Source of the DNA: Tubiluchus corallicola
Taxonomy: Eukaryota; Priapulida; Priapulimorpha; Priapulimorphida; Tubiluchidae
Reading direction: 5' to 3'
Length of the DNA stretch: 64,000 nt
Assembly: GCA_030141605.1 (NCBI GenBank)
Contig: JAQGDQ010000023.1
Coordinates: forward strand, 434,001-498,000
Shown here piece after piece: positions 1 through 64,000 of this stretch (positions are counted from its first letter, which is position 1; each line of letters opens with the position of its first letter). The notes beneath the pieces are model-generated. The model worked only from the letters and a program-made list of their open reading frames with translations, was not told the origin of the DNA and made no database searches. Position numbers and translations under genes: made by a program.

Positions 1-472
1 CTTAAAACCATATGATTATGGTTATTTTACATTCCAGAGCTTTGAATCACGAAAGCTTCAGTTAGGCATGAGACATGGTGTGCTTTTTTTTGGAGAGTAA
101 CCATAGTTTCACGAACTGCTAAACACATTTTATATGGGTGGAGCTTAATTACACACACTGTTAATGAAATACACGAATGATGAGTCATAAGAGAATTTAG
201 CCTAGTGAATTACAGTCAAATGAATTTAAAAGCTTCATCACAATAATCTGCAGCTTTTAGATAGTTGCTGAATTTTGTTCAGTGTTCGTATAACTGAAGT
301 TTTGGACAATGCGGTATTGCCGTTGTAAGACATAAAGAATCCTTCACATCTTGTAATACAGCATGACCTTGTTAGAAAATTATATTTTTCATTACATGGC
401 ATATAAGTAAAAGTTACCAAAATGCTCTAATTTAGAAGTAATAAATGAATTTAAAACTGAAATGAAATTTAC

Positions 473-3400
473 TCACATCATAAAAAAGTGTTTAGCAAAT
501 AACCTGATATGACCAGTCGAGAACAAATAAAATAAAATCACGTCAAATTGTATTCTCTTTAAATTCATGCTTTGGTTCCTTGCTTTTTTTAAAATTATCA
601 AAGTTGCCAAAAAGTGCTCCTTAGACAGAAAGTAAAAGAACTTATACTGCTGCATTCAAGCAGAGATCAAGGCTAGCAGTTTTGGCTTCTACAGTTTGAA
701 ACTTACTGGATGTTCAGTATTCTGTTCCTCACTGAATTCAGTGGCATCTTCCTTTATTTGAAGTTTAACAGCTCGTTTGCATGAAAATGATATCAAGCAC
801 CAATCAGTCTGTTAAGAAACAAAATAAACATAATTAGATGGACTTGTCTTAAATTAATTTTAAAATTGTTTGATGGCAGTTCAACTGTCAGTATTAAGAA
901 TTATAATTACCTATGTGAGTTTGGACTAAGTGATCTGAACTTTACAAAATCTCAAAATTTCACATATTAGCTGTTTCACACAATAAAATTAAATAAGCCA
1001 GAATTGTCATCCAACTTTGGTATTACTAAAAAAATTTACTTGTTTATAAATCTATAAAACAGTTGTTGTATGTTATTCGATCATTAAATGCACTAGGTGC
1101 TAGGGTTGCCACCAAACTGGATTTCACCATGAGTATCTTGAAATTCAGACACAGATCCGTAATTCGATTAGACTCTTGAAAAGTTCTGAAACCTCTGGAT
1201 TTCGACCAATGCATTGCAATTTAAGTAAAAAATACCTAAATACAGCTTTAACGCTATTGAAACTACATAAAGTTAATTGCTAAAGCCAGCAGAATCTCTG
1301 TTAAGATACTAAATTAAGTTTAATCTGATGAAAGCTTCATCTTTTCACCTATTTATATTTTTTGCCAATTTTTGCCGCAGCAGCAAGTGTAATACAAGTA
1401 GGTTCACTTTGCTTGAGTCAAATTGTGAACGCATAATTTACATGTACCAATAACTGAAATTGGAAGTGGTGCTGATTGAAGACAATGGCAATACCTAGAT
1501 TTTCCTGGATTACTGCTGTTTTTATGTCTTAAAGGCAGATTTCTTTTACAATTCTCTCTGCTCAAAGTCTGTAATGGACGTAATGAGTACATGATGATGA
1601 TGAATAAGAGAAAAGACACGGAGAGGAGATTTAGCTTTGATCGTGTAATATAAAGTTCCTAATAATTCGATCGCTACGAATTATATACAAAAAAATCTCA
1701 TAAAATGCAAGAAATCTATTAAGACTGAGAAGGAACTCCAGATATGCTCTGTGTTCCTTGTACTTTTGTAAGTTTAATTTACACTTTTAAGGTTTTTGTT
1801 AGAGTCTAAAGTCAAGAAATTTGTATTACTATGTAAATTAAATTTCTCAATTTTTGTTTCTGAAAAAGGCCTCCTAATTCGTCTGAAATACAGGAAATAC
1901 AGCACTCCCCCAGACAGACCCTCTACTGCTGCTGAACTCCTGAGTTTGGATGAACTCAAATGATGAAGCGGCAACCCTACAGCATAACAGTGATTGTAAA
2001 TAGCACTTTGTCATTGAAAACAGTGCCATAGCAGCTGCATTAGCTAACTACCAAAGGAAGGCAGTAAAGAAATACAATGATGATACCTACTCTAAGATGC
2101 ACAAACAAAAAATATTGATAATTGCCAGAAGTGTTAACCAGAAACCAAAAATCTTGATATGTAAACTTTTTTGAACAATGTTCAAGATGAGACAAAAATG
2201 TAAATTAAAGCTTTTAATAAAGTTCTCATCACAGTCAGTGTGTGAAATTTCGGTAAACTTTATAATGTACCTCATTGGCATTATCATCGTCATTCAGCTG
2301 TTCGCGGGCCTGTAGCACCAGTTGCTTTTGATCCACTTGACTGTTCCAGTAAGAAGAACGAAACGAGATTGAACATGCAATGATAGCCATGTTTTGATAT
2401 AGGACTGCTTCGACGGAAGGGATCTTTCGATTAACGGTAACAAATTTCGTCGCGTCTGTTTCCGGAAATAGATTAATTCCTGCACAACGCATTTTCTGTA
2501 AAGTTAAAAATAGGCACAATAATTTAAAGTAATTAATTCTTCAAATATAATCGGTCACAGCAATCATCACAATCATCTTACAGATGCATTATCACATTTC
2601 AAACTTTAGACTGAAACTAAATTTTGCTGAACTACTCTAATGCCAATAGATAGACTTTTGACTGGCAAGTCAGACAAGTACAATAATAGTAAGTAGCTTA
2701 GTAAAAATCTAACTGGAGATGCGTAGCTTACTACAAAATCTTACAATTTTCTGTTACATTGTTTATCAGTAACATTATAATGTGCCTTTAAGTACTTCTG
2801 TGACTGTTCTGTGTGCTTGAATGCTTGAATTATAGTGTGCTTATATTTTTATTGCAGTCACTTTTATTGTAAACCTGTATTACTGAGCTGCTGATGACAA
2901 TAACTGTTAATTGTTGTGCTCCACAAATAAATTGTCTTAATTTTGCCAAATGTAGCTAAAGAAACAATGCTACATTCTAGCTCTCATCAATCAATATGAC
3001 AAACAATATAAAACACTCGACTCCCTTAAACGACTTTAGGCAGGGCTTTTAGATTGCAGACTGCAGTCACAGTAGCTAAGGGGACTGGGACATTACCAAT
3101 CAAAGGTGAAAAATTGCTTACCAGTAGCTACCTCTTCCCTTTTAGAGTATAATCTCAAAACTTGATCCCTAATTTAGGATATTATTCATTAATAGTGGTC
3201 AAAAGATTGTTTTAGTTAATTTTTGTGTATTAGTTAATTGTTTTAGTTAATTAATGTATTAATTAAATTTTTATTGCCACTTTTTGTTCAATTGGTATAT
3301 GTATCACGAACACAATAATTGCAAGCAAGATATAAAAAATATACAAAAACTGATCTAAACAGAATGATCTAGACTTGAACTAGGGAATTAAGGAGAAGCC

Positions 3401-5414
3401 ATGTGCTAATCAAACCATTAATATAAAAAGTAAGCATATACATATAACAAAAGGAACAAACCATGATTAACTGAAATGGCATCATCCACTCATTTACAAA
3501 ACTTCTTAACTGCGGGCAGGTTTCACTAGTTGGCTCAGTGAGACGCACCAGGTTTTGCTATAATAGAATGGTATACTCTAACCATGTTAGTCATTCATCA
3601 TCAGACCTGCCAACTCTCACACATTAGGCATGTGTCACATGCATTTTAAGTTTTTCACATGTGTGAGCACATCAAATTTCAGTTCTCAACTTATTCTGCA
3701 ACTTCACACGCAAGTTTGCAAATCATCTGACTTAAATGGTTTCCTTTGCCACCAGTACCAAGCATAACATAATCAGTAGTACTAGTAGTGTTCATGAGAC
3801 TCACAATATATATTACAATTATTGAAACTTAGGCACATTTGGGTGCCATTGAGCCTTTTCATGTGTACAAAAGAAATTATATTTATATATAAAGCATGGG
3901 TGAATTCCAATAACAGCATAAGAAAGCTCACTGGTACCTAAAAATTACATCATTTTTATTTTTTTGTATAGTACATATAGAATAGTAAAAGTAGATATAC
4001 TATAGTAAAAGTACATGTAGTACAAGAAAAATAAAACTAAAAATCACCAAGATGCAAATTATAGAGAGGGTGATACAGCAATTTTTGCATAATTTAGCAC
4101 AATGACACGTATAATTTTTACAATGATGGTTCTATACAATAATTGTTCATATTGGGGCATTTGTGGACAAACGTATCTTTATCATGAACTAGTTGCAATG
4201 TAAACAGTGCCTAATGCATTCAAAGATGATTAAAAAATGCAGACAATAACATTTCCTCTGATATTTTGTTTATTCAGTTAAGTGCAAAAGGATAAAAACA
4301 TTAAACATCAATCTGACATTACACTTGCATACTATTATAAATTTTGTTTTGAGAATAATGATGCGTGTGTAAGAAAATTCACTAACAGAAACCCTGTGCA
4401 CATGTAGAGCATACCTTTATTTCAAATACTACTTCCACATAAGGTGCTTTTATGCTATAGATGGCGACACCAGCACCACTGTGCTTTAACCACCAAGAAC
4501 AAAATGGCATGGTTATGTATTTGTTCTGCAGCAATGCAAATGTTCCAAAAACGGTTGTCTTGAAAGCGACGGTACCACTCTCTATTGCAAAAAAGATGGA
4601 GATTATAATCTCTTGATCATAAAGAATGATTAAGCAACGCTGTTCATGTGCACTTCGTGGTCACCAACTTTGATGAACTATTACAGATCGTTAAAATCCA
4701 CAACCGTAAAAGAAGTTTGTCTTGACATCAACTGGCAAGTCTGTTATGGCTTAGTACTAGTGTAAACAACTGGGTTGTTTTTCTACATAATGAAATGGAT
4801 TGGTTATATGAGAGAGTTCTCTTGAGATATGTCATCTTTAAGATGAAAAACATAATGCCTTTATAGTCTCAATGATGCATTATTATTTCAGAAAGTTCAG
4901 GGAGAGTTGGGTGCTGGGCAATGCCATCACAGGGCTGTTCTTGAAAATTAAAAAAGGCTGCATCTATTTCCACTCAATAGGAAAATACCACAAAATATCA
5001 CAAATTAAGTCTAGTTCTCCAGACATAGGTACCTCCCTTATAATCAAGTACAACAAAAGATAATCTAAACAAAAACACACTTGTTTTCTTACCTTCATTA
5101 TAGGTTACATCATTTATGTTATCATGTCTCCAATGTTTAAATTCATGGCTCCAATGAGCTACTAATGGCTGATCCCAAATTAAGGCGTTATCTGGGACTC
5201 TGTAAGGAATGATGCATATTAGTCACTCACATTATTCACGCAAAATTCGCTGAATAGAAATGTGTGTTAATTTTACTTATAAGTAATAGTAGTAATAGTA
5301 GTAGAAATAGTAGTAGTAGTAGTAGCAGCAGCAGCAGCAGTAGTAGAAGTAGTAGCAGCAATTATTGCAATTGTAGCAGTCATCATCTATATACTATAAT
5401 AAAACTACATACAA

Positions 5415-5482
<68 letters not shown>

Positions 5483-5861
5483 TCTCTCTCATATGCCATA
5501 TTATCGTCTAGTAAAGTTTGCAATAAACAAAGTCACGGTTGAAATGAATATCATATTCATGTGTCGGATAATCCTAAGGATCAATATACATTGTTACATA
5601 TAATGACACAAACTGGCAACTAACTAACAAAGCCACAAGTTTATTAACCTTTAAATCAGCATAAGTTGGAATGCATGAAATATAACACACACCTGAAAGT
5701 AACATTTAATGGTTGAAGACCAGTTTGCAAAGAAACATTGTGCGACTTCTTTGTTTCTTCTCCAGCTGCTGAACTGGGACGGTCACCTCCTAGTGCTCCT
5801 GTGGGTCCACCTTTCTGTTGTTTGCCAAGTTCAACAAAACTCAGTCTTTGTACCTGCTCAA
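473..5861 (-). CDS. DNAI7: DNAI7 C-terminal exon block (CASC1 domain)
   Basis: Seven exons downstream of the LTR insertion. Exon 5693-5861 ends in [10 protein letters not shown]. Exon 5093-5199 gives [20 protein letters not shown], the family's W-rich strand. Exon 4415-4581 gives the [18 protein letters not shown] and MPFCSW motifs. Exon 3462-3557 ends [12 protein letters not shown]. Exon 2271-2495 starts [20 protein letters not shown], matching human RRAGINIF and MKYVTV. Exon 707-808 starts [20 protein letters not shown]. The last exon, 473-619, starts at residue E after a pyrimidine-rich acceptor. Its final 29 residues (LKRIQFD... to the TGA at 473-475) align without gaps to the human C-terminus (LERVNNS...), so the protein ends at the normal place. 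The last exon has weaker similarity than the others. Confidence 0.9.
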
Positions 5862-8800
5862 CTTTGCAAAAAGTGAGAACCATCTAATGACATGCACAAG
5901 ATTCACATTACATCATTAACTGTATCACTGGTAACTGAGCTCAACAATAAATTCACTAGATCACATCAGGTGACCACAACAGTTTTCTAATTTAGTTGTG
6001 TACTTGTAAAAAGAGAAGCTTGTCTTTTATATGTGTCACACTTTTCGCTTGGCTAGAGCAATATGACATGCTACTGTAACATTTGAACATAATGTGCCCA
6101 TATTAGGCATTAAGTAATTATCGTTACCTGAGTAAAACAATTAAATCCACATCGTTACTGCAATGAATCAGTCTAATTTAGCTGACAAATAACATAGTAA
6201 CATATGAATATTGTAATACTTCTTGCGCTCACGTGACGTCCTGCATACAAGGCGAGGTCTCCTCCAGTACTTGGGTAGGACCGGTCCTTCCTCACGCACG
6301 TTGTGGTAATGCAGCAGAATTCGGTTTACACAGCTTTCCCTCCAACAGGCCGGACACGTAGTAGAGTCTCTGGAGATCGGATAATGAGAAGATCATCTCC
6401 TCCGAGTTCCCACACAGAACGGAAGCGATTTAGATCATCGAACGTGAAGTCAAAGGTGACAATATCTTTATCCAACGAGGAGGTGATTAGGCTATGTAAC
6501 GAATGCCTAATTTAACAAATGTCTCTCAGCAGTTGCGTAACTGACGAGGTTTCACCAACAAAAGAGGAACAGCGTTCACCAATGAATAAAAAGAACATAG
6601 TAATGAACAAACCATCCATTTTCTTGTTCAATCATCGTAAAAGAAACCATGATATAGTTATATCAGACCATTTTTCAACACGGCCATTCTACTCTCCCCG
6701 CCACGTAGGCCAATATGTCTAATATCCAGCCCTCGAAAGCTAGCCGACCAATCAGAAACGAGTTCTGGGTGAAGTGACCTCAGTAGTACAGCGACGAAGC
6801 TTTCACATTTGTTCAAACACGGGCATAATATTATCATGGAAAAAATTGTTGCTAAACGTATTTTCGCTTGAAAAATACAAGTCATGTTGAAACGAAACGA
6901 ATTTCATCTTCTTCTGCCCAATTACATATTTAAGGTAGCTTAACAGAAAAAGGCTTCATTTAATGATAACTTCATCGAAAATAATGCTACTCTTGACTAA
7001 AGATGGCAGCACAAGATTGGAACATAAAAATCAATACATCAATATTATCAATCATTAGGTAAACAATTCGTGATACCGTTAAGAAAAATATTTAAAGTGA
7101 AAAATAATTAGTTGCAGTAATCTGCTGGATGGGGGACCATCACAGAGCCTTCCCCTAAAGAATATTAAATATTTCAAGATCATGATTACGAAACGTAACA
7201 TTTTTCACTGCCAAGATACGATAACGTCATACATATGCAATGACAAACATGAATAGAAGTAACGACTTTGTAGCTCACTGAGTTATTACATATTTTTCAA
7301 CTCAGACAAAACAAAGATAAAAAGAAGCAAATTGATCATTACATCATACACCACAAATGTATCATCAAACAAATATATGATATATAACACCAAAAAAAAA
7401 CTTGTTTAAGCACTGAAAAAGTACTACAACTTGTTGAGCATTTCATACTCTGACGCTTTATATTTATTTCCGGCTTAAGGCATCAGCAACAAGGTTTTGA
7501 GCGCCAGCAATATGCTCAATTGTAAAGCAATATTCTGAAAGAATGAGTGCCCAGTAACACATTGTTATTCTTAAGCATTTTTCTGAGCGCAAGCAAACTT
7601 CTTTGATCAGTGCGCAATGTAAACTGGCGGCCTTCTAAATAGTAATTTAACTTCTGCATGCAAAATACAACACTCAGAAGTTCACATTCAACTACAGAAT
7701 ATCTGACTTCGGTGGGTGTAAGCCTACGACTGACATATGTGATAGGCACTTCTCCCAAGCCATTCATACGATCTTGTGTGAGTACACCACCAATGCCCAC
7801 AAAGCTGGCATCTGTAGTTAGGATAAATGGTTTCGAATAATCAGAGGAATGTAGAACACTGTCAGAAGTTAAAGCATTCTGAAGGGTAAGAAAGCTCTTC
7901 TCACAAGCTTCTGTCCAAGGTACTTGAGTGGGGGAATATTTTTCTGTTAAAGAATACAGAGGTGCAGCGATAGTGCTGAAGTTCTCGATAAAACGTCTGT
8001 AGAAGCCCACCATTCCTAGGAATCTACGTACTTGAGTTTTTGTTTGTGGCCGTGGAAAATCACATATTTGTTGTAGCTTCTTCTGCTGAGGACGTAGGCG
8101 GAAAATCCGTAAACATTTCCGGATACTTGTTAAAAACGAAGTTCTGTGCGTTGTTGCTCTGATAGATCGTCTGGTAAAGTGACATCATTTACTGACTGTG
8201 TGGCAATGGCCGTTGGCAAAAAAGCATAATCTGGGAGACCTCCAGGTTCTACTATTCCTTTGCCGAGGTTTATTATTGCCAAATCATACATGTCATCTTC
8301 CTCAACATCTTCATCAACGCCATATGCTAGAACTTCACTCAAGTTTGTTCCATCATTGTCCAAGCTCATTGCTAAGGATCAGGGACTCCTCTCTGTACAC
8401 ATATTGCTTAAGCTTATTGATATGAACAATTCTAGTGTCCTTCCGTCTACCCTTCTTGCCAAAACAAACTTTATAAGTCCAATCCGATACTTTGTCTGTT
8501 ATTTGATATGGGCCTCTCCATCCTGGTTGCATCTTTTTGCCTTTCCTCATCCTCTGAACCATCACTTTATCGCCAACCTCGAAACTTCTTTCTTTTGACA
8601 CCCGGTCGTACCAGCGTTTCTGGGATAATTTGGCTTCCTGAAGCGATTTATGAGCGTCTTCTGTCGATGTCTCTAATGCATTAATAACTCGTGCAACATA
8701 CTCATCGACATCTTCAAGACTTGGCGGTTTGGAACAACCCCATCGCTCTTTAAGCATGGTCAGCGGACCACGTACTGGGTAGCCAAAGACAAGTTCATTT

Positions 8801-11800
8801 GGGCTGTACCCTGTGGAATCCTGTGGAACTTCACGGTATGAGAAAAGCACATAATCAATTGCGAGATCCCAGGGAAGAGACGAGAAATCTTGTGTTAGGC
8901 GTAAAATAGACTTCTTTAGCGTGTCATTATATTTCTCGACGAGTCCATTCGTTGAAGGTGAGTATGGACTAGTGAAAATACCTTTGACACCGAGCTGATC
9001 CTCCAGCTCTTTGGTCAAGTTTGAAGTGAACTGGGTGCCACAGTCCGTTAATATTTGGCGAGGGATGCCGTATCTACAACAGAATTTCAACAGTGCATTT
9101 AACACGGTGACAGTCTGTATATCTACTAGCGGATATGCGTCCGGATAACGTGTTGCATGGTCCACTATTACTAAAGCCCAACGATTACCAGAAGGTGTAC
9201 GATCAAGCGGCCCAATTAAGTCCATCCCTATGGTACGAAATGCCGTGTCTACAATAGGTAACGGTTTCAAAGGGGCTCTGTCTGCACTGCGTGAACGCGC
9301 TGTTTTCTGACACGTCAGACAGGAACGACAATATTCCCTTACGGAACGTTTAAGACGAGGCCATATATATTCTTGAAGAATTCTCCGAGTTGTCTTGTTT
9401 ATGCCCAAGTGTCCGGCTAATTTACTTCCGTGCGCAAGTTGTAAAACTTCCTTGCGGCGAAATTTGGGTAGTACAAGCAGCTCCCTAGATGCTTGGTGCC
9501 GTTTTCCTTTAGATAAATAGAATAACGCACCTCCGCGCAAAAAGTACCCTTTGCCTAATTTATATGCCTCTTCTTCTGTGCACGCGTTATCAATAATATT
9601 TCGTATAGTGACATCCACTTTTTGCTCTTCGCTGATCTGTTCAATTGTGACGTCAAGAAGTTGTTTCTGATCTTCAGCAGGCGAGTCCTTAACCGCTAAT
9701 CCATCGTTTGATGCTGACGAATCAAATACTTGCTGTTGTAACAGCGTGTCCTGCTTGACTTGAGCTTCTAGCTTGTCAGCCTGCGAGCGAGTTATTGCAT
9801 AAATTGACTCCACATCTGTCGCTGATTGAGGCTTTTGTTTCGGTGGTGATTTACTTGCAGCATTCTTCTTTGGTTTAACGCTGTATTTACCCACTTCTTT
9901 ATTAAATTTTGAAGCTTTTTCAGCATTCTCCGGGAATGGCTTTAACGCTGACTCGTAATTATTTCCAAGTAAAAAGTCAACGGGTAAATTATCGCTTACG
10001 CTTACAGTCAGAATACCAGAGAAGCCAGGCCCAATAATTTCAACCTTCGCTAATTTACTTTGCCTCATATCACCGCACGCGCATACGAACTTGTGTCGGA
10101 GTTCATTTAAATACTGATTAGCGCGAACGAATTTAGCATGTAACATGCTTACACCAGCTCCAGTGTCTCTTTGACCTTTTACCACGTAACCGTTAATTTT
10201 TGCTGTAAAACCAACGGGCTGTTTTCGGCCAGGTACATGATGCCAATCATCATCATTATTTGGCATCTTTATTTCCGGTGTGCTAAACAATTGTTTGCCA
10301 GGTTTACCAAATACAGCAGCATTAGCAGGTCGCATGACGTGTTCAGTTCCCAAACGCGATCGACATTCGCTGCGCCTATGACCAGGCTTTCCACAAGCGT
10401 AACAATGCATTTTGGTTGCAAGATTCTGGCTCATATTTGTATTGCTCGCGCCTTCACCTTGCGACGTGGCAACATTGGGTTTACCAGTCTTTTTAAATGA
10501 ATAAACATTTTTCCCAGGAAGGGAAGTGATTTGTCTCGCTGCGACAAATTGATCTGCCCGTTGGGCCATCTTCTCAATTGTCCTGATGCTATCCGTCTTT
10601 AACCAAGTGGCCAAATCGTGTGGCATCAAACTAAGCGCTTGTTCAATTACTACTGCTTCATTAACAGTCTCAAAAGTCTCGGCTTGTATGGCTTCAAGAT
10701 AGTCGCGCCAACTATTATCCAAGCGTCTGAAAAGCTGGCGATAACTTTCATTCTTAAGCTTTATTGTACCGCGGAATCTCTCCAGGTAAACGTCATTGCT
10801 TAGAATATACGCGCCAAGCAAAGCTTTGCGAACGTATGTGTAGTTCCGCATTTCAGACTCGGGAATCTGCTGAAACGCGTCTGCTGCTCTGCCAGACAAA
10901 GATGGGCCAATACACGCCGCGAAGTCTGATCTATCAATCTTGTTTGCAGCAGCACAAGCTTGAAACCAATCAAGAAACTTTTGTATATCGTCCTTGGTTT
11001 CATCAAAGGGACGTATTTTCATGAGCTTTAATTTGTCAACGGTAGAGTCCGCTTGACGACTATAGAAAGGACTGGCCTGTGACATCATTGGCGACTGACT
11101 GACTGGACTGGCAGCGGTCAATTCAAGTTTACGTAACTCCATCTCGGCCATAATGCGCTCATGCTCTAATTGTAACTTTTTTGCTTCAGTTTCTGCTTCT
11201 AACCGTCGAATTTGCAGAAATGTTTGAGCAGCAGCTTCGTTAACTGTAGAAAGAGACTCTAAAGTAACGTCTGTCATTCTCTCTGTAGTTCTCCTACGAC
11301 GAGGAGTCGGCGTTGGCGACTGCTCTGTAACTATCATATGTTTTGGTTTCACACTGACATCAGGGGTTTTTGCTGCTTCTGTCGGGTCAGAGGCTTCCGC
11401 GCATAGTAAAGGCTGATTCATACCCGCGTCGAAAGTGTCAAGTTCTGCACCCTCATCACGTTTTCCCTCTTCAGGGCAACCCGCGGCCTTGAGAATGGCA
11501 GTAATTAAAACAGCCCGTCTCGAAGTAGGGTCGACTAAGAGATGTAGTTCTGCTACAATATTCTGCAACTGCTCTTTATTAAGAGTCATTAACTCTGAAA
11601 GTTTGTATCTAACATCAGACATTTTTATACTTTGCAAGATGACTACAGACTGCCAAGTAGGTACACAAAGTAAGGAGTAAATCTATGTTTAACCACTCTC
11701 ACTCACTCTCACTTTACACATCAGCGTTAGCTACTATCAACCGACTTTTTGGCAGGGCAAAAATAATTTATGCGAAATGTTAAAAGCAAGTTTGGAAAAA

Positions 11801-14800
11801 TAATCTTATTAAACCGTTTTCGCTGCTGTTATAACTGCTGCGAAACCACGTTCAAGTTTTGGCGACCTTGAACCAGCTATCTGCCCGACCCGGACAAAAT
11901 ATTTTTCTCACAACTTGATTTTATAAACAAGCAGCAAAGCTAACGTATGAGCAAGGTAAAATTGACCTAGAAATGGCTATACCTAGTGTAGAGAAACAGA
12001 TTAGATTATACAGCCTGTACTGAATAAATTCTTGGGAAAATTCCAGTGAATTAACGTGATATCTTTCACAGTTACCAAAAGCTTACAAGACGCTTAATCA
12101 GTTTAAGCAAATTACTAATATTTATGCAACAGGTTGAAAATTATGACAGTTTCACAACCAACGTAGCAGTTCCACTGCATTTAAGTGCTAATAGGAAGGC
12201 AATATCAATTATATACTATTAATATTAAACTCGGTAAAACTTCTGACACCAATGTAACATTTGAACATAATGTGCCCATATTAGGCATTAAGTAATTATC
12301 GTTACCTGAGTAAAACAATTAAATCCACATCGTTACTGCAATGAATCAGTCTAATTTAGCTGACAAATAACATAGTAACATATGAATATTGTAATACTTC
12401 TTGCGCTCACGTGACGTCCTGCATACAAGGCGAGGTCTCCTCCAGTACTTGGGTAAGACCGGTCCTTCCTCACGCACGTTGTGGTAATGCAGCAGAATTC
12501 GGTTTACACAGCTTTCCCTCCAACAGGCCGGACACGTAGTAGAGTCTCTGGAGATCGGATAATGAGAAGATCATCTCCTCCGAGTTCCCACACAGAACGG
12601 AAGCGATTTAGATCATCGAACGTGAAGTCAAAGGTGACAATATCTTTATCCAACGAGGAGGTGATTAGGCTATGTAACGAATGCCTAATTTAACAAATGT
12701 CTCTCAGCAGTTGCGTAACTGACGAGGTTTCACCAACAAAAGAGGAACAGCGTTCACCAATGAATAAAAAGAACATAGTAATGAACAAACCATCCATTTT
12801 CTTGTTCAATCATCGTAAAAGAAACCATGATATAGTTATATCAGACCATTTTTCAACACGGCCATTCTACTCTCCCCGCCACGTAGGCCAATATGTCTAA
12901 TATCCAGCCCTCAAAAGCTAGCCGACCAATCAGAAACGAGTTCTGGGTGAAGTGACCTCAGTAGTACAGCGACGAAGCTTTCACATTTGTTCAAACACGG
13001 GCATAATATTATCATGGAAAAAATTGTTGCTAAACGTATTTTCGCTTGAAAAATACAAGTCATGTTGAAACGAAACGAATTTCATCTTCTTCTGCCCAAT
13101 TACATATTTAAGGTAGCTTAACAGAAAAAGGCTTCATTTAATGATAACTTCATCGAAAATAATGCTACTCTTGACTAAAGATGGCAGCACAAGATTGGAA
13201 CATAAAAATCAATACATCAATATTATCAATCATTAGGTAAACAATTCGTGATACCGTTAAGATTAATACTTAAAGTGAAAAATAATTAGTTGCAGTAATC
13301 TGCTGGATGGGGGACCATCACAGCTACAATACAGCTAGCCACACTGGTGATTGCAAAGTACTTTCTTCATCAGTCATACTAAAAAGCTGGCATTCTGTAA
13401 AGAATATGTTTGCTTTCTCTGGAATATTCACACTACAGTGACTTGCAACTTAAAGCAAGACTGTTCTGAAACCTACTTCATGAACTCCTTTTTCTTGTTT
13501 CTCTTTTGATACACAAGTCAGAATAAGGAATTAGAGTGGGAAGTTAGAGCCATCCTGAAGATGTCAAACATGAGAGTTAGGGGATTTACAGCAGTGCATC
13601 GATGCTATCTAATACACTCAGCAGCAAGGTGAGGAACATTCAAAGAAATGAATGTATTACATGTATCCCCTGCTGCTTTAAAAAATTAAAGAAAGGCTGT
13701 ATCTAGCTGTTTCACTCCCAGTATGAATAAGGCAAAATGCCACAAATTAAGTTGAGTTCTCTAGACAGGATTACCTACCTATCATCAAGTATAACAAAAT
13801 ATAATGTAAACATAAAGGCGCTGTGTTTTCTAACTCCGTGTTTATCATACCGAAATACGAGATGTGTGTAAACCATCTGGCGACACGCATAAGTTTTTGG
13901 GACATATAGCAACTGAGGAGGTCGTCCTATTTTAGGTACTGTTTTTGAGAATGATTGACAGTCGGCTATTAAAATTTTACAAAAATTTGAAGACTTTGTC
14001 TAGCCCTCTTTAACTCTGAAAATATAATCTGTTGCTTATTACAGATTCCGGTTTTCAACCCACCACCCTTTTAAATTTTGTTTTGGGTCACACGGTATGT
14101 TAGAGAAAAAGACTTGATGGAGTTCACTGATTTATAGTATATGCTCTATAAATTTTGTGAGTGATATACTGCATAGCTAGTGAGACACTTCTCACTGTCT
14201 GTATCACTGCCTGAATGGTCTAGACACCCCGAGGGCATAAAGGGATGTGATTCCTCGCCTTGCTCAAGTGGGTTAGGGTTGTAAATGAACAAAAGATAAT
14301 CCAAACATAAACACGCTGTGTTTTCTGACTCTCATTTTTGACATCTAGATCGGTCTTGACATCTGACACAAGGTCATTCTCTTTGGCAAAATATGGATTT
14401 CCCAGGGGTGCCCCCTAGTCAAATAATGTCAAACATTTTTCACATCTAAACTTCCTACGACAAGTGCTGATATTTTTGGCAATTTCTAGGGTATACATAT
14501 TTGAGCACAGGATTATTACATTGTCCAAAAAAATTGTCACCAATCACCTAACATCTACACTTATCATTTTTCTAGATAAAACCTGCCTTTATAACATTAT
14601 AGCTCCAATTGTCAGAATTCTGACGTGGAGCCCTGGGAAGTCAGGGGATGTAAAGAACCAACGTGCTCTCAGTTGTGTTGGTTGTTGAAATACGGCGAGA
14701 AAATATGCAACTCATGAAAATACGTGTGTATGAACAAATCAAATTAATCAGTATCAATATATCTATACCCAACTCAAACAAGTATTGCACATTGTATACT

Positions 14801-17364
14801 TTAAAATAAAGTATGTGCTTTATTTGCATTAAGTAATTGTTATTTATTCCCCCATTTACCTTGCGTTAGCGTCCACTTCTTCACGTATTGAGGTTGCGGC
14901 GGCAATGCAATGAACTCAAAAGTGACGACTCCGCCTACTGTTGCATATTCACGAAGATTGGTTTCAAATGGATGCAAAAAACCACCACCACATTCTTCTA
15001 GATAATGAACAATAAATAAGGCAGAATAAGATTATTATTTTTCCATAAATTACTATTCCGTGTCCATCAGCCTAAAAGGGAAAAAAACAAAGTATATTTT
15101 TATAATCCTCATATTATTAAATAGCCTTTTTTCCATATATACTTTATATTTTAATGGTAGGACTTATGAGAGTTAAAATGTACATCCAACCAACTACAAG
15201 GACTCAACCAAACAATGACACAGGACATTCAACACAAGAATAGAAACTGACAATTAAGCAATCGCCAAACAGTTTCTCCATATATCAGTGAATTACATTC
15301 TGTGGTCATCAAATTTAAGAAAGCTCCCGAATACCTATTCAGCCATTAATTCTGGTCTGGCCTTTACCTATTCAACAGACCCCCACTCCTCATATTTCAG
15401 ATGCTTCTTGAAAAATGATAATGGAACATTACAAGAGCATTTATACGTGTATTATGGCATAAAAGAATTTAAATAACAGATTACATCATAACAGCCCAAA
15501 ACAACGTACCATCAACAGTAAGTACTGTGGGAGCCAAGCTTTTAGTAACTAATAGTTCATCATCACCAAAGCTGACTCTGCTTTCATCATCTCCTGGAGA
15601 TGATACAGATCTGCTGGAAGCTGATCTTGTTCTGCGAGCTCGGGGTACAGAAATTGTAGAATTTTTCTCTTTAGGCACCTTGCTAGACACAGAAGTTGAA
15701 GACGCTTTCGTTTTGGATCTTCTGGAAACAGACGATTTAGACATCTTCTCTGTAGGTGTCTTAGAATCGGAAACTTGACTCATGTGCGAAACAGCCTGAA
15801 AAGAAATTCTGTTGTAATTACGATATGAAAGTTTCAGAAATCAAATAATTTGCTAAACAATTTAACAAGTCAAGTTAAAATTATATCCAAAACTAATGTC
15901 TAGCAACTTCTACTTTTAAGTCGTGCTGATTTTTTTTATTTCTAACAAAAATCAAACTTGAGTCATTTTTGTGTTGTTAAATGTGTTAATTACAGTTATT
16001 AAGCTTAAGGCCACTTATTCCCCAGACTGCTGGTAGGAATTAATATCTTTAATTGTTCTTGATTCGTCTATGGCCAACTGAAAGGCAGTAGGCATGGTCG
16101 GATCATAACTGTACATTAGGATTTCTAGTAACCTCACATCCATTGATGTCATCATCTCGACAACTCTGACATCATCAACACTGTATCCCTGAATTCAATT
16201 TTACTGAGAAAAGCACATTTTCTTACAAAAAATTAGATTATTCACATCTAAATCACATATTAATTATTGCTAAGAAAATAAAATGCCATAAAATGGCAAA
16301 GCAAAATATAGTAAAATGGGCCAAATTTTACCACACCAGTGCGACCACATTGTGAGTGCTGACATCAAAAGTCCAATAATGGACTAACCATGCCTACTGG
16401 ATCAAGAACAACTAGGGATGGGTATAGCTATCCTGACCAACATCTGAGGAACTAGTGGTCTTATAATTTTATTAACTACTGTAGAAAACAATAAAAATTA
16501 ATTACAGAAAGGGTTGAGCGAACTTCGTCGTTTTTCTGATCAGGAGCAGTCATAGGGTTGGCGCCATTTTTTTCAAACACGTTGCTGGTGGTTAGTTGTA
16601 TTTCTCCAGTCGAATCAATAGTCACATCACCATCTACAATTTCAGCTTTAATGGAACGATCTGTTGCGTCTATAATTAAAGAATTTAGCAAACGAGAATG
16701 AAGTTAAACTTTGATCAAACTATGATCATTTGGTAACAGCTTCTCAGAGTTACATAGTGAAAAAGTTGGTAAGGGGAGGAAGAGAACACCTAGTAATTTA
16801 TCTCTCTTTTAAATAAAATATTACATTGACTAATTGTGATTTAAACTTTGTTAGAAATCTGATTTGAACTTTGAAGTATTAAGTGCTTTACTTAATGAAG
16901 TTATTACCTCCGTATGTATGAGCAGTCAACTGTGTCCTTGGCAGAAAACTGTGTGACAGATGAGAATAATGATCATAGCTTGTGTAAAGAATTCTTGCAG
17001 CAACACTAGCAGTTGTGAGTAACTTTGGTATGTCAAATGTGTACTTCAGCTCTTTGAAAGTATGCGATTTTATCCTATCAACATTAATGTTAACATATTA
17101 TCCAATGATCAAAAAACAACAGTAATGTTTAGTCAGTACAAATCACATAGCAACCAGGCACTTGAGGTTGGCTATGCATGTCTCGTGACAAGCTAAGTGA
17201 GGCTGTTTGTGTATGTCTCTGTTAAGACGCTTGACATTGGTTGTAAAAATCTTCCATCATATGCTTGAGATACGTGATTGATTTTGTCTTAATTACTATT
17301 ACAATTTTTATTAGTCAACAAACAAAAGATAAATATATATATATATATATATAGAAATGAATAA

Positions 17365-17441
<77 letters not shown>

Positions 17442-20400
17442 CGTCATTGCAACATAAGCAGGTGAATAAGTCAGTGAACTTCAACACCTCCATGTCATCA
17501 AAATATCTAAGCTATAGAGTCAATTTTTTACGTGCTATAGTTCATTTTTATTGCGCTTGTAAATAATAATAATTTTGTTATACTTGTATGTACTTTATAT
17601 GACAATAAACTTAAACTTAAACTTAAACTTATTTTTATGACGATACTTATTTGATGACACTTACTTTCTTAGTACAGGACTGGTTGGATTTTTTTTAAAA
17701 AATTTGTACTCAGAAGTGTGAAAGTTATAATCAAATTAAAAAAACACAATTTTGTGGCAGTGCTTAAGAATTTGGCTTACTTTTTTTCAGAAAACAGCAC
17801 TATATATGAAGAAAAAGCAAAACGTGATTATAAACTGGTACAAAATTGCAAAAATAGTGAAGGTGTAAAGGAATCAAATACAGTAGGTGCCGCTAAATAG
17901 ACTCACTTTGGGACCGAAGTGTTTTGAGTCAATTAACCGACTGAACCTATTAACTGAAGGGTATAGTATTACTGGTATAGAAGTATGAGCCATCAGGTTA
18001 GTATGCACTGCATTTTAATGAATTTTAGAAATAAAGTAATGCCTAAATTCTTTTGTGCAGTTAAAAGTTAGAAAAAAAATGTTTTAAAATATTAATTTAT
18101 ATAAGTGAATTAGCAATAAATTAAAAAGTATAGTTTTCTAAATCTCACAAGTCTGTTCATCTGCAAAACTTACAAAAATTTCTTCAAAGTCGGCTGCTTC
18201 ATTTTATCGCGAAGAAGTTGGCTGATAAAGTTCTCATAATGATAAAAACGTTGAAAATCTGTTGTTGTATGATGCACAAATTTTCATACTATACTTAGTG
18301 CTTGGTGTGCTTAAACTGTTGGTGGTGCCGTGTTTTCCCCGCAAGTAGCTTCATCTGTAATTTCAGCTAAGTTCCCGCTTTCTACAATTGTGACGTACTT
18401 GCTGTACTGTACCTGCATCCCTGGCATAACAGCAACATCTAACTGTTAAACTTTCTGGCTAAGACAGCTAGAACTTCAAAAGCAAACCGCTATGCAAGTG
18501 ATTAAATGTTTAGCTTCCAGGAATTCTTGAGTAACAAGGTTAATTGTAATGGACGGGCGGATCAAAGGAAACCATCAGGCTAGCATATTAGCACAGGATA
18601 AACGTTCCTGCTTGCAAACAAAACGGTACTTAACATGATTGTTTTTATATATATTATAGGACAAAAGCAAACTAAGATGATGTAAAAGTCGCAAAAGTTT
18701 ATTAGTCATACAAGTGTCTTACTGAAGCATGTGAAGCAAAAAAGTCAATTATGTAGAATTATTTGAGTCAATTACCGACAGTTCTTATGTACATTTGAAC
18801 AGAAGTGGCTCATACCAGGCATTTTTGAGTCAATTAAGTGATTGAGTCTATTAACCATGAGTTTATTAAGCGGCGCCTACTGTATGTTAGCATTAAGTAT
18901 CATTGTTACAAGTTCCAATACTGGCAACAAAAGGGGTAACACAAAAAGTCACACCAAGAAGCAAAAAAAGTCTAACACAATTACTAATTCACCTAGAACA
19001 ATACTAAATAACAGCGAAGCACAAAATATCACGAAAAATCACTAAAAATGCAGTAGCACTAATAGGACATATTATAGGACTGATTATGTGGTTTTTACTG
19101 ATTATTTCTGCCACTCTGCTGTCTTCTTGTTGATTATCTGGTGTTGTGTATTCTTAGAATTAATGATTACGTTTAGTGATTCTTGTGTTTCTTTCCGCTC
19201 TTCTCCGTTTTGTGGATTGTGTATTAAAGCACTTTTAACCTTTTTTGTTTCTCACCCAGTAGGAAAAACTATTAGTCACAAAGGAGTGAAACATTGTTTC
19301 TTCAATTCTTTCTTATGGACACTTTTTACGGCATTATGGTGTAAGGCAACGGCAAAAAAGATGATTATTTGTCTAAAAAGGCTGGAACAAATCTCACATT
19401 CCTATGACATAACTAATGTCAAAGTGCACCTAGGATTCTTGCTGATATTTCCCCAAATACAAAGTTGAATATGTTGATTGCCATAAACTTTCTCCATATT
19501 CAAAGTATCTGAGTCAGCCAAGTTTGAAGCTTCCTGTAAAAGAACCATTTAAACCAAGTCAAGCATAAGCGTGAAGACGAGTATGCATTTCAATTGGTGT
19601 CATATATTTAAAACGAATAAAAAAATGCACGCTGCTCAAGCTTTTATGTCAGAATGACACTGGCTTTAATAATGTACTATTGTAAGCAGACTACTATATA
19701 TATCTAGTAGAGAATAATCTTAAACAGCTAAAAACAGTATATATTAAACCCAGGTTTTAGGTTTTAATTTGTAATGAGCAAGAAAATTTGTTTTTGCAGT
19801 GATTCCCAGAAATCCCAGCACAGCCGCTAAAAATCAGAAACTTTACAAAGAATTAAAAACATAGTGGAAAGCTCAACGTAAATGAGAACCCATAATATAA
19901 TAAAAATAAAGTATCAATACCAGTAATAGATGATAGGTAGCAGCATCTAGCTTTTCTTGAAGTAAGCTTTGTAATGCCAGTGAAACTTCTTCGCACTCAG
20001 TGCGGAGTTCATTATTGCCCTCGTTAGGTAGGTCAGCAAGCTTGTAATCCAATTCATCTATAAGCTAAATGAAGTTAGAGCTGACGTAAAAATAATAAGA
20101 ACTACAATGAAAACAGGCCTATGCTTTGTCATGAAATTCAGTGCATGGGTAAAAACAAGTTTATTTTGATTTTTTTATCTTGTGTCTTTGAACCAGAAAA
20201 AGCAACTAGCTTATTTTGCCCATTGCAGACCCATCACTGTGCCAAGTTTGGTGAATGAAACTTCTTTTTATTGTACCTGTCCGAAGACCTTAGAGACAGA
20301 TATTGTTGTCACCCTTCTGTCTCGGAAGACAATGGAGTGTGCGCTAAGAGAGTCAGTTATTGATCAAATTGATGGAGCTGCTGCGTCAACTGTGGCTGAG

Positions 20401-23056
20401 CAATCCCGCAAGCCTACAGCACCTGGTATTCCTAGGTGATCACCCATCCAAGTACTAACGAGGCTCTACGTTGCTTAACTTTGGTGATCAGACAAGAACC
20501 GGTGTTTTCAACGTGATATGGCCGTAGACAGACAGATAGACACACACATACCGACAAACATCACTAAATGCGGGTAATCACTTGTTAGAGAAGATAATCA
20601 GAATAAGCTATGCTGAGCTACCAACATTTCATCGCCCCATTGCCCACTAATTATGTGTCAAGAGATGAGACACTGTTTCCTAACAAGAGCTCTTAGACAA
20701 AAAAAATACTTCCCAAAAAGTTGCTCAAGCTTGTAATATCCTGACACTAACTGAAAGCAATCAGCTAATATGCATATCAAGGTCCAAAATTATCCTAGCT
20801 ACAACAACCAAACAACCAGGTGGTCATCCTGTGTGCTCATGTAAAGTCACTAACAGGAAACACTACAACTACACATATTTAGCCAAAATAACTATTTTAT
20901 TGAGAACAGTAAAGAAGTTTCATAGCAACAGACTCATCAGCTTAAGTTGGTAACGTTACAGCGGACTACAACAGGACGCCCAGATTGGGTGGAAGCTAAT
21001 AGTTAAGCAAAAATGCCTATGTCACAAGTAGGATGTAAACAATGCGACAAAGGGGAGTGTTGGCACAGTTGAAGTGCATAGTCACAGCCATAGTGCTCTT
21101 ACACTCAGGTGTAAATTTAAGCAGGGTCAGGTTAGTAAATAGGTCGGTGAATAAAAGAAAGAAAAGTGTTTCTTGTTTCTAAATTTATTTTGTTCATCGT
21201 CCTTAACAGTTCTGTAATGCAATTCAAGTACAGCTTACAGTTGCTTCCAAACTGCACAGTGCGTCAACTGAATGATATCTTAAGTAGTAAATATCTTAAG
21301 CAGTAAATAACATTATATTATACAACACATGAATGGATTACAGCAGGACATATTACTACCTTAAGGACCTTTACGCTTTCGTGTAGAACTGAATCAATGT
21401 GGTCATGAGTGGAATCCTCTCTCCACTGATTTATGTAGGTGTTAATTTCTCCAGGTATGGTTGGATCCGGTAATCCGCAACAATCCATATATCGCTTCCA
21501 CTGAAATATGTAAACACAGATAAAAGATCTCATAAGATTTAACTGACCCAAATTGACTGCTTTGCTTCGGTTTAGTTTACTTTATATTTCTTTACAATAA
21601 TTAATATTTGCTTTTTATTGAAATTGAAACTTGATTTCACAGTTATATTGCAATAACACAGCAATACCTCAGGCACTCATCATGTTTTAATAAATTATAC
21701 TACCGCTTCATCTTTCCGGCGTTTGTCGTTGAAATCATTTAGTTTTGAATTATAGTTATCAAGAAATGTTTCCAATTCAGCATTCTGAACCAACCAGATC
21801 TCATGCTCCTGAAATGTGTAAAAAAAGTATAACAATGCTTTCAACCTAAGCGTAATTTTTCTCTTTTCATACTGCAATATCACACATCTTATCTTTGCCT
21901 TCGCACAAATTCCAAACAATAATTTATAATGGATTAGTAATTAGATTAAATTACAGATTAACAATTGACGTAGTTTTTAAAAAGGAAATTACGTATAAAA
22001 GGAAACTGGAAAACAACAAAGACTTTTTTTAATTTTATTGGTTTCAAACTGCAATTTGTATTCACATTTTAAATATGTATATAGCTCAAGTGATACTTTA
22101 CACTTATGAGTGATAACATGCATATGTAAACCTGTAAAGTATGTAAAATGAAGTACAAATATAAAATTTGTTACTAGTATTCTGCATATCACATTTGCTT
22201 AGTAATTCAATTACTTACAATAGCTTCTTGTTTCCGTCTTTCTTCTGCTTCGACTCGTTCTCGCTCTTGTCGTTCCAACTCCTCCTGTTCTGCTCGAAGC
22301 CTGGCTTCTTCTATACAAGAATTATAAGTGACATTGCATATAGTATATCATAGACAAAGTAGGCACACGACAAGATTATAAAATTTGAAAATCCTTACAG
22401 TTAATGACACAGTATAATAATTTTGCCATTTTTACAAATGATGGTCATAAAATGTTGAAAAATATTCATGTTGAGTGTGTATGTGTATGTGTGTGTGTGT
22501 GCAACTAAAAAAAATGAATATATGAAAAAAATGAAGAACTAGTCAATGAATGCATGAGTGAATAACTCAGGGCAAGACTGAATAAAGCGAAGAAAGAAGG
22601 AAAAAAGAAAGATGAAAAACAAAGAATTTAAGGAAGGAAAGGAAGAAAGAAAGAACGAACAAAAGAAAGAAAGAAAAACAAATAAATTAGAAGCTAATTT
22701 TTAAACAAACAACTTAGCAAATTAGAAACAAATGAAAATCAAACCATTAATTGCAAATAATACCTTCTTCCTGTGCTCTTCTTGCAGCTTCCAATTTTTT
22801 CTTTTTGAGTCTAGCAGCTTTAGAGAGCTTTTTCTTTTTCTTTGGCTAAACAGAGTAATAAAAGACACAATGTAACAAAACTTTTAAATCAAATTACTCA
22901 AAGATGTGATGAAACACGATATGCGTATAATATTCATAGAGATAAATTAATACAGCTGATCATGCAGACAGGTAAAGTAGGTAAGATATATCCCTAATAC
23001 AGATAAAATTAGGTAGATGAAATTACCTATTACCTAACAACCTTGATTTGTGCCAT
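473..23056 (-). CDS. DNAI7: DNAI7 (CASC1/Las1), axonemal dynein intermediate-chain family protein, complete multi-exon gene
   Basis: The DNAI7/CASC1 family acts in motile cilia; its Chlamydomonas relative IC97 belongs to inner-arm dynein I1. I see 17 coding exons, given 5' to 3' on the minus strand: 22764-22845, 22219-22310, 21704-21808, 21360-21500, 19921-20064, 19430-19533, 16908-17074, 16506-16669, 15510-15795, 14860-14997, 5693-5861, 5093-5199, 4415-4581, 3462-3557, 2271-2495, 707-808, 473-619. Each is bounded by AG and GT, every phase matches the next exon, and the sum is 2436 bp, an exact multiple of three. That gives 811 residues plus the stop, somewhat longer than human (about 715). 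The start exon is uncertain. My preferred start is ATG 23054-23056, with A at -3 and G at +4, encoding MAQIK before an in-phase but weak donor. The alternative is ATG 23482-23484, encoding MPCP before a strong GTAAGT donor. The intron between 14860 and 5861 contains an LTR retrotransposon. Confidence 0.93.
1102..1976. repeat. Possible MITE with TAGGGTTGCC inverted ends
   Basis: TAGGGTTGCC at about 1103 is matched by its complement GGCAACCCTA at about 1970, spaced about 870 bp. Family A repeat copy 1 lies inside. I see no target-site duplication, so this may be coincidence or an old element. Confidence 0.25.
1440..1612 (+). repeat. Dispersed repeat family A, copy 1 (SINE-like, unclassified)
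   Basis: About 170 bp shared with 48005-48160 in the same orientation. Shared blocks include AGTGGTGCTGA, GGCA-TA, TTACTGCTGT, TGTCTTRARGGC and GTAATGG-CGTA, with an ATGATGATGA tail ending in AAAGAAAA. The simple-repeat tail suggests a SINE or another retroposed unit. It lies in the DNAI7 intron 809-2270. Confidence 0.5.
3600..3725 (+). repeat. Possible dispersed repeat fragment rich in CTCACAC/CATGTG motifs
   Basis: A short stretch beginning CAGACCTGCCAACTCTCAC, with repeated TCACA/CATGTGTGA units of both polarities. Its look is that of a non-autonomous DNA transposon end, but I cannot assign it. It is in the DNAI7 intron 3558-4414. Confidence 0.25.
4946..5091 (+). repeat. Intronic repeat family B, copy 1
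   Basis: Shares an ordered series of blocks with 13672-13836 and partly 14288-14345: AAAGGCTG-ATCTA, CACAAATTAAGT, AGTTCTC-AGACA, ATCAAGTA-AACAAAA, ATAAT-TAAACA and TGTTTTCT. It abuts the donor of exon 5093-5199. Confidence 0.5.
5283..5490 (+). repeat. Compound microsatellite (TAG/CAG)n then (CT)n
   Basis: Imperfect AGT/AGC triplets at 5283-5362 are followed by an almost pure CT tract at 5416-5490. It is in the DNAI7 intron 5200-5692. The translated Ser-rich and Leu/Ser ORF across it is not a gene. Confidence 0.95.
6075..7144 (-). repeat. 3' LTR of the Gmr1-like element
   Basis: The copy at offset +6178 has the same length with no indel. I count five substitutions: one in the GGGTAGGACC stretch near 6277, one near 6735, and three at 7084-7091. 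That is about 0.5% divergence, so the insertion is recent. The minus-strand ends are TGT...ACA. An ATTAAA on the minus strand (6959-6964) could act as a poly(A) signal. Small plus-strand ORFs inside the LTR occur identically in both copies and are not genes. Confidence 0.95.
7148..7156 (-). promoter_or_regulatory. Polypurine tract
   Basis: The minus strand reads AGGGGAAGG, then CTC, then the TG that opens the 3' LTR. Position and composition fit the plus-strand primer of an LTR element. Confidence 0.75.
7464..8369 (-). pseudogene. Truncated RT/RNase H of the LTR element (catalytic core deleted)
   Basis: The second pol part starts in overlap with the integrase ORF at 8369 and runs open to 8130. 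After a frameshift the RT N-terminal motif [11 protein letters not shown] appears. It is followed almost at once by the RT thumb/connection motif [20 protein letters not shown] (about 8060-7995). The fingers and palm, including the YxDD site, are therefore missing, normally 200 or more residues. RNase H follows with [15 protein letters not shown] and TDQRS. A second frameshift near 7560 separates this from the family's C-terminal [17 protein letters not shown], which ends at a TAA at 7464-7466. The copy cannot make its own RT. Confidence 0.88.
8353..11637 (-). CDS. Gag-protease-integrase polyprotein of the LTR element
   Basis: An intact 1094-residue ORF. Residues about 6-60 form a SAP-like N-terminus. 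A coiled, E/K-rich stretch follows, then a capsid region at about 200-370. A CCHC zinc knuckle ([16 protein letters not shown]2CX4HX4C) lies near residue 410. An aspartic protease with DTGA lies near 491, with FLLGNNY later. The integrase HHCC zinc domain is at about 735-775 (CRSCLTC). The integrase core has D in MDLIGPL (about 805), D in TDCGTQF (about 863) and E in NGLVEKYN, a DX35E spacing. A C-terminal module carries GWRGPYQI. Either M1 or M6 could start it. The stop lies within about 17 nt of overlap with the next frame (8353-8369), consistent with -1 frameshifting into RT. No RT lies between protease and integrase, so the order is genuinely Gmr1-like. Confidence 0.93.
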   Translation of the reverse strand: MQSIKMSDVRYKLSELMTLNKEQLQNIVAELHLLVDPTSRRAVLITAILKAAGCPEEGKRDEGAELDTFDAGMNQPLLCAEASDPTEAAKTPDVSVKPKHMIVTEQSPTPTPRRRRTTERMTDVTLESLSTVNEAAAQTFLQIRRLEAETEAKKLQLEHERIMAEMELRKLELTAASPVSQSPMMSQASPFYSRQADSTVDKLKLMKIRPFDETKDDIQKFLDWFQACAAANKIDRSDFAACIGPSLSGRAADAFQQIPESEMRNYTYVRKALLGAYILSNDVYLERFRGTIKLKNESYRQLFRRLDNSWRDYLEAIQAETFETVNEAVVIEQALSLMPHDLATWLKTDSIRTIEKMAQRADQFVAARQITSLPGKNVYSFKKTGKPNVATSQGEGASNTNMSQNLATKMHCYACGKPGHRRSECRSRLGTEHVMRPANAAVFGKPGKQLFSTPEIKMPNNDDDWHHVPGRKQPVGFTAKINGYVVKGQRDTGAGVSMLHAKFVRANQYLNELRHKFVCACGDMRQSKLAKVEIIGPGFSGILTVSVSDNLPVDFLLGNNYESALKPFPENAEKASKFNKEVGKYSVKPKKNAASKSPPKQKPQSATDVESIYAITRSQADKLEAQVKQDTLLQQQVFDSSASNDGLAVKDSPAEDQKQLLDVTIEQISEEQKVDVTIRNIIDNACTEEEAYKLGKGYFLRGGALFYLSKGKRHQASRELLVLPKFRRKEVLQLAHGSKLAGHLGINKTTRRILQEYIWPRLKRSVREYCRSCLTCQKTARSRSADRAPLKPLPIVDTAFRTIGMDLIGPLDRTPSGNRWALVIVDHATRYPDAYPLVDIQTVTVLNALLKFCCRYGIPRQILTDCGTQFTSNLTKELEDQLGVKGIFTSPYSPSTNGLVEKYNDTLKKSILRLTQDFSSLPWDLAIDYVLFSYREVPQDSTGYSPNELVFGYPVRGPLTMLKERWGCSKPPSLEDVDEYVARVINALETSTEDAHKSLQEAKLSQKRWYDRVSKERSFEVGDKVMVQRMRKGKKMQPGWRGPYQITDKVSDWTYKVCFGKKGRRKDTRIVHINKLKQYVYREESLILSNELGQ
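12239..12251 (-). promoter_or_regulatory. Primer-binding site, tRNA-Leu type
   Basis: One base inside the 5' LTR the minus strand reads TGGTGTCAGAAGT, 13 bases complementary to the CCA-bearing 3' end of a eukaryotic tRNA-Leu (ACTTCTGACACCA). Confidence 0.85.
12253..13322 (-). repeat. 5' LTR of the Gmr1-like element
   Basis: The upstream (minus-strand) LTR, 1070 bp, pairs with 6075-7144. It should contain the element's promoter. It ends in CA immediately before the primer site at 12251. The 3' flank carries the target duplication GCTAC at 13323-13327. Confidence 0.95.
13672..13836 (+). repeat. Intronic repeat family B, copy 2
   Basis: Diverged copy of 4946-5091 lying just beyond the LTR element. 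A further partial copy (AAAAGATAATCCAAACATAA...TGTGTTTTCTGACTC) is at 14288-14345. Confidence 0.5.
14860..22845 (-). CDS. DNAI7: DNAI7 N-terminal exon block (Casc1_N-type region)
   Basis: These ten exons encode, in order: a lysine run ([17 protein letters not shown]) passing into an E/R/Q-rich coiled coil (22764-22845, 22219-22310); a segment with [20 protein letters not shown] (21704-21808); the family hallmark [18 protein letters not shown] (21360-21500); helices around [15 protein letters not shown] (19921-20064); the [12 protein letters not shown] strand (19430-19533); and [12 protein letters not shown] (16908-17074), which matches human VLYTEYDHYSH. Two linker exons follow. The one at 15510-15795 is a basic Ser/Thr/Lys-rich insertion of about 90 residues that I cannot match to vertebrate DNAI7 and that is probably disordered. 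The exon 14860-14997 returns to the conserved [22 protein letters not shown] core. A 5S-like sequence lies in the intron 20065-21359. Confidence 0.92.
17333..17438 (+). repeat. (TA)n microsatellite
   Basis: Two TA tracts, 17333-17353 and 17367-17438, interrupted by GAAATGAATAAGTGC. In the DNAI7 intron 17075-19429, which otherwise shows no coding signal. Confidence 0.95.
20410..20529 (-). rRNA. 5S rRNA gene copy or pseudogene, full length, in a DNAI7 intron
   Basis: The minus strand starts GTCTACGGCC and ends GCTGTAGGCTT, exactly 120 nt. It contains the box A-like AGTTAAGCAACG and the box C-like TTAGTACTTGGATGGGTGA of a metazoan 5S gene. Several positions look like C-to-T or G-to-A changes from the usual sequence (for example GTCTGATCACCAAAG and TGATCACCTAGGAATACCAGG). 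No T-run terminator follows directly. It is probably a decayed, dispersed copy; a 5S-derived SINE head is an alternative. CT/CA-type simple repeats lie just outside its 5' end. Confidence 0.85.
22473..22680 (+). repeat. GT-rich and (GAAA)n-like low-complexity tract
   Basis: TATGTGTGTGTG at 22484-22500 is followed by A/G-rich GAAGAAAGAAAG-type sequence at 22580-22680. It is in the DNAI7 intron 22311-22763. Confidence 0.7.
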
Positions 23057-24010
23057 ACTGCTGAGTGTTGCTTAATTTGCTTCTAATTAATTGTGAAATT
23101 GATTTTTTATATTGCATGGCATGTTAATTACAGTGCCAGTTATTTTCTTCACAACTTTTGGTTTACATTAGTGACGGCAAATGTCACTGCAACAGCTGCA
23201 CAGTTAAGCTGGTCAGTGTTTAATCTGTTTAGCTTTCCTTTAAAATATTTTAGGTACAGATTAGTATATAGGCATAATAGATGAAGCACTAAAATGCAAT
23301 TCTAGTTAACACATTATTTTTAATTGCCACCAACATTTTTGTTGTATGAATGTTTAATTATTGCTGCATTTGACAGCTTCTCATTCAGTTTTCTATAGCC
23401 ATGGCTTTTTTCTCTGTGCTGATTATTTATTAATTATTTCAACTATTGAAAACTAGAGAACAAGGCACTTACAGGACAAGGCATAGCTTAGATCATTGCC
23501 TTTACAACATAAATAGCATGGAAGGATGTACAAAAACAGTTGTAAGAATTACTGGATTAAAGAAAATGAAATTAAACAATTTCAAACCTAAACCACTTCG
23601 ACTTTACATTAGATATGTTGCTAGTTCTTTTTTACATTACAACTACAAGACTAATTTAAAGTGCAGTAACACAACTCATACCGCAACCTTCTTACCCCCA
23701 TAGTGCACCAATTACGTAACTATTTCGCTACAGAATGTTCATCAAGTTCATAAAGATGGCGAAGCTGAATATATCAAGTCATGCTACACTCATACACTGA
23801 TACGGCGCAATTTATTTATATAGGACTAATGTTATAAAATGTGCTGCTGTTAACAGCATTGATACAAAAAGAATCTTTCCAAAGTGTAGTCTGAAAAATA
23901 CAACTGGCGAGTCGTACATAATTTTATACGATTGTAACGATTTGTAAATCCGCTTAAACTAAATATACTATATAGAAACAGTTTTCACCGCACAGTGCTG
24001 GAGAAATTAA

Positions 24011-24060
24011 AGTACCTGTAACCTGTTGCCAATGACGCTAATTTGCCGTCACGTGATTGC
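24011..24060. promoter_or_regulatory. Candidate DNAI7 / ETFRF1-side promoter core
   Basis: A 45-bp cluster upstream of DNAI7 holds two RFX-type half-sites in direct orientation (GTAACC 24018-24023, GTTGCC 24025-24030). They overlap a CCAAT box (24029-24033) and a TGACG, and are followed by an E-box in GTCACGTGA (24048-24056). RFX factors control ciliary genes in animals, which suits DNAI7. The half-sites are not in the canonical inverted X-box arrangement. Placement between divergent genes makes this the best promoter candidate, but no transcription start is visible. Confidence 0.35.
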
Positions 24061-24631
24061 AAGAAAGCATTTTGTAAGCTGTACAAATAAAACAAACTGA
24101 CACATAAAAACTTTGCAAAAATTTAAAAATTATAGCAGGCAATCAAGTTATGATTGAAAGCTTATTGACATTAACAAATAAAGTTTAAATAAAATCCAGT
24201 GTTTAAGCAAACTTTATGTTTGCGTCCGTCAGAGGGTGCAACAAGAGTCTTGTTTGCACGCAGCTTGCACGTGCTGGAGGTTTTTGTATGATAAACATTT
24301 AAACATTTTATTCATAATAATTGATGATCATCAAAACTTAACTAATTCTTGCTGCAATACGTAGTAAAATAAAAGTTTAGTGGTGTGTCACTGTAACTTA
24401 CTTTTAATAATCTCTGAAAACTCGTAAGTAATTTAAGCTCCGGGATGTAATGGAGGCTAATCCATTTATTTTAATCATATTCTTGACGAGGATCAATTTA
24501 AATTTTTTGCTAGATTTTCCAACCTTGGTAACTTACTGGATAATAATGCTTTCAACTTACAGGTATTTGATGATGACAGTGAAAATGACTTTAATTTCGA
24601 CAATAACTAATAATGGTTGTTGGGATGGGCT

Positions 24632-25440
24632 AGCACAAGTAGGGTGCGTCGCACATGGGCTGCCCAAGTAGGACACTAGAGACAGGTCCTGAAATGAATC
24701 GTTAATCGTACTGGCAGCGTCAGTTGTCATTGTTTATTTAATAATAATAATTGAAAACGTCAATACACGTTGAATAATTTTTTATACATCTGATAATATT
24801 GTATTTTTAATATTGATAAAGTAAACAAGGAAGAGTGGAGAGGTTTATAAGCTATTTATGCTTAACCTCTATCCTTTGACAGTAATGGTAATAAAGTCTT
24901 AAAGGATCTTATTCTGAGCTAGTAGAACGGCCAATATTATATTTGGCTTTGCTATTAATCTTTTTGAAGTAAAATAAGCTCGCCTTTTAGGTAATACCAA
25001 CATTTGTTTAAGTCTATCATTTTTTTATTTTGTCTCGCTTCACAGATAGGTGATACGTTTCACTGCCTCTTAGTCTTGGGCAAATAATTGTTTCTACTAG
25101 GTAAATGGGCTAGCAAGCTATGTGCCCTACATAGTTTCTTGCTTTAAAGCATTAGATATTTAGTTTAGTGTTATGATTATATTAATGGAGCTAATAATAA
25201 TGATATATTGTGAAAAATGCATTTGTAAATTGTCAAGGATTATCCATCATTATTATAAAGTTACTTTTTTTCTAAAATAACTTTAGTTTTATGTTTCATT
25301 ATGTTGTAATTATCGATTCTCGACAGAAATCGCCAGTGTCCTACTTGGGCTGTCCATGTACAACACTGCTTTTCTGCAAATTTAGCACATGTATGCGTTT
25401 TAGCGGACGTGTCCTACTTCGGCTAGTGGCGTACTCTGCG
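24632..25440. mobile_element. Possible MITE with CCCAAGTAGGACAC inverted repeats
   Basis: GCCCAAGTAGGACACT at 24663-24678 is repeated in inverted orientation at about 25335-25350. A second pair, AGC-CAAGTAGG, occurs at about 24633 and, inverted, at about 25410. The inner 650 bp shows no credible ORF. This looks like a non-autonomous DNA transposon or a foldback element. I find no clear target duplication. Confidence 0.4.
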
Positions 25441-25507
25441 CCCTACGATGGTTATATTGATCCTGACAGACAACGTACAATAATATTACAAAGCGCAAAA
25501 GTAATTA

Positions 25508-27950
25508 TTGATTAGTGTTAAAAGGGTGATGAAAGAACTAAAAGGATTACCCAATAATCCTTTTACTTTAATACATCTTTATGTTCGTAGTCTCAAAGCA
25601 AACTTCGACCATTTTTTTGCTTACCCGGAAATTATTAAGTTTAAGTTTCCTGTCATCGCACTTACCGAACCTTTGTTAAAAAATGAAAAAGGTCATATGT
25701 TTATACTGTCCAACTATAGGTTTTTGTGTCTGAATAGAAAAAATAAAAAAAGGGGGTGGAGTGGCACTGTTTATTTATGATTATATTTCGTGCACCCAAT
25801 GTAATGATCTTTGTGTTATTGGTGATGATATTGATGCTTTATTCATTGAAATTAATTGTAACAAGGATAAAAGTAAGGTACTTGGATGTATATATCGACC
25901 ACTAGGTAACAGCCTTCTCTAAGATTTACAGATAAATTGTCCAATATTTTGACTGATGTTAATAATAGTGGTAAAATTATTTTTCTTTTAGGAGATTTCA
26001 GTATAAATTTACTATCCCGTTCTGAACACGATCATATCAAATATTATTTGAATACTATGCTATGTCAATATGTGTTCCCAAATATAATTCGCCCTACTAA
26101 GAGTTACAGATTACACTGCCACACTTATTGATAACGTATTTACCAATGCAATTGAGATTGACTTTTAATCTGGTTTTCTTCTAACAGGTATATCTGATCA
26201 CCTACCGGTGTGTTTATTAACTAATTTGTGTTTTCCATTACTCACTCATGTTTCTGGCAATAAAATTGTGTATCATAATGACATTAAAATGCTCTAATAC
26301 ATGATTTAAGTAATGTTAGTTGGTATGATGTGTTAAGTAATAATGATGCTAATATACATGTATGTATGTACATGTTTCGCCTGAAATTTAGCAGTATTTA
26401 CTCACGACATATTAAAGAACAAAAAATTGTCAATGATTCAAATATCCCCATAAACCTTGGATTCCTTTTGGTTTATTAAAGTCAGTCATACAAAATACCG
26501 TTTATATAAATTTGTTATGAAAACTCGTGTTACATTAGAAACTACTAACTATAAAAAATGTCATAACAAATTAAATAATTTATTAAAACATACAAAAAAT
26601 AATTACTATAGAAAGAAATTTGAATTATATGCCAAAAATACTAAAAAAATTGGAATACTGTAAAGGAATTGATGAATAAATCTAATATTCTACACTCATC
26701 AGGCTTAAAATCCAAAATAAATTTGTAATGAATAATCAAATGATTTCTGAAAATTTTAATCATTATTTTATTAATATTGGGCCAAAACTTGCTAACCAAA
26801 TTGAATGTACTGATGTTAAATGTAATCAATTTCTTTATGGGAATTACACAGATTCCTTTTATTTTAAACCTGTTACTCATGATGATATAGTTAGCTCAAG
26901 TAAAAATTTAAATCCAAATAAAAGTTCTAATATATATAGATTTTCTCCAAAAATAATTGTTGATGTTATCCAATATATCACAACACCGCAAAGTTACATA
27001 ATCAGTCTATCTCTTGGTACAGGCATAGTTCCAGATAAAATGAAATAGCCTTTAGTCACGCCTTTATTTAAATCTGGTGATTCAACTTGTATGTATAATT
27101 AGTGACCATTTTGACTCTTGCCAATTTTTCTAAACTTCTGGAGAGATGTGTGTACAATCAACTAAACAATTATTTGAAAAAGCATAGTATAATTAACACC
27201 AAACAATTTGGATTTCGTAAAGTATGCTCTAGCGAACTTGCACTTGTATCGCTATGTAAAGAGCTTGTGAATACTATTGAGGAAAATTCTGTCACTGCTG
27301 GTGTGTTCCATGGCTTGTCAAAAGCCTGTGACTTAATATCTTGATGAGTAAACTCTATTTTTGAGGAGGAATTGTCTGTGGCTGGTTTCAGAGTTACTTA
27401 TCTACTCGTTTACAATCTGTCACCAGTAACAATACTATTTCTAGTCCCATAGAAATTGCCCATGGAGTTCCACAAGGTTCAATTCTCAGAATGCTACTGT
27501 TTTTTCCAAATTTGCCAAATAGCATGTTTAACCAAATTAAGTTTCTTGGGGCGATAATTAATGATAATTTGAGCTGGAATATGAATATGATTAGCACAAA
27601 AATTGCAAAAAACACTGGAACAATTTCCCGTGTTAGTCAAAATCTATGTGCTGCTTTGTTGGTTATACTATATATCCTTATTTTTCCTTATTCATTTCCT
27701 TATATATTTCCTTATTTAAATTATTCAGTTATTTTTTGGTCTAACTTACCCCACCGGGTAAGGATGTTTAACTTTACCCCACTAGTATAATGAATCTAAT
27801 CGGGATTTTATATAATTTGCCCAAACATGCAGAAGTTAATAACTCCCACTTTTTAAACTGTAAAATTTTAAAATTTGATGATTTAGTATATTATTTTTAT
27901 AGTATAATATATATATTATATTAGTAAGGTTTCAATTTTTATGTTTAAAA
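25508..27950 (+). pseudogene. Decayed non-LTR retrotransposon (CR1/L2-like), APE endonuclease plus RT fragments
   Basis: Broken frames carry LINE ORF2 features in order. Endonuclease signatures are FTLIHLYVRSLKANFD, FPVIALTE, LGCIYRP and FLLGDFSINLL (25550-26030). A linker follows, then the RT approach: NFNHYFINIGPKLANQI (26750), NPNKSSNIYRFSPKII (26915), LANFSKLLERCVYNQLNNYL (27110), KQFGFRK (27210), FHGLSKACDLIS (27305) and GVPQGSILR (27465). The sequence then jumps to the post-catalytic motif IKFLGAIINDNLSWNMN (27535). The FADD block between them is deleted. There are multiple stops. The element lies between DNAI7 and ETFRF1. Confidence 0.85.
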
Positions 27951-28145
27951 CTCACTTCCAACTTTTTTGACAATCCGGTTTAAATAAATAATAAAGTATA
28001 TAATACTCGATTTAATTAATAGAGTATTCAGCTAAGAACCGTTGTTGTAAAACAATTCATTTCTAATATTGGACCAAAAACTTGAAATTTACTATCCAAC
28101 AGCTTAAAACTTGCTAATTCGATTCATATCTTTGAAAAACATTGA

Positions 28146-28146
<1 letters not shown>

Positions 28147-28183
<37 letters not shown>
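28147..28183 (+). repeat. (TA)n microsatellite
   Basis: Pure TA run at 28150-28182, followed by TG-rich sequence to about 28420. Confidence 0.9.
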
Positions 28184-28185
<2 letters not shown>

Positions 28186-28619
28186 TTAGTACACACTCAC
28201 ATAATTACAATAAAGAGTATGAGTTGTGCATGACAGGATCACTGATTACATTCATTGTGGGTGGCTGTATGAGTAAGTGTTTGTGCATGAAGTTTTGTGT
28301 GTGTGTGTTGTTCATTTGAATGAGTATTTATACAATATGTGTGCATGAGAGAACTGATAATTGATTACATTGTATGTGAGTGTGTGAACAAATGAATGTG
28401 TATTAAGTTGTATGTGTGAGATTGTATGCATACATAATTGATATCTGTCCTGCATGTCTGTGTTTTTTCTTCTTTTAATCTTGAGATTCGGTAATTCTTT
28501 GTTATTGCAGTTCTGAGGATAGCTTAAGTGAAGAGATAACATTTATTAAGCATATAATTTCTGAATAACTATTATAAATGATAAAAATTGGTGAAATCCT
28601 ACTTATTGTTTCATCCTAA

Positions 28620-28830
28620 TGCTAGTGTAGTGAGGCAGCTAAAGAGTTGGCCCAACACTTTTGGGATACTGGTCATTTCATTGACACGAAAAATGTCGTA
28701 ATTCTAGATTACGCTAGATATTTTAGCAAGCTGTATATAAAGGATGGTGTATACATCAGAAAACATGTGTACATCAGAAATCTTTTTAACAATCTGAAGG
28801 ACTTTGAATACTCTCATAATGTTTTTGTGG
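28620..28830 (+). pseudogene. Fragment of a Penelope-like element (C-terminal GIY-YIG region)
   Basis: A frame reading AAKELAQHFWDTGHFIDTKN, VVILDYARYFSKLYIKDGVYIRK and then RNLFNNLKDFEYSHN. It resembles the C-terminal endonuclease segment of Penelope-like elements (H...HxID...VL...R...KE.IYI+). No RT is attached. It is 240 bp upstream of ETFRF1. Confidence 0.5.
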
Positions 28831-29070
28831 TGATTAGTTCAGTTTGTTCCAGCTACCATTGCATGTGCTAATTGGGTTAAACTGGATTAGGCTAATTGCT
28901 GGGAATTAGTTATGATCAAGGAGCATTGGTTTCTTTCTTTTTATAGTTAATTATCGTGGCGATTCTTAAATCAAACTTTTGAAGATTTTTTCGTGTTATT
29001 GTGTTTTTGCAGGTTAAAACTAGGTTTATGCATATCCAACACGGCACATTAAGGTGAAAACAGCACAAAA

Positions 29071-30654
29071 ATGTCGTCACAAATTCATGCTAGTCTTCGT
29101 AGTCGAGTTATCCAGCTTTATAAAAATGTATGTAAAATTTTACCATGCATATTTTAAATAACATTTTCTGCTATGACTACTAGTGTGATGTAAGTGGTAA
29201 CATGAACTTTACAATATGTCATATTTAGGTACTGTGTTAACGTATATAGAAGCATTTATGTTGTGTTCTGTTTGTTTAATGTCTACAGCTCATTAAAATT
29301 GATTGTTGTTGAATAATTGTTAGAAATTAGCATTATGATGTTAAAGCTGCCAGAAAAGCCTGCCTAAAATATTAAAAAAATTCCTTTCTTTGGAAGAAGA
29401 CGATGAGGTTTTTTAAATAAATCTTGATTTATATGGCAAGGAAAGATCCGGAGTGACCAAAGTGACTGTTTGCTCACTGCTTAGTGAATATTAGCAATTA
29501 AAGCTGCGTGAAAGCTAGTCTATGAATAGGTGGCCAACCGTCAGCTTTAATCTTAGATTTCATTCACCATACTGATTTCATCTGGATTGTTGAGGCAGTG
29601 TGCATTCACATTCAAACATGCCTCAACACTTCGGCCAGATACAATGTCAGCTTGCTAATGTTTGATTTTGAAGAAATATCATTGGTGGCCAATAGATTAA
29701 TGCTTTTGCACTGCTAACTGGTTTCTGGCACAAAATATCTGGAAATGCGACAAATGCATGTATCGTCAATATATGCATTTACTTAACGTCATTGCATCTG
29801 CTGTTGCTATTAGAAATAGAATTACAAATTGCAAATAGAATAAGGCTTTTCACAATTTCATCGAGCGCACACCGTTGCTGTAGGTTAAAGATTAAGTGTA
29901 CCACAGCAACGCGTCTTAGCTACAATCGTCACGTGACATGTGTGTAAAGCAAAGCCGTCTCTTGCATCAGTTATGCATCAGTCTCTGTGTAGAATGATTT
30001 ATTAGCAGGATCTTGTTTGGGGAACAAGAAAAATGAACTAGATCATCTTCTAGCTAGCTGTTAAAGCTGTTACTATCACAATAGCATCTGCTGCGAGGCG
30101 TTGTCATGTGTACACAAATGTATTGTCTAGTTCACTTTGACCTTTTCACACTTATCATCATTGGCTGGAAGTGTAAAAAATTTTATTGCTCATTAAACAG
30201 TTGTAATAGATGGCTATTTTAGGAAATTATTTTAAGCCACTGTATAAATGGATTAAAAAGGCAAGGCATGTTTCATGGAGTGACCAGTTTGTTCAAATGG
30301 TCTGATTTTTTCTTGCTGTATTTCTTTCTCTTAAAATTGATTTTACATTCATATTTTCCTGATACCTTATAGTAAAATGGAAAAGATCAGGCAGAACCAT
30401 AAAATAACCTGTTCTTTTCTATTAAAATTTTTGTATAATTTCAGTTACATTATCTCGGACGAGATTATCCGAAAGGTGCCGAATATTTTCACGAACGACT
30501 AAAAGCAGCTTTTACAAAAAACAAAGATGTTAAAGATCCTGAGCAAATCGAGCTGTTGATTATGCGTGGTGAATATGTAGTGAAAGAACTAGAAGCTCTG
30601 TACAAGTTGCGTAAATATCGCGCTATGAAGAAACGGTATTACAGTGATGCATGA
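29071..30654 (+). CDS. ETFRF1: ETFRF1 (LYRM5), LYR-motif regulator of electron-transfer flavoprotein
   Basis: Two coding exons, 29071-29127 and 30445-30654, joined at phase 0 across a 1317-bp intron (AAT|GTATGT, TTTCAG|TTA). The product has 88 residues; human has 90. The first exon ends [10 protein letters not shown], the LYR-type motif. The second begins [15 protein letters not shown] and ends [21 protein letters not shown], nearly identical to vertebrate ETFRF1. In vertebrates this matrix protein binds mitochondrial acyl carrier protein and ETF and lowers ETF activity by promoting FAD release. An upstream acceptor (TTTTTGCAG ending at 29012) suggests a spliced 5' UTR. AATAAA at 31088-31093 is a candidate poly(A) signal. 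It is divergent from DNAI7, as in human. Confidence 0.95.
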
Positions 30655-33600
30655 ACATGTTTTCCTGATCTCAGTGGGCATGCATGTCTCAGACTAGGTA
30701 TAGCGAAAAGTACATCGGCAGGTGCCTGCGTTTTAACCATGGTGCTACATGTTTTAAAATTAATTATTGTCAGTTGAATACTGTCTCTATTGCTGTAGTT
30801 AGCGGGTAGCTCCGTCTGAGGGGCCTTATAATTTCCTAAGTCTAGGGACCCCAAAAGGTCATAATCCGCCCCTGGCTGTAGTGCTGTAGTACTGTAACTA
30901 TGGATTTGGGATGGCTTTGCACTAATTAGTTGAGTAAGTAAAGATGAAATGGTGTAAATATGCAGACAGTTTAATAATTACAGAATTTATGATGTGCAGT
31001 TGAATATCAGTATTATGAACAGTATCTTAATAGTAATAATTTATTTCTCACAAGCAATACACTACGTTTCATCACACGTTACAATATAATAAAGTTGGCA
31101 GTGAATTTAAAATTAAGGTACAAATTTAAAATACTAGTGAAATGCTGTCAATGATAGAGATTAAAAGAAATTGTACACTCAGAGATTTTGTGATTAGAGT
31201 ATGAAAGAATATAATACTGTATAACATGACAATCAGCCGTTTGAAAGAAAAGGATTTACTCAAAATTAAAACTTAAATGTAAAAACAGATGGTAACTCTG
31301 TAATAGTACGTAATGAAAATCGTATGACACAAATCAAAATACAAACATACAAACAGTCACTCCAGTGAAATTCTAAACAGTTAAGTCTGCATAAACTGGA
31401 GATTTTCAACTAACTGGAGTTATTTTCTGAGAATCAAACTGTTGAAAAATTTTCCCATATTAATTTGTGTAAATGTCACCAGGAGAAATAATTTATTGTA
31501 CAGTTTTTTGTGTTGTTTCGTATTTCAATCACTATAAATTTTTAAGCTTTAACTTTTTTCCTGATTCCTATGGTTCTGTAACTTCTGTATTGATACATGT
31601 TTCCTCCAACTAACATTTAGTTGCTGAGCACTGTTCTTTGCCTAGGTTCACCAGTTATTTACCAATTACCCTCTCTGGGTTCGTGATTGATTGTAGTCTA
31701 AATAGTAACCTAATGATGACAAATTCTATATGTACAGAACTCATCTGTTCAGTCCACTATCGTGATAATATTGTGTCAATCTTTCTGCTGAACCTTTCAG
31801 TATTGACATGTACATTGTATAACTAAGAAAATGTGGAGAAATTCGTGTAATCTGCTTTACAAATACACAGAGATAGTGACGACAGTACAGGTTTTTTCTT
31901 CGTAAACAATTTCGCTATCTTACAAATTTTGAATATTAAATTTGTAAATAATTTCCATGTTACTTTTATTTATACGTTACTTTTAAGTACAGCAATTGCA
32001 ACACCAGCATTAAGTGTTTACGGTAGATATACTACTACGACTGATATAGTACAATAAATATATGTAAAGAGTAGATATATTAATACTGTACCTGTACACT
32101 TCTTTATAAGCAATGATTTAGCCAGAATTTTCGTCAGATGCATAGTTGTGGGCATTCAAGTTAAATATCACTGTGATCTAGCTTTGCAGAACTGGTAAAT
32201 TTGCACTGAAGTATGAGAATTTGTAAATTTGTCTTCTTCCGGAAACTGCAGGGATTTTTTATATGTATTAAAGTATTTTAAAGACTTAATCTGATATCTT
32301 ATAATTAATTTCATATCTATAATTTTGTTCAAAATGCTGGAGTCAGTCAGGCAAATTTTAATATTTTATATAAATTTGTAACATTTGACTTGTCATATTA
32401 TTATTATTATTAGTTGAGTTTGGCATTATTAAATGCAGAACTCATTTCATCTTATGTTAACTGTTTTCATTTGTCAGCAGGAGAATGTCTTTGTCAGTTT
32501 GGCTTGTTAAATGTGGTAGTGGCAGATTGTCATTTGTTGATGCAAGAACATATTGCATATTGCTTAGTAACCATGTAATGATGATATTCTCCATTGCAGT
32601 GCTTGACAAAAGTGATGATGGCTTTGTAAATTCGATTTTAAAGTTTAACGATTCATGGCTGTTATTCTGCTATTAATGGTTGCAATGTGTGTAAGCTTGA
32701 AGTGTGAAACATCAGCTTTTTGTCAATCCGTGCTTTAATGTTTAAAGTTTAAACAGATTAAAATTATAAGTTTCTTCTTTATAGGCACCTGCATTTTCAG
32801 CTTACCATCAATTTATTACACAGAAGCATTACTAGAAAGAACTGCTTTGCATGCTATGCTATATATTTTGCTACAGTGACAGTGCTGTGATTATCTGGTT
32901 AATCTTGATGGCTGTGCTATCCACATACTCGTAGAGCTGGTCAGCTCTGCATATTTGCTGCTTGACATCTGGCTAAATATCAGTACATTGTTATTATATT
33001 ACCTAATAGTTTACTTGCCAGACAGATCACAATATAATGATAATGTGTTGCCTTGCTGTAATAGTATTTTCTTGAATCTGTTGTTACCATGGTGACTTTA
33101 CATTTGTATTCACTGAAAGATACTAGCAAATTATATTGTCGAACTGGTTTTATTAATGCAAGATGTGCACCCACCTTTACCTGCGTTTAGTAAAATAGTT
33201 TTTAAATACAAATTTACAACCTGTGTGTCAGTTTTCTGTTCTTTATGAACAAGACCATACAAAAATGCGAAAAGTGTACTTTAGTTAATTATACCTTATT
33301 GTGTTAACTCATCATACAGACATACTGACCTGCCTTGTAATTTTATTTGCAAATTTAGCGTGTCTATGAGTGTATGAAATTTGCATTAGCTCAATTTAAT
33401 ATCTTGTCCAGTTGTTCGTTGTTGATTTACTCTCTTCCTAACATACCAAGTAGTATTCATTACTTCTCCCAGAATACCCCATAATTGTATTGTGTAATAT
33501 ATTGCTATTTTGTGGCTTATTATTACGTACTGTTGCTTTTAAATGACTAAATATTGGGGGAATTCACACCTGATCTACCATAAAGTTCATGGCTAACTTG

Positions 33601-34599
33601 GCTAAAAATTATGTTAGCTGCACAGAATAACAATATAGTGCATATAATGTGTAGTATATTGCTATTCTGTGGTTTACTTACTTACTGTTGCTTTTAAATG
33701 CACCTGTCAGGGTCACCTGTCGTTGTAAATCTGATAGTGTTACTCTCTGCAATCATATTACCACTATTGTTTATTTTTGTCAGCAAACTTTGTTAAATAT
33801 TGTTAGTTTGTCATGTAGACGATTGATTTTATGAAAATTTGTACAATAAAATTTGAGAGTCTAAAATGCTAGTTCATTTATTTTCGGTATTTTGTTCTGG
33901 TGAACTCTGTTTGGGCTACATGTGGCTTTTTTAGCCTGTGCATTAATGGTAGTGCTAGTTGCTACATCAATATTGAATACTCTCGTCTTTGTTAAATAAG
34001 CTTTTTACTCACTCATAAATTGCCCTGATTGTATAAGGTTGTATTTAGCTGGCATTCGGTATACGCCTTCCACCTGCCGAAAATGAATAGCAAATACTGT
34101 ATAAAAAACGCATAACGCAGGTCTGATAAACGGGCACTTAAGTCTTTTTGGCCTGGAGAAACTTATAATAAATCTGTTTTTAATCTTTGTAGACATACGT
34201 CTGCATGAAGTGCCCAAGCACAACGTTTCACTATCATAATGTCTGTGCTTTACTGCTAAAAAATTATTTGCAGAAATCTTGTGGGGCAGAAAAAATAAAA
34301 ATAATACTAATAATGCACAGTCGACGTTAGATTTCGCAGTATATTTCAATACATTCTCCAGGTGTGTTTACGAGTAGCTTTCATCAACTCGTTAGTTGAG
34401 AATATAAAAAAAGCACTTGATTGGCCATTGCGAGGTGGGCCCTCGCTTGCTCATTGATATTAAAATTTTCCCGATCCGTGGATTGCTATTACATGTGAAA
34501 GTTAAGAAATTGTTAATTAACTACATGTATAAAATTTCAATTATAGGTGATTCTTAATTAAGTGGTGCGAATTGATTCTGCTAAGAATTAGTGTATTCA
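30655..34599. other. ETFRF1 3' flank, no gene recognised
   Basis: AT-rich sequence. At 30800-30890 a stretch ending TCATAATCCGCCCCTGG resembles a DNA-transposon end. A 54-bp block at 33492-33545 recurs at 33649-33701 (TATATTGCTATT-TGTGG...TACTGTTGCTTTTAAATG). I found no exon with convincing similarity. Confidence 0.5.
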
Positions 34600-35400
34600 A
34601 CATTATTATTATTATTATTATCATTATTATTATTATTAATAACAAGTCACCTTCACGGTGAGCAAGCTTTGATTTCTGTGTCTTGGATCAATCTCTCATC
34701 CACTGAGTAGCTAGCTAAAGAACAACCTTTTCCAGTTATGCGTTGTTGGTTTACTCTCCTCGTAATATACCAAACTGGTATTAAAATAGGTTTCTCGCAC
34801 GGAGTTCTACATCAAGTTTATGTTTAAAATTATTTACATTGTTTGCGCTTACTAATAATTGCAGTAACGAGTTCCACATTATCGCTTCAGCTTGTGGAAA
34901 ACTATGCCGATACCTTTCAGTATTGACCATATGCTTGAACAATTTAACACCGTGCCCACGTGTAATGCTTCTATTAGATGTAAAAAACTGCTTTGCATTG
35001 ATGCCAGTAAATCGCTTAAGAATCTTCAACATTTCAATAAATCTCCCCTACGTTTTCTTGCAGAAAGTCGATACAGGTCTTGTTTTTGCAGTTTTTGAGA
35101 GCATGAGAATCCTTCAAGACCTATGATCATGTCCACAGCTCGTGCTTGTACTTGTTCGGGAGCCCGGATGTCTCTTGAGATAGTAAGGATCCCATACCTG
35201 ACTGACGTATTCGAGATGAGGACGAACAAGAGTTTTGTATAGTAGGCGAATTATCTCATCTCTTCCTGAAGTTATGGTCCTACTAATTAATCCAAAGATT
35301 ATGTTACTTTTAATAATTTTCTTAGATATATAACTGCGAAAATTTAGTTGATGCATGTAGTAGGAATTCTTCAAAACTGAGTTATTGTGAGTCTCGTAAC
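34600..35400 (-). pseudogene. CR1/L2-like LINE, 3' end fragment with (AAT)n tail
   Basis: Minus-strand frames give IIRLLYKTLVRPHLEYVSQVWDPY (about 35280-35200) and then DIRAPEQVQARAVDMIIGL. RLSARKRRGDLLKC and KILKRFTGINAKQFF follow, then HSFPQAEAIMWNSLLQLLV (about 34870), ending KLDVELRARNLF at 34781. The 3' end runs into an ATT/AAT microsatellite at 34602-34640, typical of this LINE type. Only the segment after RT is present, so it is a 5'-truncated copy with frameshifts. Confidence 0.88.
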
Positions 35401-36688
35401 TCGTGTTTTATAATGTAAATAAACTCTGACCGCTCTGACTAACGTTCGATCAGGTTACTAAACTATAATTTGTCTGTGTAGTGCATCGTATGATGCGTAT
35501 TAACGTGCTGCAACAGCACTTCACAGAATTCATTACTCTAATTGAAATGTAGCTAATATAACTAACAAAGCGTCCTTTGGGAATATAAGGTTAATATGTT
35601 GTTCCCCTACAGTGGCGTAACAATGTGATAGGATATTGAAGGTCCAATATTGGTTTTTCAATCGACTTGCGTTATCCGAGTCTAACTTCGCATTGGCTAC
35701 CAATAGTCGTTATTTTCCAAAGTGTTTTTTCTTCTTTGACAAGAACGAAAATTAGCGTATTTTCATCAAGCCCAACTAAGTGAGGGATTTAAGCCTAACT
35801 TGTTATTTATTTGAATGTCTGCTGGTGAATGGTGAGGTACATCAACGCATAAAAACACCGAAAGTTGCTAGATATTTGTGATTAAAAGATTAGATTAGAT
35901 TAATTTTTTAAAAGAGCGGCAGGAAAAAGCGGTTTTTAGTTTCTCGCTTTTTTCATGTTCAAAAATATTTTCTTTGAGAAAATCGTGCTATACGGTCGGA
36001 GATTAAAATCAACTTTTTAAGATCAACAAAGAATATTGTTGATACAAAGTTATATTCTACGCTTAAGTTACTGGTTGTTTAATTTAACAGTTAAACTTAT
36101 ATTAAACTTTGTTTTAGGTATCGCGTTTCTCTTTATGACCTGTAGTTGACACATCGTGTTGCCTACTAATTAAGCTGCTACCGACGTACCCAGACCTTTG
36201 TAAAGCCCGCCTTTAATTACCAGTTGTTATTACAATGCTATGTGAATGGATCCAACTGCATAGGAATATGGATATGTCGAAATAGGATCAATCGAATGTA
36301 ATTAAAGTGGAGAATTGGCAAACCATGGGCATTTACAGCAATGTGCAATCGTTACAACATATATTTTAAAGAAACCGTGCAAATTTGGCGACAATGGAGT
36401 GCCGATTCACATCGTACACACTGTATGTATCGTACATCCTACTAATCTAGGATAATTAAGAAATAATTATTACCATTTTAAACGAATATGCTACATCAAC
36501 GTATTAAACTGCTATTATCTTCGCTGAGGGTTTTATTGGCGCGTTTGGCAGACTTCCTTTTGTGCCGAAAATAATTTATACAAACTTTTAGCTTAATCTA
36601 ATGAAGCTACTTTTGACTTTTTGCACTCTTCCCCCAACGCTTAATCTTTTACCTTACAATAAACACAGAATACACACAGTAATAAACT

Positions 36689-36990
36689 TTGGAGAGGCTA
36701 CTAACAGAACCAGCCCCCATTAACCCATTTGTTCATGTTCTTTATGCAAAAAAAACGTCATTATGTAACAATACAACATTATTTAAGAAAAAATGCTGCA
36801 CCATGTACCAAATCCAATCATTGTTATTATGTAACAGATTTTACGTTACTATGCAACTATATAACAAACAACGACAATGTCACGGCGAAATAGACCTTTT
36901 TATAAGTTACTCCGCAGGCGAGTAGCAAAAATGATGCATTATGTAACAGGCTAACATAGGGTTGGTCACGGTTTGTGGGTCTGGTTAGGT
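36689..36990 (+). repeat. Repeat family C, copy 1 (TTATGTAACA motif)
   Basis: The motif TTATGTAACA occurs at about 36762, 36826 and 36940. The block 36931-36982 (GCATTATGTAACAGGCTAACATAGGGTTGGTCACGG, in pieces) is shared with 48420-48467. It may be an unclassified DNA transposon. Confidence 0.4.
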
Positions 36991-37599
36991 TTGGTTGGAT
37001 TGAGTTTTGCCATTGTCTAGGTTTGCTCTGTCTCAAGTTTATCTCACTTTCACATTTGTAAATAGCTTAATAAAAAACGTGCAAACATTGCCTTATACCA
37101 CACTACGGGACTGAAATACATTAGTATTGAATAATAATAAATGTCTGTTGTGGTTTCACACTGTACATACACCGATGGGGTAAATAATCACTGTACAGAT
37201 GGTTTAGTAGAACGTGTGAGACATTCAATACAATGACAATCAATGACATCTAACACGCAAGTAGGTTTTAAATAACATGTCGCGTATGTCGCAATGGTGT
37301 AACCACCCAGACGATGATTAATAAACCTCATTAATGGCATCAGTCAAAATGGGTGATTAATTGTTTTGAAATCTTCAGTTTCACGATGTGGGCGTGAGAT
37401 ACAATATGCTTTATAGAAATGTACCAATCTGAAGAAATTATGATACAGTGAGCACCATAAGTTTGTTTTCTAGTGCTTGTTCTAGCTCACATATAAAGCA
37501 AGGATTTCCCCCAACGAACATAACAGCAGACGAACGTGCCACGCGAGCATAGCAGCAGAGTTAGCTTGTTTAAATTTTCAGTCTGTTCTGTCCTTCCAA

Positions 37600-37800
37600 G
37601 TACCTGGGACGGATACTCAGGATTAGATGGCAGGATTGGGTGACTGACCGGGAGGTGGCGGACAGGGCACCAGTGATCGTAGTAAGTGACGATCTTAGAA
37701 GATGGATTGCTGCTGAGGGAAAGTGCAGACGAGTGTGAGACGGCGATTGGGTGGACACCGGGCCTCACAAGAGAAAGTGGGGAGGGGAAAAATATGAAGA
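37600..37800 (+). pseudogene. Possible LINE 3' fragment
   Basis: The frame RIRWQDWVTDREVADRA, followed by DDLRRWIAAEGKCRR, resembles the IRWQDRVTNEEVLRRA-type segment near the end of some LINE ORF2 proteins. It is short and isolated. It leads into the 55-bp minisatellite. Confidence 0.3.
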
Positions 37801-37826
37801 AGAAAAGCGGTAGGTTGAGAAAGACA

Positions 37827-38130
37827 GAGTGGAGGACTTGGAAAGAAGTCAAAGCAGTGGCAAAGCAGACTGAGAAGTATAGAGTGGAGGACTTGGAAAG
37901 AAGTCAAAGCAGTGGCAAAGCAGACTGAGAAGTATAGAGTGGAGGACTTGGAAAGAAGTCAAAGCAGTGGCAAAGCAGACTGAGAAGTATACGGTGGAGG
38001 ACTTGGAAAGAAGTCAAAGCAGTGGCAAATCAGACTAAGTATAGAGTGGAGGACTTGGAAAGAAGTCAAAGCAGTGGCAAAGCAGACTGAGAAGTATAGG
38101 GTGGAGGACCTGGAAAGAAGTAAAAATGGT
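37827..38130 (+). repeat. 55-bp minisatellite, about 5.5 copies
   Basis: The unit starts GAGTGGAGGACTTGGAAAGA and contains AGTCAAAGCAGTGGCAAAGC. Units start at 37827, 37882, 37937, 37992, 38044 and 38099. Period is 55 bp, except one unit shortened by 3 bp (37992-38043). Because 55 is not a multiple of three, the repeated-protein look of ORFs across it is an accident. Confidence 0.95.
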
Positions 38131-38484
38131 GGCAAAAGGCAAGATAGTTTGGAAGGGGAATAGGTATCTTAGCTTTATGCGCATCCTGGCGTGGAGAGAA
38201 CAAAGTGTAAAGGAGCAAGTTTTTTCTTCCTCGAATGTGGAGCTTACCGAGTAATATACCATTCATATACATGTCGTGCATTTGTGAATTTGTATTTATA
38301 TAATTCCTTGCATGATCAATAAAGTCATCTTTGACTAAATCATGTTTTATAATCAATTTACAATACTTTATAAATTACTATGAGCTAGACCTATCAAGTC
38401 ACTTGATATGCAAAAAATATATTCAAACCTGCGTTAACATGAGGGCAGTCGGATTTTGAACTGAAAAGATACCAGCTATAGTTG

Positions 38485-39579
38485 TTATAGTTCAGCTTCT
38501 TGTCCATTATCGAAAGTCACGTGACTTACTCGAACTGGCTTCGAAAGTGCTTTCACAGAAGCAACGCGGTGGCGTCTGGAAAACAGACATTTCTGCCAAA
38601 GAACCTTCCTATAAAGTGGTGTCATGATAAAATAAATAAAGATATTAGCTGAGGTGTTACAACCAAAAGCTAATGGAACTGTCCAGAGCACTACAAGACT
38701 GAATTCAATGTCAGTGGTTGCCTGTAAGATTATGTTGATAGCAGCATAGCCATTGGTCAGAAAAAACACAGTTAGCAAAGCTAGCAGCATCCGGATTACC
38801 TTTTGCTCGTCTTTTGCTTTCCTCCCTTGCGCACCTAGGACGTAATTCTGGCTTCTTTCGCCTGACTGGGTGTCTCGAATTTTGTGTAAATTCTTCATCT
38901 TTACTACAGAGATGACAGTCGCAAGAAGCGCAAAACCGATAGGTATGAAACGTCCGAACGTCTGTCGTATGGGCTCTAGAACGGTCAATTCCGATTCAAA
39001 TCGCTGACCAAACACATGAATCCACATGGCAACCTCCTGTACAGAAAGCATTAAAGTACAAGCCAGAATGGACTTAACGGCAAAAGCAGAACTCGCGTAG
39101 CTGTTACTGTACTTTATTGGTTTAACAATAGCCAAACACCGAACCACAGATATAAGACCAGTTATCCACGTTGCGGTGTAAGTAGCCATGTCACCGATTA
39201 AACCTAAGCACTTGAGGGCTTTCTGATTGCATTGCTTAGGTCCATACGTTGCCACCGTCAGTTCCACAAAGTAGACGCCTCCTTGGGTTCCCTCGGATAC
39301 AGCAAGACCCAAAAGGAAAGTGTTGAAAGCAGAACATGGCATCTTTGTAGAGGAGAATACTAGAATGTTGATGATGTTTCCAGTGAAGGTGAGTAGACTG
39401 AGAAAACCGTACATACCTCCCCACATCACGTCCTTTGTTGTCCAGTTGCCGTCTTGGACTGTGCCGTGACAATTTGCGTACAAAGTAACAATGGAGAGGT
39501 GATGATGATCGTGATGACGGTGAATGTTATCAGTGGGAAGTGAACTGATGTCACTGTCGTTGCCTAATCTAATGTCCAT
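38485..39579 (-). CDS. Intronless orphan rhodopsin-class-like GPCR
   Basis: 364 residues with seven hydrophobic segments at about 54-76, 85-108, 121-146, 164-189, 209-227, 261-285 and 294-318. N-glycosylation sites are at N7 and N45, and the N-terminus is His-rich. GN at 67-68 in TM1 and LAVSE in TM2 mark class A, but the signatures are weak. DRY is replaced by V-R-C (146-148), NPxxY by NIFIY (312-316), and no CWxP is visible in TM6. TM3 has C117/C124, but the loop after TM4 has no cysteine. Helix 8 is TPLYRKVLWQKCLF with a palmitoylation-type Cys. Single-exon diverged receptors of this kind occur as chemosensory or peptide-receptor families in invertebrates; the ligand is unknown. The start ATG is the first in frame. 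Confidence 0.85.
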   Translation of the reverse strand: MDIRLGNDSDISSLPTDNIHRHHDHHHLSIVTLYANCHGTVQDGNWTTKDVMWGGMYGFLSLLTFTGNIINILVFSSTKMPCSAFNTFLLGLAVSEGTQGGVYFVELTVATYGPKQCNQKALKCLGLIGDMATYTATWITGLISVVRCLAIVKPIKYSNSYASSAFAVKSILACTLMLSVQEVAMWIHVFGQRFESELTVLEPIRQTFGRFIPIGFALLATVISVVKMKNLHKIRDTQSGERSQNYVLGAQGRKAKDEQKVIRMLLALLTVFFLTNGYAAINIILQATTDIEFSLVVLWTVPLAFGCNTSANIFIYFIMTPLYRKVLWQKCLFSRRHRVASVKALSKPVRVSHVTFDNGQEAEL

Positions 39580-39599
39580 GCTTCATGAAAATTGCCTAA

Positions 39600-41000
39600 T
39601 TGATACAGAAAGGCTGTTTCCTGTGCTGCTCAAATTGATTTAATCTAAAACGGTCACTTTTATCGCAATTCGTTTTTAACAAACCACATTTAAGTGAAAG
39701 AACATTTCTGCAGTTCTTTAACCAGTTTGTGCAGAGTTCCAAAGAACACTACTTAAGTTTCTTTTGTTTCAAGCCTACTTGATCACACTTAGCAATACCA
39801 GATTCAAACAAATTCATGAAAAGCACCAAATTAGTGATATTTGCAAAGAATTCAAGGTTTGCGAACTGACAGGCAAGTTCAGCATTACAGATATTTTAAG
39901 TAAATCTTCTTTATTTCATACTTTACCATTTCGTAGAATCACTAAATTTTGGTCGAAATAGCCGTATCAAAAAGGCATTTTGTTTTATCGCAGAATCTAA
40001 TTAAAAGCGCAAAAGTTCTTGTTGCACTGACAAACGAGCTTTCTAAAAATAGTTTGTAGTAAGTAGGCCCATTCAAAGAAAGTTTAAGTTTCCGTTGGCA
40101 TATACAGCCAGCTGAAAAATTGACAAAATTAATTTCACTTTCCCAATAGCAAGCTTAAACTACTTCAAAATTTCGGTTCACACACATATTCAGCTCCAAA
40201 TGACGCTAGCTTTCTGCTCATTGTTATAATAATGCTGCAATTGTGCCCGCTTGAGAAAGAGAAGGTACACACTCATCAAATCGTCATTTCCGCGCATGCG
40301 ATCTTACTAGTGGCTTCAGTTATTACAGTCAGGAGATAGAAATTGCTTTGACAAGTTTGTCTCTCGAGGACGTTGTAATTGGCTTCATGTATAACGAAGC
40401 CACGTTACGTGCTCTCTTACCTGTGCTAATCTGTTTTTAACTGTCACTCGCGGAAAACCCCAGAGTGAAGTTCTAAAAAAGCTAATTAGCCACGTTTGGC
40501 TGCTTTCAAGGACAGGTGTAAGTTACAGCCAAATTACTGCCTGCTATTTAAAACAAAAACCTTTCTGTTATTTACAGATCGGAGTAACATTTTAAAAGAG
40601 TCAGCTTTCAACATATCTGTCTGTCTGCCCGTTCATATGTTTATCTGCACCTTCCGCTTACTTGCCTCTGTATCTGTTCATTTAGTTATTTAGTTGCCAG
40701 TTCATTTGGCGGTGTGTGTCTGTGTACCTGTTTGTTCATTCGTCCGTTTCTCCCGTTGCCTCTCCGTCCGCCAGTTATTGGCCTTGTGCACAAGTTTTAA
40801 GCCAAACTATTTGACGTCTCTTTCTTGTGTACCGCTCTTCAACAGAGGAAGAATCCTATCGACTCTCAAGGTCAAAAGAGAGTCACAGGACACAATACTT
40901 GAGAGATCCTATGACTACGTTGCGAAAGGATGCTCCAGGCACTTTGCAGTGGTCTGTTTATCTTTTATTTCATATTAATGCAAACAGTAATGCTTACACG
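39600..41000. other. Upstream region of the GPCR, no gene recognised
   Basis: It contains a degenerate (CTGT/CCGT)n-like stretch at about 40610-40780. No credible exon seen. Confidence 0.4.
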
Positions 41001-41045
41001 AGGGGAGGAGAGGAGAAAAAGTGAGGGGAGGGAAACGGAGCAAAG

Positions 41046-41325
<280 letters not shown>

Positions 41326-41825
41326 ATTTTCGTTAACATTGCTATAGACAAAATTGGGCGCAACAATTATTATAGGTTAGGCCAATGGTTTGTGTGGTCA
41401 ACAGTACCCTTATTAAAAGTAGATATCGAATTTACAGTATTTCAAAAATATCGATTAACCATGACAAGGAATTTTCAAATGGAAAACTATTACTCACAAC
41501 ACTATTCATCTAGTTACCACGACTTCAAAGATATCCTAAAATTTAAGTAATCACGCAGCCTGCCAACCAAGTAATAAACCCGCCAGCAACTAATTAGTCA
41601 ATACTCAATAATTTGCTTGTTCAGCCAATCAGTTGACTAGGATACTACGTTGAAAAGGTCTGGTATAAACCTAAAAAGCAAATAAAGAAAGGGAAGCTGT
41701 TTGGTGACGAAAAATTGTAATAGCCAAGTTAAAAGCTTTCACAATTTGTCCATTTTTCGTTGTTTTCATAGCTTTTGTAAAAGGCAAAACAACAAAAACC
41801 GTTAAAACGTGCAATGAAGACAAAA

Positions 41826-42060
41826 ATTAATTTTCAGAGCAAACAGGTGTACCTGGACAAATTAAAGAAAACAATACTTGCGCTATTACCTGTAATGGAA
41901 CACGATATCTGTTCAAGGCTGTGCCTAAAAAGAAATGAGTCGGCAGAAATTAATTTTCAGAGCAAACAGGTGTGCCTGGACAAATTAAAGAAAACAATAC
42001 TTGCATTGTAACGGAACACGATATCGGTTCAAGGCTGCGCCTAAAAAAAGGATTCGACAA
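41826..42060 (+). repeat. 123-bp tandem duplication, two copies
   Basis: The second copy starts at 41949. Shared blocks include ATTAATTTTCAGAGCAAACA, CTGGACAAATTAAAGAAAAC, GGAACACGATATC and TTCAAGGCTG. The second copy has lost about 7 bp around 42006. Confidence 0.9.
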
Positions 42061-43312
42061 AAATTGAAATACATTTAGTTGCATTCAGTAGGTTTTCAAA
42101 TCAAAGATTTGTTCTTGTTTCAAGTTTCCTGCCAACGAATCATGAATTGATTCACACATGTGTATTAGCTCATCTAAAATAGTGAAAAATTCATCGTAAA
42201 ATTCGTCACTACCTGCTGTGTGAGTGATTTTTTTATTGTTTTCTTAGCCCGTCAAATGCCAACTATATAAATAATATTTTTTCACAATAGAATCATATTA
42301 CCAATAACGTAACCTTCACCTACATTCATTGGTCAGTTAACCAGTAAGATTTTACTAATGTTCTTGCTACCTTCTTTTAGAAAAAGAACGAGGTATTGTA
42401 ACTTTTGGCTCCCCTTGGATTCAATTAGGCAAGTAGTTAGATATCGCCCACCTTGGGATTAGTGCACCAAATATAGACCTATCATTATATCAGAAATTAA
42501 CTAGTAACTAGATTCAGATTACTAGTTTATCAGTGAAAAACGCCGCTCAATATACAAAAGACCACTGAAATTATTGCTATCTGCGAAAGAAGACCGCTAT
42601 TCTATACTTTGACAATTAATAACAAAAGTCAATAAGGCATCTGTTGAATGCTACTTTTAATTGTACTATGAGACTCCGATACCCGGCTCCTATCGGCACT
42701 TCATTAACAGTGGGGTTAACACTAGTTTTTAGAGGATTTTTCAAAGGTTGTCTGTAAATGTACTTGCACGCACCAAAGAGTTCGCGGTATAGACTGTATA
42801 GTTTGTATAAACAAAGTAGTTGAGAACCTCTATCCTTCTGTACGCGCCCCGATTTTGACAAAAACAGGTCTTGCCGGTGTCAAAAGTTCATACTGAAGTC
42901 TTAATTTTAGAGGATCGCATTAAACAACTTAAAATAAATGATAACTATTGAAAATAAGGCAAGACGTTAAAAACTAACACCTTTTGTCCAATTTTACATA
43001 TGAATAAAAATGAAGCCACTTATCGGATTTATAAAGGAAAGCGCGATGACACCAGACAAAAAGCGTTCTTGATAAATGTTGAAGAACTATCAACAACGTT
43101 AACACAAAAGTTTAGAGTTTTAGCTATCTGAAAAGAACCCTCTGCGCGTAAGAGTTTTTTAAACAAACAAGCAGCCATGTGGCCTACTAGTCAGCCAACA
43201 AATTTACCAACACCACGTAATTCCACTAAACTTCCACACACCAGTCAAACTACTTTTCCAATCAGCCAACTAACTAAACGACCAACTCACCGATCGAGTA
43301 GTTTATATGCTC

Positions 43313-44480
43313 TTGGATTGCCATGCCTAATAAACTACGACTGGGCTCTGAATGCTAATACCAAAAAGACAGAAATTATTGTTTTTACCAAAGCAGCCAG
43401 AATTCTAAAAGATCTAAATTTCACCCATGGATTCTTTGGTCAACTTCTTAATGTCTAGCGCTTTCAGGTAAAGTAGTATCATACTAAAAGGTAAAGGATT
43501 AAAAGCTTTTACTGTGTGAAAAAATACATTTCAAACTGCGCAAACCCCTTTATTACTGTTATTAACTTATTATATAACTACAATACGCTGTAGAACCTAT
43601 CACGTTATACGGCATTTATGTATGGGGGCCTAGCCTTATTAAAATTAAAACCAATCATCGGCGCATTCAAACGAAATTTGACTGTTTGCATATACAGGCG
43701 GCCAGCGCTAAATTATACAGACTACTTCTGAATGACAACAAGTAATGTTTTGGTATTGGTCCGTTTTCCGATTTTTATTAAGATAACTAAGGATACAGTC
43801 CGCTATTGGATACATATTATTAGCCAACCTTGCGATAGTCATGTATGGCAAGTGTTACAATGAAAACCGAGGCTTAGCCGAGAACTATTTTTGATTGACT
43901 ACTTTTGTTAAGTATTATTACGTGTACGGAGCTTTGAACATGTTTAGACAATGTTTTCACCTAAGCGACTGCTTAATAAATTGGAAGAAAAGAATAAAAG
44001 CTGATTATAGCCTATTTTGGAAAGAAGAAATCTATAACGAATACAAACCTGATAGACAAAACAAACAGCAGACATACCGAACCTTCTAAAGACACTAACA
44101 ACTAGAAAATTATTTGATTTCTGGTGATTCCAAATACGTTATAACAAAATTGACAAAACTGAGAATCAGCTCGCATATAGTTTGTGTATTGAAAGAGGAA
44201 AATACGTTAAACCTTAGTCATAAGAGGAAATACGTCTAAATCCCTGCTGAGAATCGTATTTATTCACACTGTTTAAGAAATGAAACTGAAGACGAACTAC
44301 ACTTTGTAAAATGCCCATATTACAATGATCTCAAAAGAAAAATTATTTAATCAGTCAATGCAGTTATACCAAAATTTTTACTTGTGAACGATCCTAAATA
44401 AAGTTTATTCTTGACGGGAAGCAGTGATTTACAAGTAATTAAGGCATTTATTGATTACTGGAAAAGCGTTTTTAAGACAT
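43313..44480 (+). pseudogene. LINE ORF2 C-terminal remnant
   Basis: Broken plus-strand frames read WALNANTKKTEIIVFTKAAR (the segment after the RT FADD, 43340-43400), ITKDTVRYWIHII (43780), FHLSDCLINWKKRIKADYS (43955), LRISSHIV (44165) and NETEDELHFVKCPYYNDLK (44285-44335). The last is the zinc-like tail seen at the end of some LINE ORF2 proteins. Stops and frameshifts are frequent, so it is inactive. Confidence 0.8.
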
Positions 44481-45786
44481 AATGAACAAAAATACTATGT
44501 GACAATCATATGATTGAAAATGAGGTCATGTGAGCAACATAATTTATTTTAAACACTAATCACTAAACTTTTAATTTAAGTGACTACAGCAACTAACAAG
44601 AACGATCTTGTAATAATTTGTTTTATAAATACTGTATTTGTTTGTTTGTAGTGTCGCCACACAATTAATTGAAATTGAATGTATGTCTTGTTTCTTATTT
44701 TGTATTTATTTTTGGCACTAATTAATAAATATAAATCAGCGTGTGTATTTATAGCATATATATTTATATATGCTACTAATGCCTTGCTGGTTGATAAACT
44801 GAAAGATGAATTAACTAACGAAAGTTTTGGTGATTGCAAAACGCTTGGCGCGTCTGCTGCAGTGCAGTGCTGACACCTGGCGGAGGCGAAATCTGTAAAG
44901 CGAATTTCCGCAAAATAATTATTCTTTCAAAAAGGCCTACACCTCGGAGAATATGCTGGTAGGCTCCTGTTGATGAATTACACAGCATTTAGCTGTACTG
45001 CAATAACAGGGAGAACAATAATTTAACGCTGGTCTTAGAAATGCAATGAAATGATCACGATGATGGTTTTCATGATGACGTTGACAACGAATCTTAGCGA
45101 TCGAACGATGAAAACCATGGCGGTGATAATAATGATAACGACTTTGTAAATTTTTGATATCTATTCGATTGCACAATTAACCACAACCATCAGAAGGCAC
45201 TGTTTGTTTGTTAAAAAAAGAAAATTGTTGATATTATAGGTTTAGCCGCTTTCTAAACCCTCATGATGTTTAACAAGCTAAGCTTAACTAATTCACAATA
45301 AGGTCTAGATAAGTACTCGCCCAAATTTCAAGCGTCAGTGATTTTCACATCGAAATGACCGGCATTATTTGTTACCTGGATGAACTTCGCCTACAGAGTG
45401 TGGGAGGCATCATGACTGCATGACATTGTCGTGACACCTTTAGGGCTTGTTTCTAAAACACCCTCTGATATGGATATTGTGTTACATGACCTGCGGCCAA
45501 ACGTGAGCAAAAAACTCAGCACAGTTTCGGCAATGATCCTGTCATTATTGGGACGTTAATAATTTGACATTTCCTGGGTGTGCAGGTGCTTTTTGGTCTT
45601 TTCTACGAGGTCTAATTAAATTTTGTTCACTGTTCATCAAAGCTTATATTACGCGCACAGTGTTGAATAATTGACTATTAGTTATTTAATGTCAAGACTA
45701 TTATTAATGGTTATGTAAACCTATAATTGTTACTAAATTTTGAAATTAAACTTCAAAAAGGAGAAATGAGAAAAAGTTGGTTTCAT

Positions 45787-45850
45787 GCTGGATTTGAATC
45801 AACGACTTTCTGCTTACAAGGAAGACATCATAAACTTCTAGACTACAGCG
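45787..45850 (-). pseudogene. tRNA-Thr-like sequence
   Basis: The minus strand has a box B-like GATTCAAATCC and an anticodon arm with loop CTTGTAA (anticodon TGT) and 4 of 5 stem pairs. No matching acceptor stem or good box A is visible, so it is at most a tRNA pseudogene or SINE head. Confidence 0.25.
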
Positions 45851-46074
45851 TCCTCGCGGTTTATGACAGTCCAAAGGTCATTCTTTCCAAGGTCCAAATA
45901 GTATTCCTTGTTTTGAAATTTTCTGTCTTTCATGTGTTTCTACCATCGCATGACTGTATGTCTTCAAGTAATTTACTTTAGTAAATTTTAATATTACTCG
46001 AACTGGCAAAATTATAATCACCAGAGGAGGCTTCAAAACAATATCAAAAATAAGCTTCCACTCCTCCCGGAGCT

Positions 46075-46265
46075 AACATTAAATCCAAGAACACAATATT
46101 AAAGAAACACGCATTAATAACAAATACGGCAACATTTACATCACCAAACAAGGAGTTCAACTCTGGAATGCCCTGACATCAAATTTAAAACAAATCAAGT
46201 CTTTTGACGAATTCAAATCAAAATTAAAAATGCATACATTAAATCGTTTGAAAACCCTACATATG
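46075..46265 (+). pseudogene. LINE 3'-terminal coding fragment
   Basis: One frame reads RINNKYGNIYITKQGVQLWN, ALTSNLKQIKSFDEFKSKLK and then MHTLNRL, the usual end of CR1-type ORF2 (YG...G..LWN.L....+...SF..FK..LK). A TA microsatellite at 46278-46301 follows directly. Confidence 0.75.
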
Positions 46266-48004
46266 CTAATGCTAATATATATATATATATATATATATAT
46301 TCATCCGCAAATTTTATTTACACACGTACACTTTAAATTATATGTATATAGTCTATATTATAATTTGCGTGTAATATTGTAATATATATTTCAGTTTTAA
46401 ATTTCTGTGCTCAGTAGTTTTTAGTTTGTGCTGGACGCATTTGCCTTTAACAGTTGTGTGAATTTTATTCTCATGCTGCGGTGTTCAATGCTTGTATGCT
46501 TATGAACATCCGTTTTTATTGGCAAAATAATAAAGATTAGTATATATATATATAAAAGGCTGGACCAGCTTCTCATCACCAAAATTACATCAAGGCGACA
46601 GCTACTTGCTTAACTGAATACCAGCCAAACTTAAATAAAAGAAAACGGCGATTTTTAAAAACATTTTCACAAGATTGAAGAAGATTCATCGTAGATTAAT
46701 AACATTACAAATTAATGATTTAAAGGATGGGTTAAAAAGTTCTTCCTGCTATCGTGTACGCAAAGCAAATTTCCCTTAATATGGGTCACTTCCGGTTTCC
46801 TGTGCTGTGCACCACTTCCAGTACTTGCTAATGTAGTTTATGTCAAGCTTGTCAAATATTGACTTCTCATGAGGTGTCTGGGTAATCCCCTCAATATTTT
46901 GCTCTAAACCGAGAGTACGTCATCACTGGAACATGTCTGTTACTGTTATTTTGAGGCCATATTTTAATAATAATTGTAGTGTAAAAAACATATTTCTTTC
47001 TTTTGTCATAAAGTTTCAAAATTGCAAGCTAGTATATAAAGAACATACACGTATCGTGTTTTTTATATTCAAGAATAAAATAAATTAATTTTATTCCTTT
47101 CTGTCCATTCGGAAATTTTGTTGGAGTTCAATAGTGTATGATTTTTTAAATAGTTCTTAGCCCATTAGTTCGAACGTTTTTCCTTATTAATCTAAAGGAA
47201 GTCTGAGAAAATCTATTCTCAGCTACTGAAACCTGAAAACTGTGATTACTATTTTTGGGTACTAGTTAAATCTTGTTTGCACCGGTATGAATACAACACA
47301 AACGCAGAATTAAGATAACATGACCAAATACTTATTTACGATACGATTACATGATGATTGAAAAACCTTAAAAGCACAAACGATTAATACAATTTTACAA
47401 CATGATTAGTACAAAAGATTTTGACATTTTAGACTAGAAATAAGGTTTTAACTCCTTTTCTTAATTACGACATTTTACATCTTATTATTTTAATCTAACA
47501 AATAGTCAGAGCGCTTAAGGAAATAATTAGCGACAGGGTGTCTATTTTTCAAAGTGGACTTGTAGACATTTGAAGACTATTTAACTGTGTCTCCACTGGT
47601 AAATGCCGCCTCCAGTAAATTATTTTGTCAAAGATTAATGAAAACTAACTTTTCAACACATTTGTATTTCTGCAAACATATGCAAATAGTGATTTTACTC
47701 TTTGTGTTTCTCATGCATCGATTTTAACCTGTCTTATTTATTATTGTACATATTTTATTGTTTTACGCATATTGTTTTATTGTATATATGAGCGTTTTAA
47801 TAAAAAATTAACTTTTATACCTGTAAGCTAAGAAAACAAGCTTTATCATATTCAAAGGCCTGGTTAGTTGTCATACGAAGAAAGTTAGTCACCCCTGAAG
47901 ACATTCTGTTATGTCAGTGTATTCACGTAAGTAATTACACATGGCTTTACTACTGTACTCTATACTAAAGTACATAATTATATTATTTTTTCAGTGTAAA
48001 ATTC

Positions 48005-48160
48005 GAAAGTGGTGCTGACAAGCCACTGGCATAGTAGTGTCTGTTTTCTTTTACTGGTTTACTGCTGTATTTACCTGTCTTGAGGGCTGTTTTATTTTAT
48101 CTTAGAATTGTGACAATTGACGTAATGGGCGTATGATGATGACCAGTATAAAAGAAAATT
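48005..48160 (+). repeat. Dispersed repeat family A, copy 2
   Basis: Partner of 1440-1612, in the same orientation. It has the same block order and the same GTAATGGGCGTATGATGATGA and AAAGAAAA tail. Confidence 0.5.
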
Positions 48161-48417
48161 ATGTTTGCTTAGACTTCGGAATCATTCCGTTTTCGACTTA
48201 TTCAATTCTGTTTTTTCTCTAAAAAACGCTCTTTTGGCTCACACGCTTTGGGATTTTTTTGGGCAATTTTCATTTCTAATTTCGTTTGTACAAAGTTTGC
48301 CATGCTTCGCTTTTCAGTCTTAAAGAAAAAGTTACCTTGCTTTTTCTTTGCAGACCCCTAACAAGAGAGGTGTTGATAAAGCGCTCCTAAGAAAGTTTAT
48401 TGAATTAGTAACAAAAT

Positions 48418-49290
48418 TAATGCATTATGCAACATGCTAATATAGGGTTCGTCGCGGTCTGTGGTAGGGTCTTGTCACGTCCAGGGTTGCTCTAATGGAA
48501 CTGGATTAATTTCTTTCGTTCTAAAGGCCTGAAGCCTGGTCTGTTTGGCTTCTGGTCTGTTTCAATGTCTTATTTACCATTCTGTTCAAGGTAAGGCAGT
48601 GTTTGGTCTGAGAGCGACGCCTAACCGAATATGTCTTTGTATGGGTTGGGTCCTGTCTGAGTCACAGCCTCACTTGTTAGGTTCTGTACAGGGTTTTTTA
48701 CAAGTGCATCGTGGGGCTGTGACGCTTCTATAGAGTGTATTTTCGATTGTAATCGGAAACAGGTTTGATGGGAGATTTGGGGCTCCCATCTGGCCTGCGC
48801 ATTAACCTGTGCAAAATTTCAACTCTCTTTGATGGAGCCTGTTGGCTGGTTGTGAGTGCTTTCAAAGATAAATGTGTACAAGAAGCTGCTCCAACAAGAA
48901 GACGAAAAATTAGGAATCACGACAGATCCAAAAACGTCCCTTTTCATTTGGTCCCAGCACTAGTTAAACTCCGGGCTTGGTGACGAAAGAGCTTTGATTT
49001 ATCAGAGCGTGTGCAGCTGGAATCCTATAGTTCCATACGGAATGGCGCGTTTACCAGTCTCCAGTCAGAACAGGCCCTAGCCTCGATCAAACAGATCTGA
49101 GATCGACCGCATCCATAGAGAAACTGATCCAGTCCAGTAATTACACTATACCCAGATAGTGACATAACCAATGCTCAAGCCACTCCACCAACACTTCCTT
49201 AGCCTGTTATGTATAATGCTTAACTTTTTTTACATAATGATTGTTACATAATTATGTGAAATTTATTACACATAATGACAAATTTTGTGG
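48418..49290 (+). mobile_element. Repeat family C, copy 2: possible DNA transposon remnant with TTATGTAACA-like ends
   Basis: The left part (48420-48467) matches 36931-36982. The right part (49230-49270) carries the inverted motif TGTTACATAA. Between them are degenerate frames, for example VPFHLVPALVKLRAW and RVQLESYSSIRNGAFTSLQ (48930-49070), that look once-coding, but I do not recognise the family. Confidence 0.35.
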
Positions 49291-49299
49291 TTTGTTATC

Positions 49300-52200
49300 T
49301 AGCTGGAGGAACCTTCCTACAGGCTGGTTTCTGACTAGTATTTTTGGTACATAACGTTGAATTATGACACAATGACACTTTTGTTCATAAATTTAACAAA
49401 TGTATTATTGCACAACCAATATCGCAATTATTAAAAATTGCGCGAAATCATATTTTTTGGACAAAATATCCTTATGGAGGTTTATTCTTGTGGCTGCGTC
49501 AGTCATTTTTGGCCTTAATGCATGTCTTACACGTGCATGGCGCTGTACACAGTCATAGCCAGTTTGGGTAACCACGCTTAAGTCTGAGTATAAACGCATG
49601 CATTATACGTGACTGGTGCTAGACATAGCTAATAAACACTAAACAACCACGTAATCTATAACTATAATCATGACTTTCGAACATTTTATTTATTTATAAG
49701 TAAATTGTCCGTCTGTAAGACAGTTAAGCTCGCCGCAGGTCAGGTGATATTGCATACCACAGATAACATTAATTAATTTCTAGTGCACAGGTACAATCTT
49801 TATTCCAGGGTAATGATAACTACGGTACGTGTTTTGTTTTGTACTAAGGTTCATTAGTACAGAAAGTAAACATTGCTAAGGCTAGACTCTGTAATTCTAA
49901 GCCAAATGGTAAATGGAAGAAATAAACTAAAGTTTTTGAATTCTGTTTAATTCGAAAATGTAACCAAATTTATAACTTCAAAAATATAAACGTAAAGAAT
50001 GATTGCATGGTTTTAAGAATCGAACAAGAAAAAGTGACAAAAATGCTTAAAAAGAGACAGATCGGAAAAGGAGAAGATTAAGACGATGGGACAGAAGTAA
50101 ATAAAGAGAAACTTAAGCAAAAAAATTAATGCAAACAATAAAGAAAAAAGAAATAGAGAAATCGAGAAATTGGTAAATAATCAGAAAAAGTTAAAGAGGA
50201 AAACCCATTTGTTGTATAGTTTGCCGAATTAAAAGAAAACCAATTCTCAAAAGAATATATCTTGTCAAGTAATCCAGTTAAGGAAGAAACATTGAAAGTG
50301 AACAAGGAATAATACATGAAATAAAGCAAACGTTGGGTGATTTTGAAATAAAAAAGGACGTGATCAGGTATTTTTAGCGTTATTGTACATATATCATTAT
50401 TTATCTATCTCTATATATATATATAGATATATATATAACTAACTAACTGAAAGCATTGCTTTGCACTAGTTTCCAAAGTAAACATCAATAAACTACGTAA
50501 GCTGTATGCACGGCATGGGAAATATCCATGTAATATCCATTTACAAATGAGTCGCAAGTTGTGAAGATTACGTGTTTCGTCAACTTCCGTGTATTTTCCC
50601 AAACGCACCGAATTTTTGTAATTCCCGGCTGATTACGAAAAATAGTAACCAATCCAAATAATCGTGATTCCTTTAAAAACGCGTAGCTAATATCAATATT
50701 TAAATATTTAAATTTTTAAAATCTAAATGTCCAACTAATATCAGTAAATCGTTCAGATCTCATCTAGTTTGCAATTTTGTTTGACAAACTTAGAGCATAA
50801 GATAAACATACATACACGGGTTCAAACCACTACTATAGGCGCTTTAGTTCGTGCTTTTGATTACTAACAAGGGTTTGTAACTAAGTTCTCATTATAACCA
50901 TTTTCTTGAAAAGATATTGAGATATTGGACAACTGATTTAATATAGATGTCATCTTTATCCGCATATCATAATGCAATACATTGACAAGTCTGTATAATG
51001 GTAGCAACATAAGTAACTAAATTAATTAATTAATTAATTAATTAATTAATTGATCCAAAGAGTTAGTTTCAGTTTCATCGTACGTAAGTTGAGGTATTAA
51101 TATCTCGCTGTTCAACGTCCAATAAAGTTCAGTTGCTATCCGTATTAAAACCATAATTATCATCTTAATAATGTACAAAAATGTTATTCTTTTCCAATGT
51201 TGTTAAGCTAATGTGAGTATTTAAGGTTGACAGTACACATTATTAAAGTTATCAATAAATTTCGAGAAATTCAGAGTATGTTTAACAATTATCTTTGTAA
51301 GAAGATGCGTATTAGCAATACATGTTCTCATACTACAACGAGAATTCCTTGGAATATGAAGAACACGGCATAAAATTTTTCTATATTCAATAATGAAAAC
51401 TATTCTACATTTATAATGCTGAATTCAAAACATTACTGCCATAATTATATTACATGATAAACCCTGAATTTCATGTGTTGAAATCCAATCCTACGTAGTT
51501 GATTTGGGCGGATTAGATAGACTACACAAGCCAAAGATTTTCGCCGTCTTGCAAAGTCACAAAGTTCTTAAACCCTGTGAATTTTGCAAAGTTTCACAGG
51601 TGCAACTATCGACTTCGACTCATATAGTACTTACTCAGGTTCTGTTGCTGAGTTAATGAGTCAGGACTGAAGCGATCTGTAACATTTTGTAAGTTTATAT
51701 ACGTGTCTTATGATTGTCGTTGCATTTGCGCTTCATTATTTTCTGCGACCTTTGTCCTCGCCACATGACCCCGGGACATCATATCTCTCAATGTGCTGTG
51801 TTTTAGTCAAATCTTTCACACAGGAAGGTCTTTTATTCCTGTGTTTGTTTGTGGATGTTGTGGCGCAGAGTGATGTAGTGTAGGCGACACAGAAGTTCAT
51901 ACACTTTTCTTCAATTAGCACCCCGTGCAAATGCACAATTTGGTCAAAATTGACAGTACAGCACAAAATTACTTCAAATTTTTCGAAAAACCTTAAAAAT
52001 AACCTTGACGTAATAGCTGCAAAAGCAGTTTAAGTAGACTGTCCTAGTTACCTCAGTTATTGCAATTTTGGCTAATGCACAAATAACGGCAGTAGCATCA
52101 GAAAAAGTAGCAGCGGCAACAGCAATGTCAGGAGCAGAATCAGGAGCTGTAGCAGTAGCAGAGCAGCGGCGGCAACAACCGGAGCAACAGTTGCTCTCTA

Positions 52201-52800
52201 GTGGCGGTGGCGCTAATAGCAGCAATAGCTGCATCAAACAGTGACAGTAACAATGGCATAAATAACAACAACACAACTTGAAATATAAATTGACTTGCTA
52301 AATGCCAGTGTAAAAAGTGTGAAAACGAAGATCTTTGAAAACACGTCCTAAGACTCCTGTCTGTGTTACTTTGGTACATGTTTGGTTTTTATTTACGTGT
52401 ACATACATTTTGACACACTGCAAATTGTTATTCAGTATTCAGTGGCGACATTGCGGCCAGAAATTTGCTAATTATCAAACTAATCCTCTAAAGATCATAA
52501 TAATGGAAAACGAAAACTTTTGAAATTAAGACATGATTGTAGCGCATCTGGCAGGAGCGTAGAATATCTACATAATTTATAGCGTTAGAATAGACTGCGG
52601 TCCTCAAATGACACATATGTTGTTAATATTGTGAATTCTGATGTACTATATAAATCGAATATGTTCAAATTATGGAAAGAACTTTTATCATCAAATTTTC
52701 AATTTATGTAAGTTTTTAGGGCAATTTTAGTGAATTTATAATTATTTTTATTATGTTATTTTTGTCTGTAGTTATGTAAATATTTGTATATGGGGCATCT
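49300..52800. other. Gene-poor AT-rich region
   Basis: It holds a short (TA)n palindrome at 50412-50440 and a (TTAA)n run at 51019-51052. An open minus-strand frame at 51736-51966 (76 residues) has no recognisable domain. No gene is supported. Confidence 0.5.
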
Positions 52801-52807
52801 GAAGTAA

Positions 52808-53015
<208 letters not shown>

Positions 53016-54470
53016 TCGGAGCAGTAGAAGTGTGTTGACCATGTTCAATGTGAATACACCTCCTCGATGAAATAGGTAGCCAGAATCAGTGTATACTCAA
53101 TGAAACTGCAAGAATGGATATTAAATCCCACGGTCATCCGTACATTCGCCGATAGGCTTCGACGCTGCTTAAATGCAACTGCGAAGCACAAACTGTGAAA
53201 CTCGGCTATTGCCCTCGCCCAAAAGAGAACTTGTGCTTTAAGTTAGCTGGTAAAATGGGAAAGTTTGTTTTATAGGTTTCTTTTGGCATGTTAAATCCCT
53301 CAAACTACGCATGCTACGTCAGTGATGTAGTTGAGCCCCCATTCATGAAAAGTAGGCGAGTAAAGAATGCAATACGCGTCCACAGATTGGCCATAAAAGA
53401 CCGGAAGAAAATAAACAATGTTCTAAAATTAACTAAAGTTGGAATGTATATAATGCCCGCACGTTGAATCTGTGTGGGAGTATAGGAATGCCCCCATGAA
53501 GGGTCGAATTCGAGCCAAGATCAACAGTCGTCGAGAAATTGTGAAATTACGCATCTAATGTATGTAGTGTTCCCGCACAATGCTATTATTATATTTACAT
53601 TACAGAAAGATGTTTTCAGATATCTAGATACTTTTTTATAAAGCCGTTTTCACAATTTCTGATTTTTTTGACAACGAGAACTGCGACATTTCAGGTTCTC
53701 ATCCTGCACACCTGCAGGCTTACAATTCTGCAGGTCTGATCAATGCCATTGCTTAGGTGAACGTAAAAGCCTTTTAAAATTTCCGTAAAATGCTCTTTCT
53801 AACATTTTTATATATATACTAAATACAATGGGTTTGTATATGGAAATTGATTAGAAAGTTGTCCATTCATGAAAAGAGCTGGTCTTAATTTGGCAAGTTG
53901 CCAAGATGGAAAAGTAGTGATCGATTTCAGTGCGCATGTGCTTCGCATTCCAAACGTCTTTACGCGGTTATTATTGATCATCTTATAAACACCGAGTTCA
54001 CTCAAAAATGCTTCTTTAAAACTTTGCTCAGCTATATTAAGCTCAGGAGGTCTATTGATAGAAACATTTGTGTATACAACATACTACAAAGTATACCTAA
54101 CCAAGCAAGTAGGAATTTATGGTTTTATATATAGAGAGCGCTGTGAAGGCATGCCAAGCAAAGCACAAACATCAATACACTATACACGGCCTGAAAAACA
54201 ACGCTAAGAATAAATTGAATTAACTCAAGTTGTTTCAGCATCTAGAAGCAGTGAACATTTTGAAAGAAGTTGTTAATTTTGTCTGTTTCTTTGTTACCCC
54301 TAACTGGTTGGGCAAATTTGTATGGAAGGACTTTTAATTGCAGATCCCTTTTTTGGAGCTGCGCGCTCCATCCAGTTCAGTGATTGTTAGCATTCTTTCG
54401 TGGCTTTACATTACGGGACGCATAAATGCATTTAAACTTTAATTACGAGCCCCGTCACTGCGTGCTTCAA

Positions 54471-54478
54471 TGACGTCA
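54471..54478. promoter_or_regulatory. CRE palindrome TGACGTCA, distal
   Basis: A perfect CREB/ATF site within ATGACGTCATG, 608 bp upstream of the TGF-beta-like start codon. A second copy lies 246 bp nearer to the gene. Confidence 0.45.
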
Positions 54479-54716
54479 TGTTCTTTTAAACCCAGGAAGC
54501 CAATAGAGAGCTCACTAGTAATGAATGGATGAAGTATTTGAGGTTGATTTAAATAAATACATGTGCTTACTTCATGTCGTAAATCGCAAACAAATGCTGC
54601 TTTTAATAAAACCGGCACTTGTGGAATTCTGCAAATGCGCTTGGTCACTGAGGCGTGCCCGCTGCCGAATAAAGTACTTTATTTGAGCTAATGTGATCGT
54701 GGGAATTGCGTAATCA

Positions 54717-54724
54717 TGACGTCA
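54717..54724. promoter_or_regulatory. CRE palindrome TGACGTCA, proximal
   Basis: It lies in the 12-bp palindrome CATGACGTCATG, 362 bp upstream of the TGF-beta-like start. Two identical sites this close are unlikely by chance and suggest cAMP- or stress-responsive control. Confidence 0.5.
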
Positions 54725-55085
54725 TGCGGAAATTTAAGACCGATATCACCGAATTACTCCTGACCACTGCAACAAGATGTTTTATTATTCTACGCTATCA
54801 CACACGCGCGCCTTTTTAAATACGTCTCTGTAAACTTTCAGCATTGACAATGATTTAGCCAATAGCAGGCATTGCCAAGGTGTACGCCTCCAGAGTACCA
54901 TAATAAGCGTTTAGGCCAGGAAGTTAGTACGCATGCGTGTGCGAGCATTAAAAGCCGGTTAAACCGAAGCGTGGACAGCTAAAGTCTGATTCTGAACACC
55001 AGAAAAAGAACATGTTGCGGTATTTCTGTATACTTGTGTTTCAAGAAAAAAACGATACGTGATTTTTTGCCTTTTTAGACAAGAC

Positions 55086-58000
55086 ATGAGCGCATTACGG
55101 ATACTTGCAATTGGTTTTTTCTTGCGGATTCTTGTAATTAGTCATTTTTATTCGTTTGCCTTCGCAGACGAGATAGAGTACCTGGCTGCGGACGATGTTA
55201 GAGTTGATGCGATTAAAAAACAAATTCTAAAAAATTTAGGTTATGAAAAAGAACCAGAACCAGTCGAAATGGACCCGGAAGAGTATGCAAAACTGAGAGA
55301 ATTTTACCAGCGAAAAGTAGAAGAAGAACAAAAACTTTATGAAGAAAGAGAATTGATGGAACAGGCGGAAAAAGAATTGTCTGGAAAATATGAAAAGAAG
55401 TTGCACGTCTTTACAGACACAGGTAAGTTTGTAAATTTCTTTTTCTTCTTCTTCTTATTATTATTATATTTGAATAAAATATTGAATCACAGACTATAAT
55501 TTCAGGAACTAATTAAAACAATTTGTAAGTTTCTCGTTACCTGTGTGTTGTGTATAACAATAGCATTAATACTATTGTTATACAAATACGATAACTAAAA
55601 GGTACAAGTGCATAAATTTATAAAAACTGGTTAGGGTTTCGAATTAGGCTATGCGTGGTTAAGAACTTACGTAGACGTGCAGTAAATGCAATTTGCCGAC
55701 ATGTCGCTTTGGACTGTCAAACGTCAGTTTTTATCGTATGTATAAGCAATCAGCATTTATTATAAAGAAATTAGTTATTTTTGAAACTGTAGAACAATGG
55801 GCATGCCTCTTTTCCTATTTTAAAGTTTATTTCCGTGATTCAACGCTTGGTACTGGCGTAATTTAAAAAAATGTATGTTTTAAAAATAAAGAGTAAGTTT
55901 TTCATCTCTAAATTTTGGGATAGTGCTGTATCTTGTTCTTCTAGACTTCAGAATCAATTTGTCCCTTTACTTTCAAGTGAGGCGATGCGGTACAGCGTTC
56001 CGCTGCCGTGCAGAGGTTCTGGGTTCAATACCCACACAAGTTAGGGATTGCGAGATATACAACACTCTAGCAGGTCTCTTTCGCTGCCTTCTTAAATCTA
56101 AGCTGCTTTCTTAGATAATGATTAGCCTTGAGTGAGTACCTGGTCATATCCTGGAAGTAGAAAAACGGCCGAGCGACGGCTAGCGGCTCGTCTTCCTTTG
56201 CTGCCGCCCTCTTCTTCTTCGTTTTCTTCTTCTTCTTCTTCTTCTTCTTTGCATTTAAAGCTATCTCGTTTCCTCTAAATAGTTTATATCAAGAAGTTTA
56301 TTTCGAAATTTCATTGATCATTGTCCCTTCAGTTTAAGAACCTTTGCTGAGGGTACTTGAGGGTACTAAATATTAATATGAGAGAACTAAACAAAATCTT
56401 AACAAAACAAGGCAGTAATCCATATCTTGAGGAAATCTTGCGACACCTAGGCAATGTCTTAAGGAATCGAGATAGTGTTTCAGAGGAACAGGGTGTTAGC
56501 TTGAAAGATCGAATTGTTGTCTTGAGGAAACGCTCTCTTGAAGATGCAAGCTGTCCTCAGTTCATACGTCATTGCGGTCTTAAGGCTTTAGCCATAGAGC
56601 TCCGTCAAAACATAAAACAGTACAACCACAGTCGTGTTAGATTACGGGACCATGGGAATGGGTATACAGAAGCCCACGTAGTTCTTCAGTGTTTTGTGAT
56701 CACTATTAACCTGTAAATTACAGATTAAAGTGTGAAAAGGTAAAGGGCTATCTGACATTGAGCAAACATTCCATAAGTGTTTTATAGAACGAGGTGATTA
56801 CGATTATGTCTGTGCATTGATTGATGTAGCAGTAAACTGGAGATACACGTCTGATTGTATCCTATTTTGTCTCTCGTGTAGAATATCTACTGACCTCTCG
56901 TGATTCACACAGAATGGAACGAACTCTATGCGATTTTTAATCGTTTTTATATAGTTTTATACAGGCCCACGCTTTTGTGTACTCGGCAGTGCAGAGGATC
57001 GTGGAGAAACAGAGAGAACGCCTTGGTTAAACATGCGTTACGAGAGATTTCATGTATCTTTAGCGTTTTAACCTCAGGTGCGGAATGTTGGAAAATGTTT
57101 GATTATCAGGACACGTGGTTTGACTGCGTGCGTAGGCTTAGTAGCTGATATAGAAAACCATGTATTTCAGAGATCTGTTATGGCATGTGTATTCTGAAAT
57201 AGTAATGATGATTATGATGATGCTGCTGATGATGATGATGACGACGACGACGATAACGATGTTGCTGTTGCTGCTTTTTCGATTTGTTGCATGTAGCAAA
57301 TTTCTTTTTCAAAAATACCCCCACATTTTATGCATCTTTAATTGATTCGTACATCTTATAGTCCGGTTCATGAACAGATGTTTGGAGCATAGACACGATT
57401 TGCACCTACATGTAAAGGAAATGGCAGCTGTCAGCTCGGTTTGCTCATATGACTCGTTTTGCTGCTTCTCCTAGCATTTTAATTGCTAGAGACCAGAACG
57501 ACTGTTTTTTCTAGTGGTCCCCGGACTTCTTCTCTTTGAAACTTTCTACCAATTAATCGTTTCCCTATTAACGGATATTTAATTGTTAGCAATAGGAAAT
57601 TCGCTACATGTTTTTTATTAATCTTGACTTGCACTCGCATTTTCATTTTTCTGTTGTATACCCCTTTAAATGCTTTTATTAAGTTGAGTTATTACGTTTC
57701 TATGGCGTATCACCCATTTGCATGCTCCGGCGGAACGCTTTACAATAGTTACAATTCAAACATTACACACCAAGATAATGAATTTACAAGACGATTTGTT
57801 TGGGCGATTTGTAAAAAAACGTAGCAGATTTGTAGTATGCTCTTCCACCTTCACCGCGGTTTAGGCTTTACCTGTTGCTACGTTGAATCGGTCACTATCA
57901 ATCGATTTATTATTTTTTAAGATATCAATATTGATTTAACGGCGTCAGATTTGCCTTTGAAACTAGCGAAGTCACGAATCGCTGGGTGTGGACCCACATT

Positions 58001-61000
58001 CTTCAGCTTGTTGGCACTCAGCGATATGCAGTGCACTTCACGTGAAATAGACTTCAAGTCGAAATTTGTTGGACGGACGCATTGGTTTCATTTTGTCTAA
58101 AGTCTGAAAACTGCGGAAAATATATGACTTCATTAACTGATACCGACCATAATCACAGACTCAATTTCGTTGATCCTAATAAGGTATAATTGCCTGAAGC
58201 ACGCCTATAAGAAAAACACAAAATCAAAAATTTGCAAGTCATTGTTAACATTGAAATGAAGGATTCGTTACGGACAGAACTAAACTGGTGCTGGGAAAAA
58301 ACAATACTGCTTGAATTATTTGAAATATTTAACAACAAACTTTGGGCTATTACGTCTATAATGTCCTCCTTCATGTAATAAAACAGTGACCTCAAATGAC
58401 TGGGTCAATATTAAGTCTAATATTAGCCGTAGGATTAATGGTTTATGCGATAAGTTTGGGTTTGTTTTGACAACAACGTTATAAACACGGGGATTTCCTC
58501 ATCATAAGTTTACGTGACAGGTGCTATGATTCAATATGTAAATCAATATGCTACAATTACACTCCTACAGACAAGCTTTTGAATGAAGAATCGATCTGGA
58601 CCGGGAACTCCGTCGGTGAGATCTACAACTACACCGACAGAAACAGGGTTGCAAATTAATATTTTTGCTAGAAAAACTTTGTACAAGTTTGTTTAAAAGA
58701 CTAAAATTGGAAAACAAAAAATATATACATTTACACTGCTATAAACTGACTTTCAAACTTAAATGATTTGTTTTGCCAAAAAAGGTTTGTTCAGCACAAT
58801 TTTGTTTAAAGGACGAAGAAATGGAAAACAAAAAACTTATTCAATGCTAATAATACGTCAAAAGAAGGTTATTTAATAATTTTTACAGTCCGTTGGTAGT
58901 CCAATATCACCGGAGTTAAAACTAGTTTTGTACTACTTTGTACGGTTATGCCATTTTCAATAGAAAATCGTACTTACTTAACAAATGCTTAGTACAAATT
59001 AGCCAACATAAATTATTACTTTTTCTTCAAGGCAGGTTTTCCTCCGCCTATGAACTTGAATGGTATTTACCTGACTTAAACCATTTTTTTCAAGTTAATT
59101 CATCAATTGGGATTGACGCGCGTAATTGTTTTAATTTAACCACAGTTACGAACATATTTATTTTATAGCCTTATATATTTTTAGATCTTGTATAATCATA
59201 AAATCAATAGTCCTTAATACCGAAAACAATAATAACATTGTGCCTAATATGAAATATCCCACGATAAAAATATCGCTTTATTGAAAAGAGCTTTTCAGCT
59301 GAAATAAATAAATATGTTTATTGCGGGATATTACACGTAGTCTTGGGATACTAATGTAGTCTTGCATAATTAGTAATTTATAAACGAATTCGTAGTAAGC
59401 GAGAACTTAGCTATTTATTTAATTATTATTATTGCTAGTATTTATTTAATTTACTTTGTACGTTATAAAACTACACGATATTACAAGGAAAAAAAATAAA
59501 AACTGTACAGATAACCGAAATTAGAATAATTACTTTTTAGCTAAGGTATTACATATATATATATATATATATATATATACACTCAAACACAATACAAAGA
59601 TACACAATAAAAGTTTAATAAAGATTTCACTGAAATATGCACCAACACAACAGAAATTGCAAAATTTTGTAGTTAAGGAGATAAAGGAAAGATAAGATGC
59701 TTTCTTAGTTAAGATAACGTTCTTAGTTAAGATAGCGACGATAACGTTCTTAGCTACGCAAAACAGAGTGGTCCAAGAGAACCGTACTTATATACGTGTT
59801 TCGCAATAAGCCGAGTAAACATACTGTTTGCCAATTGTTTCATTGGGTAATTACGCCTACACAGTATAAACGAACCTCTTAAAGTCCTTGTAATATTATC
59901 AAAGTTAGGAACTAAGAATATTAAGACACCAATGAATTTTTCACTTATACTATTAGAATTTTTTATTTATTGATCCACAGATAAGGATTTTATATCCCCA
60001 ATAGTTGAATAGCCTTATAAGTACATTATTCTGAGCCCCTTTTAACATTAATAAATGACAAATTACATACCGCACGAGCTGTTGGCTCACAACATGCTCA
60101 GCAGTAAGTTCGAAGGGGCCTGGTGTCAAATGGAACCCGCAGTGTTTTGGTTATTTGTTATCATCATAACATTGTGGTTACCTGGGCAGTGTCCAATGTT
60201 TTCCTAATATTTAGACGTGTTGATCGGTAGCGATGTGACGGAGGCGGCCATCGCTGAGACGGTTAATGTCATCTTGACACATAGCTAACCTTCGCTTGCG
60301 GTTAACAGCTAGGATTAATCAATCGATTAACGTGGTTACCTATTTACACCGTGTCAGCTGATTTCTCAGTGCGCACACCTACAAATAGCATGTTGTTATA
60401 GATGACATTTAAATTTTAGAGCCCGTCCAAGGTCATTTAAAGCATAAATTTTGTATTTTTGACAATCAATAGAAGAGAATAAAATTTTCTTTTTCCATAA
60501 TGGCACATGGCATGTTAATAATAGTTAAAATATTAAATAGAACACAATTCAGTCAGGGCGTGTGTTTAACCGCCGAAGTTAACCACGCCGAGGCTGATAA
60601 CTTGACAGCTTGTGCGGCCGTTCTTTAAAAGTATATTACTTAATTATTTTTGTGCTAAACTAAATAGTTAAAGCGGGAATAATGAAAGATGCCTGAGATT
60701 AGACTCATTACAAAATAAAACACATCAGCGTTGAATAGCACTCTATTATGCAATGCACGTAACTGACTGTTAAACCTATTGTATCTCATTGGAGGTATTT
60801 TAGATTTATCTAGTTAATGTAACTTTAAGTGGATGACTATTAGGAAACTTTAGAGAATGTGGATGAATACAACCTACATGCAATCAAGTTATTTAAGAAT
60901 ACGCTTATTGTGCTGATAATGCATAAATCCATGGCTGATTGCTTGAATGACGCTTCGCACGCAGACACACCCGCACAAAACGGGTAACAGGCATTACAAC

Positions 61001-63880
61001 ATACCTGGCATGTACCTGTTCAGATGTACCTGTCGCTATTCGTGTTTATTGAATTATTATTGTACACATAACAAGTATTTATTACCATCCGTATCGCAAT
61101 ACTGACTATACACATGAGTGTAATTATGTAAAAATGATTGCAAAATATGCCGTTGGACTGAATGTGCCTAGGGGCGTCAGGGTTGTGGGTGAGTCCGGTT
61201 GTCATTAGACTGGATCCTACAGGGTGTGTCAAGGTATTAGTGTAGGAAGTAAATTACGCAAGTAACTTTATGCTTCTGAAGATGGGTGCTAAAGGAACTG
61301 CATGCACTTTAATACTGTATCTTCAACATTTAATACTGTAACTTAAATTATTAATACTACAACTTAGACTGTTAAAGTCTAGCACCCAGCTTAATCATTT
61401 GTTTTCCATTATATCTAAATTTTACCTATTCTAAACATCGAGATTTTAAACAACCAATGCATGAACTCTAATTTCACTGCCAATTAATTTAATTTTGAAT
61501 TATCTTGCAATTTTCTCGAAAATATGATGAAGAAATAGAAGTACGGTAATCTCAAAGCGTGATGATAACGATGATGATGATGACGACGACGACGATGACG
61601 ATGGGATGAAGACGACGACGACGACGACGGCAATGTACTTAAATGGTGTAATCATTATAACCAAAGCGCATGTAGCTGTGAGAACGAAACACGTTTTATT
61701 GTGAATCAGTTCTGCAGGACATTCTTGAAAATGTATTTTTAGAAGTTATGAATACAGAAATACAGTTTATGACGGTATTTTTGTGTTTTATTTCTGCTCA
61801 AGTATGAGAGGCAGTTAAATAACTATGCTGAGAATTGCTATTTTTATCGTGCTTGGTTAGCTGCTTGTTATAATTAAGCTACTAAAGGGATATTCTTTAG
61901 CTATAGATGATCTATTTCGGTTTTGTGTAATAAGTAAAAAATAAGAGACCTGTTCAAGTAGCCTGTGCACAAGGCCAAAGCGTGGTATTTGAGTAGTCTT
62001 TAATTTGTCCTTAAAAGGCTTGTCGCCAACACAAGAATTGCTATATGAATATTGAATAATCCTATTTAGGCACTAAGTGAGCTGCTGAGCCAATGTCGCA
62101 CTTTCTGTCTTTACCTAAATTTACTGTCACACGTGTTGGGCTGGTTCACAATACTTTATGTAACAAAGAAGCTTATTGGTTGCACTGTGGTATCATATGT
62201 AACTGTCAAGGAACAAGAAAGCTCATTGGCTGCGCTACATTTTTTGATGTAAGGGTTAAGCAATAAAGAAGCTCTTTGGTTGTACTACATTTTCGGATGT
62301 TTTTGTATTAAGGAACAAGGAAGCTTATTGGCTATATTACAGTTTCCACAAGTAATGGTTAAGGAAAAGACGCTCATTGGTTTTATTCGTTGCTTGTAGT
62401 TTTGTAGCGAGTTAATTTTATTTTATTTGCTACTTTGTGTGGTTTATTTTATTTGGAAGTGTTGACTTTGAAATCATCAAATCTTTGCTTTATAATTTAT
62501 AAAAGCTCACCCTGACTTACCTAAAGAGTTTTTGTAAGACTTTTTTGGTCGTTGCTGTGTGACGTGACTGAAATTTACCTTAAAAATAACATTGTGCCAT
62601 CTAACCTAAAAGAGATTTAATCGCTGTTACATTAAGCGCACGATACTGCGCCTTCGGGTGTTATTGGAACACAGAGTATATGATACTGATATTAATAAAA
62701 TACGATAGACTCCTTGAACATGTTGAATACAATCGAGTGTAAATCGTTTCAACTGCATTCTTCAAATATCTGAGCGCATTTATAGAATCGACTCTAAAGT
62801 TGTAGATGACTTTATGGCTCAAGTAAGAAAAGATCAACATGGTCGTTGAGTAAAAGATCGTAAAATTTGACTATTAATTTTGTCAGCAATTGCGCTGCTG
62901 CTGAAACAACTGCTTGCAGCTTTTTACGGCATGACTAAACTTAGATTTTCTCTTTTCTTTCAGGTTTACGACCAAACGGTGTTGAGAAGGAAGTGTGGGA
63001 GGAGACGAGGTTTTTTTTTAATGTGAATTTGGCTGATTATGAGAACATCATCAGTGCTAGACTGAACGTCTACAAAGCAGCTATCAGAGGCGTAAAGAAA
63101 CACAAGAAACAGCTTTTTCGAAAACTGACCTTAAACTTGTATCAAATAAGTCAAATGTCCGTTACGGGTGAAGACCCAGCAAGGATTAAACTAGACAGTA
63201 TATCAGTGAGCTTACTAAACAATGGCTGGGAATCGTTTAATGTTAAACGTGCTGTTGAACAGTGGGTTGCAAACAACAGCACCAATCATGGTCTAGAATT
63301 GACTTGTGAAGATGAACTGCTTTGCAGTCACCTATATATTATAAATGGATATCAGAAAACTCATAATAAACTGTTAAATGCACTTTTGTCCGAGGAGTTT
63401 CGACCCTCGCTGAATGTCGTTACAGAAGAGGTAACGCCGCCTAGTGTTGCGCGTGTGAAACGTGCAGCCAAGAAGTTGAAACGGAAAAAAAAGTCGAAAA
63501 AAATCGAGAGAACGTCGAAAAACTGTAAATATTTGAATAAAAAAGGAAAGACGAAATTGAGCAAGCGCTGCTGTCGGCAGGATATGGTGGTGAATTTTGA
63601 AAAGATTGGATTCCATTGGATTGTTGCTCCATCGGAGATCAATCTTCATGTCTGCAAGGGTAAATGCAAAAAGAAACGGTCAGGTGAATTGCATAAACCT
63701 GCTGGCTTACACGCTATGATACAACTGATTATGCACGAAAAAGATCCCAAGAAAGTGCCCCGTCCTTGTTGCACAGCCATCAAATATAAACCTTTAACTC
63801 TTTTTCACTGGGACAACCAAAAAACAATTAGCAGCGCAGAACAGTCAGATATGATAGTCGAAGACTGCGCATGCTCCTAG
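55086..63880 (+). CDS. TGF-beta superfamily ligand precursor (activin/myostatin/TGF-beta-like nine-cysteine type)
   Basis: Two coding exons, 55086-55422 and 62964-63880, joined at phase 1 (CACAG|GTAAGT, TTTCAG|GT), giving 417 residues. M1-A27 is a signal peptide (cut likely after FAFA). The prodomain begins with an alpha-1-like helix RVDAIKKQILKNLGY, and later has GWESFNVKRAVEQWVANNST ahead of GLELTC. A furin site RVKR ends at about residue 279. The mature part has about 138 residues. It starts with a strongly basic stretch (AAKKLKRKKKSKK), then nine cysteines: C-X14-CC, CKGKC, PCC and CAC near the C-terminus. VNFEKIGFHWIVAP resembles myostatin VDFEAFGWDWIIAP. Orthology cannot be settled by eye. 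A pyrimidine tract and AG at 55078-55079 suggest a 5' UTR intron. Confidence 0.93.
55974..56250 (+). mobile_element. tRNA-derived SINE with (CTT)n tail
   Basis: The head GCGATGCGGTACAGCG resembles box A, and GGGTTCAATACCC at about 56023 is box B-like. A 150-bp body follows and the unit ends in a CTT microsatellite (56209-56250). It lies in the long intron of the TGF-beta-like gene, sense orientation. No target duplication was identified. Confidence 0.7.
56357..56716 (+). CDS. Unassigned ORF within the TGF-beta-like intron
   Basis: An open frame whose first ATG is 56378-56380, giving about 112 residues. The sequence is charged and helical, including LEEILRHLGNVLRNRDSVSE and FIRHCGLKALAIELRQNIKQ, and has a more protein-like composition than other intronic ORFs here. 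I recognise no domain. It could be a captured exon, a retrocopy fragment or chance. Confidence 0.2.
   Translation: MRVLNINMRELNKILTKQGSNPYLEEILRHLGNVLRNRDSVSEEQGVSLKDRIVVLRKRSLEDASCPQFIRHCGLKALAIELRQNIKQYNHSRVRLRDHGNGYTEAHVVLQCFVITINL
57201..57265 (+). repeat. (GAT/GAC)n triplet tract
   Basis: Imperfect ATGATGATG/ACGACGACG run. A similar tract is at 61561-61631. Between these, 57266-61560, the intron shows a (TA)n run at 59554-59579 and nothing else I can name. Confidence 0.85.
61561..61631 (+). repeat. (GATGAC)n-type triplet tract
   Basis: GATGATGATGACGACGACG-type sequence, about 70 bp, in the TGF-beta-like intron. Confidence 0.85.
62160..62385 (+). promoter_or_regulatory. Five-fold 50-bp array of inverted CCAAT boxes
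   Basis: The motif GCT(T/C)(A/T)TTGG, containing ATTGG or TTTGG, recurs at about 62171, 62221, 62271, 62323 and 62372, a spacing of 49-52 bp. Other parts of the unit also repeat (AAGGAACAAGAAAGCTC, ACATTTT-GGATGT), so it is a diverged minisatellite. Four of the five keep a perfect CCAAT core on the minus strand, the binding site of NF-Y. Confidence 0.7.
62499..62506 (+). promoter_or_regulatory. TATA box TATAAAAG
   Basis: An exact TATA consensus about 120 bp downstream of the last CCAAT box and 458 bp upstream of exon 2 of the TGF-beta-like gene. With the array it resembles a complete core promoter inside the intron. No start site or alternative first exon is proven. Confidence 0.4.
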
Positions 63881-64000
63881 CAGTTTGTTTTTCTCACGTC
63901 CTAAATTTCTTAAATTTCTCATTTTTATTGCTGGATTGTGTTCATTTTTGTTAAATAGTGAGTAACTACTCAGGAATTCTTTCAAACAGTAACTCGTCTT

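Follow-up and report, generated by a model that had tools for sequence, protein, structure and literature searches.

A divergent DNAI7-ETFRF1 gene pair in Tubiluchus corallicola, with a candidate shared promoter between its start codons

Results

The gene pair and its locus

DNAI7 (CASC1/IC97) on the minus strand and ETFRF1 on the plus strand lie head to head in the window (the whole 64,000-nucleotide stretch analysed here), and both are convincing orthologues of the genes whose names they carry. The sequence-only reading had proposed this divergent arrangement, and exon matches, Pfam domains and strand order bear it out. Because orthology, divergent orientation and a non-vertebrate host are all supported, the sensible and best reading is that the pairing is probably older than vertebrates, a reading drawn from one comparison, mammals versus the host. 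On balance we favour a pair whose head-to-head arrangement dates back to the ancestor shared with vertebrates and that may have been held together by a shared regulatory region.

The DNAI7 gene runs leftward from a predicted start at 23701 and is traced to about 690, and the ETFRF1 coding sequence occupies 29071-30654. There are no Ns in the window, so the two genes are not separated by an assembly gap, nor were they brought together by an assembly join. The window corresponds to C1787:732392-796391 (minus strand) in an assembly of 343,548,820 bases and 2344 contigs. The DNAI7-ETFRF1 locus is repeated on C2138 and C2264, where the stretches compared, of 3.1, 6.2 and 1.1 kb, are 100% identical, and we read the three copies as redundant scaffolds. 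The scaffolds C1787, C2264 and C2138 measure 1.05, 1.05 and 1.22 Mb and are identical in all stretches compared around the locus; C2264 exceeds C1787 in length by 14 bases.

The DNAI7 gene

To describe DNAI7 we typed the exon peptides end to end as an approximate sequence of 601 aa. It matches the solved chains 9fqr_Hn (E 2.9e-83) and 8j07_k3 (E 3.6e-83), of about 715 residues, between residues 3 and 668. Two IC97/Casc1 proteins are the sole further PDB matches at E<=0.01 (four sequences in all, every one DNAI7 or IC97/Casc1). The concatenation scores above the Pfam cut-offs for Casc1_N (5.9e-48) and Casc1_C (2.6e-10), and it is the presence of both domains, together with the collinear match to solved DNAI7 chains, that identifies the gene as the DNAI7 orthologue. 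Taken singly in phmmer searches of PDB, the exons match in the correct order on the minus strand, at residues 178-225, 226-274, 91-142, 437-480 and 561-632, with weak matches at residues 473-532 and 636-669. The gene model is as follows.

690..23701, minus: DNAI7 (CASC1/IC97) gene as modelled; the sequence-only reading puts the C-terminal end at 473
23696..23701, minus: predicted exon 1 (Met-Gly), ATGGGG followed by donor gtaaga, phase 0, from the mini-exon scan
22764..22845, minus: exon 2, Lys-rich N-terminus; acceptor AG at 22847-22846
22219..22310, minus: exon 3, by DNAI7 match
21704..21808, minus: exon 4; donor at 21704 or 21701
21360..21500, minus: exon 5, residues about 92-142
19921..20064, minus: exon 6; 3' edge approximate
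19430..19533, minus: exon 7, residues to about 225; approximate edges
16908..17074, minus: exon, residues 226-274; approximate edges
14860..14997, minus: exon, residues about 366-405; weak match, approximate edges
5093..5199, minus: exon, residues from about 437; approximate edges
4412..4591, minus: exon, residues about 473-532; weak match, approximate edges
2271..2495, minus: exon, residues 561-632, Casc1_C; approximate edges
692..808, minus: exon, residues about 636-667; weak match

At the 3' end, the exon at 692..808 has two possible ends, an in-frame stop that follows immediately below 692 or a splice site, GTAAGT, near 707. At the 5' end, exon 2 (22845 downward) begins at a splice acceptor and has no ATG, which requires a further exon upstream. 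In 22860-29050, a scan for mini-exons of 1-15 codons, each with an in-phase ATG and a donor, returned 47 candidates, among which ATGGGG/gtaaga at 23701 has the best donor score and carries favourable bases at positions -3 and +4. Its Met-Gly also fits the length of the alignment, in which exon 2 starts at residue 3. The best candidate for the first coding exon is thus the one predicted at 23701, inside the gap between the two genes. Regarding copy number, none of the 5 candidates from a Casc1_C search of the genome was a match, and Pfam, run over 1-7500 with X in place of stops, did not recognise DNAI7 although exons are present there; as both missed the DNAI7 gene of this locus, they are uninformative.

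The ETFRF1 gene

The ETFRF1 coding sequence joins 29071-29127 to 30445-30654 on the plus strand (88 codons).

29013..29127, plus: first coding exon, ATG at 29071; the acceptor (...tttttgcag) ends at 29012
30445..30654, plus: last coding exon, with the stop; by ETFRF1 match

A hand-typed human ETFRF1 sequence matches in the window at E 4e-31, with 75% identical residues in an alignment of 68 aa, and the peptide clears both Pfam LYR cut-offs. The genome search for the LYR family scored six matches, three of which are the ETFRF1 locus on the three contigs. When four LYR loci were compared with two references only, both hand-typed, ETFRF1 matched one, the locus here (L003), LYRM4 matched L001 and L002, and L006 was matched by neither. 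A LYR domain in a protein nearer ETFRF1 than LYRM4 identifies this gene as the ETFRF1 orthologue.

Among 3631 plus-strand AGs, the acceptor ending at 29012, just before the ATG, belongs to the top 0.9%, which suggests that a non-coding exon lies upstream. This score carries limited weight, because the proven ETFRF1 acceptor at 30444, taken as a control, reaches only the top 38%. Scored against the other plus-strand GTs, the donors at 24382 and 24423 rank within the top 1.4% and 2.4%, and the strongest plus-strand donors of the gap sit in a LINE (27757 and 26207). Both matrices, donor and acceptor, were written by hand.

The interval between the start codons

The gap of about 6 kb described in the sequence-only reading is right as a distance from DNAI7 exon 2 to the ETFRF1 ATG (about 6.2 kb), and shrinks to 5.4 kb when measured from the predicted DNAI7 ATG. 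It does hold transposons, but the picture of an intergenic gap filled with them is probably wrong, since a DNAI7 exon is needed inside it and ETFRF1 probably has one there too. Of the three elements named, the LINE is upheld by a related copy and the inverted-repeat element by its high-copy family, while the Penelope-like fragment found no match in Pfam scans of low sensitivity. The features of the interval are the following.

23601..24620, no strand: candidate shared promoter region; unique in the genome, CpG o/e 0.89
24018..24056, no strand: motif cluster from the motif scan, with two RFX-type half-sites, CCAAT, two TGACG/CGTCA and TCACGTGA
24625..25446, no strand: high-copy repeat with inverted arms at 24648-24682 and 25330-25364, from the genome DNA search
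25505..27790, plus: decayed LINE, endonuclease-like ORF pieces followed by reverse transcriptase (RT); related copy, ORFs by eye

For the high-copy repeat, a genome search that took the whole 6.2 kb as its query listed 1287 candidates at first look, of which 40 were scored. The related LINE copy lies at C1787:710.9-712.8 kb and aligns with the RT part (E 1.7e-32). Besides the three identical scaffolds, the 40 candidates scored out of 277 in the LINE DNA search gave matches of 33 to about 440 bp at 67-94%, and because these scored matches are short or weak, the LINE copy looks old. Its endonuclease part, read by eye from ORFs, was not recognised by Pfam. The Pfam scans of the gap gave no Penelope RT or GIY-YIG match, and in them the confirmed LINE RT itself appeared only below threshold (E 0.057). 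We also considered the CpG-poor RT half of the LINE as a methylation boundary, and dropped the idea; the related LINE copy is CpG-poor there too.

Vertebrate genomes are generally CpG-poor throughout. In the window, CpG o/e forms a mosaic of blocks near 0.4-0.5 and near 0.9, and in 1-kb steps over 296 kb it ranges from 0.18 to 1.62 (median 0.66, 90th percentile 1.04). The consulted portions of two papers state that methylated CpGs are lost through mutation (PMC8857923) and that vertebrate genomes are hypermethylated, with invertebrate methylation concentrated on highly transcribed genes (PMC11292947).

The best candidate for a shared promoter would be the unique, CpG-normal kilobase at about 23.6-24.6 kb. 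The uniqueness test, on 23500-24620, finds no further copy in the genome. CpG o/e in 23601-24620 is 0.89 (24 CpG versus 26.8 expected; limits 0.54-1.25), the limits being wide and the edges of the region having been chosen after the CpG profile was seen. CpG-depleted gene bodies flank it (0.50 and 0.54); the adjoining DNAI7 body has 0.50 (0.42-0.58) and 27851-29070 has 0.48 (limits 0.21-0.75). The neighbouring repeat (0.84) and the 5' part of the LINE (0.70) are also near normal. The cluster at 24018-24056, about 320 bp upstream of the predicted DNAI7 ATG, is the densest of its kind in the window, for motifs picked once the sequence had been seen; 1 of 40 simulated sequences contained an equally large cluster. 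Under strict patterns, the gap contains one AAGATGGCG (23753), one FOXJ1-type site (24821) and two CACGTG (24050 and 24268), and no full X-box, NRF1, ETS, SP1, CRE, TATA or long/strict CCAAT.

Discussion

Comparison with known gene pairs

In human, DNAI7 and ETFRF1 presumably lie head to head with a tiny gap between them, whereas here 5.4 kb containing transposons separate the start codons. We take KRAS to be the next neighbour of the pair in mammals. Searched by tblastn, a hand-typed KRAS sequence gives only an 8-residue match in the window (E 9.5), and nothing reaches E<=1 in the surrounding 296 kb (C1787:600001-896391). The mouse order appears in the part of one source that we used as Bcat1-Lrmp-Casc1-Lyrm5-Kras-Ifltd1 (PMC3990522), and in a human amplicon LRMP, CASC1 and LYRM5 neighbour KRAS, according to an excerpt of another (PMC2717977). 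The host thus resembles the mammalian Pas1/KRAS region in that the same two orthologues, Casc1 (DNAI7) and Lyrm5 (ETFRF1), are adjacent, and differs from it in the lack of a KRAS match within the 296 kb searched.

A head-to-head neighbour pair that is kept is also what characterises ancient metazoan microsyntenic or divergently paired genes. Work by Irimia in 2012 reportedly dealt with ancient metazoan microsyntenic gene pairs. Conserved divergent gene pairs are a recognised class, as far as the sections consulted of three papers go (PMC3815023, PMC5429095, PMC2871058). According to the portion of PMC2871058 used here, bidirectional promoters are defined by divergent genes less than 1000 bp apart, the non-vertebrates studied show no excess of divergent pairs with short gaps, and conserved metazoan divergent pairs tend toward related function. 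Given that tendency, as that portion reports it (PMC2871058), a ciliary-mitochondrial pair would be an exception, not the rule. In the literature, supplementary tables aside, we found no report on deep conservation of the DNAI7-ETFRF1 pair, which may already be within published pair tables.

Explanations for the arrangement

The explanation that we lean towards is that the pair was inherited head to head from an ancestor common to the host and vertebrates, and that a common control region at about 23.6-24.6 kb keeps the two genes together. DNAI7 would be transcribed leftward from a first exon in this region, and an upstream non-coding exon of ETFRF1 would most likely be transcribed rightward from it. 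The LINE and the high-copy repeat would then lie mainly within a long first intron of ETFRF1, leaving the promoter link intact.

An ancestral pair does not require a shared promoter, and we give a lesser but substantial chance to the case in which ETFRF1 starts just upstream of 29.07 kb, near 28.9 kb. The linkage would then persist by inertia, with transposons parting two promoters. The 5.4 kb between the start codons, with a LINE and a repeat in them, agree with such a separate promoter, and our searches for an upstream ETFRF1 exon demonstrated none. It sits less well with the strong acceptor immediately before the ETFRF1 ATG, and the CpG depletion of 27851-29070 looks more like gene body than promoter. 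It is also conceivable that DNAI7 and ETFRF1 were joined independently in the host lineage, which we regard as very improbable. The absence of a KRAS match (E<=1) in the 296 kb leaves no larger block to argue for common descent, but losing a single adjacency such as this one is ordinary, and the same neighbour in the same orientation would be expected by chance about 1 time in 20,000 (an estimate that uses an assumed gene number). Equally improbable, in our view, is an origin of the window from a vertebrate or a very near relative, in which a pair known from mammals would be nothing remarkable; the mosaic CpG content, the genome size of 343.5 Mb and the lack of a KRAS match nearby all speak against it. 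A search for COX1, in which one candidate was scored, found none.

Returning to the shared control region, a stronger form of this explanation, which we consider rather unlikely, is that a compact promoter has driven both genes, one for a ciliary dynein and the other for a mitochondrial LYR protein, in opposite directions since before vertebrates and has kept them paired, despite a first ETFRF1 intron lengthened by transposons; such a promoter might link the motility of cilia to energy metabolism through the electron-transfer flavoprotein. If the pairing spans animal phyla, it implies a testable regulatory constraint on two functionally unlike genes for hundreds of millions of years, and it offers a natural experiment on how head-to-head genes stay paired once transposons have inserted between their coding starts.

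Other features of the window

Two further elements lie in DNAI7 introns. The first is a Gypsy-type LTR retrotransposon on the minus strand, in the same orientation as the gene, with LTRs at 6075-7145 and 12253-13323. The LTRs are 99.5% identical over 1071 bp (5 mismatches), so the element is recent, and its gag region has a Pfam SCAN match (E 3e-8). The other is a full-length 5S rRNA-like sequence at 20411-20529 (98.2 bits), on the strand of the gene, which might be a degenerate copy or a SINE derived from 5S; we take it to resemble lophotrochozoan 5S rRNA. Past the 3' end of DNAI7 and convergent with it, SLC13-type transporter-like ORFs were seen by eye on the minus strand of C1787:796392-816391 (L007-L008).

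On the ETFRF1 side of the window there is a single-exon rhodopsin-family GPCR at 38485-39582, minus strand (7tm_1 E 3.3e-10, Srw E 5.1e-10). A TGF-beta ligand with its propeptide is found at 62945-63880, plus strand (top PDB match GDF5, E 2.9e-17), and perhaps extends from 54996; the ORF at 54996-55499, which has no Pfam match, may by eye be its first exon. Two tandem arrays complete the set, one of 55 bp at 37826-38136 (5.7 copies, 93% matches) and one of the ATA triplet at 52813-53015 (68 copies, 96% matches).
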